From assembly GCA_963576725.1 (NCBI GenBank), contig OY755241.1, positions 61,501,071 through 61,565,070 of the forward strand: a DNA stretch of 64,000 bases. The letters run 5' to 3'. Below, piece by piece: positions 1-64,000 of this stretch. The translations under genes and the position numbers were made by a program. The notes beneath the pieces were generated by a model, which was not told where the DNA came from, did no database searches, and was given only the letters and a program-made list of their open reading frames with translations. Position 1 is the first letter of the stretch. Each line of letters begins with the position of its first letter. The DNA is from Azorinus chamasolen (taxonomy: Eukaryota; Mollusca; Bivalvia; Cardiida; Solecurtidae).

Positions 1-43
1 CAAAGGAATTCTTTTGCCATTGCAGAAACTATAGAGTAAGATC

Positions 44-49
44 TTTATT
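44..49 (-). promoter_or_regulatory. Candidate poly(A) signal for PSMD5
   Basis: AATAAA on the minus strand, about 100 nt past the stop codon. The position suits a short 3' UTR; the downstream element would lie at the window edge. Confidence 0.45.
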
Positions 50-144
50 ATTTCACAAGCAGAGCCGAAGGTGTTTAATCTGGGTCGGCTCTGTTTACAA
101 ATGCGTAAGCATGTGTCTCCTACAAGTAAAAGGTTAAGAAATAT

Positions 145-543
145 TCATGAGTCTCCTTCCATTGCCACCTCCGCCTGGGCTCGAACAAAGAACGGCCCTT
201 GTGAACAGTATGCTTTCAATAGAACTATATATGGCATCCCAAAAAGGCCACTTGCTGTTGGAGAATTTGCCAGCGTATGAATTATCGCAAACTTTTCCTC
301 TTTTCCCTCTTTAGTCTTTTCTGTTGATCTATCCAGCAGGAATTCCTTAAAACCAGGATATTTATTCAGTAGGGATTGACCCCATGGCTGCATTGCCAAA
401 ACGTGTATCACACACAGTATTGCAACATGGAGCTCAGGAAATGGCTGTTCAGTCAGGGTCATGAGATAGTCTAGGGTCTTACTACCTAAGTGGCCGTACC
501 AGTACTCCGTCAGCTTTAGTAGTTCCGTTGTTTGGTATGACTC
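145..543 (-). CDS. PSMD5: PSMD5 exon 8 (terminal)
   Basis: Acceptor TTTTCACAG|GAG. It encodes ESYQTTELLKLTEYWYG... to ...EVAMEGDS and a TGA stop at 147-145. It matches the C-terminal third of the family (LLRMTESWFSSL, QPFPELHCAALKV, YPGFVEYVVDRS, EGPYYVK). Confidence 0.95.
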   Translation of the reverse strand, partial: ESYQTTELLKLTEYWYGHLGSKTLDYLMTLTEQPFPELHVAILCVIHVLAMQPWGQSLLNKYPGFKEFLLDRSTEKTKEGKEEKFAIIHTLANSPTASGLFGMPYIVLLKAYCSQGPFFVRAQAEVAMEGDS

Positions 544-3500
544 CTGTGAAAAAATGTATAATAAAAATAATATGAATTGTAATAAATAAATGGTATTCCG
601 CTCAAAAATAAAAATGAACATGTGTTGATACATATACATACCATAAAAGCTCATCAATTCATCCACTCTTAATAAGTATGTATCATTATCAGATACCAAG
701 ACAGGTGGTAGCTTAATGCAGTGAAAGTCTGCAAAAAGCTCCTCTGGGAGCTTTCTGCATGACTTTTACTCTGCATTATGCAGCCAGTTGTCTGAAGTTC
801 TTAATTCTTTTTCACTAAAAGTTTCAATTGGCAAAGTTTTACTCTATACAGTCTAACCTGCTTCGGCAGCCAAACTGCTTTAACTCATTACCTCATAGGC
901 TATTTTTAGATGCAACCTCTTTAAATAAATCTACCGAAAAGGAGCATTAACTAGAGAAAAGGAAACTTTTAGAACTTTGTAGTTTGAAACCATTGTGATA
1001 AATAGAGCATTTGCTCCTGTAGGAGCAAATGCTCTATTTATCACAATGGTTTCACAAAGTGGCTTTTACAGAGTCGCCAAAAGTCGTCAATATGAGGGAA
1101 AGGGTTAAGCAGCCACTACAGGACCCTCACAATGAAAAACACTATATATTACACCTGGTATAAACGGTCATCTGCCTAATGCAGCCAGTCTATTTCATCC
1201 CAGGTGTTCTATAAATGTAAAGCATGTAAACAATTTTCATGGCTATCGATTGACAACAGCAGACATTTTGTCATCTTTGAATGCATACAACTAACAGTCA
1301 CGATCCATTTTGACCTCTTATTCAATTATCACAGTTTCGTTTGTTTTTTACAAAATGCATTGGTTGTTTATACCATAATAATTGGGAATTACCCAAGATT
1401 CTAAATCACACATGAACTAGCTGGTTCCCGACTTCCGACGGAAACCCATCATGGCAAATTCAATATCTACTGACATGTGTATTACTCAAAGGAGAGAACT
1501 GACACTTATGGATATGGGACAAAAATGATGACGAACCACAAGCAAGGCAATTAATTCGAAATGACTTGGGATTATAACGGGCACATTAGATTAGAACGCT
1601 AATATAAATATCAATTAGTATATACACATTATACATGACTCTATCATAATTACTCAAAAGTATGCTTGGTAACCTACACCTGGTTTAGGCCAAAGTGACC
1701 ACTTCCCATGACTTACCGCTTACAGCAGGTTTGACTGTATATTAAATTTTGGCTTTCTTCACCTTTCACTGGTAGAGACTGGATTGCATTTATAACCAAT
1801 GAGAATACCTTATACGGTAAGTGGGTTAACCCATTACCTCATAGGCTATTTTTAGATCCTACCCCTTTGAATAAATCTACCAAAAAGGAGCATTAACTAG
1901 AGAAAAGGAAAATTTCAGAAGTGTGTAGTTTAGAAACAATTGTGATAAATAGAGCATTTGCTCCTATGGAGCAAATGCTCTATTTATCACAATGGTTTCA
2001 TAAAGTGACTCTTACAGAGGCATCAAAATGTGTCAATATGAGGGAATGGGTTAATCTATCACCTTTTGATGCCATTGCAAAAACAGAAGACCCAGATCAG
2101 ATGACACTTGTAGGAACCATCTGATAAGGGTCTGCTCTATTTTTTATGGAACTATATAATGTATATTTCATTCTTCAGTTTCTGTCATGGCCTAACATTT
2201 CTGTGCTTATATGCCATTACAAAAATTCAGCTAATTTATATTCATGAAGTCATTATTTCTTGTATGAATATTCATGGCGTAAAGGGTTTAGTGATACTGT
2301 TGTGTTACAGAAATCATTTACATAACTTGAAAGACATTAACACTTTCCCTCATATAAAACGCCTTTTTATGCATGTGCAAATTAGAGTTGACTCAGATCA
2401 GATGGCTCCTATATATTTTAAAATAAAGTTAAGCAGGGTTCCCACAAAACAGAAAAAATAAAATTCCCTGACTTTTCACTGACTTTTCCCTGACCAAATT
2501 TCAATTGTCCCTGACCCCATGTTAACAGAAGTTTAATTGGTCATCTATGAGCATGATCAATAAATGTTGGCCTCTGTCCTCCCCCATCAGCCAATCCTTA
2601 ATTACCACCTCTCTCTTTATGATAACTATATATACAGCAGTAGTGTTTTGATCATTTTAAAAATGTTTTTGACTTTTTCATTCTTAATTGCTCAATACTG
2701 AATGTAACATGCATGATGCCAACCATGTCCTAATAATTATGCACTCTAAGTATAAAGTCTCTTGAATCTTTTCTACCTCTCTTAACCCATGACTCCATGG
2801 ATTTTTATTAGAGACAAATTCAGAAATATTTTGGCAGTAGACTAAAGTAAAATTTCAGATTTATGATATTTTTCTAAGCAAACAGAATAGACTCTGATCA
2901 GACAGCTCTCCTGCAGGAGCTGCCTGATATGGGTCTATTCTGTTTGCAAAGGTGATAAAATGTGTATCTATGGTGGAAAAGGTTAATCTTTCAGTTTTTC
3001 TGTGTAAGCTGAATTTTAAAATAGTACATAATAATAGTGTGTAAGACACTGATATAGCATGCTATTAAAATGGGGTCAAAATTGGCCCCGCCCCAGGGCC
3101 GGCTAGTTTTCTATAGAAACACATAGTTAAAACTTTGAAAATCTTCTCCTCTGATTTTCTGGTGAGCGATATTAGGGCCTTTCAGGGTCTGCATTTTCAC
3201 TGTTTTCATAATAGCACAAAATATTGCTGCCCTTACAAGTGAAGACCAGTACAGTAGAATGTCCAACATCTAGCCCTGCTGCCCTGCCTGTCCTAATAAG
3301 TGAAGACACTACAGTAGAATGTCCAAAATCTAGAAGCTGCCCAGCCTGAGACACTACAGTAGAATGTCCAATATCTAGCATTGCTGCCCTATTCTAGCAC
3401 TGCTGTCAAAATGGATTCTGGAGTCTTGCAGAGGTGCCAGAATTCTCCAATGATTTTGTTTTAACAGACTTCATGACAGATATACTATAAAATTTGGATG

Positions 3501-6500
3501 TGAAATGTACAAAGCTAATCAAAGATGTATAAAGATATTTGGTTTGGTCAAAATTGAAGAAACAGCCTTAGCCTTTTATTTTCATTCTTTCTCCTTTTTG
3601 ACATATTTCCTTAACCCTCATCCTTTGGTTCCAAATTTCCCTGACTTTTCCCTGACTTTTGCCAACTTTCAAATTTCCCTGACCAATTACAAAATTCCCT
3701 GACTTTTCCCTGACCTTGAAAAAAAACCCTTTTTCCCTGACTTTTCCCTGCCCGTGGGAACCCTGTTAAGGCCCCAACAAAATCAGATGGATGCGTCTCC
3801 ACAGACTGACCGAGCATACACACACACAACTTTTGTGTCAATTATACTGAGCTGACCACAAATGGGTTTGACAAAAATAGATAAAAAAATGTGCAAACAG
3901 TTAGATCTACTGAACATCAAATCTACTTCCAAACTGTTTGATAATGGCAGTAAAACCCCTCTAATGCGACCACCAAAAACATGTCTAAATCTGGGTCTTA
4001 ACCCATTCCCTCATAGGCTAATTTTAGAATCAACCTCTTTGAATAAATCTACCGAAAAGGAGCATCAACTAGAGAAAAGGAACATTTGATAATTTTGTAG
4101 TTCTGAAACCATTGTGATAAATAGAGTATTTGCTCTTTAGGAGCAAATGCTCTATTTATCACAATGGTTTCAAAAAATGACTTTTTCAGAGGCATAGAAA
4201 GGCGTATTTATGGAGGAAAGGGTTAGAGCAGGAGGTCGCTGAACGCAGGGCTAACATTATGCAGAAAGCTCCTGCAGGAGCTTTCTGCATAACGTTAGCC
4301 CTGCATTAAGCGACCACCTGCTTTTAAAGGCATCTTTGTTTATTCATAAAGTGGTCGCATTAGAGGGGTTTTACTGTATGTATCATTGAAAGAAGTTGAC
4401 CTTTTGCAGACTGAGCAGGTTTTTGTTTGCATAAATTCTGTCCACTTCATATCCAAATTACTTTGCATAAATACTTAAACTGCTCTGATCTAATATTTTG
4501 ACCACTAAGGGCCTTTGTCAAAGATTATCATGTCAAAATACACGTCACATTTTTGTTACATGCATTCAGCCATAAAATCAAAGAGAATATTATTCTCTTT
4601 GATTTTATGGCTGAATGCATGTAACAAAAATGTGACGTGTATTTTGACATGATAATCTTTGACAAAGGCCCTTAGTGGTCGAAATATTAGATCAGAGCAG
4701 TTTAAGTATTTATGTACATGTATTATATTAATTCCCTATTTTGGAATATTTACTTCATTGCAAATTACTTTGTGTAATAAAAGCCCTCAAAATCGGAGAA
4801 TTAGAATCATTATCGGTCTTTAACCCTTTACTCCCTGAATATTCATGAAGAAATAATGACATCATAAACATCAATTAGATTAATTGTTATAATATGACAT
4901 GGACACAAGTATTTTTGGCCATGTCAACACTATGGAATCACATCTCGATTTTATTATAGCCAAACAGAGCAGACCCTGAGGGCATCCTATAGGAGCCGTC
5001 TGATCTGGGTCTACTCTGTTTACAAAGGCATACAGGAGTCATCTGATCTAGGTCTACTCTATTTGCAAAGGTGTTAAAAGGCTTATTTATTGAGTGAATT
5101 GGTTAGGGCAGGTGGTATAACAATGAAGGAAGGAGTTGACAAAATCCTGGAGTACCTCAAGTTTGAGTAGATTGTTGAGAGTCTGTAGTACGATGATCTT
5201 TGTATCCTGTTGGCTTTCTCTAAGAGCCTTGCCAATACACTTCACACCGGTGTCAAATTGTGTCCCTGGAGAGAATAAAATAATAAAGAGCACACCTAAT
5301 ATATATTATTTCAAGAACCATGTTGATCACTGTCACTGCACCCACTGATCAGTAAAGTATGTGTGCTTCCCTCACACAAACGCTCATTCACACCTTGTAA
5401 ACAGAGTACAGCCATATTAGACAGCTCCTGTGGGATACATCTGATCAGGGTCTGCTCTGTTTGCCTATCGAGGGCTTGATGCAAAACTATTGTAACTCCT
5501 TCACAAAGTGAAGGAGTTACAATAGTTTTGCACCAAGCCCTCGTTATGAAATAATAATACTTTTTACTCTACCCTTTCTCAAAATATCCCGTATTCATAT
5601 GCAATTATAAAAATTGAGCTAATAAATATTCACAATGTCATTATTTTTTACACGAATACTTTATAACAGGGAAAGGGTTAATTTCAATATTTTACCCGAT
5701 AGATATTCCTGTTAATGCCTTTGCAAACAGAGTAGAGCCAGATCAGACCGCTCCTGTAGGAGCCATGTAATCAGGTTCTACTCTGTTTGCTTATCCCTTT
5801 ACCTCGTATAAATTTGGAAACAGAGTAGACCCAGATCAGGCAGCTCCTTCAGGAGCCGGCTTATCTGGGTCTACACTGTTTGCAGATGTGTGAAAGCACA
5901 TTTATATGAAGGAAAGTGTTAATGTTTCTTTCAACTTTATCTTTTCTCCACAAAGCAAAGCACAAAATTGAGGATTTTTAACTCTTTACTCAATGAATAT
6001 TCGTGTTAGAAATAAAATATTAATTAACTTAGAATTTATAATGGCTCTGTTTGTTTGTAATATCGGGTTTACATTGCTTTAACAGCATTTCAGTCATATC
6101 CCAACGTTCAGCTGATTACTGGTGAAGGAAGACCCCACAAGCTTATCTATACAAGGAACAAAGAGCATTGTTCAGTGCACACCCCCCATCCCCTTGGCAG
6201 AACTACTGACCTATCACATGCCAGCTGGCATTTATAATGGTATATAAACAATAAACTAGAAAATTGTGTCTGTAAGCCACAGCGATGCTCCCATGCTGGT
6301 GTTTGACAATGAAAAAAGGTGACAACTAACTGCATGTACAAGCATGACAGACAGACAGATGGACTGGGGCCGGACTGGTGCTAAACATAATGCCCCCTGA
6401 CTTTCGTCAACGAGGGCATGAAAAGGTAAAAATGGTAGAATCAAATCTATATGATTTCATAAACAAACAGATCAGACCCTGATCAGATGGCTCCTCTAGG

Positions 6501-9500
6501 AGTCGTCTGATCTGGGTCTACTTTGGTTGCTAAAGCCTTACACAGGGTATCTATGAAGAAAAGGGTTCACATGACATGATATTTATTTACTTGCCAAGTT
6601 GGTATCTCATCTACACCCAGATTGTTAAAAATATTTTAATGACGTACAGTAGAACCCCTCTAATGCGACCACTTAATAAATGCACATGGTTGTCTTTATA
6701 AACAGGTGGTTGCTTAATGCAGGGCAAAAATAATGCAGAAAGCTCCTGCATTACTTTTGTCCTGCATCAGGCTACCACCCGCATCTAGCACCCAGAATTA
6801 TACATCCATTAGGTGGTCGCATTAGCGGGGTTTTACTGTACATAGCCAACTTTGTTTACCCAGTTTTTCCAGCGCCAGCTTGCCCTCCACAGAGCTGCCT
6901 ATTAGACCGACTGTCTGTATGGCCAGTCTATGCATGGCCTCACTCTCTGGTGACTGGAGGTTGTTAAGAACTGTTGTTACAAACATCTTGTTGCCGTTAC
7001 AGACCTCCTTCGGATGAACTCTTGCTACACATCCAAAGAACTTAACTAGACCTGAAATACAATCAATGAGTTGGGATAAGGAGTTACTTCTGCCACACCA
7101 CTATTCAATACAGTCGAGATTGTCATATGTGACCTTCCAAGGGACTTTATGAAAAGGTCACATATGACAAGGAGTCTCTTAATACAGACCTAGGATACAA
7201 TGCATGACATATATTACCAGAAATGGTGTCAAAGCCATCTGATGCTCGCCTGTTTAAAAGTTAAGTCTAAAACCTGTCATATTGAACACAAAAAAAATCA
7301 TTCAATTTTCAATTTAAACTTAACTGCATTAATATCACAACCAAAAGGCAACCAAATACCAATTTTCATCAATTTAAAAAGATTATCAAACAAAAAAGAT
7401 ACATACCAAATACCAAATATGGAAGCCCTAGGTCTATTGGTTCCAATGTAATAGGCAGTTAAAGATTTTTGCAGAAAGTAGGTCAAAGGTGAAGGTCAGA
7501 AGGGTAAAATTGTTGGCACGGTCATACCAAGTATAGAATTCCTATGCCCATCGCATCCAATATTATAGGAATTTAAAGATTTTTGCAAACGAAGGTAAAA
7601 GGTCAAAGTCAAGGTCACATGGTCAAAACATTGGTCTGGTTGAGTCTTAAGACAAGAATTATACATACAAAGTATGAAAGCCCTACGCCTATTGGTTCCA
7701 ATGTTATATGCATTTTAAGGTTTTTGCAAAAGTAGGTCAAATGCGAAGGTCAAGGTCAGAAGGGCAAATATGTTTGCATGGTCATACCAAGTATGGAAGT
7801 CCTAGGTATATTGGTTCCAAGTTATAGGCACTTACATATTTTTGCAAAAATAGGTGAAATGTCAAGGTCATAAATTGATGGTAAAACACATTGAAAAAAA
7901 GTCTACAGACAGAAAAGATACAAACCAAGTATGGAAGTATATATGCATTTAAAAACTTGCAAAAGTAGGTCAAAGGTCAAGGTCAATGTCAGAAAGGCAA
8001 ACATCCAAAGAACTTAACAAGACCTGAAATACAATCAATGAGTTGGGATAAGGAGTTACCTCTGCCACACCACTATTCAGTACATGTACTTTGTCCATGA
8101 AGGTCTCAAAATGCTCTATCTTTTCAAATTATATCTTCAAACTTGTGCTAATCTATTCAAACAGTTTGAATCTGGCTTAGACACAGAGTAATTGGACTTC
8201 TCATCAGGATCCCAAATGTTTGTCACTCAGAGTGGTTTTTTTTAAAGAAAAACAAGAAAAAAATAATTGAGAATTCCAGCAAATGACATTTTTACAGATG
8301 GCCATTAGGAGGCAAGTAAAGATTCCAATTATATGACAGAGTTTTACCTGGGATCAGAAATCCAGCCAATGCATCATCGGCCGAAGCTTGCATCATGGCC
8401 TCCAATTTGGCTATGATGCTATGCTGGTCCAGATATAGCAAGCCGTGCTCACTGAGGGCAAGGTCTGACAGCATCTCGAGGCAGTTCAGCTGTAGAAGAA
8501 TGTCGTCCTTGTACACCTCGTTAATGAACTGTTGCAGCAGGCCGCATTCTGAGCTTCTCTGAAGACCTTCCATTGACTGAATACATATCCTCACCACAGT
8601 CTGTAACAACAAATCTGCAAATTTAGCATGATGACAAAAAATGTCCAGGCCTTTTTCTGATGTCTATACGACTCAAACCATTCCCTCACATTGACACTTT
8701 TCCTCTGTAAAAGTCCCTTTTTGAAACCATTGAGATAAATAGAGCATTTGCTCCTATGAAGATGGAGCAAGTGCTCTATTTACAAAAATGGTTTCAAAGC
8801 TACACAATTCTATATGTTTCCTTTTTGCTAGTAAATGCTCATTTTTGGCACCTTTATTCAAAGAGGCAGGGCCTTAACCTTTTCCTCCATAAATATTTAT
8901 GTAAGAAATAATGACATCATGAATATTAATTAGATTATTTTTTATAATGGCAAATGGACACAGGATTTTTTGGACAAGATAGAAATTGTAGAATCATATA
9001 AATATTATAAGGAAATACAGCAGACCTTGACCAGACAGCTCCTACAGGAGCCGTCTGATCTGGGTCTACTCTGTTTGCAAAGGCATAGAAAGGTGCATTT
9101 ATGGAGTAAAAGGTTAAAATGGCAGATGGGATGGGTTAAAAGGACCCATTCCCAATGTGAAAAGGTAACATATTTCCCAAAAACTATAGGCGTCTTCCTC
9201 TGATGATACTAAGTACAGTAAAACTTCGATTTTTTCGAACACTAAAATACGTATTATTATCAATCTTTAAGACAGGTGGCAGCTTAATGCATGGTGAAAG
9301 TCATGCAGAAAGCTCCTCTAGGAGCTTTTTGCATGACTTTCACCATGTATTAAGCAGCCACCTGCCTAACAGGGTCTAAATTCTTCTATACCGAAAATTC
9401 GAATAATCAAGGTTTTACTGTATGTATATGCCCTTAATATGAAAACTATGTGAAGTACTGTTTGAGATATCACGTCAAATCAAAATTGTTGACAGACTGA

Positions 9501-12500
9501 CAGAAAATGTGATTCCTATAGGGCTCCTGCATTTTCAAAGCAGGACCCTAATTAGTAAAAGGATTATTACACTTTGGTAAAAACAATTCAAGCTTACCTC
9601 ATAGAATCTGAATCTGACAGTGTCATTGGCTGACATAGTCTCTTGTAGTTCTGTCATTACAGGACTCTGGTATAACAGTGCCAGCCCTTCACTTGTATTC
9701 CCTGTAAATCAAACAGTATTCTGGACTAATTCCATACTTGATAGAATTTGTATCAACACTTTACTTCATAGATAGCCCTTTTGTAACTTTTGCAAACTGA
9801 GAAGACACAGATCAGTCCGCTCCAGTCCTGTAAGAGCTGTCTGATCAGGGTCTACTGTTTGCTTATGAAATAATGCAGATTCTATTCTTTCGGTCATGGT
9901 CAAATATTCCTGTGTTCATATGCCGTAAAATCAGCTGGTTAATATTCATGATGTCATTATTTCTTATATAAACATCAAATAGGTACAGGGTAATGGGTTA
10001 ACCCTTTCCTTCATATCAACCCCTTTTCACATGTTTGCAAAAAGAGTAGACCCAGATCAGACAGCTCCCATAGGAGCTGTCTGCTCTGTTTGCTTATGGA
10101 ATTTTATAGATCTTAGATTTTACTGTTTCAACCATGGTAAAAAACAATTCCCTTATAGGCGGTCCATGCAGAGCTACAGATAACGGTGCGTACCCAAATA
10201 CTAAAACCGTCATTTCTCCACCAAACCCTATACTGTGACTACTCTTTAGAATCGTCTCGAAGAGACGATTCTAAAGAGTGGTCACAGTATAGGGTTTTGT
10301 GGAGAAATAAAGAAGCTATTGCTGAAAATGTTTAAATTTACGCATCTTATCTAGAGCTCTGGGTCCATGTTCTATTTTACTGATTCTGTCCATGAATATT
10401 AATGAGGTGATAAACTCTTGAATAAATGTTAAACAGGGAATGGGTCAACTATTGCAACATCAGTGTGTTACCACACATGTATCTGTATTTTCCAAACTTA
10501 CCTATTGTTATCAAACACTTATTTTCTTCAGTGTTTAGAGCTATCAATAAAGGTGTTATTCAAATACTAAAATCATCATTTCTCGACCAAACCCTTTGTT
10601 GTGACCACACTTTAGAATCATCACGAAAGTGACAATTCTAAAGAGTACAGAAAAACCTCTCTATAACGGCCACTAAATTGTGTTAATTAGTTGGTATTTA
10701 GGGCAGGTGGCTGCTTAAAGCAAGGTGAAAGTAAAACAGAACGCTCCTATGGGAGCGTTCTGTTTTACTTTCACCTTGCTTTAAGCAGCCACCTGTCAAA
10801 ATACTTAATTTGGTGGCCGTTATAGAGAGGTTCTACTGTGGTCGAGACATTATATATGGACCTCTATGTATATACAGGGGACAATCTTACCACAAGAGAC
10901 CAGTATGTCCATTGCAGACTTTGCCACGTCCAAGACATCATCAGCCACTGCTTTAACTACCCGCCCTACCACTCCCTCCTGCTGTATCAGTTCCCCACTT
11001 GCGTCTGCTCCTACACGGGCAATCTGAAATAAACATGGATTTAACCATTTAATTCACACACGTGCCTTTACAAATCTTTGCTAACAGAGTAGTTTGGTTT
11101 TGGTTTTTATCGAGTTTTACGTCGTTTTAACATAATTTCAGTCATATCACGACGCCCAGCTAATTACAGGTGGAGGAAGACCCTAGAGTTTATTCTGTGC
11201 ACAGAACAAATTGCATTGTTTCGTGCACAGAACATCCAGGTAGAACCATCGACCTACCGCAAGCCAGCTAGAAGGCTTCCTCACATGAAAAATCCAAATG
11301 CCCCAACCGGTGGTGAGGGGCTAAGCGATTGTCAGTCGAAGACCATAACCACTCGGCCACAGAGGCCCCGCTAACAGAGTAGACCCTATATCAGACGGCT
11401 CCTGTAGAAGCCATCTGATTAGGGTCTGCTGCGTGAACTTGCTTATGAAATTATAAATATACATATAGATCTCATTTTACATTTTCTACCAATACGAAAA
11501 CATCCCGTCTTCATGTCCCTTTATAAAATTTAGCTTATAAAAATTCTTTGGGTCATTATAAAAAATTTTCTAACATGGATATTCAATGATGGTTAACTCT
11601 TTCCTTCATATAAACTCATATTCATGCATTTGCAAACAGAGTAGACCCAGATCAGATGGCTCCTAGAGGAGCCATCTGATCATGGTCTGCTCTGTTTGCT
11701 AATGGAATTTGATAGCTCTGTTTCTTTATTTTCTAAAATGGCTGCAAATTTTCCACCTTCCATATTTCATTACATATATTTATATATAACTATTTTGTCC
11801 ATGAATTCAATAGGTACTGAAATTTGGAATAAACACAGAACAGGGAAAGACAAGTAGCAGATATAGTTTACAAACTTTACAGTAATAAACGGGAAATGTT
11901 CATGTCAGCATTGATGTATACATCTGGTGAGCGCCATTTTGATAATCCCATATATCATGCTGGTCCTGTTTATCATACTTACTGGATATTACAACAGTCT
12001 TGTGTTTTATACCTATTCCCTGGCAAAATGCTTGCACTGATCAAAGATACAGTTTAAGTTTTGAATTAAAAAAATGATTAAGTGTCTACAAGCTGAAATC
12101 AGAGCTACAGATAACAATGCATACTCAAATACTAAAATCGTCATTTCTTCACCAAACCCTATACTGTGACCACTTTTTAGAATCGTCTCTTCGAGACCAT
12201 TCTAAGGAGTGGTCACAGTATAGGTTTTGGTGGAGAAATAAAGGAGCTATTATTGAAAATGTTTAAGTTTAAGTATCTTATCTGGAGCTTTGTGAAATTG
12301 TGAAATTGAATGATTATATTCACAAGACACCATTCTGTGTACATGCTAGCAATTTTTTTATACACTTTTCCATTATACATATTTTTTTTTCTCCATTATA
12401 TACATATGGTATTTTTTTCCCCATTTTTTTTTCTGTAGGAGCCGTTTGATCAGGATCTGCTCTGTTCACCTGATCTGACTCTACGATTTCTACAAGTACC

Positions 12501-15500
12501 AAACAATCATCTGTCCATATTCCATTACAAAAAAATATCAGCTAATAAAATTAACATTCATGACATCATTACTTCTTACATGTGAAAGAATATTCAGCAG
12601 AGAATGGGTTAAATAAATAAACCATTAACCCATTCCCGCATATTGACGCCTTCTGGCGCTTCTGTAAAAGTCACTATATGAAACCATTGTTTCAAAACTA
12701 CACATTTCTGAAAATTGCCTTTTCTCTAGTTAATGCTCCTTTTTGGTAGATCTAATCAAAGAGGTTAGGTCTAAAAATAGCCTAAGCAGGAATGGGTTAA
12801 GGTGAGGTTAGATAACCTTACCTGGGTGAGGCACAGTTTTCTGACAGTGGGGTCTCTGTGGGTCAGTCCTGCACACAGCTCTTCCTGGAACTGCGTCAGT
12901 ACTACTGCCGGAGGTACGGGGAACAGCAGCTTCTTCAACACTTCACAACATAATTCCAGCTCATCCCTGGACAACCAAGAAAAGTGTCATAAGTGATGGG
13001 CTGACAAAACAATAGTGCTCAAAAGAACACATGTCACCAGCTAGCCTCATTAATGACCTGTAAGACAGCATGCTAATTTTGTGATGCTTGCCGGGATATC
13101 GTTAAAACCGAAAGTAGCTTGATATCACCATTTAGAGTACTATCGTGTCTGGTAATCTTGCGTATCCAGTCATCTTGCGCACTCATATATGTTTATTGTC
13201 GTTTGGTCATTAGTTTACGGCCATGGGTGAAAATATCAACATGGGTGAAAATTTCAACAAACTGAATAATTTGAACCCGGCTGAACTACTCCAGCAATGT
13301 AATTTAGAAATAGTATCTGTCAAACAGGCTTGTTTATATATTTTGTCATCCTAATTACTTATGCATAAACACGCCCTCTGACCTATTTTCCAATGAATAC
13401 CGGTGTGTAAGAATTATTCCAGAATTTTGCGTCCAGTCAGAAGGAAAGATCAATATAACACCTTTTAAAACAATATTCCAAATGCTAAAATATTTAATCT
13501 AATTTTCCCCTTGCAAATATCATGTGCGCAAGATCACCGGTCAGATGAATGTTTGGATAAAACATGGTGGTAAGCATGTTTACACTGTTATACTTAGCGT
13601 TTCAAACAGTTATTTCCAAAAGGTGTTTATGTCATTATATGCTTGGTAAGTATTTGTAAACAGATAAATAATATTGAAAAATTTGCATCTCTTTGATGTG
13701 TGATAAATACACGATAAATGCTTAGGTGCGCAAGAAGACCAGACAGCATCGTACACAAATGTGAACAAGTCACCAGCCAGATAGTGAGATGAAAAAAAGT
13801 ATGATGGAAAAAGTGTGACTTTTGTCACTTAGGTGGTGACGAGTCAAAACGGCCCAGTTCCAAAATGGCCATTTCCATAACGGCCCGGTCCAGAACGGCC
13901 CGGTTTGCATGGGTCAAAACGGCCCAGTTTTTATGATATTTGATGTATATTTGGTAGCGCTATACAAATATCCATGTTTAAATGATTGAATAACTCCCCT
14001 TGTATTTACTGTTACAGTGTATTCATATTGTGTAAGATGAAGTACCGTCTACGATATTGAACAGGGTCTGCACTACATGACACAGTATAAACATGTTAAT
14101 CTATTTAATCAATTTAATTTTTTTGGTAAATGCAGCACAATAAACAGTACTTTGGCAAGTAATTAATCAACAAATCTGGATTTAAGCTAAAAGATGTGCA
14201 CTTTTAATATAAACAGCAGATAGACCTGTTCAAAGACGGTGTCAATTATCGAGTTATTTAAAGAATTTCTACATGAATTTCAAATATACATGTATAACAC
14301 TTTTAATTACCAGTATCTATTACTATTTACAAAACATTTTTCAAACATTATATTTGGTGATACACTTTTAAATGTGTTCGTTGAAAAAATATTTATTATA
14401 TCAAAATGAAAACTAACGTATAAGTATAATTACCGATACAACTTTTTCCCCCACTAAATTTATATTAATGATCACTAACCAAAGATGGGCCGTTTTGACT
14501 CGCCAAAATTTGGTCTGGGGGATAAAGTATAGGGACAAGACATGTTTGAGTCAGTATAATATAGAAAGAAGGGATCAGACTTCAAAATATCCAAATTACC
14601 CACTCCTCTACTTTAAAACCCTTCGTTCTGCAAGAAATGCACCGATTTCGGTCAGATAAAAAGCTATTCCGTAAGCAAAGACATTGTTTTATTCAAATAT
14701 GAAAAGATTTCCCGGTCAAATTAGGAATAAACTTAACACGGCATCAGAAACATTAATAAAATGGCCAAAATAAGTTAGTCTGACACGACCTCGTCCCCGA
14801 GGGCGAACCAATAACAGCATTGAAACGATTACTTATATGTCAAACACAATAAAATTTGGCATTCATATCAGCCTTATATTCAATAAAAAGAACTTTCTTA
14901 CTGCGATCTTACACGAAAATGAGATGGGATAAAGTTAGTTCACATCTGTGTACTCTAAATGGTGATATCGAGCTACTTTCGGTTTTAACGATATCCCGGC
15001 AGACGGCACCTGTCACAAAATTAGCATGCTGTCTTACGGGTCATTAATGAGACTAGGATAAAGTGGGCCGTTCTGGACTGGGCCGTCATGGACAGGGCCG
15101 TTTTGGAATTGGGCTGTTTTGACCCGCATGCACTTAGGTTAAACATCATTTCTCTATGTGTCTCCCTACTGAACCAACTGATACAAACATTTGCTTTATC
15201 GCATTTTCAAAAAAAAATCAGTAGAGAAAAAAATACCAGGTTTTAAGCCGATTTCTCCGAATATTGCTATGTCATCTAATAAAGTAATTAATGTTAATTT
15301 CTTTAAAAAAAATATGCTGCAATTAAATATTACACAATACTTTTTATTCTCGTTTCATTACTAGAACATAATATCTATAAATGCAAATAAGTGGGTGGGG
15401 TAGTTAGTTATGACAAAGCAACTTTAAAAGAAATTTACCTATTTTCTGTCTCAAGACAGTTGAACACACAGTTAAAAGATACATTTGCGACAATAGATGA

Positions 15501-15611
15501 AATCGTGTGGATTGGTATATTGCCGAGTAAATTCTTTAAATCCTCTAAAACCTCAATTTTATCCTCTCTATTCGGGAGAGAGTCGATAAGCGCTGCGATG
15601 GACGCGGCCAT
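145..15611 (-). CDS. PSMD5: 26S proteasome non-ATPase regulatory subunit 5 (PSMD5/S5b), 8 exons, complete
   Basis: Seen: eight minus-strand coding exons, in gene order 15439-15611, 12822-12966, 10891-11023, 9598-9701, 8348-8600, 6860-7051, 5156-5265 and 145-543. All have AG/GT borders and compatible phases, giving 1,509 nt: 502 codons plus stop. Human PSMD5 is about 504 residues. The product starts MAASIAALIDSLPNRED and ends VAMEGDS. Helical-repeat segments typical of the family are recognisable throughout, such as LPG|LVKFFGC across one junction and QPFPELHVAILCV, NKYPGF and ALANSP-like stretches near the C-terminus. Known for the family: PSMD5 is an ARM/HEAT-like cytosolic chaperone that binds the base ATPase PSMC2/Rpt1 during 19S proteasome assembly and leaves before the 26S is complete. 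Inferred: functional, because no exon carries a frameshift or stop although the introns are saturated with transposons. Confidence 0.93.
880..1108. mobile_element. TTAA-flanked hairpin MITE, family B (229 bp)
   Basis: Starts TTAACTCATTACCTCATA and ends TATGAGGGAAAGGGTTAA. It has an internal perfect hairpin around 998-1052 (AAACCATTGTGATAAATAGA arm, apex GCTCCTGTAGGAGC). TTAA at both ends plus CCC-type termini suggests a piggyBac-like non-autonomous element; the superfamily is inference. Confidence 0.8.
1826..2054. mobile_element. TTAA-flanked hairpin MITE, family B (229 bp)
   Basis: Same length and organisation as the copy at 880-1108, with TTAA at 1826-1829 and 2051-2054. The hairpin arm (GTGATAAATAGAGCATTTGC) surrounds a shortened apex. 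Confidence 0.82.
2782..2986. mobile_element. TTAA-flanked hairpin MITE, family A, nested in hAT-like element
   Basis: TTAACCCATGACTCCAT at the left and GTGGAAAAGGTTAA at the right. It carries the family A hairpin (AAACAGAATAGACTCTGATC arm, apex CTCCTGCAGGAG). Confidence 0.7.
3068..3180. repeat. Pearl-type repeat fragment
   Basis: Single diverged copy of the unit that is tandem at 23.0-24.8 kb: GGGGTCAAAATTGGCCCCGC, TAGTTTTCTATAG, AATCTTCTCCTC. Confidence 0.5.
3238..3400. repeat. Three-copy tandem repeat of about 60 bp
   Basis: The unit contains CACTACAGTAGAATGTCCAA and TCTAGC. Three diverged copies lie inside the hAT-like element. Confidence 0.55.
3948..4376. mobile_element. pogo/Tigger-like MITE, family C, interrupted by a family B MITE
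   Basis: Inverted ends CAGTAAAACCCCTCTAATGC and GCATTAGAGGGGTTTTACTG. Internal hairpin at about 4233-4315 has apex AGAAAGCTCCTGCAGGAG. A 229-bp family B element (3998-4226) is inserted in its left arm. The CAGTA-type ends suggest the pogo group (inference). Confidence 0.75.
3998..4226. mobile_element. TTAA-flanked hairpin MITE, family B, nested in family C
   Basis: TTAACCCATTCCCTCATA at the left and GGAGGAAAGGGTTAG at the right (one TTAA mutated). Long central hairpin on GTGATAAATAGAG. Confidence 0.8.
4466..4714. repeat. 249-bp near-perfect palindrome
   Basis: Centred on 4590 (AGAGAATATTATTCTCT). Arms of about 124 bp match with essentially one visible mismatch (TTGACCAC versus GTGGTCGA). 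No terminal motif of a known MITE family was recognised. Confidence 0.85.
4820..5105. mobile_element. TTAA hairpin MITE, family A
   Basis: TTAACCCTTTACTCC at the left, family A hairpin at 4970-5030 (AAACAGAGCAGACCC arm), and a second partial copy of the hairpin's right arm at 5040-5072. It ends about 50 bp from PSMD5 exon 7. Confidence 0.65.
5156..5265 (-). CDS. PSMD5: PSMD5 exon 7
   Basis: Acceptor TCTCTCCAG|GG and donor TTGAG|GTACTC. It encodes TQFDTGVKCIGKALRES... to ...LNNLLKLE. The preceding exon's G plus GG gives the Gly of KLGTQF, matching KTGTRF in the vertebrate protein. Confidence 0.92.
5391..5681. mobile_element. TTAA hairpin MITE, family A, carrying a 75-bp hairpin insertion
   Basis: Family A hairpin with an apex near 5431 and 3' end CAGGGAAAGGGTTAA. 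A separate perfect-arm hairpin (5469-5543, ends CGAGGGCTTG and CAAGCCCTCG) interrupts the conserved GCTTATGAAAT segment. Confidence 0.7.
5700..5925. mobile_element. Two family A hairpin copies, one compact
   Basis: 5710-5795 is a hairpin fragment. 5797-5923 is a compact, nearly symmetrical copy with the arm sequence on both sides and end GAAGGAAAGTGTTAA. Confidence 0.6.
5979..6565. mobile_element. Family A MITE split by a SINE-like fragment
   Basis: Left part TTTAACTCTTTACTCAATG to about 6045. The right part from about 6425 (GGTAGAATCA, then the AAACAGATCAGACCCTGATC hairpin) runs to AAAAGGGTT. The intervening 6046-6420 resembles the SINE at 11.1 kb (TTTCAGTCATATC...CAGCTGATTAC...GGAAGACCC). 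Confidence 0.55.
6647..6838. mobile_element. pogo/Tigger-like MITE, family C (192 bp)
   Basis: CAGTAGAACCCCTCTAATGC at the left and GCATTAGCGGGGTTTTACTG at the right, with TA directly outside both ends (6645-6646, 6839-6840). It lies about 20 bp beyond the splice donor of PSMD5 exon 6. Confidence 0.8.
6860..7051 (-). CDS. PSMD5: PSMD5 exon 6
   Basis: Acceptor ATTTCAG|GT and donor CTGG|GTAAAC. It encodes LVKFFGCVARVHPKE... to ...GLIGSSVEGKLALEKL plus 1 nt, matching FVKFFGNLA and VGILGSNVEGKQVLQKTG. Its acceptor side is duplicated near 8.0 kb, and a pogo-like MITE ends about 20 bp past its donor. Confidence 0.93.
7029..7111. repeat. 83-bp direct repeat, copy 1 (spans PSMD5 exon 6 acceptor)
   Basis: Contains the first about 20 nt of exon 6, its acceptor and about 60 bp of intron. 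A near-identical copy is at 8002-8084; I see only about four differences. Confidence 0.85.
7140..8001. repeat. Irregular tandem array with AGGTCA half-sites
   Basis: About five diverged units spaced 110-145 bp, each with ACCAAGTATGGAAGTCCTA, TTGGTTCCAATG, TTTTTGCAAAAGTAGGTCA and an AAGGTCAAGGTCA tract. 7967-7979 is a perfect AGGTCAAAGGTCA. Similar in style to the array at 63 kb on the opposite strand. No coding capacity. Confidence 0.7.
8002..8084. repeat. 83-bp direct repeat, copy 2 (duplicated splice acceptor)
   Basis: Duplicate of 7029-7111, with the acceptor TTTCAG and 20 nt of exon 6, placed on the far side of the tandem array, upstream of the real exon in transcript order. Confidence 0.85.
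8348..8600 (-). CDS. PSMD5: PSMD5 exon 5
   Basis: Acceptor TGTTACAG|ACT and donor CCAG|GTAAAA. It encodes TVVRICIQSMEGLQ... to ...DDALAGFLIP plus 1 nt. The CLEMLSDLALSEHGLLYL stretch matches CIEMVTSLAYTHHGRQYL in human PSMD5. Confidence 0.93.
8674..8877. mobile_element. Family B MITE, reverse orientation, diverged
   Basis: ACCATTCCCTCACATTGAC at the left, hairpin GTGATAAATAG-like arms around 8733-8795, then TTCAAAGAGG and CCTTAA at the right. Confidence 0.65.
8874..9117. mobile_element. TTAA hairpin MITE, family A (244 bp)
   Basis: TTAACCTTTTCCTCC at the left; hairpin with apex CAGCTCCTACAGGAGCCG at about 9028-9060; ATGGAGTAAAAGGTTAA at the right. It shares its left TTAA with the neighbouring family B copy. 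Confidence 0.78.
9215..9420. mobile_element. pogo/Tigger-like MITE (206 bp) with TA duplication
   Basis: CAGTAAAACTTCGATTTTTT at the left and AATCAAGGTTTTACTG at the right, flanked by TA at 9213-9214 and 9421-9422. The central hairpin has apex AAAGCTCCTCTAGGAGCTTT. These ends closely resemble pogo/Tigger termini. Confidence 0.82.
9598..9701 (-). CDS. PSMD5: PSMD5 exon 4
   Basis: Acceptor TTTACAG|GG and donor GAG|GTAAGC. It encodes NTSEGLALLYQSPVM... to ...NDTVRFRFYE, which aligns with AGLEALFESNLL...NDIVRYRVYE of the human protein. It is 104 nt and too short to stand out as an ORF. Confidence 0.92.
9756..10001. mobile_element. TTAA hairpin MITE, family A
   Basis: CTTTACTTCATAGAT at the left, hairpin arm AAACTGAGAAGACACAGATC, then the family 3' segment (TCAGCTGGTTAATATTCATG) ending GGGTAATGGGTTAA. 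Confidence 0.7.
9998..10445. mobile_element. Family A MITE interrupted by a hAT-like MITE
   Basis: Left part TTAACCCTTTCCTTCATA with hairpin to about 10160. The right part resumes at 10362 and ends AAACAGGGAATGGGTCAA. The interruption is the element at 10169-10361. Confidence 0.7.
10169..10361. mobile_element. hAT-like hairpin MITE, family D (193 bp) with exact 8-bp duplication
   Basis: Ends CAGAGCTACAGATAA and TTATCTAGAGCTCTG. GGTCCATG is repeated directly on both sides (10161-10168 and 10362-10369). Internal palindrome centred on AGAATCGTCTCGAAGAGACG. An 8-bp duplication with CAGAG ends is typical of hAT (inference). Confidence 0.85.
10536..10647. mobile_element. Family D hAT-like MITE fragment
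   Basis: AGAGCTATCAATAAAGG, CAAATACTAAAATCATC and AGAATCATCACGAAAGTG match family D; cut by the pogo-like element that follows. Confidence 0.65.
10648..10838. mobile_element. pogo-like MITE, family C2 (191 bp)
   Basis: CAGAAAAACCTCTCTATAAC at the left and GTTATAGAGAGGTTCTACTG at the right. Perfect hairpin with apex GAACGCTCCTATGGGAGCGT. Inserted in a family D copy, about 50 bp past the donor of PSMD5 exon 3. Confidence 0.8.
10891..11023 (-). CDS. PSMD5: PSMD5 exon 3
   Basis: Acceptor TATTTCAG|ATT and donor TGTG|GTAAGA. It encodes IARVGADASGELIQQEG... to ...AMDILVSC plus 1 nt, matching the IGRIVEN...KAAIKSLS region. No long ORF shows this exon; it was found by splice-site and family comparison. 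Confidence 0.9.
11045..11595. mobile_element. Family A MITE split by a SINE
   Basis: The left end at 11045-11091 and the right part from 11370 are continuous family A sequence (hairpin AACAGAGTAGACCCTATATC at 11374 on) once the SINE and one copy of its 12-bp duplication are removed. Confidence 0.7.
11092..11369 (-). mobile_element. tRNA-headed SINE with 12-bp target duplication
   Basis: GCTAACAGAGTA is repeated exactly at 11080-11091 and 11370-11381. On the minus strand the element starts GGGGCCTCTGTGGCCGAGTG, an A-box-like tRNA head, and runs to a CAAAAACCAAACC tail. No clear B box remains. 278 bp. Confidence 0.8.
11592..11850. mobile_element. TTAA hairpin MITE, family A, long form
   Basis: GTTAACTCTTTCCTTCATA at the left; hairpin AAACAGAGTAGACCC with apex GGCTCCTAGAGGAGCC; the 3' portion (TTTCTTTATTTTCTAAAATG, CAGAACAGGGAAAG) matches copies at 21.2, 36.3 and 54.5 kb. 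The right TTAA is eroded. Confidence 0.75.
12100..12292. mobile_element. hAT-like hairpin MITE, family D
   Basis: CAGAGCTACAGATAACAATG at the left and TATCTGGAGCTTTG at the right, with the same internal palindrome as the copy at 10169. No clean 8-bp duplication visible. Confidence 0.75.
12415..12615. mobile_element. Family A MITE fragment
   Basis: Half hairpin (AGGAGCCGTTTGATCAGG) and 3' segment (TCAGCTAATAAAATTAACAT ... AGAATGGGTTAA). The left half is replaced by low-complexity T-rich sequence. Confidence 0.55.
12625..12800. mobile_element. TTAA MITE, family B, without the central hairpin
   Basis: TTAACCCATTCCCGCATA at the left and AGGAATGGGTTAA at the right. The central palindrome is reduced to a CATTGTTTC remnant. 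It ends about 20 bp from the splice donor of PSMD5 exon 2. Confidence 0.78.
12822..12966 (-). CDS. PSMD5: PSMD5 exon 2
   Basis: Acceptor TTGTCCAG|G and donor CAG|GTAAGG. It encodes DELELCCEVLKKLLF... to ...RKLCLTQ, matching the family's CVSVLERLL / DLQRGLIHP / ILTLSQ region. The first G completes an Arg codon begun in exon 1. Confidence 0.92.
13030..15130. mobile_element. Nested inverted-repeat element with GGCC-rich ends (PSMD5 intron 1)
   Basis: Outer inverted repeat: 13030-13140 against 14945-15058 (TACTCTAAATGGTGATATCG, GTTTTAACGATATCCCGGCA, AGCATGCTGTCTTAC). A second inverted pair, 13840-13930 against 15060-15130, is built of repeated ACGGCCC-type blocks (CAAAACGGCCCAGTTC versus AATTGGGCTGTTTTGAC). 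The middle has no convincing ORF. Superfamily not recognised. Confidence 0.6.
15439..15611 (-). CDS. PSMD5: PSMD5 exon 1
   Basis: The start ATG is at 15611-15609 in a good context (A at -3, G at +4). The exon encodes 57 codons plus 2 nt (AG), ending ...NCLETEN. The donor is AG|GTAAAT. An out-of-frame upstream ATG lies 10 nt before the start; the chosen start matches the MAA start of the vertebrate protein. Confidence 0.88.
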
Positions 15612-15960
15612 TTTGTTGTCATGGGGGCATGTCTAATACTTAGACAGTCTTGAATAGCGAAATATTTTTTTGCGGACTAAATGTTTACATATTGACGTGA
15701 ACACGGAAAGGAGTGCCCTGTAAAACTCGTGTACGACAAAATCGCGACATATTCTGATATGAAAATATGCTAATTATAATTATTATCATTGCATACATCT
15801 AAAATACATCTAAAATACATCTAAATGTTTTTAATTAAAATAGAAACTGAATTAAATCATGAAAAGTATACACGTTAAGCCCAATCTTAATTACGGATAG
15901 TTGAGCATTGACCGAAAGGATTTAAATATCAAATCCGGGTCCATGATCAAATCGGGTCAA
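15612..15960 (-). promoter_or_regulatory. PSMD5: 5' flank of PSMD5 (presumed promoter region)
   Basis: Unique-looking AT-rich sequence immediately upstream of the start codon. I see no convincing TATA box at a useful distance and no strong CpG island. It ends where the SINE/LINE nest begins, so any upstream control region has little repeat-free space. Confidence 0.3.
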
Positions 15961-16049
15961 ATCGTGGCCGTGTGGCTAACGCGCTCGACTGCAATAAAAG
16001 GGGTCACGGGTTCGATCCCCCCCCCCCCCCCGCCGGACCAAGTCCTTTG
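15961..16049 (+). mobile_element. tRNA-headed SINE, 5' part (interrupted)
   Basis: GTGGCCGTGTGGCTAACGCG (A box) and GGGTTCGATCCCC (B box), followed by an expanded C run and CAAGTCCTTTGGACGAGAC. The likely continuation is AAACCGAGGTCTGATGTATC at 20658-20690, after the LINE. Confidence 0.65.
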
Positions 16050-17175
16050 GACGAGACTATAATAACACCGCAAACATTTAAAGACGGAAAGTATATGCCT
16101 GAAGACGAAATCTATCCAAAAGCAGAAGAAATAAACATAACGGAAAAGGGAGTATTGAAACTACTGTCAAATTTGAAACCACACAAACCGGGGGGACCCG
16201 ATGAAATAAAGCCGTTAATATTGAAGGAATTGGCACAGGAAATCTCCCCATTATTGACAAACATCTTTCAAAAATCTCTTGAATCTGGTGAGGTTCCCGC
16301 TGACTGGAAAAAGGCACGCATCACCCCAGCGTTAAAAAAGGACAGAAATACCAAGCAGAAAATTATCGACCCATTTCGCTGACCTGTGTGTGTTGTAAAC
16401 TGATGGAACACATCATCACCGGTCATCTGATGAGGCATGCAGAAGTAAATAAGATACTCTACCCTCTGCAACATGGATTCCGCAGTAAACGTTCCTGCGA
16501 AACACAGCTTGTAGAATGTATAGATGATCTATCTAAAAATCTTGAAGAGGGAAACCAAACAGATCTGTTAATACTCGATTTTTCAAAAGCTTTTGATAAA
16601 GTATCACATTCACTCCTTCTTCACAAGTTAAGCCATTATGGCATAAAAGGTAAAACTCTCCAATGGATTAAGGCTTTTCTAACTGGCAGAACCCAGGTTG
16701 TCGCGGTCGAAGGCGAAGAGTCTGACACGGAAACAGTTGATTCTGGGGTACCCCAAGGCTCGGTACTTGGACCCAGTCTGTTTCTGTTTTACATTAACGA
16801 CCTGCCGAGAGGCCTGAGCTCCACTGTTAGACTGTTTGCAGACGACACTATTGCCTATTTGACTGTAGCCTCAAAGGTTGACTGCCAGGTACTACAGGAA
16901 GACATGGACAGGTTGGCGGAATGGGGAGACAAATGGAAAATGGAATTCCATCCCAATAAATGCTCGGTATTATCTGTGACGAAAGAGAAAAACGCCATAC
17001 ACCATAACTATCGCTTACATGGAAGCACTCTCGCTCATGAAAAGTCCACAAAATACCTTGGTTGCACTATCACAGACAACTTGGACTGGGGGGGGGGGGG
17101 AACATATAAACAACATAACAAACAAAGCCAACAGAACACTAGGCTTCCTGCATAGAAATTTACATACGTTGGTAT
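16050..17175 (+). pseudogene. Jockey/CR1-type LINE reverse transcriptase, N-terminal part, broken
   Basis: 5'-truncated non-LTR reverse transcriptase; the endonuclease is absent. Visible motifs: LLSNLKPHKPGGPDEIKP, NYRPISL (in a shifted frame), LQHGFRSKRSCETQL, LILDFSKAFDKVSHSLLLHK, SGVPQGSVLGPSLFLFYIND and the catalytic LFADDT. Frame breaks: one near 16345-16365, another at the G run 17091-17100. After LGFLHRNLHT the element is interrupted by the opposite-strand LINE and continues at about 20090. The clade assignment is from motif style only. Confidence 0.85.
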
Positions 17176-20088
17176 GTTTTATTTGCAAAATACATACATG
17201 TCCATCAGCATTATATAATACATAGTAAAAAACAAGTAATGACGGGCAGTCATTCATAATATGTAATGCTAAATGTGCCTTATTAACAAACACTACAAAT
17301 GACAAACATTGCGGACTCGGACCAGAGGGCTTCTTAGGAGCCCCCTAATCTGTGTCTACACTGTTTGTACACCAAGAGTGTGCCAATTAAGGTCTTATGT
17401 GCATGGTTTAACACTGTACACCCAAAAGACAAACAGTGCGGAACCAAATCAGGGGGCTCCCCAAAAGCACTCCGATCTGTGTCTACACTGTTTGTACCCT
17501 GCAAGTGTACTAATTAAAGGTACATGGTTTATAACTGGCGAGCACACCCTAAAGACAAACAGTGCGGAACTAGACCGGGGGGGGGGGGGTTCAGGAGCCC
17601 CCTAATCTGTGTCTACACTGTTTGTACATTACAAGAGTGGCAATTAAAGAACTTAGGCACATGGTTTAAAACTGTATACCCAAAAAAGACAAGCAGTGCG
17701 GAACCAGATTAGGGGGCTCTTCAGAAGCACACCGATCTGTGTCTACACTGCTTGTACTTTACAAGTGTACCAATTAAAGGTACATGATTTATAACTGGCG
17801 ATCACATCCAAACGACAAACAGTGCGGAACCAGATCAGGGGGCTCTTCAGAAGCACTCCGATATGTGTCTACACTGTTTGTACCTTACCAGTGTACCAAT
17901 TAAAGGTACATGGTTTATAACTGGCGAGCACACCCAAAAGTCAGACAGTGCGGAACCAGATCAGGGGGTTCTTTAGGAGCCCTCCGATCTGTGTCTACAT
18001 CGTTTGCACATCGAAGGTTCACTCATTAGTGGTGCATGCTTTATAAATGACGAGTACACTCAAAATGACCAACATTGCGGACTCAGACCAGGGGGCTCAT
18101 TAGGAGCCCTCTGATCTGTGTCTGCACTGTTTGCACATTCCAAGTGTTCTCATTAGAGATACATGATTAATAAATGACGAGTACACTCAATATGACAAAA
18201 CAAAACAGTGCGGACCAAGATCAGGGGACTTCATAGGAGCCCTCTGATCCGGGTCTACCGCTTACACATCGCAAGTGCACTCATTAGAAGTGCAAGGTTC
18301 ATAACTGACGAGTACATCGCTAAGGTGTTAATGTACTGGGAAAGCACAAAGTATTAGGTTTAGTTGCGGCGTGTGGCTTTTCCGTTACGATACAAGATTA
18401 AATGCTTTGTAAACATAAATACTTAAATTTCTAATTTCTTTCTTGTTCCTGGAGGTGAGCAGTTCGATTAGTATTGGGATGTTGGGTCTCTGCCAATAAT
18501 ATTTGTTAATGTAAGTAGACCTTAAGCAGCTATATTTTCTACATTGAAATAAAAAATGAAATTCATCTTCGAGTTCGTGACACTCTAAACACTTTCTGTT
18601 GTTAAGAGGCACGGGCTTAGGCTTTTTATATCGACCTTTCTCTACTTCTAATTTGTGTGAAGATAATCTCAATTTAGTTAATGCTATTCTAAACTTTGTA
18701 AATGTTACACGATTTAGGTAGTCTTGAAAGCCAAAATTGGAAAATAATATGTAAAAACGAGCTTTTGGCGAGCTCTCTAATCTAGACTGCCAATTTTGCA
18801 TCATGTTGTCTTTCAATCTTTGTTTGAAAACAGACAGAAAATACGAGCTATCTCCGACTCCCTGAAATAACCAAACTTCATAAAAACCTAATTCTGACAG
18901 CATCTTTTTCACCAGGGAAGCCCAATTATCTTTTCTTGGCATTTTTTCAATGTCATTTACAAGTGTAATATATGCACATTTTATGTATTTTGTATCCGAA
19001 CATTGTACAATTTTCAACCAATAATTTACTATTCTTAGGAAACGATTGTACTGCAATGGAAGACGCCCTAATTCCCCATATACCATATCTGTTTGCGTAC
19101 TTTGCTTTACGTGTAATAATCGTTTACAAAATTGTAGATGCACTTTCTCGATTTTGTCAGCCTTACAAAATCCCCAGACTTCACAACCATAACAAAGAAT
19201 TGGACTAACAAGTTTGTCAAAAAGTTCTAGATAATGTTTCAAAGGTATTCCCTTAAAATTGTGCAAATATTTATTCAGTTTAAAAATTGCCTTCTGTGCT
19301 TGTCCGGACAGAGTAGCTTGTGCCTCAGAAAATGCCCCTCCAGTTGTGAATACAACCCCTAGAAAAACAAATTTGCTTACAATTACCAATTTGTTATTAC
19401 CATAAAAGAAACTAATATCCCGCCTTGGTAACCCCCCTTTTCTGAACACCATACATTTTGTTTTAGAAGTATTCACAGTCAGTTTCCATTTCATACAGTA
19501 ATTTTCAAGAATATTAAGACCTTTCTGTAGACCTTCTGCAGATTCTGACATCACTATGATATCATCGGCATACATCAGTATGAAAAGTTTGAACATATCA
19601 AGCTCGACTCCATCGGCTCCCTTTAATGAAAATTCTTGTTCCAGGTCATTTAGATACATTGAAAACAGGAAAGGTGAGAGAGATTCCCCCTGTCGTACTC
19701 CTAAATTACAAACAAAATCGTCGCTGAGCATATTTTCATATTTGACTTTGGCCTTGATTTCAGAATACATCGATTTAATAACATTAAGAATATTTCCCCG
19801 GACTCCTGATTTAATCAATTTCAACCACAGATTTTCCCGTACTACATAGTCAAACGCCTTCGTAAAATCTACGAAGGAGCAAAAAAGTTTTTTACCATTG
19901 TTTAATTGATGTGTAATAACACTATGCAATATGAAAACATTATCTACCGTGCCCATATTTCGTCGAAATCCTGCTTGAGCCTCTATGTAAATATTATATT
20001 CTTCAGCCCAACAGTTCAAACGTGAATTCAAAATACGTGTGAAAAGTTTGCCGAGGCAGCTCAGTAGCGTAATTCCTCGGCATATCTC
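17176..20088 (-). mobile_element. Second non-LTR retrotransposon inserted in the first LINE
   Basis: Spans the minus-strand ORF (18385-20088) and a tandem 3' region. It separates the two halves of the plus-strand LINE, so it inserted later. The 5' end is truncated within the RT domain (it begins at RGITLLSCLGK). No target duplication or A tail could be fixed. Confidence 0.75.
17301..18318. repeat. 127-bp tandem array, 8 units, in the LINE 3' region
   Basis: Units start near 17301, 17428, 17554, 17688, 17814, 17940, 18067 and 18194. Each holds an imperfect palindrome: ACAAACAGTGCGGA...AGATCAGGGGGCTC at the left and GAGCCC...GATCTGTGTCTACACTG at the right, plus a CAATTAAAGGTACATGGTTT spacer. 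Confidence 0.88.
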
Positions 20089-20121
20089 CTCACAAAACAT
20101 AAAAGAAAAGGCATACCTCAA
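18385..20121 (-). CDS. Non-LTR retrotransposon reverse transcriptase, 5'-truncated but open
   Basis: 578 open codons without a stop; roughly the first 10 read from flanking LINE sequence. Motifs in order: RGITLLSCLGKLFTRI, AQAGFRRNMGTVDNVF, CSFVDFTKAFD, GVRQGESLSPFLFSMYLND, catalytic MYADDIIVM, WKLTVNTSKTKCMVF, LCYGCEVWGF, and a C-terminal CLECHELEDEFHFLFQC zinc-knuckle-like motif. It copies element RNA into DNA at the nuclear target site (family knowledge). The intact frame suggests fairly recent insertion. The upstream endonuclease is missing, so this copy is not autonomous. A related fragment lies at 47.4 kb. Confidence 0.88.
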   Translation of the reverse strand: MRYAFSFMFCEEICRGITLLSCLGKLFTRILNSRLNCWAEEYNIYIEAQAGFRRNMGTVDNVFILHSVITHQLNNGKKLFCSFVDFTKAFDYVVRENLWLKLIKSGVRGNILNVIKSMYSEIKAKVKYENMLSDDFVCNLGVRQGESLSPFLFSMYLNDLEQEFSLKGADGVELDMFKLFILMYADDIIVMSESAEGLQKGLNILENYCMKWKLTVNTSKTKCMVFRKGGLPRRDISFFYGNNKLVIVSKFVFLGVVFTTGGAFSEAQATLSGQAQKAIFKLNKYLHNFKGIPLKHYLELFDKLVSPILCYGCEVWGFCKADKIEKVHLQFCKRLLHVKQSTQTDMVYGELGRLPLQYNRFLRIVNYWLKIVQCSDTKYIKCAYITLVNDIEKMPRKDNWASLVKKMLSELGFYEVWLFQGVGDSSYFLSVFKQRLKDNMMQNWQSRLESSPKARFYILFSNFGFQDYLNRVTFTKFRIALTKLRLSSHKLEVEKGRYKKPKPVPLNNRKCLECHELEDEFHFLFQCRKYSCLRSTYINKYYWQRPNIPILIELLTSRNKKEIRNLSIYVYKAFNLVS

Positions 20122-20546
20122 CTAGAATATGCCTGCACTGTATGGGACCCATACAAGAAAACACATATATATAGATAAATTAGATAAAATTCAAAGACGC
20201 AGCGCAAGATATGTCATGGGCAAACATAGAAACAGATCCAGTGTAGGGGAAATGCTGAACATACTCAAATGGAAAGACCTTAAAACAAGAAGAAAGGAAG
20301 CCAGACTGTCTATGTTTTACAAAATAATCAACAACTTAGTAGAAATAAATCCAGATAAATACTTAAAAAAACCTACTAGAAATACTAGATATGCACCATA
20401 GTTATGCAGTGCAAACGTCAAGAACAGATTCCAGGAAATGGTCATTCTTCTACCAAACTATTAAAGACTGGAATGCACTACCACAAAACATCGCAGAAGC
20501 AAAGTCGCTTGAGATATTTAAATCTCAGGTGACAAAGCAAATCTGA
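20090..20546 (+). pseudogene. Jockey/CR1-type LINE, C-terminal part, broken
   Basis: Continues the LINE at 16050: NIKEKAYL, then after a small deletion QLEYACTVWDPY, KLDKIQRRSARYVMG, MLNILKWKDLKTRRKEARL, and in a shifted frame FFYQTIKDWNALPQNIAEA, with a stop at 20544-20546. The 3' tail runs to an AGAAGAAGAAG tract near 20655. Confidence 0.82.
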
Positions 20547-20654
20547 CAAAAAAAGGCTATTCAAAAATATCAATGGGAAGGGGGGTTGTTATTGCGCACA
20601 ACTGGCAGAGTATTCGGCACGACGAAGGCGGCCAGTCACAGGAAGAAGAAGAAG

Positions 20655-20700
20655 AAAAAGATAAACCGAGGTCTGATGTATCAGTGCTTTACTATAATGA
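20655..20700 (+). mobile_element. SINE 3' part after the LINE insertion
   Basis: AAACCGAGGTCTGATGTATC fits as the continuation of the SINE cut at 16049. Assignment by repeat style. Confidence 0.4.
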
Positions 20701-20765
20701 AATATGGAAGGTGGAGAATTGTAGCCATTTTATTAAGTAAAGACACAGATCTTTGAAATTCTATT

Positions 20766-20873
20766 AGCAAACAGAGTAGACCCTGATCAGACGGCTCCTC
20801 CAGAAGCCGTCTGATCTGGGTCTACTCTGTTTGCAGATGCGTGAAAACACGTTTATATGAGGGAAAGGGTTAA
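20766..20873. mobile_element. Compact family A hairpin
   Basis: AAACAGAGTAGACCCTGATC arm, apex GGCTCCTCCAGAAGCC, GCAGATGCGTGAAAACACG, ending ATGAGGGAAAGGGTTAA. Confidence 0.75.
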
Positions 20874-20880
20874 GTGGTCA

Positions 20881-20985
20881 CATTAGAGGGGTTCTACTGT
20901 ATTATATTATTATTATATCATTCTTGTCTTTCATTAGAGGGGTTCTACTGTATTATATTATTATTATATCATTCTTGTCTTTCAT
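20881..20985. repeat. Direct duplication of about 52 bp
   Basis: Two adjacent identical copies of ATTAGAGGGGTTCTACTG plus TATTATATTATTATTATATC and CATTCTTGTCTTTC. The first part is a pogo-like MITE end. Confidence 0.8.
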
Positions 20986-21034
20986 CCTTCATCTGATGAA
21001 TATTCATGTAAAATATAATCATACGATGAGTGAG

Positions 21035-21110
21035 TGAGTGAGTTGGGTTTTATGTCCGACCAACAGTATTTCAGTTATTTGCAGACGGCACACGATGATG
21101 AGAATTTTTT
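21035..21110. mobile_element. SINE-like fragment
   Basis: GTTGGGTTTTATGTCCGACC, CAGTATTTCAGTTAT and GACGGCACACGATG resemble the body of the SINE at 11.1 kb. Confidence 0.45.
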
Positions 21111-21235
21111 ATATAGGAAATTTTACATAGGAATTTTGATCATGGCAGGAATTGTAGAATCAGTTATATAGGCAAATAGAGCAGACCCTGCTCTATAGGA
21201 GCCTGGGTTTTCTGTTTGCAAAGGCATGGACAGGA

Positions 21236-21491
21236 TTAACCCTTTCCCTGTTCTGTATATTGGCCAAATTTCAATACCTACTGAATATTCATTAGCAAAA
21301 TAGTCATAATGAAATATGGAAGGTGAAACATTTTAGACATTTTAGAAAGCAAAGAAACAGATACATGTATATCAAATTCTATTAGCAAACAGAGCAGACC
21401 CTGATCAGACGACTTCTCTAGGGACCGTCTGATCTGGGTCTACTCTGTTTGCAAATGCGTGAAAACATGTTTATATGAGGGAAAGGGTTAA
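21236..21491. mobile_element. TTAA hairpin MITE, family A long form, complete (256 bp)
   Basis: TTAACCCTTTCCCTGTTCTG at the left and ATGAGGGAAAGGGTTAA at the right. The hairpin AAACAGAGCAGACCCTGATC / GATCTGGGTCTACTCTGTTT lies near the right end. A good reference copy. Confidence 0.85.
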
Positions 21492-21569
21492 GCAGACTTT
21501 ACTAAAAGCAGACTTTTTTTTTCTTAAATGAAACGATCACAACAGAACATCTAGAGGCCAATAAGTATA

Positions 21570-22165
21570 ATGCAAGTAAGACATACAGCTGGAACCCTCT
21601 AAAGCGACCACTCAATGAATAGACACTAGTGTCAAGTAAGACATACAGCTGAGACCCTCTAAAGCGACCACTCAATGAATAGACACTAGTGTCAAGTAAG
21701 ACATACAGCTGAGACCTTCTAAAGCGACCACTCAATGAATAGACACTAGTGTCAAGTAAGACATACAGCTGGGACCCTCTAAAGCGACCACTCAATGAAT
21801 AGACACTAGTGTCAAGTAAGACATACAGCTGAGACCCTCTAAAGCGACCACTCAATGAATAGACACTAGTGTCAAGTAAGACATACAGCTGAGACCCTCT
21901 AAAGTGACCACTCAATGAATAGACACTAGTGTCAAGTAAGACATACAGCTGAGACCCTCTAAAGTGACCACTCAATGAATAGACACTAGTGTCAAGTAAG
22001 ACATACAGCTGAGACCCTCTAAAGTGACCACTCAATGAATAGACACTAGTGTCAAGTAAGACATACAGCTGAGACCCTCTAAAGTGACCACTCAATGAAT
22101 AGACACTAGTGTCAAGTAAGACATACAGCTGAGACCCTCTAAAGGACCACTCAATGAATAGACAC
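21570..22165. repeat. 60-bp minisatellite, about 10 units
   Basis: Unit: AGTGTCAAGTAAGACATACA, GCTGAGACCCTCTAAAGCGA, CCACTCAATGAATAGACACT. Nearly identical copies differ mainly by AAAGCGACC versus AAAGTGACC. The CCCTCTAAAGCGACCACT part resembles a pogo-like MITE end. The 60-bp period keeps all frames open, so ORFs here are artefacts. Confidence 0.92.
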
Positions 22166-22172
22166 TAGTCTC

Positions 22173-22330
22173 TTAAACCCTTTACTCCATAAGTGTTTTC
22201 TACACCTTTGCAAACACAGTAGACCCAGATCAGATGGCTCCTCTAGGAGCTTTGTTTGCTTATAAATTAATATAGATAAGATTATATAGTTTCTACCATG
22301 GTGTCATTATAAAAATAATCTAATATACAG
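22173..22330. mobile_element. Family A MITE fragment
   Basis: TTAAACCCTTTACTCCATA, hairpin arm AACACAGTAGACCCAGATC with apex GGCTCCTCTAGGAGC, right arm truncated. Confidence 0.6.
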
Positions 22331-23034
22331 TTAGATAGAATCTTTATTTACATCTCCTCAATGCACATTCAGTAACTATAAAAACCATATACAATAAATA
22401 TTTCAATTAGTGCATTTATAAGGAATTATAAGAGATGGTATAAATGCCATTGCATATCATATATATAACAAACAAATTTATAACATCACAGTATGGCACA
22501 AATAAAATCGATCAAACATGATGACATTATTTCTCAAATAGAATAGGGTCTTTTTGTGCTTGGGGGTTTCCTGTAAGAGCTTTCTGCATAGTTACCATCC
22601 TGCATTAGGCTAACACCATTAAGCTAACACCTGACATATGTTTAGGTGGTTTACAGACATGTATGACAGCACTGTTTGTTTGCAGCAAACATGACATGTA
22701 AGACATGATGAAATAAATTAATGACACATGCAAGTTTTTGCCAAGGCAGAAAGGGTAGAATCATATCTATATTATATCACAAGCAAACAGAGCACATCCA
22801 GATCAGATAGCTCCTATAGGAACCATTTGATCCGGATCTTCTGTTTGCAAAGGTGTAGAAACGCATAACTATGGAGTAATTTATAAAAGTCATGAGCTAG
22901 ACTCAGGTCTCTCCTATATTCCTTTCCCTGTTGAATACAGTATTAATATAAGATATTAGCTGAATTTTCATAATGACATGAACAAATGAATATTTGGCAT
23001 TAATAGATACTGTAGAGTCAGATCCGTTATACGT
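22330..23034. other. Repeat-remnant intergenic sequence
   Basis: AT-rich. Contains a pogo-like hairpin remnant (about 22560-22640, AAGAGCTTTCTGCATAG) and a family A copy (about 22700-22880, AAACAGAGCACATCCAGATC). No gene seen. Confidence 0.5.
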
Positions 23035-23966
23035 CAGTAGTATTCAGTATGTAGCATCATCTAATGGTCCTCTACTAAGGTTGTTCAAATTATGACCCCC
23101 AGGACAAAAATGACCCCGCCCCAGGGCTTATCAGTTTTTCATAGGAAAATCTTTAAAAATCTTCTTCTCTAAAATTATAAGGTATAGACCTTTGATATTT
23201 CGTATGTAGCATTATTTAATGATCCTCTACCAAGATTAATCAAATAATGATCCCCAGACGAAAAATGGCCCCGCCCAAGGGTTTATCAGTTTTTCATAGG
23301 AAAATCTTTAAAAATCTTCTCCTCCAGAACTGTAAGGTCTAGGCCCTTGATATTTGGTATGTAGCATCATCTAATGGTTTTCTACCAAGATTATTCAAAT
23401 TATTACCCCTGGGTCAAAAATGGCCCCGCCCTGGGGCTTATCAGTTTTTCATATGAAAAGCTTTAAGAATCTCTTCTCCAAAACTGTAAGGCCGAGACCT
23501 TTAATATTTGGTATGTAGCGCTATCTAATAGTTTTCTATCAAAATTGTTCAAATTATGTCCCCTGGGATGAAAATGGCCCCGCCCAGGGGCATATCAGTT
23601 TTTCATAGGAAAGTTTTAAAAAATCTTTTTCTCTTAAAAATCTTTAAAAGTCTTCTCTGAACTTGTAAGGCATAGACCTTAGATATTTGGTATGTTGCAT
23701 TATCTAATAGTCCTCTACCAAGATTTTCAAATTATAAACCCCGGATCAAAAATGGCGGGCCCTGGGGCTTAACAGCTTTTCATAGGAAAATCTTTAAAAT
23801 ATCTTCTCCTCCGAATCTGTAAGATCTAGACTCTTTATATTTAGTATGTAGCATCATCTAATGGTTTTCTACCAAGATTTTTCAAATTATGTACATAATC
23901 TGTCATTGAAATCATTAATCTGTTATGAACAGGTGAGCGATTAAGGGCCATCATGGCCCTCTTGTT
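23035..23966 (+). mobile_element. Pearl/Helitron-like non-autonomous element with tandem core
   Basis: About five units of 155-160 bp: GGTATGTAGCATCATCTAAT, CAAATTATGACCCC, AATGGCCCCGCCC, TATCAGTTTTTCATAGGAAA, AATCTTCTCCTC. It ends GTGAGCGATTAAGGGCCATC then ATGGCCCTCTTGTT, a short GGGCCATCATGGCCC hairpin just before the 3' end, as in Helitron-type pearl repeats of molluscs. It lies within a family A MITE (remnant ATGAGGGAGGGGTTAA follows). Confidence 0.75.
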
Positions 23967-24094
23967 CAAATGTGTGAAAACACGTTTATATGAGGGAGGG
24001 GTTAATTAATAATAGTGATTGGCATTATGACCATATTATAACCTGCCCTGCAGTTCAGAAAAAGGGTAAATCATGTAAAGGCTCCAGAATGCCA

Positions 24095-24774
24095 AATTAA
24101 AGATTTTAAATACAAAGTATGTCCCTTTGGTTGAAATTGGCCCCGCCCTCGGGCATATCAGTTTTTCATAGGAAAGTCTTAAAACATCTTTTTCTCTTAA
24201 AACTCTTTAAAAGTCTTCTCTGAAATTGTAAGGCATAGACCTTTGATATTTGGTATGTTGCATTATCTAATAGTCCTCTACTAAGATTGTTCAAATTATG
24301 ACCCCCGGATCAAAAATGGCCCTGCCCTGGGGCTTATCAGTTTTTCATAGGAAAATCTTGAAGATCTTCTTCTCCAAATCTGTAAGGTCTAGACCCTTGA
24401 TATTTGGTATGTAGCATCATCTAATGGTTTTCTACCAAGATTTTTCAAATTATGACCCCAGGCCAAAAATGGTCCTGCCCTAGAGCTTATCAGTTTTTCA
24501 TATGAAAATGGTTAAGAATCTCCTTCTCCAAAACTGTAAGGCCGAGACCTTTAATATTTGGTATGTAGCGTTATCTAATAGTTTTCTACCATGTTTGTTC
24601 AAATTATGACCCCTGGGTTGAAAATGGCTCTGCACCGGGCATATCAGTTTTTCATATGAAAGTCTTTGAAAATCTTCTCCTCTTAAAACTGTAAGGCCTA
24701 GACCAATCTGTCCTTGAAATCATAAATCTGTTACGAACAGGTGAGCGATTAAGGGTCATGATGGCCCTCTTGTT
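24095..24774 (+). mobile_element. Second pearl/Helitron-like element
   Basis: About four diverged units of the same core and the same terminal hairpin segment (GTGAGCGATTAAGGGTCATG, ATGGCCCTCTTGTT). Confidence 0.72.
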
Positions 24775-24818
24775 AAAGGGTTATAGAAGGTTTACTTGTA
24801 TGTCATCTCATCCAGATC

Positions 24819-25044
24819 TCAACCCTTCTCTTACTGAGTTGTAAAACACGTTTCTCCTTCTTTACCCATGCCCTGTTGTATAATTACATATATCTTCACT
24901 GTGTACAATCAACTTGCTATGAACTTGTGATCGACTTGTAAATAGTGCAGACCCTGATGATACAGCTCCTGCAGGAGCTGTCCGATCTGTGTCTTCACTT
25001 TTTACAGGTAGGTATATTGGCGTGAATAGCAAGTGAAGTGTTAA
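24819..25044. mobile_element. TTAA-type hairpin MITE, family E
   Basis: TCAACCCTTCTCTTACTGAG at the left and AATAGCAAGTGAAGTGTTAA at the right. Hairpin apex ACAGCTCCTGCAGGAGCTGT with outer arms AAATAGTGCAGACCCTGATG / GTGTCTTCACTTTTTAC. Matches the copy at 62329-62578. Confidence 0.75.
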
Positions 25045-25528
25045 CTGTTTGACACCCTGATGAAGAAATTAGCCCTGATCATAGATCTGTTATAAAAAAA
25101 ATCAGCTAAACAATATTTCGATGTCTTTTTTTTAGTACATGGATATGTTCTAGTGATAGTATCTACGTGCAACACATGCTAACAATTACATAAATCATTT
25201 GTTTATATGCTGAAAAGAATCATATCACAAGAAAAACGATCAAACTATTGAATGAAAGCAGCAAAATATTCATGTGTTCAATATCGAATATTCCCGATGT
25301 ATTAGTTTTTGGCATTTCAGTTTAGTAACTATTGAAAATAGGCTGGTAATATTTTGTTGTACAATAAAAAATTATTATCAACAAAAACAGTGTTATTTTA
25401 TCACAGGGGCATTTTTGGTATACATGTAAGTTCAAATTGACAAAAAATGAACATAACCAACATAATGTTAACTAATTTGATTGGAAACACATGTCACATG
25501 TATGCGTTTCTTGTACAGACTACCGCTT
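25045..25528. other. AT-rich intergenic sequence
   Basis: No gene, RNA or recognised repeat seen. Confidence 0.4.
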
Positions 25529-26655
25529 TAATAGTTTATTTATGGACATGTTTCTAGTTGTTTATTTATGGACATGTTTCTAGTTGTTTATTTATGGACA
25601 TGTTTCTAGTTGTTTATTTATGGACATGTTTTTAGTTGTTTATTTATGGACATGTTTCTAGTTGTTTATTTACGGACATGTTTCTAGTTGTTTATTTACG
25701 GACATGTTTCTAGTTGTTTATTTCAGACATGTTTCTTGTTGTTTATTTATGGACATGTTTCTAGTTGTTTATTTATGGACATGTTTCTAGTTGTTTATTT
25801 ATGGACATGTTTCTAGTTGTTTATTTCAGACATGTTTCTAGTTGTTTATTTATGGACATGTTTCTAGTTGTTTATTTATGGACGTGTTTCTAGTTGTTTA
25901 TTTATGGACATGTTTCTAGTTGTTTATTTACGGACATGTTTCTAGTTGTTTATTTACGGACATGTTTCTAGTTGTTTATTTATGGACATGTTTCTAGTTG
26001 TTTATTTATGGACATGTTTCTAGTTGTTTATTTATGGACGTGTTTCTAGTTGTTTATTTATGGACATGTTTCTAGTTGTTTATTTACGGACATGTTTCTA
26101 GTTGTTTATTTACGGACATGTTTCTAGTTGTTTATTTATGGACATGTTTCTAGTTGTTTATTTATGGACGTGTTTCTAGTTGTTTATTTCAGACATGTTT
26201 CTAGTTGTTTATTTATGGACGTGTTTCTAGTTGTTTATTTATGGACGTGTTTCTAGTTGTTTATTTATGGACATGTTTCTAGTTGTTTATTTATGGACAT
26301 GTTTCTAGTTGTTTATTTATGGACATGTTTCTAGTTGTTTATTTACGGACATGTTTCTAGTTGTTTATTTACGGACATGTTTCTAGTTGTTTATTTATGG
26401 ACATGTTTCTAGTTGTTTATTTATGGACATGTTTCTAGTTGTTTATTTATGGACATGTTTCTAGTTGTTTATTTACGGACATGTTTCTAGTTGTTTATTT
26501 ATGGACGTGTTTCTAGTTGTTTATTTATGGACATGTTTCTAGTTGTTTATTTATGGACATGTTTCTAGTTGTTTATTTATGGACATGTTTCTAGTTGTTT
26601 ATTTATGGACATGTTTCTAGTTGTTTATTTCGGACATGTTTCTAGTTGTTTATTT
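25529..26655. repeat. 26-bp minisatellite, about 43 units
   Basis: Unit TAGTTGTTTATTTATGGACA + TGTTTC. Variants: TTTACGG for TTTATGG, ACGTG for ACATG, and a shorter unit with TTTCAGACATG. Blocks of variants recur in the same order, so it grew partly by multi-unit duplication. Confidence 0.95.
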
Positions 26656-26882
26656 TCCCCCTTTTCAGGTGGCTTTGTTTGGACAGTTATGATGACTTCA
26701 AAGAAGACAGAGAGGGCTTTATGATAGTTGATATTTATTGCATTACAATTCATGTATTATTAAATATGTACAAAATGCATTCATTGTGGTCAACTTTCCA
26801 TCAACATGTATATATTGAGGCTCTAGGCTGATATTTTATGATTCATTACAGAACATTACATATGAAATTAAAAATATTATCT

Positions 26883-27078
26883 TTAACCCTTTCAAAGCCA
26901 GCATTCAAGTCTACTGGACACATTTCTCCCCTGCTTCATATTTTAGAGTGGGTACTAAAACACTATACAGTGTCAAACATATTGGATCTTGATGAGACGC
27001 CAAGTTACTCTTGCCTAATCTAGATCCAAGCTGTTTTACATGATATCGGACCTATCTTCAGAGCAATGAAAGGGTTAA
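26883..27078. mobile_element. TTAA-flanked MITE, family H (196 bp)
   Basis: TTAACCCTTTCAAAGCCAGC at the left and GAGCAATGAAAGGGTTAA at the right. Internal imperfect pairing TTGGATCTTGATGAG...CTAGATCCAAGC. Confidence 0.75.
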
Positions 27079-27189
27079 CTTAGATCATTGCTAAACTACT
27101 TAGATTAGCCTGCTAAACTATTTTTACTCTTTTCATGCTGTAAGCACACATATATGTATTTGTAAAAAGTGTAAACTCATAATCATACG

Positions 27190-28097
27190 ATACAGCTGCA
27201 CTAGGAGCTGTCTCGTATGGGTCTGCACTAGGAGCTGTCTCATATGGGTCTGCACTAGGAGCTGTCTTGTATGTGTCTGCACTAGGAGCTGTCTCGTATG
27301 GGTCTGCACTAGGAGCTGTCTCGTATGGGTCTGCACTAGGAACTGTCTCGTATGGATTTGCATTAGGAGCTGTCTCGTATGGGTCTGCACTAGAAGCTGT
27401 CTCGTATGGGTCTGCACTAGGAGCTGTCTCGTATGGGTCTGCACTAGGAGCTGTCTCGTATGGGTCTGCACTAGGAGCTGTCTCGTATGTGTCTGCACTA
27501 GGAACTGTCTCGTATGGGTCTGCACCAGGAGCTGTCTCGTATGGGTCTGCACTAGGAGCTGTCTCGTATGGGTCTGTACTAGGAGCTGTCTCGTATGGGT
27601 CTGCACTAGGAGCTGTCTCGTATGAGTCTGCACTAGGAGCTGTCTCGTATGGGTCTGCACTAGAAGCTGTCTCGTATGGGTCTGCACTAGGAGCTGTCTC
27701 GTATGGGTCTGCACTAGGAGCTGTCTCGTATGGATCTGCACTAGGAGCTGTCTCGTATGGGTATGGGTATGGGTCTGCACTAGGAGCTGTCTCGTATTGG
27801 TGTTGGTCTGCAGTCTGCACTAGGAGCTGTCTCGTATGGGTCTGCACTAGGAGCTGTCTCGTATGGGTCTGCACTAGGAGCTGTCTCGTATGGGTTTGCA
27901 CTAGGAGCTGTCTCATATGGGTCTGCACTAGGAGCTGTCTCGTATGGGTCAGCACTAGGAGCTGTTTCACATGGGTCTGCACTAGGAGCTGTCTCATATG
28001 GGTCTGCACTAGGAGCTGTCTCGTATGGGTCTGCACTTGGAGCTGTCTCATATGGGTCTGCACTAGGAGCTGTCTCGTATCGGTCTGCACTATTTGC
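27190..28097. repeat. 27-bp minisatellite, about 33 units
   Basis: Unit GTCTGCACTAGGAGCTGTCT + CGTATGG. 27 is a multiple of three and the unit lacks stops, so long ORFs open on both strands (9-residue repeats such as SADPYETAP). The unit matches one arm of the family E/A hairpins, and the array ends CTGCACTATTTGCC like a hairpin arm. I regard it as non-coding. Confidence 0.93.
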
Positions 28098-28199
28098 CAT
28101 AATTACTTAGTGGTTACAACTGATCCATCTTCAGATTGATTCAGTTTATTGATATTCATAATGGATGGTACACATTTGGAATTTTGAATATTCATCCCA

Positions 28200-28435
28200 A
28201 GAAGGACCAGCCCTTTCCTCCATTGGTACACTTTGCAAACAGTAGATATCTGATCAGCAACTCCGTGTAAATATTTATAATGTCATATGGACAAGAAATA
28301 TTTTGGCCTTGGCTATAAATATACATGTACAATCAAATCTTGATAATACCGTAAGCAAACAGACCATGCCCTGATATGTGTCTACTCTGTTTGCAAAGGC
28401 ATAGAAAGGTGTAATTAAGGAGTAAAGGTAAATGC
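28200..28435. mobile_element. Diverged family A MITE pair
   Basis: CCCTTTCCTCCATTGG at the left; TTTGCAAACAGTAGATATC; AAACAGACCATGCCCTGATA with TGTGTCTACTCTGTTTGC; ends GGAGTAAAGGTAA. Confidence 0.55.
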
Positions 28436-29216
28436 AGTAGGCTCAATGATCATTGCATGCCACGATGTGCTTTCTTCTTTCTTTGAAGTTTCTTCCTCGA
28501 TCCGACATTCGACATTCTGTAAGCTTATTTATTGCTTATTATAACGTCAAATGATGTGTTTCATTGTTTAAACTTCTTTGAATCATATTCTTTGTGCCAT
28601 TTGCTTAGCGCTTGGTGCTTGATGCGTAGTTCGTGGTTTCAACTTCGTCCCGGCCTTTGGCTTTTTAGTCAGCTCGGACTAAAACGCTGTCCAAAGTGAT
28701 TTACCGAATACATAGGTAAAGAAGGAAAACGCCGAAGACATAGAAATAGAAGGATTTCAAAAAACGCAAAGAAATAGAAGGGTTATTAATCCATTACTAT
28801 GGAGGACGATCAACGCCAAAATTGCATCGTGCTCCATACATATGTATTACTCACCTATAATGATACAGTCAGGTAGGCGCTTCTTGCACGTTCTGGGTGT
28901 GTTTAAAATGTCCGTCCGTTCGTCCCAACAATAACAGTTTTCTCCTGGCTCTTTCAGTTATTTCAATATCGATGTTTTCAACAGATTCTGCCAAAAAATA
29001 ACGTTAAAGATTGACATTGTAGCGTAAAATATGCAAGTCCGTAAAATCTGCAAGTGAGACGAGCAGATAATTATGATGAAATTTGGATTTCACACAGAGA
29101 GCGGGTTTTTGTTTAATAATGGGTAAAAGTAGAGCAGAAAGTTCCAATAACTTTCTACATTACTTTCGAACTGCAGTAAGTTATCACCTGTCATAAATAC
29201 CAAGAATAAATCTATT
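28436..29216. other. Unassigned intergenic sequence
   Basis: Higher GC at 28.6-28.9 kb. No ORF of note and no recognised repeat apart from a small pogo-like hairpin remnant near 29.1-29.2 kb (GCAGAAAGTTCCAATAACTT). Confidence 0.4.
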
Positions 29217-29430
29217 TTAACCCTTTCCTCCATAAATACGAATTTCTACGCCTCTGTAAAAGTCTCTTTTTGAAACCATAGTGATAAATAGAGCATTTTC
29301 TCCATAGGAACAAACGCTCTATTTATCACAATGGTTTAAAAATTCTAAAATTTTCCTTTTCTCTTGTTAATGCGCCTTTTCGGTAGATTTATTCCAGGAG
29401 GTTGGATCTAAAAATAGCCTATAAGACAGA
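29217..29430. mobile_element. Family B MITE, reverse orientation
   Basis: TTAACCCTTTCCTCCATA at the left; hairpin arms GTGATAAATAGAGCATTT / AAACGCTCTATTTATCAC; right end AAAAATAGCCTATAAG without TTAA. Confidence 0.72.
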
Positions 29431-29503
29431 TTCAACTGTATATAAACCCATTATTGCCAAACAGTTTCCATTTCTATACTAGTGTAGAAAATGCAATACT
29501 GTA

Positions 29504-29691
29504 CAGTAAAACCACTCTAAACCAGGCGTTTAGATAATCATCAAAACTGGTCTTTCAAACAGGTGGCAGCTTAATGCAGGTGGAAAGTCATACAGACACC
29601 TCCCAAAGGAGCTCTCTACATGGCGTTCACCCCTCATCAAACAGACCTTAAATATCTTTTAAAACAAATTCGGTTCAGAAGGATTCTATTG
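29504..29691. mobile_element. pogo-like MITE, diverged
   Basis: CAGTAAAACCACTCTAAACC at the left and AGAAGGATTCTATTG at the right. Hairpin remnant AGGTGGCAGCTTAATGCAGG. Confidence 0.6.
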
Positions 29692-29937
29692 TACATAAAA
29701 ACAAGTTACGTTTTACTTGGATTTTCGACAAGACTCGTTAGCGAGCGGTCCAAGGCGCTACTGTTGAGGCACTCTGCCGGTTTTCCAGGTATATAATCAG
29801 CTGGAGAAGAGAACAAGCGACAGAGGAGAAAAAAATGAATGTTAACTGAATCCTTTACTTCATGAATATTGATGCGGGACTCTTGTCTTTTATCAATATT
29901 AAATAACCCTTATCCCACTGCGCGCGTCTCGACTCCC

Positions 29938-30220
29938 ATTGGCCAACAGATTGGACCCAGATGAGGCGCCGTGTAATTTGGCATTTCACCAGGATTGGCC
30001 AACAGATTGGACCCAGATGAGGCGCCGTGTAATTTGGCATTTCACCAGGATTGGCCAACAGATTGGACCCAGATGAGGCGCCGTGTAATTTGGCATTTCA
30101 CCAGGATTGGCCAACAGATTGGACCCAGATGAGGCGCCGTGTTATTTGGCATTTCACCAGGATTTGGCCAACAGATTGGACCCAGATGAGGCGCCGTGTA
30201 AGTTGGTATCTCATCAGGAT
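29938..30220. repeat. 56-bp minisatellite, 5 units
   Basis: Unit ATTGGCCAACAGATTGGACC, CAGATGAGGCGCCGTGTAAT, TTGGCATTTCACCAGG. The AACAGATTGGACCCAGATGA part resembles the hairpin arm of the TTAA MITE at 40.3 kb. Confidence 0.9.
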
Positions 30221-30300
30221 TCAAGCTATTTGGCATACGGTCAATAGTTTATAAAACGTTTGATCAAACTGAACGTAGTCAAGATTGCACCTGATCCAAA

Positions 30301-30430
30301 TTAAACCCTTTCCTTCATATAAACGCATTTTCACGCATCTGGGTCTACTCTGTTTGCTTATGGGTTTTTATAGATCTGGCTCTACACTCTCTGCCAGTCA
30401 AAAATGCCTTTGTTAAAAACTTCAAAAAAT
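30301..30430. mobile_element. Family A MITE fragment
   Basis: TTAAACCCTTTCCTTCATA then an internally deleted hairpin (CACGCATCTGGGTCTACTC) and the GCTTATGGG segment. Confidence 0.6.
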
Positions 30431-30449
30431 AGTTCGGCTCATTGATACA

Positions 30450-30458
30450 TGTAGATGG

Positions 30459-30489
<31 letters not shown>

Positions 30490-30565
30490 CATGTAGGTAG
30501 ATAGACAGACAGACAGATTCTGTTATACAGACACACGAACAGATAGATAGATAGATAGATAGACA
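30450..30565. repeat. GATA/GACA microsatellite
   Basis: Runs of AGATAGATAGATA interrupted by short unique pieces; the minus strand reads TCTA. Confidence 0.9.
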
Positions 30566-30799
30566 TAATACCGGTGGTCAAATAAGCTTTCAAGGACGAT
30601 CGCAATGAACGAACCAGTCGATTTTTGAGCAGATTTCAACTCGAGTTGAATACCTTTTACTTACAAGAAAACCATTGATGCAAAGCATCAAAGGCGCGGA
30701 TTACTGAATAATAAATACAAATCATTGTGTTTTATATAAAAAATGTTTGTATTACTCCTATGGCTTTAGTAACACAACACAATTCTTCCATTTCACCAT

Positions 30800-31095
30800 A
30801 AAGGATCCTTGAAACGTCTAAGTTATAGTTATACAATAACCCTTCCAGTCTCACAATCTGAACATTTTCTCAAATGCACAGCTTATTGCAGGTCTAAAGT
30901 TCGGACACTCATTTCCGTAAAGAATGTGTTATCGTTTTCTGGATTACATAGTCGGCCATCACGATCTTACCCCTGGATCTCTTACATTTTAGACTGATGA
31001 ATTTCACAGTTGTATTGTACATATAGTTTTGCATTATTTTGTATTAAATTTTGTATACTTGCCCAATAAAATTATTATCATTATTATTATTATTA
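30800..31095 (+). mobile_element. Probable LINE 3' end with TTA-rich tail
   Basis: Non-coding sequence ending TTGCCCAATAAAATTATTAT followed by an (ATT)n tail, as at the 3' ends of many mollusc LINEs. No coding remnant identified. Confidence 0.35.
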
Positions 31096-31589
31096 AAAAG
31101 CAGTAATTTCAGTCGGATTGCCATAGTAACCAACAAACGCTCTTCATTTCCGTGCTTTAAGAAACTATCAATTTAGTTGATTTTCCATCAAACTACTTTA
31201 CTAATTATGCCCCGCCCCTGATTTAAACGGTTGTCATAAATACAAACAATTCTACACTGAAAAAAAGTATGTCCACCTGTTTCCAACTATATAAAATTGT
31301 ATTATTCCATACATAATATTCTTATAATCATAAATACAAATTAAAAATCACTCGCAATTCTTGATAAATCAGCCCTCCTACCAGAGAAATTCCAATACCA
31401 GCGTTCCATATAAAGCGCGGGACCTTCAGGCTCCCGCACAATTATATATATCACGTGCGAAGGACACCCGTGGAATATGCACGAGTCTCATGCCAACTTG
31501 GGATAATAATACGCTGATGTAAAGGAATGTCGCTCAAATGTCACGTTAGCTATTGAAAGGCGCGAAAAGCTTTGCTGTGTATTTGGGTG
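31096..31589. other. Unassigned intergenic sequence
   Basis: No gene or recognised repeat seen. Confidence 0.35.
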
Positions 31590-31980
31590 TGTACGGATCA
31601 CAGGTGTTCGGCTCATGAAATATGTCTAAAATAAGTTAAAATGTCTCTTAATTGACGTTTTGTAACATTTGGTCCGAAAAAATAAAGTTTGGGGTGTTTT
31701 GAGACAAAGCTGAAATTGCGTATATTCTATATTTATAAGAGAAAGGCAAATAACTCGGGCCTTCAGATCCCCGGTTGCTCCGCTTCAACTGCAATTATTT
31801 TCGACCGGAGGGGAATTTCACAACAAAACAAAGATTATATAGAAAGAAAAATGTTTTAATCTACACGCCGGTACCAAATATCTCATACTTTGTCTCCGTT
31901 TTAGCCAGTACGAGGGGCAAATATCTTCAGAAAACCGTGTTTTTCATTAAGTCGGAAACAATATAGTTGGCGACCAAATG
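31590..31980 (+). repeat. Repeat U copy 1, left part (target of the giant element)
   Basis: Begins GTTCGGCTCATGAAATATGT and ends GTTGGCGACCAAATG. Matches 61.70-62.20 kb in the same orientation and 60.90-61.27 kb inverted. It resumes at 60363 after the giant element. Confidence 0.88.
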
Positions 31981-34900
31981 GGGTATGTCTAAACACCGGA
32001 TATGACGGATATGACTCTCATATCCGCGGATATGAGATTCGCAGACTAAAATCGGCTACAAAAGCATTATTTTTTATTAGAAAAACATTTTATCGAGCCG
32101 AATGACTAATATTATATATATTTATTATTTGAAATACTTAAAATTTAATATACGGTGCGTAATAGGTAGTTATAATCGAATTTATCTCCACCGGATATGA
32201 CAGCCATATTCGTTGTGAGGGATAAACACCGGATATGACTTTTAAACTCCTAATATCTCTCAATAACTTAAGGTTTTAGTCAGGGAATGGCTACCTTATA
32301 ACACTTATGACTCTATAAAGGAATTTTGATCACATTTCAACTTAATAGAGGGTACAAAATTCATAATATTCGGCATGTACCGGGTAAGAAAGTCATATTC
32401 GTTGTAAGAGAGAAACAACGGATATAACTTGAAAACTCATAATAACTCGTAAAAAATTAATTTTTAGTGCAGGGAATGTCTATCTAATCACATTATGAAT
32501 CTTCACTGAAATTTTGCTCACGTTTCAACCAAAGAAAGCCAAACAAATCATAATATTCGGGGGTCATTCGGGAAGCACGGACCGCAGAGAAACGCTATGA
32601 GGGAGAAACACAGAATATGACCTTAAAACTCCTAATATCTCATAATAACCTAAAGTTAAAGTTACAGAACAGCTGCCGAATCACAGTATGACTCTTCACC
32701 GAAATATTTGCTCATGCTTCTACTAAAGAAAGTTGATATTCATAATAGTCGGCATGCGCCTGATGTTAAAGTCATATTCGTTGTGAGGGAGAAACACCGG
32801 ATATGACTTTAAAACTCATAATATCTCTCAATAACTTATGGTTTTAGTCAGGGAATGGCTACCTTATCACAGCATGACTCTATACTGGAATTTTGATCAC
32901 GTTTCAACTTAATAGAGGGTACAAAATGCATAATATTCGGCATGTACCGGATATGAAAGTCATATTCGTTGTGTGGGAGAAACACCGGATATGACTTGAA
33001 AACTCATAATAACTCGTAATGAGTTATTTTTTAATGTAGGGAATGGCTATCTTATCACATTATGAATCTTTGAACACTGAAATTTTGCTCACGTTTCACG
33101 AAATAAAGCCAAACAAATCATAATATTCGGGATCATTCGGGAAGCACGGACCGCAGAGAAACGCTATGAGGGAGAAACACCGGACATGATTTTAAAACTC
33201 CCAATAGCTCATAATAACTTAAGGTTTTAGTTAAGGAATGGCTACCTAATCACAGTATGACTCTATACTGGAATTTTGATCACGTTTCAACTTAAGAGAG
33301 GTTACAAAATCCATAATATTCGGCATATACCGGATATGAAAGTCATATTCTTTGTGTGAGAGAAACACCGGATATGACTTGAAAACTCATAATAACTCGT
33401 AATGAATTATTTTTTAATGTAGGGAATGGCTATCTAATCACATTATGAATCTTTGAACACTGAAATTTTGCTCACGTTTCACGAAATAAAGCCAAACAAA
33501 TCATAATATTCGGGATCATTCGGGAAGCACGGACCGCAGAGAAACGCTATGAGGGAGAAACACCGGATATGACTTTAAAACTCCCAATAGCTCATAATAA
33601 CTTAAGGTTTTAGTTAAGGAATGGCTACCTAATCACAGTATGACTCTATACTGGAATTTTGATCACGTTTCAACTTAAGAGAGGTTACAAAATCCATAAT
33701 ATTCGGCATATACCGGATATGAAAGTCATATTCGTTGTGTGAGAGAAACACCGGATATGACTTGAAAACTCATAATAACTCGTAATGAATTATTTTTTAA
33801 TGTAGGGAATGGCTATCTAATCACATTATGAATCTTTGAACACTGAAATTTTGCTCACGTTTCACGAAAGAAAGCCAAACAAATCATAATATTCGGGATC
33901 ATTCGGGAAGCACGGACCGCAGAGAAATGCTATGAGGGAGAAACACCGGATATGACTTTAAAACTCCCAATAGCTCATAATAACTTAAGGTTTTAGTTAA
34001 GGAATGGCTACCTAATCACAGTATGACTCTATACTGGAATTTTGATCACGTTTCAACTTAAGAGAGGTTACAAAATCCATAATATTCGGCATATACCGGA
34101 TATGAAAGTCATATTCGTTGTGTGAGAGAAACACCGGATATGACTTGAAAACTCATAATAACTCGTAATAAATTAATTTTTAATATGGGGAATGGCTATC
34201 TAATCACATTATGAATCTTCACTGAAATTTTGCTCACGTTTCAACTAAAGAAAGCCAAACAAATCATAATATTCGGGGGTCATTCGGGAAGTACGGACCG
34301 CAGAGAAACGCTATGAGGGAGAAACACCGGATATGACTTTAAAACTCCCAATAGCTCGTAATAACTCAAGGTTTTAGTTAAGGAATGGCTACCTAATCAC
34401 AGTATGACTCTATACTGGAATATTGATCACGTTTCAACTTAAGAGAGGTTACAAAATCCATAATATTCGGCATATACCGGATATGAAAGTCATATTCGTT
34501 GTGTGAGAGAAACACCGGATATGACTTGAAAACTGATAATAACTCGTAATAAATTATTTTTCAATGTGGGGAATGGCTATCTAATCACATTATGAATCTT
34601 AAATGAAAGAAAAACCAAACAAATCATAATATTCGGGGTCATTCGGGAAGCAAGGACAGCGGAGAAACGTTATGAGGGAGAAACACCGGATATGACCTCA
34701 AAACTCCTAATATCTCATAATAACTTAAAGTTAGTTATAGAATGGCTGTGAAATCTCAGTATGACTCTTCGCCGAAATATTTGCTCGTAAGAAATCACAA
34801 TATCATAATATTCGGCATGCACTGGATATGAATGTCATATTCGTTATGAGGGAGAAACACCGGATATGACTTTTAAACTCGTAATATCTCTTATTAACTT

Positions 34901-35250
34901 TATGTTAAAGGTATGGAATGGCTACCTAATGACAGTATGTCTCTTCACTGAAATTTGTGCTCAGGCTTCAACTAAAGAACGCTAAAAAAACATAATATTC
35001 GACATGCAAGAGGTGACCGCAGAGAAACGTCCCGGAGATATGTAGATAATCTTGAGCCTCAAAGGCATTCTCATAATTTCTCACAATAAAAAAGTTTAAG
35101 TTTGGGGAATGGCTACTTATTCACATGCTTCAACTAAAGAAAGATAAAGAAATTTATTATTTTCGGCATACAGGAACACGGACCGCGGAGAAACGTCCCG
35201 GAGAAATATGGACAATCTTGAGCCTGAAAAGCATTATGTATTCTAAATAA
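31981..35250 (+). repeat. Left arm satellite, about 190-bp monomer
   Basis: About 17 monomers with CACCGGATATGAC, GTCATATTCGTTGTGAGGGA, GGAATGGCTACCTAATCACA and CATAATATTCGGCATG. Between 33.2 and 34.4 kb alternating 188- and 195-bp monomers form a 383-bp higher-order repeat (starts 33235, 33618, 34001, 34382). Confidence 0.92.
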
Positions 35251-35580
35251 TTGAAAAGACCGGATATGAAGCTAAAATTGGTTAAAACTGGTTTGAAGCA
35301 TACTCGATTAAGTTTTAACCTCTTTCAAAGTGTGTCAATATTTCTAAATACATGTATTCATCAGGTAAAGACATTGTCAATAACGCTGTAATTTTATAGG
35401 TATAAAAAATACCTGATGCGTTGTATTGCAAAACCTTTAACCTTTAGCCTGGTGAGCAATTTATTTCATTGGAGAATTTCTCACGATTCATTTACCTTCT
35501 GTGAAAAACAAATCAAGTCACATCTGGGTTCAATCTGTTTGCAGAAGTAAACATATACCTGTCCTCGCCAAGCTAAAGGT
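35251..35580. other. Unassigned sequence inside the giant element
   Basis: AT-rich, no gene; CCTTTAACCTTTAGCCTGGT near 35430 recurs at about 36165. Confidence 0.35.
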
Positions 35581-36345
35581 TTTACTTTTTACTCCATGAA
35601 TACGCCTTTGTACGCCTTAGCAAACACAGTAGACCCAGATTGGAGGCTCCTATAGAAGCCGTCTGATTAGGGTCTGCTCGGTTTGCTTATGATATAATAT
35701 AGATAAATGTTAAAAGCATAATACTTTTCTTAGATACTCAGAATTAAATCTTTCGAGCCGAATATCTAGCTGTAACCGATTTTTATCTCTCAGTCATATG
35801 AATGGCCGCATATGAATTTCATATTCGATTGGACGGAGAAACGCAGGATATGACTTTAAAACTCATGATTACGCATACATATTTAAGGTTGAACCAGAAG
35901 GTATGCTGTTTTACACATTATTCCTATTTTCTGGAAGTTTAACTGTTAATTATTACAGGTAAGAAAACTATAAAAAAAAACAACCTATGTTTATTACTAA
36001 AATATATGAGGTGCCTTATCTTTATATGAAACTTATATTATGTTATGGCGGATAGCCATAGGATATGATCTAAGGAAAAGGATAAACGCCTTTAATAGTT
36101 ATCTGTCTGAAACGCGCTAATAAGTATTTATATAAAAAAAAGTATTGTGTGCTGCATATCAGGGCATTCAACCTTTAGCCTTGTGAGCAAACTTATTTCA
36201 CTAGAGAAATTAAGTTTTCTTTCAGTTATCGCGGTTTATTTAGTTTTTATCTATGTTCAAATGCGGAATACCTAGCTAAGCGTTTTTTTTTTATTTCCCA
36301 CAGATTTGAAAAGCAAGTGCGTTAGGACTGAGAAGCACTGGATAT
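35580..36345. repeat. Family A half-element and diverged satellite
   Basis: 35583-35720 is a family A left half with hairpin (AACACAGTAGACCCAGATTG). 35750-35900 is diverged arm satellite (CATATGAATTTCATATTCG, GGAGAAACGCAGGATATGAC). Confidence 0.6.
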
Positions 36346-36348
36346 TAA

Positions 36349-36598
36349 TTAACCCTTTCCCTCATATAAACGTGTTTTCACGCATTTGCCAACCGAGTAA
36401 ACCCAGATTAGACGGCTCCTAGAGGAGCCGTCTGATCAGGGTATACTCTGTTTGCTATTGGAATTTGATAGATATGTTTCTTTGCTTTTAAAAATGGCTA
36501 CAATGATCTACCTTCCATGTTTCATTACAACTACTTCATCCATGAACATTCAGTAGGTATTGAACTTTGTAATAAACACAGAACAGGGAAAGGGTTAA
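36349..36598. mobile_element. TTAA hairpin MITE, family A long form, complete (250 bp)
   Basis: TTAACCCTTTCCCTCATA at the left, hairpin apex GACGGCTCCTAGAGGAGCCG, GAACAGGGAAAGGGTTAA at the right. Confidence 0.87.
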
Positions 36599-38510
36599 TC
36601 TAAAGCTCGTTATGTCGCATACATACACACTGTTTAACCAGTAAAATGCTTCACATTATGGATCTTCCCTGGAAGTTCACTTCAAATTAGAGCTAAGAAA
36701 AATCATTTCAATGACACCCACCCCCACCCGCTCCCTGTCCTGTGATAGGAAATATATACATGCATTTGTTAGGACACACCGGTAACTTCCCAAAGAAATT
36801 CGGGTATGAGCAACAAAAGCATCTCTTCTAAAATATTATATTTTATATATATTATCTATATTCTATTAAACATATTTATTAACAGTAAATATACATATAC
36901 CGAAAATAACATTTTTAGTGCCGATTATTTAGACTAGTGATTAAATATCTCCCACGGATATGGAAGACGAAGAAACACCGGATATGAATCTATATTTAGA
37001 ATTATTCTGCAAGTACGAACACTTCATTCATTCATTCATTCATTCATTCGGGTTTTTTCCTTTGTTCGTTCGTTCATTCGTTCGTTAGAAAGGAATTACT
37101 TTCACAATATGACTGTTTACATGGGGTACCGTTTACATGGGTTCTATTTCCCTAAGATCTGAAAATCCTAGTAATTCGCAATGAGAAGTATCGAATATGA
37201 GCCACGGAAACCACATATCTTGTAAAAAGGCATTGTTCTCACACAATGACTAAACTTTTTACAAAGTAATTGGCGATGCAAAGAGAATAGTCCCTAATTT
37301 CAAGGTCTAGAGGCCTGTTTGTACCGATTACTCCATGTGTCTAAAATTTACAGCTTATCTGGGTCTATTATTTAAATTGTAATTACTGGATGTACAACAA
37401 TGAAGGTTATGGTTTCATGGAACATGTTCAAACTAAGCAGCTGATCTGGGTCATTGAATGCAAATGACAATTTTTAAGTTGATTGTTAGCGATATTTATC
37501 CTTTAACATGCTACAGAACCAAACTAAAGGCAAGCAAGTTCGACTATATTCTACGGATGAATTTCATCTTAAACATGCTGTTCGTAATTATGAAATCTAC
37601 TCTGATTTAACAGCAAATTTCTTCTAAAGATCAGCATCTTACTTCATTGAATTTCCGTTCCTCGTTTTCATCTATATTATAAATTACATAATATCCCCAT
37701 CCCATGCTAAGTAACTAAGTCAGGCGTGAACCTAAGCCACGCCCTTATGAAATATGATTGGTCAATTCGATAATGGGGCAGAAGATAACGATTGAGTCAA
37801 AGAGATACCATATATCACGGGTCTCAATAAAAAAGGAAGCTGTAGGCTATAATTTTTAATCTATATACATTCGCATCGGGATGCTATTGAACAGAATGTA
37901 TGTGTTAAAATATTTTACCTGCTGTCTGCTCAAGTTAATAAAGTATTAATTATAACTTGCTGGAACCTTATTCAAACTCAGTTGTTAACTATAAACAAAT
38001 GTACTAGTTACATGTATATTTCCGGTAATGAATGTTAAGTTAAAATCAGGATATACACCGTTCGGTCTATAATAATATAAAATAACATAATTTGTAAAAC
38101 TTATTTGCAATCTTGATATTGTATTATTTCACTACATTCACTCCTCGCTTTGTTTTATTCTGGTAGTTGTGTATAAAAATACAGCATGAGTTTTTGTTTT
38201 GAGAACAGTTACGTTGAAAATGCAGTTTGCTGAATAGTATTTGCACATATTCATTTCAAAAAAGGTTTATTCAATTCTTTAATGTATAAGATATACAACA
38301 ATATGGTTAGAGCAAACTAACAAGTGTAAAGGCATAAAAACTATACAATGTGGTATTTATGTAATGGGTATCTATAAATATATGAATGTTTGGGTGGACG
38401 TACGGACTGACGGACAGGCGGACGGAATCCGGTATGGACCAACGAAGGGTGACCGAATTAATGGAATGACCGAAGTAATGAAGTAATGAATGAATGAACG
38501 CACATTCCCG
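36599..38510. other. Interior of giant element, non-coding
   Basis: Contains an (ATTC)n / (GTTC)n microsatellite at 37022-37087, a satellite remnant at 36950-36990, and GTGAACCTAAGCCACGCCCT at about 37725, which recurs inverted near 56350 and directly near 47070. 38395-38440 (ACGGACAGGCGGACGGA) recurs inverted near 56510. No gene seen. Confidence 0.5.
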
Positions 38511-38519
38511 TTTCAACTA

Positions 38520-39930
38520 AATATAGCTAAAAATCATAATATTCGGCATGTACCGCATTTGAAAGTCATATTCGTTGTGAGGGAGAAACACCGGATATGA
38601 CTTTAAATCCCATAATATCTCATATTAACTTAAGGTTAAAGTTATGGAATGGCTACCTAATCATCGAATGGCTCTTTACTGAAATTTATGCTCAGGCCAC
38701 AACTGAATAAAGCTTAAAAAAAATCATAATATTCGGCACGCAGGGGCACGGACCGGAGACAAACGCCCAGGAGATATATGGATAATCAAGAGCCTCAAAT
38801 GCAATCTGCATTCTGAATAGTTATACAGTTTAGTGTGTTGACTGACTGTTTGCAATGCTTATAAATTGATTTACAGTGCGTAATAAGTAGTTATAATCGA
38901 ATTTATCTCCCCCAGATATGAAAGTCATATTCGTTGTGAGGTAGAAACACCGGATATGACTTTAAAACTCCTAATATCTCATAAAAACTTACGGTTTTAG
39001 CACGGGAATAGTTACTTAATCACAGTATGACTCTTCACTGAAATATTTGCTCACGTTTCAACTAAATAAAGTTGAAAATGCATTATATTCCGCATGTAGG
39101 CCTACCGGATATGAAAGTCATATTCGTTGTGAGAGAAAAGCACCGGGTATGACTTTAAAACGCCTAATATCTCAAATTAACTTCAGCTTAAAGTTATGGA
39201 ATGGCTACCTAATCACAGTATGGCTCTTCACTGAAACTCATGCCCAGGCCTCAACTAAAGAAAGCTAAAAAAAATCATAATGTTGGGCATGCATCGGATA
39301 CGAACGACATATTTCGTTGTGAGGGAGAAATACCGGATATGACTTTATATCTCATAATAACTTAAAAGGTTTAATTGGGCAATGACTAACTAATCACAGC
39401 ATGATTTTTCATTGAAATTTTGCTCATGCTGCAACTAAGGAAAGCTAAAAAAAATATTTAAATCGTCATGCACGAGCACGGACCGCAGAGAAACGCACCG
39501 GAGATATATGGATAATCTAGAGCCTTAAAAACGGTGTCGGGAAGAAATACCGGATATGACTTGAAAACACCTAATTTCTCCTTACAACTGAAGGTTTATG
39601 TTGCGGAATCGCTACCTAATCACAGTATGACTCTTCACTGAAATAATTGCTCGTGCTTCAACTAAAGAAAGCTAAATAAATTAATAATATTCGGCATGTA
39701 CCGGATATGAACGTCATATTCGCTGTGAGGGAGAAGCACCGGATATGACTTTAAAACCCAGAATATCTCATAAAAACTTAAGGTTTGAGTTGGGGAATAG
39801 TTACCTAATCACAGTATGACTCTTCCCTGAAATGTTTGCTCATGCCTCAACATAACATTCGGCATGCGGGAGCACGGACCGCAAAGAAACGCCCCATATA
39901 TATATTGATAATCTAGATCCTCAAAAGTAT
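38520..39930 (+). repeat. Arm satellite, internal block
   Basis: About seven diverged monomers of the same 190-bp satellite in left-arm orientation, with GCACGGACCG...GAAACGC variants. Confidence 0.88.
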
Positions 39931-40306
39931 TCTGTTTTCTAAATAGTTATGTATTGTTTATTATGGTTACTGATTGTTTGCAATGCTTAGACATTAATTG
40001 ACAATTGTCCTTTTGTAAATAAATCCCTTTGTATCCATTGTCGTGCCGTTACCGGCCAATACTTTTTTTCACAATAGAATAGTTACGAGCAATTGAGCAC
40101 GCCTATCACCATTTCCTGAATAGGTTGATAGTGGCTATATAAAACGGTAATACAACAGTAATACCCTATGTAACCGATTACAAACTATTTGCGCATGCAG
40201 ACGGCGTGGGTCTGGATTGGACACAATTGAATTTGTGTTGGATCCAAATCCAAACTGTTTGCCAATCATTTTAACTGAACAGTAATATAAGGTCAGATTT
40301 CGCTTT

Positions 40307-40517
40307 TTAACTCTTTGCACGCTGGTGACGAAAAAGTGATTACGTTTGCAAACGGTTTGGATCCTGATGAGACGCCACGTAACGCGGCGTCTCATCAGGA
40401 TCCAAACTGTTTGTCACTCTGACAGTATTTTGAAAAAATTCTCAAGATACTCATTTTGGAACAGTGGCGGACGACAATTGTTGCAGACGACAGTTTACCC
40501 AGCATGCAAAGAGTTGA
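40307..40517. mobile_element. TTAA hairpin MITE, family G
   Basis: TTAACTCTTTGCACGCTGG at the left and CCAGCATGCAAAGAGTTGA at the right. Strong hairpin AAACGGTTTGGATCCTGATG / CATCAGGATCCAAACTGTTT. A diverged relative lies at 45.88-46.09 kb. Confidence 0.8.
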
Positions 40518-40519
40518 TT

Positions 40520-41490
40520 ATATCTAGACCCATATTTATTTAATGCTAAGGTGAAGTTGAAGCATACTGAACTACATGTATTTTGTACTTACATTGTAAA
40601 CACATTATGCTTCTTGCATATGACATTAAAATAATAATTGTGTATACTTACTCATCGAATTATGCTGCAGACGAGAGAGAGGGTAGGAGTCATGCTTTCC
40701 TTCGCTCAAGTCTGCAGTAAATCTGAGTAGTAATTTAAGACAACAACAACAACAACAACAAAACAATAATTTAACAATGTAACCTCCTGTTGGTCTTGAC
40801 AATAATTTCGCTTTCGGTCATTGCTAAGAGCAACAAACGGGGTTACAAAAGGTTTTGTCTGATGCGTTCAGTTGTGTTATAATCTTCAATGCACAACGCA
40901 TTTTTATTCTGAATCTTGCTAAAAGATAATCATTATATGCAAACTAAATGTGTTTGCAATACCTGACTATTGCTTGTGTTTATATTATTATCTGATTATG
41001 ATACATATTATACTAAATTCAGTCGTATCATACATGTACTAAGGGTTCGCCTAAAATAATCAGTATACGCTTAAATGACATTCATAGTTCTAACTCATCC
41101 GTATATTACAACATAATCGGTTGTTATATTTTACCTTCCTTTTTCGATCTGTGTTATATAGCACCAGTGTTAAATGTGAAATGCACACATCTAGCATGAA
41201 TTAAAAAAATATAGAGCAGAACTATCGTTTAATTCTGGACCAATCATCAACACATGATGGCTGGTCAGGATCTAAACTGCTATGCAAGATTGCCTCAACG
41301 GACCAATGGAATATAATGGTCGTTTCCTGTAGTTAAAGTTCTATACGATTTCAATCTTTACAATACCTCACTGACACAACATATTTTGATTTACTTTATG
41401 CATGTATATTACTTGATGCTTTTGCTGTTCATAAAAAATGTGAACCAAAGCGTGAATAAAATTGAGTTGAGTTGAGTTTGAGTAATAAGT
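40520..41490. other. Interior non-coding sequence with a LINE-like tail
   Basis: (CAA)n at 40741-40766. 41340-41480 ends AATAAAATTGAGTTGAGTTG, resembling a LINE 3' end with a TTGAG tail. No coding sequence recognised. Confidence 0.4.
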
Positions 41491-41526
41491 AGTTATAATC
41501 GAATTTATCCCCACCAGATATGAAAT

Positions 41527-41848
41527 TCACAAAGTAACAGGAGGTAAAGTGAAGCCTGGAGCGTGACTCGAACCCGGGACCCCTCGCTTACAGGGCGACG
41601 GCTCTACCAACTGAGCTATCCGGGCTGCTATACGAGCTCCACACACCAGAACCACTATACTTCTCCTCCTTCACTTTTTTAGAGGTGCCCCAGCTCTCAG
41701 ATCGTGTTTCTCAATTGCATGGGCTGTCAAACACTTCTGACACCATTAAATTAACAGGAGGAAAAGTGCAGTCTGGAGCGTGACTCGAACCCGGGATCCC
41801 TCGCTTACAGGGCGAGTGCTATACGAGCTCCACACTCAAGAGCCACTG
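41527..41848 (-). mobile_element. tRNA-derived SINE, dimeric, inside the satellite
   Basis: Two tRNA-like modules (41554-41625 and a truncated one at 41773-41830) separated by a GGGGCACCTCTAAAAAAGTG segment. It interrupts a satellite monomer between CCAGATATGAA and GTCATATTGGTTGTGAGG. Confidence 0.65.
41554..41625 (-). tRNA. tRNA-Thr(TGT)-like SINE head, probably not a functional tRNA
   Basis: The 72-nt cloverleaf can be drawn: acceptor GCCCGGA/TCCAGGC (one mismatch), D arm TAGCTCAGTTGGTAGAGC, anticodon stem GTCGC/GCGAG, loop CCTGTAA with anticodon TGT, B box GGTTCGAGTCA. The T stem has two mismatches and position 33 is C rather than U. Confidence 0.45.
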
Positions 41849-41849
41849 C

Positions 41850-42200
41850 AGTCATATTGGTTGTGAGGGAGAAACACCGGATATGACTTTAACACACCTA
41901 ATATCTCGTACTTTAAGTTTAAGTTGGGGAATGGCTACCTAATCACAGTATGACTATTGACTGAAATGTTTGCTAATGCCCCAATTAAAGAACGCAAAAA
42001 ATCATAATTTTCGGCATGCATGAGCACATGTAAGTCATATTCGTTGTCAGGGAGAAACGCCGGATATGACTTTAATGTTCCTAATATCTCGTAATAAATT
42101 TTAAGTTTAAGTTACGTAATGGCTACCTTATCGCAGTATGGCGGTTCACTGAAATGTTTGCCCATGCTGCAACTAAAGAAAGCTAATTCTCAACAAGCTA
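41850..42200 (+). repeat. Arm satellite, short internal block
   Basis: Two diverged monomers (GAGGGAGAAACACCGGATAT, CAGGGAGAAACGCCGGATAT), with a further remnant at 42425-42490. Confidence 0.8.
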
Positions 42201-42514
42201 ACATGTTAATTGGCAAGCGTGTAATAAGATCTTTGTCTGCTGCCTAAGCAATAGAAATAATTTACAATTTATTGAAAAAAAAACAAAGTCTTTACTGCAC
42301 GTGTTCGTGAAATTAAAATGTCATTGTCAATGGGCAATATGTAGATATGCCGCTAGTGTATCTTACAATCGATTTGGTATTCAGTGTTTAAAGTTTAATT
42401 TACCGTGCCTAATAGTGCAGTTACCAATGAGTATGTCTCCCACGGATATTAAAGACATATATGCAGTGAATGAGAAACACCTGACATAAATCTATTTATT
42501 TAGCAAACTTACTT

Positions 42515-42720
42515 GACCCTTTACTCCATAAATACGCATGTATATGCCTTTGCAAACAGAGAAGACCCAGATCAGACGAGTCCTATATGAGGCGTCTGAT
42601 CAGGGTCTGCTCTATTTGCTTATGAATTAATATTGAAATGATTTTATAGATTTTGCGATTGCCAAACATTCGTGTGTTCAGTTGCTATTATAAGAATATA
42701 ATCGAATTAATTTGCATTAC
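42515..42720. mobile_element. Family A MITE, partial
   Basis: CTTTACTCCATAAATACGC, AAACAGAGAAGACCCAGATC hairpin with apex GAGTCCTATATGAGGCG, then GCTTATGAATTAATATTG. Confidence 0.65.
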
Positions 42721-42754
42721 GTTCTTTTTGAAATGTAGTCGAATATCTAATTCA

Positions 42755-43081
42755 TTTAAACCAAAGGTGCTCGACGCATGCTTGGACTCACCCATGGAAA
42801 CAACCCCCCCCCCCCCCCCCAAAAAAAAATAAAAAAAATTGTGATCGTTATATGTTAAACTAGCCTAAAACTATCTATTTGAACCTTAAACCACTCCGAA
42901 AAACAAGAAAAGCACGACCCGGAAAAAAATTTCCTATCGGGTCTATATATGTATTATACATATATAGACCCGATAGGAAATTTTTTCCGGGTCGTGTTTT
43001 TCTCGTTTTTCGGAGTGGTTTTAGGTTCAAATAGATAGTTTTAGGCCAGTTGAACATGCTTCGATCACATTTTTTTTTTTT

Positions 43082-43112
<31 letters not shown>

Positions 43113-43159
43113 GGTCCATGGATGAGTCCAAGCATGCGTCGGGCACCTTTGATTTAAAC
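42755..43159. repeat. About 405-bp palindrome with C/A and T/G runs
   Basis: Centre at 42955 (ATATGTATTATACATAT). Arms pair from AAAGGTGCTCGACGCATGC to GCATGCGTCGGGCACCTTT and include AACCACTCCGAAAAAC / TTTTTCGGAGTGGTT. Each arm has a homopolymer block (Cn-An at 42806-42838, Tn-Gn at 43070-43114). Confidence 0.85.
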
Positions 43160-43900
43160 ATGTCCGTTATGGTATACGAACGACCCTTTAGAGGATTTAA
43201 GCCTTTCATGCCGAGTTGGATCCATAGTGATGGACATTCCATTTTGAAAATTCGGCAATGAAATGAAAAAAAGAAGAATGTATGCAGACCATTTTAACCG
43301 ATAACACACGTACTTTTTGTGTATTTTCATAAATCGATGTATGCGGCAATTAAAAAACAAGTTGATCATTACAGACGCCTGAGCTCCACCCCCAGTAACC
43401 AGCTGTAACCTACCTGCCCTCAGTCCAATTACGTATACGTATACAGTTTGGACTACCATGACCCACGAGATAAATGTACCTTCCAGCTTTGAAAACGTTG
43501 TAGACCCATAGCAGTCCTCCGAGGCTCGTCTCTGTGTGTCTACCATATTTTTAAAGCTCAGAATGTACTTTTCTCGGAATATTCTATGATTCGTGCGACT
43601 ACAGTAAGACCATAAAGACGAAAAACATGTTCGTGGTTAATATTGTATTTCATAATTCACAGCCATGTTCATATACATTACATACAATATGAAACATTTT
43701 AATCATTGTCAAAATAGTAAATAACATACAAAGAAGCCAAAGACAATGAAGCCAAAGGACGAAACGGAAAGAAATTGATGATATTTACATACAGAATGAG
43801 AAAAAAATAAAGAAAATATGGAAAATAGTTAAACGGAAAGAGAAATGATGAGAAACAAGTAATACGCAACTATAAGGGATTAACATATAATATAATTATT
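43160..43900. other. Interior non-coding sequence
   Basis: A 130-codon minus-strand ORF (43154-43546) overlaps the palindrome and has no recognisable domain; I do not call it. Nothing else seen. Confidence 0.4.
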
Positions 43901-43904
43901 TATT

Positions 43905-44444
43905 AACCCTTTCGCTGTCAAATTCTGTCGTCTGCTGACTTTGTCGTCTGCTACAAATTTTCATTCTTTTGATTTTCTTCATTTTGTTTCAAAAACATAG
44001 TAACAATAACAAACAGTTTGGAGCCTGATGAGACGCCGAGCTACAGCTCAGTATCTGATCAGGGTCTACACTGTGGACTATCTTCAAAATCTTCACTCTC
44101 TCTCTCTCTCTCTCTGTCTGTTACCTTTTTATTATAATACAAATGCACATAAAATACCAGAGCCAAATCGAAAGTATCATTAGAAAAATGCAGCTTTGAA
44201 GATGCATATGTACTGTAGACCCATGTAGACCCTGACCATATACATGTCCGGATCTACCATGCTTGTGTTATTGAAACCGGCATTGCCCATCAATATTTCA
44301 CAGTGCAGACATCAGACCATATACTGCGCCCACAAGTCAGTGTTTGATCTGGGTCTACACTGTGGACTATCTTCAAACCTACATTTTCTTATGATGTTCG
44401 TGAAAACAATATACATGTAAACTGGATATACCATATTACCTTCC

Positions 44445-44536
<92 letters not shown>

Positions 44537-44804
44537 ATATCATTAAGAAAATGCAGTTTTGAAGATGCACTAGTACTGTAGGCCCATGTAGACCCTGGTC
44601 ATATGCATGTCCGGACCTACCATATTTGTTTAATTGAAACCGGCATAGCCCATCAATATTCACAGTACAGACTTCAGACCATATACTGTGCTTACAGCTC
44701 AGTATCTGATCAGGGTCTACACTGTGGACTATCTTCAAACCAACATTTTCTTATGATGTTCGCGAAAACAATATACATGTAAACTGGATATACCATATTA
44801 CCCT

Positions 44805-44861
<57 letters not shown>

Positions 44862-45176
44862 ATCTAATACAAAGTGCACATTGAAATATCTGATCCAAAT
44901 CGAAAATATCATTAAGAAAAATGCAGCTTTGAAGATGCACATGTACTGTAGGCCCATGTAGACCCTGACCATATGCATGTCCGGATCTACCATGCTTGTG
45001 TAATTGAAACCCGCATGGCCCATCAATATTTCACAGTGCAGACATCAGGCCGTATACTGCGCTTACAGCTCAGTATTTGATCAGGGTCTACACTGTGGAC
45101 TATCTTCAAACCAACATTTTCTTATGATGTTCGCGAAAACAATATACATGTAAACTGGATATACCATATTACCCTC

Positions 45177-45242
<66 letters not shown>

Positions 45243-45550
45243 TTTCTGTCTCTATCTAATACAAAGTGCACATTGAAATATCTGATCCAAATCGAAAGTA
45301 TCATTAAGAAAAATGCAGTTTTGAAGATGCATATGTACTGTAGACCCCATGTAGACCCTGACCATATGCATGTCCGGATCTACCATGCTTGTGTTATTGA
45401 AACCCGTATGGCCCATCAATATTTCACAGTGTGCAGACATCAGGCCATATACTGCGCCCACATCTCAGTATTTGATCTGGGTCTACACTGTGGACTATCT
45501 TCAAAACAACATTTTCTTATGAAGTTTCCCGAAAATAATACAAACTATGC
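43905..45550 (+). repeat. Tandem repeat of about 360 bp with embedded (CT)n, left mirror block
   Basis: Four to five units, marked by TGTGGACTATCTTCAAA near 44071, 44363, 44724, 45095 and 45491. Each holds a (CT)n tract (44446-44536, 44814-44866, 45179-45256), CATGTAGACCCTGACCATAT and CAGTGCAGACATCAG. Starts at a TTAACCCTTTCGCTGTC end. Inverted copies at 48.3-49.6 kb. Confidence 0.85.
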
Positions 45551-45779
45551 ATGAACGATGTCACCAGAAAGTCAGTATAAAAGTGTTAATCGAGATAAAT
45601 TAAACAATGAATAATTTACCATGTTATATTTCGGATTCTGAAACCAGTCAAACCATGCTCAAGCGCGTTGGTTTAGCTCGGCGTATGAGATTGGTATTCG
45701 CTGTTTACCAAGTTAAAAACGGAACTTTTTTCTTGTGACATGGCTCGCATTACATGAAATTAATATTTACATGGTACAG

Positions 45780-46140
45780 TCAAACTCCCCTTAACCGACC
45801 CTCAATCGAAAAAAGCTTAAAGCTGAGCGTAAATGAAGCAGACTTGAGCTTTCTACATTAGTTTCGCCATGCAGTTACCCATTCACTGCCAATGTCGCAT
45901 CTGTGATTACCTATGCAAACATCCTGGATCCAGATGAGACACCGAATAACTCGGTGTCGCACCAGGATCCAAACTGTTTGTTACTGTGAGTATGTTTTTG
46001 AAACACAAAGAATAATAATAATAATAATAATGGTATTGGATGACAACGTTAACAGAATTTGGAAGCGTAATAGCTAATCCACAGCTTTTAAAGAAAACTA
46101 TGTTAAAATATGGGTCGCTGTAGAGGTTTCACTGTATTAT
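45780..46140. mobile_element. pogo-like MITE with nested TTAA-type MITE, diverged
   Basis: Outer CAGTCAAACTCCCCTTAACC and GTCGCTGTAGAGGTTTCACTG. Inner hairpin TCCTGGATCCAGATGAGAC / GTCGCACCAGGATCCAAACT (family G) from about 45883 to 46090, with an (AAT)n run at 46012-46031. Confidence 0.6.
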
Positions 46141-47300
46141 TAAAGGAACATTTACACAAATTACAACTGACAAGTCAATGAGTGTACACCGATGCCATTT
46201 CTTTGGATATTTCAGTAAAACGATCAATTGTTATCATTTTGTTTTGAGAAATGTCAAATGAACTACAACCTACGTGTTATATGTTACATGTATCAAATAG
46301 TCTGACTGTATGTGATGTACTGTAACTGCTTCTATATTATATACAGACGGGTTGTGTTCTTAATGGACACAATTAGCTGTCAAAAACAACCGAATATACA
46401 GCTTTAAGTTGATATTCATACGGTAACAATGTAATACAAAATGAAAACTGAACATCTGTAAACTCTAATGTTTATATAGATTTGTAAATAGCACTGTGAT
46501 GTAATATGCACATGTATATATATTGTTTATGTTTCCCGTATAACGCGGGTCTATGCCAAAAATGAAATAAACTGAAACTGAAACAATCGAAGTGCTAAGC
46601 ATGTTTTTGTTCAGTGATATCTTGTTTTAACTAACTGTTAGGATATTGCTGCTAAACAGACTGACGACTTGCTAAGTCTTGAATGTATAACAACCACTGC
46701 GAAGCTTTTGCTATTATGGTATAGCTAGCTGAACATTGGGTAGTTTGGATCCTGCTTTGGTGCGAGTAAATCATCACGTCACTTGGTTTCAGTTATTTTC
46801 AGATTCGCATCGTCAAAGGTTATTTACTCTATATGAACTTTAGTTTTTATAAAGATCAGTCATTACTTCAGAGAAATCGGTGGCCATGAATCGTAGATAA
46901 ATATAAGGAAAGAACTACATTTCTTTCTTCATATTTTTTTTTTTTAAAATCACCACAACCGACAAGCAAACAGATTTTACGGACGTAATTTGTCTTAAAT
47001 ATGTAATCAACATAGCTATAATTGAATGAACCCCGCTCGCACCCTAAGCAGTCGTTCATCCAATCAGACGTTAGGTCACGCCCCTATGGTTTTTAATTGG
47101 TCAATTAGTGCGTCAATGTACATGTCTAGAATACCATATATCACGGTTGTAAAGCCGCGTGAAAGCAGCGGGTAACATTTTATTGATATAGATTCGCAAG
47201 CGAGAGTTTAGGTATGAAAATACATGAAACTGCTGTGGTTTGTAAATTATAAATAATATACAGATTTAGAGTGCAGAAATTAATTCATATAAAGATGAGC
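46141..47300. other. Central interior sequence with a LINE-like tail
   Basis: 46330-46600 ends AATGAAATAAACTGAAACTG, resembling a LINE 3' end with a tandem pentamer tail. 47050-47160 repeats the TCACGCCCCTATGG / TACCATATATCACGG block seen at 37.7-37.8 kb. No gene. Confidence 0.45.
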
Positions 47301-47313
47301 AAACGTTTCGCTT

Positions 47314-47415
47314 AACCCTTTCCCTTATAGAAACACATTTTGCAAACAGAATAGACCCATATTTAAAAGCTCATAGATCAGGGTGCGATCTGTTTGCTTC
47401 TGAAATAATATAAAA
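47314..47415. mobile_element. Family A MITE fragment
   Basis: TTAACCCTTTCCCTTATAG, AAACAGAATAGACCCATAT, then GATCTGTTTGCTTCTGAAAT. Confidence 0.6.
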
Positions 47416-47424
47416 CGAAAGTAC

Positions 47425-47629
47425 CTGTATAGTTGAATACAGTGCCTAGATAGTTAAAGTCATTCACCATCTCGAACTCAATATTATTATAAGACCATGC
47501 CTCACCTGGCAAAATATTACCTTGTTCTCTAAACACCATTATTTTTGTCGTGTTAGTATTGACCTCTAACTTCCATTTATCGCAAGAATTTGACAGTAAA
47601 TCATCATTTAATCGGTTTACTCTAGGCAT
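47425..47629 (-). pseudogene. LINE reverse-transcriptase fragment
   Basis: Encodes CDKWKLEVNTNTTKIMVFRE and FNYLGTVFNYTGTF, the region after the YADD box in the same LINE group as the ORF at 18385-20121 (there WKLTVNTSKTKCMVF ... FLGVVFTTGGAF). About 65 codons remain. Confidence 0.75.
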
Positions 47630-48330
47630 GACTTGAGTTAATATTCGATCTTTAAATTAAAACATTTCATAGTGTGGCTTTATTGCCGTGTTTTAACGTC
47701 AGTTTTAACATCAGCTCTTATTCAACTCACTTTATCACATGAACGCTTTTGACAGAAAGGTGTGTTATTAAAGGTGCTGTGTGTATTTTACCTGCTGTAC
47801 GTAATGGTTATGCATTATATGATAAAAACTTATGTGGCGGTCTCTTATAATTCAAGTATGAATGCTTTTGTAATATAACTTTGAAGTGTTATGATTCTAT
47901 GTTGTACGAATTAGGGGCAGAAATTTATTGTGAACAAATTGTCTTTAAATGTTCGTATTCTTTCTCCTACGACATCGTGTATTTGTATCGGTATTTGTGA
48001 AATTATGTCCCAGTTCAGAAAGTGAACGGTTACCCCCACAGTTTTGCTCATTTTCTCAAATTATTGATACTAAAACGGTTGGTAATTTCATTAGTACATG
48101 TTCTACACTTTTTGTCAAAGCAAAAACTTCTCTTTATAGAAAAAAAGTAGACCCAGATCAGACGGCTCCTATAGAAGCCGTCTGATAAGGGTCTGCCCTA
48201 TGTCTTTTTCGTATGTGCAAATTCCTCTTTTTAACCCCCCTCCCCCAATAACCCCACTTGGTTTACCTGTTTTCCTCCGACAAACACCTTCTACATTACA
48301 TACTATGTGGTTTATATGTATATAACTCAC
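47630..48330. other. Interior sequence with a family A hairpin
   Basis: 48145-48205 is a hairpin core GTAGACCCAGATCAGACGGC with apex GGCTCCTATAGAAGCC. Otherwise nothing recognised. Confidence 0.45.
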
Positions 48331-48408
48331 GTTGACATGGTTAAAAAATACATGTATAATAGACGATGTACTATGTACAAGTCTGAATAAAATATGTTCT
48401 GTTCTATT

Positions 48409-48484
<76 letters not shown>

Positions 48485-48589
48485 ATGCGTTTATCTAGTT
48501 TATATTGTATTTGCGAAGCATCATAAGAAAATGTTGGTTTGAAGATAGTCCACAGTGTAGAACCAGACCAAATACTGAGCTTTAAGCGC

Positions 48590-48637
<48 letters not shown>

Positions 48638-48959
48638 GAGGGTAATATGGTATATCCAAATTACATGTATATTGTTTTCGCGAACACCATAAGAAAATGT
48701 TGGTTTGAAGATAGTCCACAGTGTAGACCCTGATCAAATACTGAGCTTTAAGCGCAGTATATGGTCTGATGTCTGCACTGTGAAATATTGATGGGCAATG
48801 CCGGTTTCAATTACACAGGCATGGTAGATCCGGACATGTATATGGTTAGGGTCTACATGGGTGTACAGTACATGTGCATCTTCAAAACTGCAATTTTCTA
48901 ATGATACTTTCGATTTGGATCTGATATTTTATGTGCATTTGTATTATAATAAAAAGGTA

Positions 48960-49005
<46 letters not shown>

Positions 49006-49547
49006 AACAGAAAGAGAGCGAGCGAGAGAGAGAGAGAGAGAGAAGTGGGGGATATGCGTTTATCTAGTTTATATTGTTTTTGCGAAACATCATAAGAAAA
49101 TGTTGGTTTGAAGATAGTCCACAGTGTAGACCCTGATCAAATACTGAGCTGTAAGCGCAGTATATATATAGAGAGAGACAGAGAAATAGAGAGAGAGACA
49201 GAGAGAGAGAGAGAGGAGAGTAATATGGTATATCCAGTTTACATGTATATTGTTTTCGCGAACATCATAAGAAAATGTTGGTTTGAAGATAGTCCACAGT
49301 GTAGAGCCAGATCAGATACTGAGCTGTAAGCACAGTATATGGTCTGAAGTCTGTACTGTGAATATTGATGGGCCATGCCGGTTTCAATTAAACAAAAATG
49401 GTAGATCCGGACATGCATATGACCAGGGTATACATGGGCCTACAGTACGTGTGCATCTTCAATGCTGCATTTTTCTTAATGATATTTTCGATTTGGATCC
49501 GATATTTCAATGTATTATAGTAACAGGGAGAGAGGGAGGGAGGGAGG

Positions 49548-49583
<36 letters not shown>

Positions 49584-49640
49584 GGTATATCCAGTTTACA
49601 TGTATATTGTTTTCTCGAACATATGGAATCAGATAAAGGG
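48330..49640 (-). repeat. Tandem repeat with embedded (GA)n, right mirror block
   Basis: Reverse-complement relatives of the 43.9-45.5 kb units: GTTTGAAGATAGTCCACAGT near 48535, 48702, 49104 and 49285, with (GA)n tracts at 48413-48477, 48594-48641, 48963-49048, 49169-49216 and 49545-49580. Confidence 0.85.
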
Positions 49641-49654
49641 AAATTTTTGTGTAT

Positions 49655-50270
49655 TAACTCGTTCCAACATATAAGCATTTGCAAACAGAGTAGACCCAGA
49701 TCAGATCCTGATCGAGTGTATCACAAAAGCCTCTCACTACAAAAGCTTTAAGTAACTTTAAGTGTTTTGTTAACTGTAATTAACAGCCAATTAACATTAA
49801 TCTATTTAATTTTAGATTGATTTGTCTAGAAGTTTTCATTTAGCAAATATGGTAGATCCAGATCAGAGCTGTATTTTTTTATGTTGGTCTACTTTGTTTG
49901 AAAGTTAAGATATGGAATTCGATAAAGGGAAAGATTTGCGAGTCAGTTAATTGCGGTAATATTATAATAGGTTATATACCATTATGTGCTAATATTGTAT
50001 CATATGTATATCTATTGAATCTATATTAAATGTCACGAAGCAAACAAGATTGATCATAAAGCTTTAAATATGATTTGGGTCTACCATGTTTGAAATAAAT
50101 ATAAGGAATCTCCTTGTGATTTACAATTTTTACTTTTATAAGGAGTGTGCTAATTACACGTACCTTACTTAATGAATCTTTTTTAACTTGTCATTCAGCA
50201 AACAGGGTAGATCCAGCCTTAAGGCTCCTTAGGGAACTTCGTGATATGGATCTACACAATCGGCAAATGT
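49655..50270. repeat. Four diverged hairpin units in loose tandem
   Basis: Hairpin-like motifs (AGCAAACAGGGTAGATCC, TAAGGCTCCTTAGGGAAC, ATATGGATCTACAC) recur near 49680, 49850, 50040 and 50200, about 170-185 bp apart. Confidence 0.5.
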
Positions 50271-50499
50271 ACATGAACTGCATTTTACAGTGAAACAGTA
50301 CGTGTGCTAGAAAAAAGATAATACGTTTCCGTATAGCTGATATCCGATATTTATGGTCAAAGCGAATTTTAAGGAATTTCTTATATTTGGAAATGGAAAT
50401 GGTTCACAGGATTTCCCTGCGGTATCAAATGGAAAATTAAAGTAAACAGATAAACTGTGAGAGTGAAACCATTCTTACATGTTGAAAATTACAATATTT

Positions 50500-50560
50500 A
50501 TGTTCATTTCCGGTGTTTCTCCCTCCTGATGAATATGGAATTCATATCTGTGTGACTCCG
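50500..50560 (-). repeat. Satellite remnant in right-arm orientation
   Basis: TTCCGGTGTTTCTCCCTCC and GAATATGGAATTCATATC: the first satellite piece in inverted orientation right of the centre. Confidence 0.6.
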
Positions 50561-50720
50561 TTTAAATGACACATTCGGCACTTAAAATGAGATTTTCAGT
50601 ATATGTACTGTATAGTAAATTAATAGCGCAGCTCGACGAAGTGTTATTATAAAGGAAAGACACTTTGAAAACAAACGTAACAACTTTAACCTGTTTATGT
50701 CTGTTAGTTTTCAGATATTA

Positions 50721-50914
50721 CAGAAAACCTCAGTATAACGGCCACTAAATTGGGTTAATTATTTGGTAGTTAGGACAGGTGGCCGCTTAAAGCAAGATGA
50801 AAGTAACTCCTATAGGAGCGTTCTGTTTTACTTTCACCTTGCTTTAGGCAGCCACCTGCCTTTAACACAAAACACTTGTTGTAATTTAGTGGTCGTTATA
50901 GAGAGGTTTTCCTG
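50721..50914. mobile_element. pogo-like MITE, family C2 (194 bp) with TA duplication
   Basis: CAGAAAACCTCAGTATAACG at the left and GTTATAGAGAGGTTTTCCTG at the right, with TA outside both ends. Hairpin with GGAGCGTTCTGTTTTACTTT; the left arm is partly deleted. Confidence 0.78.
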
Positions 50915-51774
50915 TACGTTCAATACAACTAGAAGACAGTCTCTGGAAATTAAATTTTAAATATACATAAAGACCAGTAAAACACATATGTAAGGCAATC
51001 GGGCCGATACAAAAATTCGGTGGAATAAATAAAGCTTCGAATAGGAATCTGTTTTATCAATAACTCCCCCCCCCCCCTCTATATGAAAGCCTTTTCGCGC
51101 ATTTGCAAACAAAGTAGACCAATATCCTATATGGCTCCTATATGAGTAGTTTGATCAGGCCTGGAATTCACCAACACGTACTTGTACTTGAAACCCAAGC
51201 ATGTACTTCAAATCCCAAGTCCGTCTTCGAATCTAATTCACCAACGCGTACTTGTACTTGAAACTCAAGCATGTACTTGAATTTCAAGTATATAGACCGA
51301 TTTTTCCAAGTCTACCTCTTAGCAGACTTGAAACATAATTCACGAGATTCAAAATGGCGTCTGTCCATAAACAAATCAAGCTTCATTTGATAGAAAATGC
51401 ATTTTACGGGCCTGGGCGGTTTATTATTGATAGGACCAACCCACTGGAAATCTTGACGGAAGACGAGGTCTTCCGTCGCTACAGATTTCGACCACAGACT
51501 GTTTTGTATGTCGTCGGGTTACTTGTAAATGTGTTACAATTTGGAAGCAAGAGGAACTCGCCACTGACACCGCTGCAGCAAGTGCTGGTTTTTCTTAGGT
51601 TTCTGGCTACAGGCAGCTACCAGATTGTCATCGGGGACACACTTGCGGTCAGTCAGTCGACTGTCTGCAGGTGTTGTCGTCGAGTGGGCTGCCTGTTAGC
51701 CAGATTAACAGCACAATTCGTGCGGTTTGACTTTGAAAAGGATGCTATGAAACAGAAATTCAAACAAATAGCAG

Positions 51775-52632
51775 GTAAGTTTTAGAATGAAAGTTTTATT
51801 CATCAAATCTCTACACTATCATTCGTTTTCTTGGCAGTTGCGAAGCGACAACATCCGGGTAAGGGGCATTACTCTTTTTGAAATTATAAAACACAGTACC
51901 GAACGCGGGTAAAAAATGCGGCGCATATTGCCGTTAATAAATATTTTATCCGTTGAATGAGATATTTATCGAAATATAACTAAGCAGGTGACACTAGTGT
52001 ATGCCTTTCGAATCAATATTAAATCTTTAAATAAATGAATGAATGATTAAATATTGTCTTTCATAACTGCTTTGAAAACACAAACTGACCAATAATTTGC
52101 AGGGACTGCTTAGTATCAGCAATGTATATATCAACTTACCATTTCATTTTAAATTGCATGATAAAATACTATTGTATGATAACATATAGACCTACCTATG
52201 ATGGTAGTTTTTCATATGTATGATATTCAGTTGATGTGCATTCAGAGAGCAATTTAATTTATTTTCTGCATACTAGTTTTATTTTGGAGATATATTTCAT
52301 GGTTTCATTGTAAAACTATTGCAACTCCATAAGTATCTCTAAGAAAATGAATATTCTGACAACTATATTTGTTTCATCTTTATCTTCCGTGATTATTTAT
52401 GAATCTATAAAGCATATGATTTTTTTTTAAATTCACAATCTGAGTGTCAGACACTTTGGATCCTATTCAGCCAAAAAATTAACCAGTATCCAAACTATCG
52501 ATTAAAATTTTCAGTCTTACAATAGATTGCATTGCACTAAATTTGCAGGCAGTCCTATATGTGTAATAAGGATCTGAATACAATTAATGAAAAGTTATAT
52601 ATATATATATTTAACTCTCTCTCTCTCTCTCT

Positions 52633-52678
<46 letters not shown>

Positions 52679-52740
52679 TGAAAAGATAAATTGACACCAC
52701 TTGTGAAGATTTACATTTTTATTCCCTACCGGTTTCACTA
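51775..52740. other. Harbinger intron 1, unassigned part
   Basis: AT-rich intron. A (CT)n and (TA)n block at 52614-52672. No other repeat recognised. Confidence 0.45.
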
Positions 52741-52744
52741 CTGC

Positions 52745-52758
52745 TCATCTACCTATAC

Positions 52759-52812
<54 letters not shown>

Positions 52813-52862
52813 AGGGAGGGAGGGAGAGAGAGAGAGAGAGAGGGAGAGAGAGAGAGAGAGAG
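52745..52862. repeat. (TA)n-(GA)n/(GGGA)n microsatellite
   Basis: ATATATATAT then AGAGAGAG with GGGAGGGAGGGA interruptions; it sits against the left end of a family B MITE. Confidence 0.92.
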
Positions 52863-53068
52863 ATTGACGACTCTGTAAAAGTCACTTTGTTAAACCATTG
52901 TGATAAATAGAGCATTTCTGCTATACGAGCAAATGCTCTATTTATCACAATGGTTTCAAACTACAAAATTATTTTTAAAAAAATCCCTTTCTCTAGTTAA
53001 TGCTCCTTTTCGGTAGATTCATTCAAAGAGGTTGTATCTAAAAATAGCCCATGATGTAATGGGTTAAC
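52862..53068. mobile_element. Family B MITE, reverse orientation
   Basis: GACTCTGTAAAAGTCACTTT, hairpin GTGATAAATAGAGCATTTC / GCAAATGCTCTATTTATCAC, right end ATGTAATGGGTTAA. It ends about 15 bp before the acceptor of the nuclease exon 2; its left TTAA is lost in the GA repeat. Confidence 0.8.
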
Positions 53069-53394
53069 ACAATATTATTTTTCAGGTTTCCCCAATGTCA
53101 TTGGTTGTGTTGACGGCACTCAAATAAAAATTTCCAAACCGAAACAGCACGAACACGAGTATGTTAACAGGAAAGGTTTCCACTCCCTGAATATTCAGGT
53201 AATGAGACATACATACTATTAAATTTATTTACCAAACGGGACCTCACTCTTTGAGGAAATTTTAATTTAAACAGTTTTTGTCTTCATGTTATAAATGACT
53301 GAACAGTAACAGGTATATGTATGCTGTAATTATCTTTATTCGGGTTGAGGGAAAACATGCAAATTGGAATACAAATTAAATATCTAATTTAAAA

Positions 53395-53606
53395 TCTATC
53401 CTAAATACAGATGTTTGTAAACAGAGTAGATACAGATCAGATAGCTCCTGCATGAGCTGTCTAATCAGAGTCTATTCCGTTGCTTATGAAATTATAACAG
53501 ATTTAACGAACTATTGTATTCTTAAGCCATCATGAAAAATCAATCATTCAATACATATTCATGATGTCAATAATTCATACATAATAATCAACAATGAAAG
53601 GGTTAA
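53395..53606. mobile_element. Family A MITE in Harbinger intron 2
   Basis: AAACAGAGTAGATACAGATC hairpin with apex TAGCTCCTGCATGAGCT; 3' end CAATGAAAGGGTTAA. Confidence 0.72.
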
Positions 53607-53639
53607 TATCGAAATAACTTGTTTATTCACAATGAAATT

Positions 53640-53882
53640 TTAACCCGATACTCCATAAATAATCCATGCTACGCCTTTCCAAATAGCGTAGACTCAGATC
53701 AGATGGCATCTGATCAGGGTCTGTTCGCTTCAGACATAATTTAGATTTGATGCTAGAGTTTCTGCCATGTCCAAAAAATCGCCATCTCATGTGCTTATTA
53801 TAACTATTAATCCTAATTAATATTTACAATATCATCAGTTCTTACATTCATATTCATGGAGTAAAGAGTTAAAATGCAATTT
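53640..53882. mobile_element. Family A MITE in Harbinger intron 2 (243 bp)
   Basis: TTAACCCGATACTCCATA at the left and GGAGTAAAGAGTTAA at the right. The hairpin is shortened (GATCAGATGGCATCTGATC). Confidence 0.75.
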
Positions 53883-54034
53883 TTGATTTGACAAATAATA
53901 TTAAGATAACAAAAAGCCTCAATATCATGCTGAAAATCAGACCTAAAGCAGCTTGAATATGGATGAGACTCAAAATTACTAAAGAAAACATACAAGTCTG
54001 AATACAGATCATTTTGTTTAACTATTTTCTTCAT

Positions 54035-54130
54035 ACAGTTGCTTTTTCATATCTTTACAATCAGAGTAGACACAGATCAGATTGTTCCTATAGGAGCAGC
54101 CAAGTTAGGGTCAGCTCCTTTTTATTATGA
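54035..54130. mobile_element. Family A hairpin fragment
   Basis: CAATCAGAGTAGACACAGAT, apex TTGTTCCTATAGGAGCAG. Confidence 0.55.
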
Positions 54131-54321
54131 ACTTGCAATAAAAATTGTAAAAATTTTTTCACTGTATACATAGAATTTCCCATAGACTAACAGGCAGTGT
54201 TATACAAACATGAATATTTTGTTAATAAAATATAATGGAAATAATAATATACCAATCATAAGCACCCGCCAAATTTACATGTAATTAGTGTTACATATCC
54301 CAAGTTCTTTATAGTATAACG

Positions 54322-54896
54322 TAAAAACTCTAAACCAGAATTCTAGTGTAGAATAATTTTTACACTTCTAGGCAGGTGGCTACTTAACCTTTTCCCTCAT
54401 ACAAACATGTTCTTACGCATCTGCAAACAGAGTAGACCCAGATCAGACGGCACCTAGAGGAGCCGTCTGATCAGGGTCTGCTCTGTTTGCTAAAAGAATC
54501 TGATATATCTGTTTCTTTACTTTCTTAACCCTTTCCCTGTTCGGTATTTTGGCCAAATTTCAATACCTGAATATTCATTAACAAAACAGTTTTGAAGAAA
54601 TATGTAGGGTAGAACATTGTAGACATTTTAGAAAGCAATGAAATATATCTATCAAATTCTATCAGCAAACAGAGCAGACCCTGATCATACAGCTTCTCTA
54701 CAATGTTCCACTTATCATATTTCTTTATAACTATTTTCTTAATGATTATTCAGTAGGTATTGAAATTTTGCCTACAGAACAGGGAAAGGGTTAATGCAGT
54801 GTGAAAGTCATGAAGAAAGCTCTTACAAAGGATTTCTTTATTTCGTTCAACCTGGATTAATTTGCCACATGTCCAGTTTAGAAAGGTTTTACTGTA
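54322..54896. mobile_element. pogo-like MITE with nested family A copies
   Basis: Outer GTAAAAACTCTAAACCAG and GTTTAGAAAGGTTTTACTG. Inside, a family A left half with hairpin (54386-54522), then a copy whose two ends are both the family 3' end (TTAACCCTTTCCCTGTTC at 54525, CAGAACAGGGAAAGGGTTAA to 54793). Confidence 0.65.
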
Positions 54897-55374
54897 TTCT
54901 GTTTATCAAATATTTAGCACTGATGATCATTCTGTTAATTCATGTGCTGGATAGAACAAGTCAAAGACATATATATATACATATAGGTCTCTGGTCAGGT
55001 TATACCTGGTACTCGCTTTGAAAAATAACTGCTGCTGTTTGAGAAATACCTCAAACACATATTCATTTTCCAGGCAAATGATTATAAATGTGAATAACAC
55101 ACTCATTTTCTGTCTTAACTAATTTGTAAATATATATTTCATTGATATCTTTTGCAGATGATATGTGATGCAAACTTTATGGTAACAAATTTGGTTGCGA
55201 AGTGGCCTGGCAGTACACATGATGCCCGTATCTGGAGGGAGAGTGAACTGTGCAAGGAATTCGAAAATGGTATGTTTTACAAGTATTAAAATTATAATCT
55301 TTTAACTTTTCAATCCGTTAATTTTTTCTTTATTACAAATTTCACTACCTGCAGACTACTCATGGGAAAAAGAT

Positions 55375-55645
55375 GATTTGAAGGTGTAGTCATTTCGTAA
55401 TGTAAAGAAGCAGATCTTACAAACTTTTATGCCAGGATGTTTAAATGTGATAAATCTTTTTTGATGACTATTAGGTGATGCTTCATACCAAATATCAAAG
55501 GTCTAGGCCTTACAGTTCAAAAGAAGATTTCTAAATATTTTCCTATGAAAAACTGATAAGCCCCATAGCAGGGCCATTTTTAATCCAGGGTCATAATTTG
55601 AACAATCTTTGTAGAGGACCATTAGATAATGCTACATACGAAAGC
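55375..55645 (-). repeat. Pearl-type repeat fragment inside Harbinger
   Basis: Reverse-orientation units: GCTTCATACCAAATATCAAA, CCTATGAAAAACTGATAAGC, GGGCCATTTTTAATCCAGGG, CATTAGATAATGCTACATAC. It directly abuts the broken Myb/SANT-like ORF. Confidence 0.75.
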
Positions 55646-55726
55646 TCTACACTTTTCACGATCAAACACTGCTCGGACCAAAACTGTCTCCTCTAGGGTG
55701 CTCCATCTGTTTCTTATCGTTTCCAT
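55645..55726 (-). pseudogene. Myb/SANT-like Harbinger accessory protein, N-terminal fragment
   Basis: Starts ATG at 55726-55724 and reads METIRNRWSTLEETVLVRAV + FDREKCR before running into the pearl repeat. RWS-EEE-like spacing followed by a hydrophobic helix is how Myb/SANT-like domains begin in Harbinger second proteins (family knowledge). About 27 codons remain, convergent with the nuclease gene. Confidence 0.6.
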
Positions 55727-56179
55727 TATAGCTGTTTGACAGTTCTCTATGTTGTGACAGACGATACACGAAAATGGTCCCCGTGTACATAAACGCTAAA
55801 TGTAAAGCGGGGAACAAAATTCCGCCAACGCACCTGCTACGGTCGCTTCACCATTGACAAATTTCAATTCTTCGGATTATTCCGTAAATCTAGGTAGAGG
55901 TTATCCGAATGAGGCGTACTTGACCAAGTACGTACTTGAAGCGGTTGGTGAATACGATTTTCAAGTCTGTCTTGAAAATACACATTTGAAGAACATACTT
56001 GGTCTTAGGATTCAAGTACAAGTACGTGTTGGTGAATTCCAGCCCTGGGTCTGCTCTTTTGGATTTTGAAATTATATAGATTTTGTCAAAACAAAATCCC
56101 TTAAAAAGTTTACATTAAAAATAAATAAATATTCATGTCTTTTTTCTAACATGAATACTGAACAGGGAAAGGGTTAATT

Positions 56180-57060
56180 AATAAATTGTTCAACAGACAG
56201 CAGTTAAAGGTATTGGAATACAGGTAAAATTAATAGCCCGCAGAAATCAGGCGGAATCGTGAAATATGATGTGTTATCAACACTTGCGATCGTTCGTTAT
56301 CTTGTATCCTATTGTTATTTGACTTATTGACCAATTAAAAATCAGAGGCGTGGCCTAACTAATGGATGTATGACTGCTGCTGAGCATGCGATATGGATTA
56401 TATATGTGCAAGCATATAAGAAATATAAAATGAAATAGAAAATAGTTAATAACATGCCTCTCCAATGTAGTCAGGTATGGTCGGATCTGATCTTGTTGAC
56501 AATTCCTGTCCGCCTGTCCGTTAGATATTCCCTGCCAACATCCATACGCACGTACCCACTCTCTGTTTGTCCATCTGTTCGTTCGTTCGCCCATCTGTCT
56601 GGTATCTTGATACACCCCCAAACAAAATTATTCCCTCCGTAATGAATCACTTCAATAAATAGTCGTATTTATTGCTACAAAGCAGTAGAACATGTTTTTA
56701 TGAGAAATAATGTTTCCGGGCTCATATCCGATCTTTCTATGTAAGACGAGTCGATAATAAATATTCATGTACAATACATGTTAAAACTGTAATAGAAGCA
56801 GCTTATAAACTTGTTAATCGTTGAGTAATTATTTCCTGTAACTTGTGTTTAGATTCATGTCCGGTAAGCACTATTTTTAATTTGTTCTGAACATCAGAAA
56901 TTGACAGACAGGATAATAATCTGGGATTTAGAAATTAAACGCCACTTGCTTAGGCAGCATTTATTTATCCGTAATTAATTAATTCATTAATTTATTCATT
57001 GTGCTCCTATGAACATCTTTAGTAAAATCATGAGCAGAAATTCCCAAACTTTAGTTATTA
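56180..57060. other. Interior non-coding sequence, mirror of 37-38.5 kb
   Basis: CGTGGCCTAACTAATGG (56350), CTGTCCGCCTGTCCGT (56505) and GTTCGTTCGTTCGCCC (56577) are inverted relatives of motifs at 37.0-38.4 kb. No gene. Confidence 0.5.
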
Positions 57061-57084
57061 TTACGTAAAAGGGATTGTAAAGTA

Positions 57085-60000
57085 ATATCTGGTGTTTCTC
57101 CCTCACAACGAATATGACATTCATATCTGGTGAAGATAAATAGATTCATATCTTTTGTGTCTTTCGGTGGTTTATGTACATCTTCGGTACTGACAATGAG
57201 ATTTTGATTCCGTGTACATATACGGTGAAAGAAATATTAATCCATAATTGTATTTGATAAAGTTAACATTAAAAATATACACATGTCCGGTGGGTACCAG
57301 ACGGATATGATTAGGGGCTTCATATCTTCAGTAGGGAATGCTATTTGCATTTTACTCAGCTGCAATATGAACTGAATTTTCAGCCATAATGTGAAATAAC
57401 AGCATGCCTTCTACTTAAACCCATAGTAAATGGTCGTAATAACGAGTTTTATATATTTTAATCTGTTAGGAGGTAAATGGAGTTTTAAAGTCTTATCCGG
57501 TGTTTCTCCCTCAGAACGAATATGACTATCTTATCCGATGAAGATAATTTCGATTATAACTAATTACTACGAAATGTAAATTAATTTCTAAGCATTGCAA
57601 ACAATCAGTCATCACACTAAACTATACAACTGTATAACTATAAAGAATACAAAATGCAATTGAGGCTCTTGATTATCCATATATCTCCGGGCACTTCTCT
57701 GCTGTCCGTGCTCCTGCATGCAGCATATTATGATTTCTTAAGCTTTCTTTAGTTGAGGCCTGAGCAAAACTTTCAGTGAAGAGCCATAGAACGATTAGGT
57801 AGCCATTCCCTGGCTTAAACCTGAAGTTGATACGAGATATTAGGAGTTTTAAGGTCATATCCGGTGTTTCTCCCACACAACGAATATGACTTTCATATCC
57901 GGTGGAGATAAATTCGATTATAACTACTTATTAGGCACTGTAAATTAATTTATAAGCATTGCAAACAATCATTCAACACACTAAGCTCAGTAAACTGTAT
58001 AACTATTCCGAATACAGATTACGTTTTCAGAGCCTCTTGATTATCCATATATCTCCGGGGGAGTTTCTCTCCGATCCGTGCTCCAGCGTGCCGAATATTA
58101 TTTTTTTAGCTTTCTTTAGTTCAGGCCTGAGCAAAAAACGTTCAGTGAAGAACCATACTGTGATTAGGTAGCCATTCCATAACTTTAACCTGAAGTGAAT
58201 TTGAGTACTAGTAAATTTAAAGTGTCATACCCCGTGCTTCTCCCCCACAACGAATATGACTCATATCTGGTACATGCCGAATATTATGATTTTTCAGCCT
58301 TATTCAGTTGAAACGTGAGCAAAAATTCAGCGAAGAGTCATACTGGGTCATATTGTGATTAGGTAGCCATTCCCTGGCTTAAACCTGAAGTTATCGAGAG
58401 ATATTAGGAGTTTTAAGGTCATATCCGGTGTTTCTCCCTCACAACGAATATGACTTTCATATCCGGTGGAGATAAATTCGATTATAACTACTGTACTTAT
58501 TAGGCACTGTAAATTAATTTATAAGCATTGCAAACAATCAGTCAACACAATAAACGGTATAACTATTCCGAATACAGATCTTGATTATCCATATATCTCC
58601 CGGCTTCGGGGCGTTTCTCTGCGGTCCGTGCTTCTTCATGACCACGGAATATTATGATTTGTTTGGCTTTCTTTAGTTGAAGCATGAGCAGAAAATTCAG
58701 TAACGAGTCAAAATGTGATAAGGTAGCCATTCCCCACATTAAAAATTAATTTATTACGAGTTATTATGAGTTTAAAAGTCATATCCGGTGTTTCTCTCTT
58801 ACAACGAATATGACTTTCATATCCGGTACATGCCGACTATTATGCATTTTGTACCCTCTATTAAGTTGAAACGTGATCAAAATTCCAGTATAGAGTCATA
58901 CTGTGATAAGGTAGCCATTCCCTGACTAAAACCTTAAGTTATTGAGAGATATTATGAGTTTTAAAGTCATATCCGGTGTTTCTCCCTCACAACGAATATG
59001 ACTTTCACACCAGGCGCATGCCGACTATTATGAATATTTCCAACTTTCTTTAGTAGAAGCATGAGCAAATATTTCGGTGAAGAGTCATACTGTGATTCGG
59101 CAGCCATTCTGTAACTTTAACTTTAGGTTATTATGACATATTAGGAGTTTTAAGGTCATATCCGGTGTTTCTCCCTCATAGCGTTTCTCTGCGGTCCGTG
59201 CTTCTTCGTGACCCCCGAATATTATGATTTGTTTGGCTGTCTTTGGTTGAAACGTAAGCAAAATTTCAGTGAAGATTCATAATGTGATTAGATAGCCATT
59301 CCCTACATTAAAAATTAATTTATTACGAGTTATTATGAGTTTTCAAGTCATATCCGGTGTTTCTCCCACACAACGAATATGACTTTCATATCCGGTACAT
59401 GCCGAATATTATGCATTTTGTACCCTCTATTAAGTTGAAACGTGATCAAAATTCCAGTATAGAGTCATACTGTGATAAGGTAGCCATTCCCTGACTAAAA
59501 CCTTAAGTTATTGAGAGATATTATGAGTTTTAAAGTCATATCCGGTGTTTCTCCCTCACAACGAATATGACTTTCACATCAGGCGCATGCCGACTATTAT
59601 GAATATTTCCAACTTTCTTTAGTAGAAGCATGAGCAAATATTTCGGTGAAGAGTCATACTGTGATTCGGCAGCCATTCTGTAACTTTAACTTTAGGTTAT
59701 TATGAGATATTAGGAGTTTTAAGGTCATATCCGGTGTTTCTCCCTCATAGCGTTTCTCTGCGGTCCGTGCTTCTTCGTGACCCCCGAATATTATGATTTG
59801 TTTGGCTTTCTTTGGTTGAAACGTGAGCAAAATTTCAGTGAAGATTTATTATGTGATAAGATAGCCATTCCCCGCATTAAACATTAATTTATTACGAGTT
59901 ATTATGAGTTTTAAAGTCATATCCGTTGTTTCTATCTTACAACGAATATGACTTTCCTACCCGGTGCATGCCGAATATTATGCATTTTGTACCCTCTATT

Positions 60001-60362
60001 AAGTTGAAACGTGATCAAAATTCCAGTATAGAGTCATAAGTGTTATAAGGTAGCCATTCCCTGACTAAAACCTTAATTTATTGAGAGATATTAGGAGTTT
60101 AAAAGTCATATCCGGTGTTTATCCCTCACAACGAATATGGCTGTCATATCCGGTGGAGATAAATTCGATTATAACTACCTATTACGCACCGTATATTAAA
60201 TTTTAAGTATTTCAAATAATAAATATATATAATATTAGTCATTCGGCTGGATAAAATGTTTTTCTAATAAAAAATAATGCTTTTGTGGCCGATTTTAGGC
60301 TGCGAATCTCATATCCGCGGATATGAGAGTCATATCCGTCATATCCGGTGTTTAGTTATACC
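57085..60362 (-). repeat. Right arm satellite, about 190-bp monomer
   Basis: About 16-17 monomers inverted relative to the left arm: CATATCCGGTGTTTCTCCCT, ACAACGAATATGACTTTCAT, AGGTAGCCATTCCCTGACTA. The last about 280 bp (60083-60362) mirror 31981-32260 nearly exactly. Confidence 0.92.
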
Positions 60363-60436
60363 GACCAAATGCTCGATTTCACTTTTAAAGTCCCTATACG
60401 GGAGCGAAACTGACGCTTCTTTCTGGCAGATACTAA
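60363..60436 (+). repeat. Repeat U copy 1, right part (after the giant element)
   Basis: GACCAAATGCTCGATTTCAC ... GACGCTTCTTTCTGGCAG; the same segment follows the uninterrupted target at 62121-62185. Confidence 0.85.
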
Positions 60437-60904
60437 TGAGAAATGATGAAGCATTTTCAAATGGAATCTTACATACCGGTGACATCGCATTTTATTGTGA
60501 CTAATTCGATTATATCTTTTCCGACAATTCCGAGACCCAGAAACGGCTACTTTCATTTTTACCGTGTCAAGCGCTCAAAAGATTAACCCCGCCGGTGATT
60601 GGCTGGAAGGTTTTAAGCAATTAGGTCCCGATTTAAAGCGTATGCATGGAACCAGCGATTTATTTACAATACCTTTGCCCAAGATTGTTTAGCATACTGG
60701 CTCCCCACTTCGTCGTGCACTACCACGAAGAAAGCAGGGTTCCATAATCTGAATGTTTACATAATTTGACAAGTCGGTTAACTAAATCAATTCGAATAGA
60801 CGCTTGCTAGTCAAAATGGTCGAGTCTGTAAGCGCTGAATTGTTCGAAAAGATATAGGGGAAACCGGGGCAAATTGGAACATGGGGCAAGTCGGAACATG
60901 TATA
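60437..60904. other. Unassigned sequence
   Basis: No gene seen. Near 60860-60898 a short repeated motif (GGGGCAAATTGGAACATG, GGGGCAAGTCGGAACATG) may be a transposon end. Confidence 0.4.
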
Positions 60905-61268
60905 TTGTTTCCGACTTAATAAAAAAACACGGTTTTCTGAAGGTGTTTGCCCCTCGTACTGGCTAAAACAGAGACAAAATTTGGGATATTTGGTACCAGC
61001 GTGTAGATTAAAACATCTTTCTTTCTATATAATCTTTGTTTTATGGGAAAATTCCCCTCCGGTCGAAAATAATTGCAGTTGAAGCGGAGCAACCGGGGAT
61101 CTGATGGCCCGAGAGTTATTTGCCTTTCTCTTATATAGAATATACGCAATTTCAGCTTTGTCTCAAAACGCCCCAAACCTTTTTTCGGCTCCAAATGTTA
61201 TAAGACATCATTTTAGGGACAATTTAACTTATTATAGACATATTTCATCAGCCGAACGCCTGTGGTAC
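60905..61268 (-). repeat. Repeat U copy 2 (inverted)
   Basis: Reverse complement of 31590-31965: TTCCGACTTAAT, CCCTCGTACTGGCTAAAAC, CCGGTCGAAAATAATTGCAG, CATCAGCCGAACGCCTGTGG. Confidence 0.88.
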
Positions 61269-61699
61269 AGATAAACAAAAAACTTTCAGGCGTGACGGTA
61301 TTGAAAATATTGAACCAGTCCTTGAAATAGGGGTGACAAGATAATATTCTAGACTCTCACAGATGTTCCACGTGTTGCACGCATCAACCTTTTGAAATGG
61401 TATGATCCAAAGGCAATTATTCAGAGGTCGTGGTACATCTATAGTCATAGGCATCTTGACACACAAGAATTGATTGTACATCTATTTGTTGTTAAAAAGC
61501 CAATATCTGGATTTTAAGGTAAGGAATCTTCAAACAATTCATATGTAAAGCTATTACAACATTTTGGTAATACAATATGAGTATTTACAAGCTGGCATGT
61601 GGATAAAAACCGTACGTGAAGGCGGTGAAGTGCACATGAGAGTCGAGGGAATCCGTGGGTAAACTAGAGACACGTTTATGTACATGTATATGTCTCTGG
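61269..61699. other. Unassigned sequence between U copies
   Basis: No gene or repeat recognised. Confidence 0.35.
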
Positions 61700-62195
61700 G
61701 TATACGGCCCACAGCCGTTCGGCTCATGAAATATGTCTAAAATAAGTTAAAATGTCCCTATACTGACATTTTGTAACATTAGGGGCCGAAAAAATAATGC
61801 TTGGGGCGTTTTGAGACAAAGACCTATGATAACACATCATAGGTCTTTGTTTGAGACAATGCTGAAATTTCGTATATTCTATATAAGAGAAAGGCAAATA
61901 ACTCTCGGGCCATCCGATCCACGGGTGCTCCGCTTCAACTGCAATTATTTTCGACCGGAGTGGAATTTTCCCACAAAACAAAGATTATATAGAAAGAAAA
62001 ATGTTTTATCTACACGCTGGTACCAAATACCCCATACTTTGTCTCCGTCTTAGCGAGTACGGGGGGAAAATACCTTCAGAAAACAGTGTTTTTGGTTTAC
62101 TCGGAAACGATATAGTTGACGAACAAGTGCTCGATTTCACTAAAATCCCTATTCGGAAGCGAAGCTGACGCTTCTTTCTGGTAGCTACTACTCTT
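61700..62195 (+). repeat. Repeat U copy 3, uninterrupted at the giant-element target
   Basis: GTTCGGCTCATGAAATATGT ... GTTGACGAACAAGTGCTCGA ... GACGCTTCTTTCTGGTAG. It has a small hairpin insertion (GACCTATGATAACACATCAT, AGGTCTTTG) near 61820-61856 that the other copies lack. Confidence 0.88.
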
Positions 62196-62313
62196 TGGAG
62201 TGAATGGTTAATGAATATTCATGTCAGAAACAAATGACGGACATAAGTACTTGGATATTGATAATGGCACAAGAAGTGTTGGCCATGGCAGGAGCTAGAA
62301 TAAGATCTATATT

Positions 62314-62738
62314 ACAGTAAAACCTGTCTTAACCCTTCGCTTGCTGAATTTTAAAATACATTTCTCCTTCTTAACCCATGCCCTGTTGTATAATTACATA
62401 TATCTTCACTGTGTACACGTATTTCGCTGTGCAATCACTACTGTAGAGTGCACTGGTTGCACAATCAACTTTTAAATAGTGCAGACCCTGATGAGACAGC
62501 TCCTGCAGGAGCTGTCTCATCTGGGTCTTCACTATTTACAGGTAGGTATATTGACGTGAATAGCAAGCGAAGGATTAAGTGACCATCAGAAAGAGATCTA
62601 ATTATGGGTCTATAAGGCATGTGGTAGCTTAATGCTGTTCATAAACAATGTAGAAAGCTCATATAGGAACAATTCAACATACTGCATTACTTTTGACTTG
62701 TATTAAGCAACCATCTTTTTGAAAAAGTGGAGCTATTG
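62314..62738. mobile_element. pogo-like MITE interrupted by a family E MITE
   Basis: CAGTAAAACCTGTC at the left and AAGTGGAGCTATTG at the right. The hairpin remnant (TTAATGCTGTTCATAAAC, TTGACTTGTATTAAGC) is split by the element at 62329-62578. Confidence 0.65.
62329..62578. mobile_element. TTAA hairpin MITE, family E, complete (250 bp)
   Basis: TTAACCCTTCGCTTGCTG at the left and AATAGCAAGCGAAGGATTAA at the right. Central perfect hairpin GATGAGACAGCTCCTGCAGG / AGCTGTCTCATC. Confidence 0.85.
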
Positions 62739-62960
62739 TACTAACCCTCATGTTGGTGTCAGTGTTGGTGAACCTTTGTTTTAAGGTTCATTTCTCAGAA
62801 ACCATCAAAGACATTTGGTTAAAAATCGGTATACATGTTAACTATTACAAGTGGAACCCATTTCACAAGAGCATGTAACCGTGACATTAATTTCGCCATA
62901 GTTATGCCCCTTTTTATGCCCCCAAAGCTAGGCTTTTGCGGCATACAGTAATCATACCGT
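62739..62960. other. Unassigned sequence leading into a tandem array
   Basis: Contains TTATGCCCCTTTTTATGCCC and GGCTTTTGCGGCATAC, resembling the leader of a mollusc tandem-core repeat. Confidence 0.4.
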
Positions 62961-62989
62961 GGGTGCGTGGGTGGGTGGATGTGCGTACC

Positions 62990-64000
62990 TTTTCTTTGTC
63001 CGGAGTATATATTTCCTTTGTCACATCAGCTACGGATACCAAACTCGGTGTGTGAGTTCATCTTGGGATGGCGAAGTGTCGCGTACCATTTCAGGTCACT
63101 GTGACCTTGACCTCGATTTTACAAAAAGCTTGTCCGGAGCATATCTCCTATACCTTACCAGCTACGGATTCCAAATTTGGTTTGTGAGTTCATCCTGGAA
63201 TGGCGGAGTGTCTCATACCATTTTCAGGTCACCTTGACATTTGACCTCAATTTTACAAAAAAGCTTGTCCGGAGCACATCTCCAATACCTTACCAGCTAC
63301 GGATTCCAAAGTTGGTGTGTGAGTTCATCTTGGAATGGCGGAATGTCATGTGCCATTTTCAGGTCACTGTGACCTTGACCTTTGACCTAGATTTTACAAA
63401 AAGCTTGTCCGGAGCATATCTCCTATACCTTACCAGCTAGGGATTCCTAATTTGGTGTGTGAGTTCATCTTGGGATTGCGGAGTGTCGCGTATCATTTTC
63501 AAGTCAATGTGACCTTGATCTTTGACCTCGCTTTTACAAAAAGCTTGTCCGGAGCATATCTATTATACCTTACTAGCTACAGATTCCAAATTTAGTGTGT
63601 GAGTACATATCAGGATTGTGGAGTAACGCGCACCATTTTCAAGTCACATTGACCTTTGACCTCGATTTTTCAGGTCACTGTGACCTTGACCTTTGACCTA
63701 GATTTTTCAAAAAGCTTGTCCGGAGCAAATCTCCTATACCTTACCAGCTACGGATTCCAAAGTCGGTGTGAGAATTCATCATAGGATGTCGGAGTGACGC
63801 ATACCATTTTCAGGTCACCCTGACCTTGACTGTTGACCTCGATTTTACAAAAAGCTTGTCCGGAGCATATCTTCTGTACCTTACCAGCTACAGATTCCAA
63901 ATTTGGTGTGAGTTCATCTTGGGATGGCGGAGTGTCGTGTACTATTTTCAGGTCAATGTCACCTTGACCCTTGACCTCAATTTTACAAGAAACCTTGTCC
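62990..64000. repeat. 139-bp tandem array with AGGTCA-type tracts, runs off the window
   Basis: TGTCCGGAG recurs near 62997, 63131, 63266, 63406, 63546, 63717 and 63857, and a final TGTCC sits at 63996. Units hold CTACGGATTCCAAA, GTGAGTTCATCTTGG, GCGGAGTGTCG, and GTCACTGTGACCTTGACC + TTTGACCT. One unit (171 bp) has the TGACC tract duplicated. ORFs here are artefacts. Confidence 0.9.

Follow-up and report, generated by a model that had tools for sequence, protein, structure and literature searches.

The locus and its boundaries

The window, by which we mean the whole 64,000-nt stretch of Azorinus chamasolen DNA analysed here, corresponds to C7:61501071-61565070 in a 1.72-Gb assembly and contains no Ns. 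Four exon-like pieces at 148-12986 (-) have Proteasom_PSMB matches (26S proteasome non-ATPase subunit) and are a predicted host gene beside the element described below, while frames with RVT_1 reverse-transcriptase matches lie on opposite strands at 16304-17152 (+) and 18388-20121 (-). The main feature of the window is a plus-strand element of 28,383 bp, which we refer to as E1. Its borders and arms are as follows.

31973..31980, left target-site duplication, ACCAAATG
31981..60363 (+), whole element E1; left end GGGTATGTCTAAACACCGG, right end (read inward) CGGTATAACTAAACACCGG
31981..32190 (+), left terminal domain, not part of the satellite array
32191..35007 (+), left satellite arm, ~188-bp monomers in ~383-bp dimers, with AAACACCGGATATGAC about once per monomer
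38506..39855 (+), inner satellite patches with the polarity of the left arm; more at 41850-42182
57075..58467 (-), inner satellite patches with the polarity of the right arm
58647..60153 (-), right satellite arm, the left-arm satellite inverted
60154..60363 (-), right terminal domain, not part of the satellite array
60364..60371, right target-site duplication, ACCAAATG
61700..62190 (+), uninterrupted copy of the target repeat (empty-site paralogue); the filled copy is 31589-31980 plus 60372-60435

The termini of E1 begin GGGTATGTC on the left and CGGTATAAC on the right. Aligned from 31982 and 60362, the two arms are identical at 561 of 585 bp without gaps, and a preliminary description of this DNA, which had noticed about six differences over roughly 280 bp, proves exact, with 274 of the outermost 280 bp identical, six mismatches and no gap. 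The same description had seen one sequence flanking both ends, and GACCAAATG does occur on the plus strand of the window only at 31972 and 60363, which are the two borders of E1. It had been taken as a 9-bp duplication, a length that has to be corrected to 8 bp (ACCAAATG); the base following ...TTATACC is G (C on the opposite strand) in all ten paired copies of the family and is therefore counted within the element, so that E1 spans 31981-60363 and the ninth matching flank base is explained as its terminal base.

When the left and right flanks of E1 are joined and aligned to 61700-62190, 401 of 499 positions are identical (80%), and the 51 gap columns all lie away from the junction, where GAACAAGTG stands against GACCAAATG. 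The uninterrupted repeat copy can thus be read as an empty site, as had been proposed. Another copy of the target repeat, inverted and ~90% similar, is found at 60901-61264; like the copy at 61700-62190, it lies just to the right of E1.

Satellite arms and the terminal motif

Counting from the outer borders, the left arm of E1 measures ~3.0 kb and the right arm 1.7 kb, more if the inner patches are included. Long inverted arms made of tandem repeats are what places the element in the foldback class, and the earlier account of a 28-kb foldback transposon with satellite arms stands, with arms, target duplication and empty-site paralogue all in place.

The 16-bp terminal motif AAACACCGGATATGAC begins at base 11 of each end. 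Scanning with up to two mismatches (20 shuffles as control, mean 0.0) gave the same result in E1 and in a second copy, E3, namely 27 forward sites in the left half, 14 reversed sites in the right half and none of opposite polarity; in E1 this amounts to 41 sites, ends included, all pointing outward. This polarity follows largely from the arms being inverted copies of one another, but the inner patches obey it too. One short copy, E9, breaks the rule with three reversed sites in its left half.

Copies of the family across the genome

Whether E1 shares its outer boundary with other copies was asked of the whole genome, and such copies are present. The terminal 33-mer, with up to three mismatches, has 90 places (reversed-pattern control, 0), and a search with the left 320 bp was scored for 40 of 1,058 first-look candidates, so that all counts for this family, here called family A, are lower bounds. 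There are at least 12 giant loci (E1-E8, E10, C9, C76 and C17, the last three mainly as coordinates). The ten paired copies that were read measure 1.8-28.9 kb, the giant ones being 16-29 kb; they are listed with the number of matching bases in the expected 8-bp duplication, followed by four further loci.

E1, 28.4 kb, 8/8
E2, 28.9 kb, 8/8
E3, 20.8 kb, 5/8
E4, 22.4 kb, 8/8
E5, 16.0 kb, 7/8, runs of N
E6, 24.5 kb, 8/8, runs of N
E7, 19.1 kb, 5/8
E8, 26.4 kb, 8/8, runs of N
E9, 1.8 kb (1.77), 1/8
E10, 16.4 kb, 5/8
C76 locus, ends ~50 kb apart, 7.5 kb read
C17:48688687-48720136, family A pair, known mostly by coordinates
C9 copy, only the right end found, at 79574702
L060, complete 195-bp derivative with its own 8-bp duplication

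The same two outer ends therefore occur at different genomic sites, with exact 8-bp duplications in half of the copies read (5/10); among 1,020 control pairs taken at shifted positions, 3 matched exactly. In E3 the 8-mer expected at the border stands 7 bp farther from the element, inside a short local repeat. The divergent E10 lacks a matching duplication; together with E7 and E9, which likewise have no convincing one, it could be a recombinant. The five exact duplications differ in sequence, which makes these five, at least, separate insertions. In all ten paired copies the left end starts G-GGTAT and the right end C-GGTAT. Among 20 further single ends, C precedes all 15 of the right-end or GAC type and G precedes four of five of the left-end type, the exception being L037, with T before GGTAT.

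It could be supposed that these places were multiplied by segmental duplication, or joined by the assembly, instead of by transposition. Some ends do have flanks in common (one end of E10 and two other C16 places; L034, L035, L040 and L045; L038 and L046), so that part of the 90 places must be duplicated DNA, and three copies contain runs of N. This explanation is nevertheless barely credible for the family as a whole, given five copies with different exact duplications in different flanks, and an E1 that is free of Ns and has an empty paralogue.

A second alternative is that E1 is a composite, in which two separate short foldbacks flanked ~20 kb of DNA and moved jointly, like the Ising transposing element. 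Short copies of family A do exist (195 bp and 1.77 kb), and Drosophila foldbacks can mobilise the DNA between them, according to the parts of the source used here (PMC6431247). In E1 and E3, however, the terminal sequence stands once at each outer end, and the inner ends that were sought in both copies were not found. We consider the composite very unlikely as a description of the present form, although it may fit the origin of the family.

Core and nested sequences

The plainest full copy, E3 (20.8 kb), served as reference. Over the whole of E3, E1 runs collinear at 96.0-99.1% identity per block, and it carries additional stretches of 1,491, 387, 927 and 4,887 bp. The features of the interior are the following.

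39988..41478, 1,491-bp stretch, present in E1 and absent from E3
41551..41626 (-), tRNA-Thr-like (SINE-like) sequence, in the shared core
42762..43148, 387-bp stretch, present in E1 and absent from E3, with inverted ends, MITE-like
44093..44458 (+), inner inverted repeat, with its partner at 48623..48988 (-), 93%
44747..45673, 927-bp extra stretch in E1 inside an array of 362-bp CT-rich units (local expansion)
46015..46915 (+), 901-bp core probe
51160..56046, E1 insertion of 4,887 bp that E3 lacks, bounded by inverted ends CCTGGAATTCACCAACACGTACTTG of its own

Judged from this alignment, most of the excess of E1 over E3 is nested insertions together with local repeat expansion. The 4,887-bp insertion holds a 148-aa frame with a sub-threshold match to HTH_Tnp_4 (Pfam). 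The inner inverted pair of E1 consists of CT-rich repeats, and the segment between these repeats is inverted in E7 relative to E3. In a search of Rfam with positions 31000-62500 of the window, one of nine matches, the tRNA-like sequence, reached the gathering score and the other eight fell below it. Mean substitution of seven copies against E3 is 2.0%, measured in blocks of at least 93% identity.

The core probe was scored at 40 of 84 first-look candidates and is full length at eight of them (E1-E4, E7, E8, C76 and C9). Family ends lie on both sides at seven of these eight and, at C9, on one side, 9.6 kb away. At the other 32 scored places the match is partial; 31 of these matches fall in probe stretch 249-574, which behaves as a dispersed repeat of ~320 bp, and the remaining one, at C17:48702931, lies inside a further family pair. 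A host locus as the source of the core was rejected on this distribution. The core contains both a tRNA-like sequence and a dispersed repeat, which means that it has taken older repeats with it.

Families B and C

Two further families are built on the same plan, again with unequal G/C end bases. Family B was found through an end-like sequence inside a family A place, L029 (C1:66477571-66478630), where a ~35-bp family A end runs directly into a family B end; one element has probably inserted into the other. Its ends are GGGTTGGTC and CGGTAGGTC, and the five copies read are 2.9-6.1 kb long, with an exact 8-bp duplication in three, one of 9 bp in the fourth and none in the fifth. Its own motif occurs 26 times forward on the left and 22 times reversed on the right, never with the wrong polarity.

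Family C was read in one copy, of 1.7 kb, with ends GGGTATGAC and CGGTATGAC and a 9-bp duplication, sitting inside a Merlin transposase gene. Its forward motif sites all precede the reversed ones, one reversed site lying left of the midpoint. In all three families, then, the repeat unit of the arms holds the terminal motif, in one polarity per arm apart from the exception of E9. The locus of the family C copy, L060 (C4:83710500-83717460), is a nest in which the 195-bp family A derivative accompanies the 1.7-kb foldback in the Merlin gene. The C-type end pattern CGGTATGACTAAAA[CT]ACG, with up to two mismatches, has 671 matches in the genome against 85 in the control. Among the matches listed (about the first hundred), three pairs stand 3.48-3.50 kb apart on C1, C2 and C3, and other pairs 1.3-5.8 kb apart. 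Each of the C1, C2 and C3 pairs has one CGG and one GGG end, and the genome-wide list of MULE matches places none within them.

The search for a transposase

The preliminary description had credited E1 with no transposase of its own, and none was found, either in E1 or in the other family A copies, from frame lists and from Pfam comparison of a few frames. Of the frames of at least 150 aa in the DNA shared among E1-E8, all bear microsatellites but a 160-aa frame of E1 (window 43157-43636, -), which has no Pfam match and no counterpart among the frames of at least 150 aa in the other copies; a coding core was rejected on these grounds. E2, E4 and E6 have longer frames in stretches that they do not share with other copies, the longest, of 1,150 aa in E4, being presumably a LINE polyprotein. 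Substitution counts by codon phase, taken per 500 bp, are uneven in several windows (13/46/20 at E3 5501-6000, for example); viewed without a formal test, this leaves room for small exons.

It had also been suggested that a transposase with matching ends be looked for elsewhere in the genome. The genome-wide domain searches behind this question were those for MULE and Merlin, and they returned the domains themselves, with no such ends at the MULE loci that were read. Phantom enzymes can carry a FLYWCH domain next to the MULE domain, and the genome has 36 MULE-domain and 34 FLYWCH matches, the two standing side by side at ten places (coordinates compared by eye). By the same comparison none of the 36 MULE matches lies inside a family A interval or a listed family B pair, the nearest to family A being C76:109517, 3 kb outside an end. 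Stretches of 4-7.5 kb around four MULE loci from three families (C76; C6 and C19; C8) contain no CGGT/GGGT ends with a duplication. The MULE gene beside the C76 copy was accordingly set aside as the mover, as it lies outside the copy and the stretch read around it contains no matching ends, and the FLYWCH-MULE families of C6 and C19 and of C8 were set aside as the source for want of matching ends. Three of the ten FLYWCH-MULE places were read, and none is tied to family A ends.

Merlin domains have 23 matches in the genome, one of them 3.2 kb from a family A-like end. This neighbour was rejected as proof of the mover, the end there belonging to the complete 195-bp derivative that adjoins a Merlin gene interrupted by a family C foldback. 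At another Merlin locus, L061 (C18:1989800-1996200), two inverted copies are 99.5% identical over ~2 kb, each with an open frame of 384 aa.

Assignment to a superfamily

The superfamily had been given as Mutator-like with a query. Duplications of 8 bp (A), 8-9 bp (B) and 9 bp (C) lie within the Mutator-like range of 8-11 bp given in the excerpt of PMC6446971 used here, and they are compatible with Mutator and Merlin as well as some other superfamilies. The best discriminator available between superfamilies is the pair of unequal end bases. CGGT/GGGT ends are found in 10/10 copies of A, 5/5 of B, 1/1 of C, 1/1 short derivative and 19/20 single A ends. Tm1, a Mutator/Foldback element of root-knot nematodes, is described in the portions of PMC3169594 drawn on here as having ends CGGTTAA and CCTACCC, duplications of 8-10 bp and a Phantom-type transposase; the second end reads GGGTAGG inward, and the pair resembles CGGTATAAC and GGGTATGTC of family A. 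Mutator type is favoured because three families share 8-9 bp duplications and unequal CGGT.../GGGT... ends with Tm1, and we think it somewhat better than an even chance that the enzyme is a Mutator-superfamily transposase of the Phantom/Muta/Tm1 type. The assignment goes no higher, with none of the FLYWCH-MULE loci read (3/10) tied to the ends; among the 36 MULE matches and the four MULE loci read, no MULE transposase lies inside an element with family A-type ends. Of the earlier assignment, then, the fit of duplications and unequal ends to Tm1 holds, and a transposase with such ends is the part that was not found.

The same kind of element might instead be moved by Merlin (IS1595-like) or by another superfamily with 8-bp duplications, which we regard as rather unlikely. 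Merlin is defined, in the part of PMC8101967 used here, by terminal 5'-GG, terminal inverted repeats of 24-462 bp and duplications of 8-9 bp; the family A duplication is within that length and the right end starts C-GG, and Merlin genes are present in the genome, one of them near a family A-like end. That proximity looks like chance, however, as the end is a complete derivative with its own duplication and the Merlin gene holds the family C copy; the one further Merlin locus read, L061, has a different terminus, GGTCCGCACC; and the unequal G/C end bases match Tm1 but are not seen for Merlin in that part of the source (PMC8101967).

Comparison with known systems and proposed mechanism

Cut-and-paste transposons are recognised by a fixed pair of ends, by target duplications and by an empty site. 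We put a probability of roughly 0.8 on the reading that E1 is a giant non-autonomous foldback transposon, moved in trans, with its arms serving as putative binding arrays and the enzyme probably of Mutator type. No recognisable transposase gene being present in any copy, the enzyme would act in trans: made elsewhere, it would pair both ends and move the unit by cut-and-paste, and the tandem repeats of the arms would form an array of extra putative transposase-binding sites. The array role is suggested by the recurrence in these repeats of the motif found from base 11 of each end, in outward orientation throughout.

Several known systems resemble family A and are cited here for what the available portions of the papers state. 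Like family A, Tm1 has composite arms with tandem repeats, 8-10 bp duplications and non-autonomous derivatives, but it is ~1-2.6 kb long with a 14-bp unit and has a transposase-coding member, whereas the family A giants are 16-29 kb long with a 188-bp satellite unit and no coding member was found (PMC3169594). Tetris of Drosophila virilis is likewise a non-autonomous foldback with 8-10 bp duplications and a middle without apparent coding capacity, and its arms, as in family A, consist of tandem repeats (~220 bp) partly identical to the terminal domain (PMC4079207). Its arms reach 1,735 bp at most and three complete copies are described, unlike the ~3.0-kb left and 1.7-kb right arms of E1 and a conserved core of many kilobases (PMC4079207). 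Extra binding sites in the arm repeats were proposed for Tetris (PMC4079207), and in Galileo of Drosophila a footprint was the starting point for locating them (PMC3688188). The model applied here is that of Galileo, in which the tandem repeats of the long arms carry additional binding sites (PMC3688188); for the family A repeats this role is inferred from sequence. Galileo differs in its P-superfamily enzyme, its arms of up to ~1.26 kb and its 7-bp bounding sequences (PMC3573991). Muta1 of Aedes aegypti, an active Mutator-like foldback with duplications of 8 or 9 bp, resembles family A in duplication length and in its foldback-type arms with subterminal tandem repeats, but is 3.2 kb long, encodes its transposase and has a 12-bp repeat unit (PMC5225508).

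Composites in which two foldbacks enclose hundreds of kilobases have already been described (PMC6431247, in the part used here). Among the open-access papers listed by literature searches, no title or opening of an abstract describes a single foldback element of the present size. The structure is thus that of a foldback transposon, a known kind, and what is new is the scale as a single element and the constant long core without a recognised gene.

Significance

The satellite arms may go further and act as a long-range device, in which dozens of outward putative binding sites would hold the ends together and let the enzyme move 20-28 kb; this is possible, though on balance we doubt it. If it is true, the satellite would have arisen under selection for transposition and would scatter satellite DNA over the genome, in no fewer than three families, and 20-28 kb would be moved without a transposase gene, a length far above what is usual for such transposons.

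As a rule non-autonomous DNA transposons are small, and here a unit of ~20 kb, without a recognised transposase gene and with a fixed pair of ends, stands at at least 12 places. As the copies carry other repeats, and one has an internal segment flipped, they appear to move and reshape tens of kilobases of DNA. The connection that family A makes between satellite DNA and transposition is concrete and testable.
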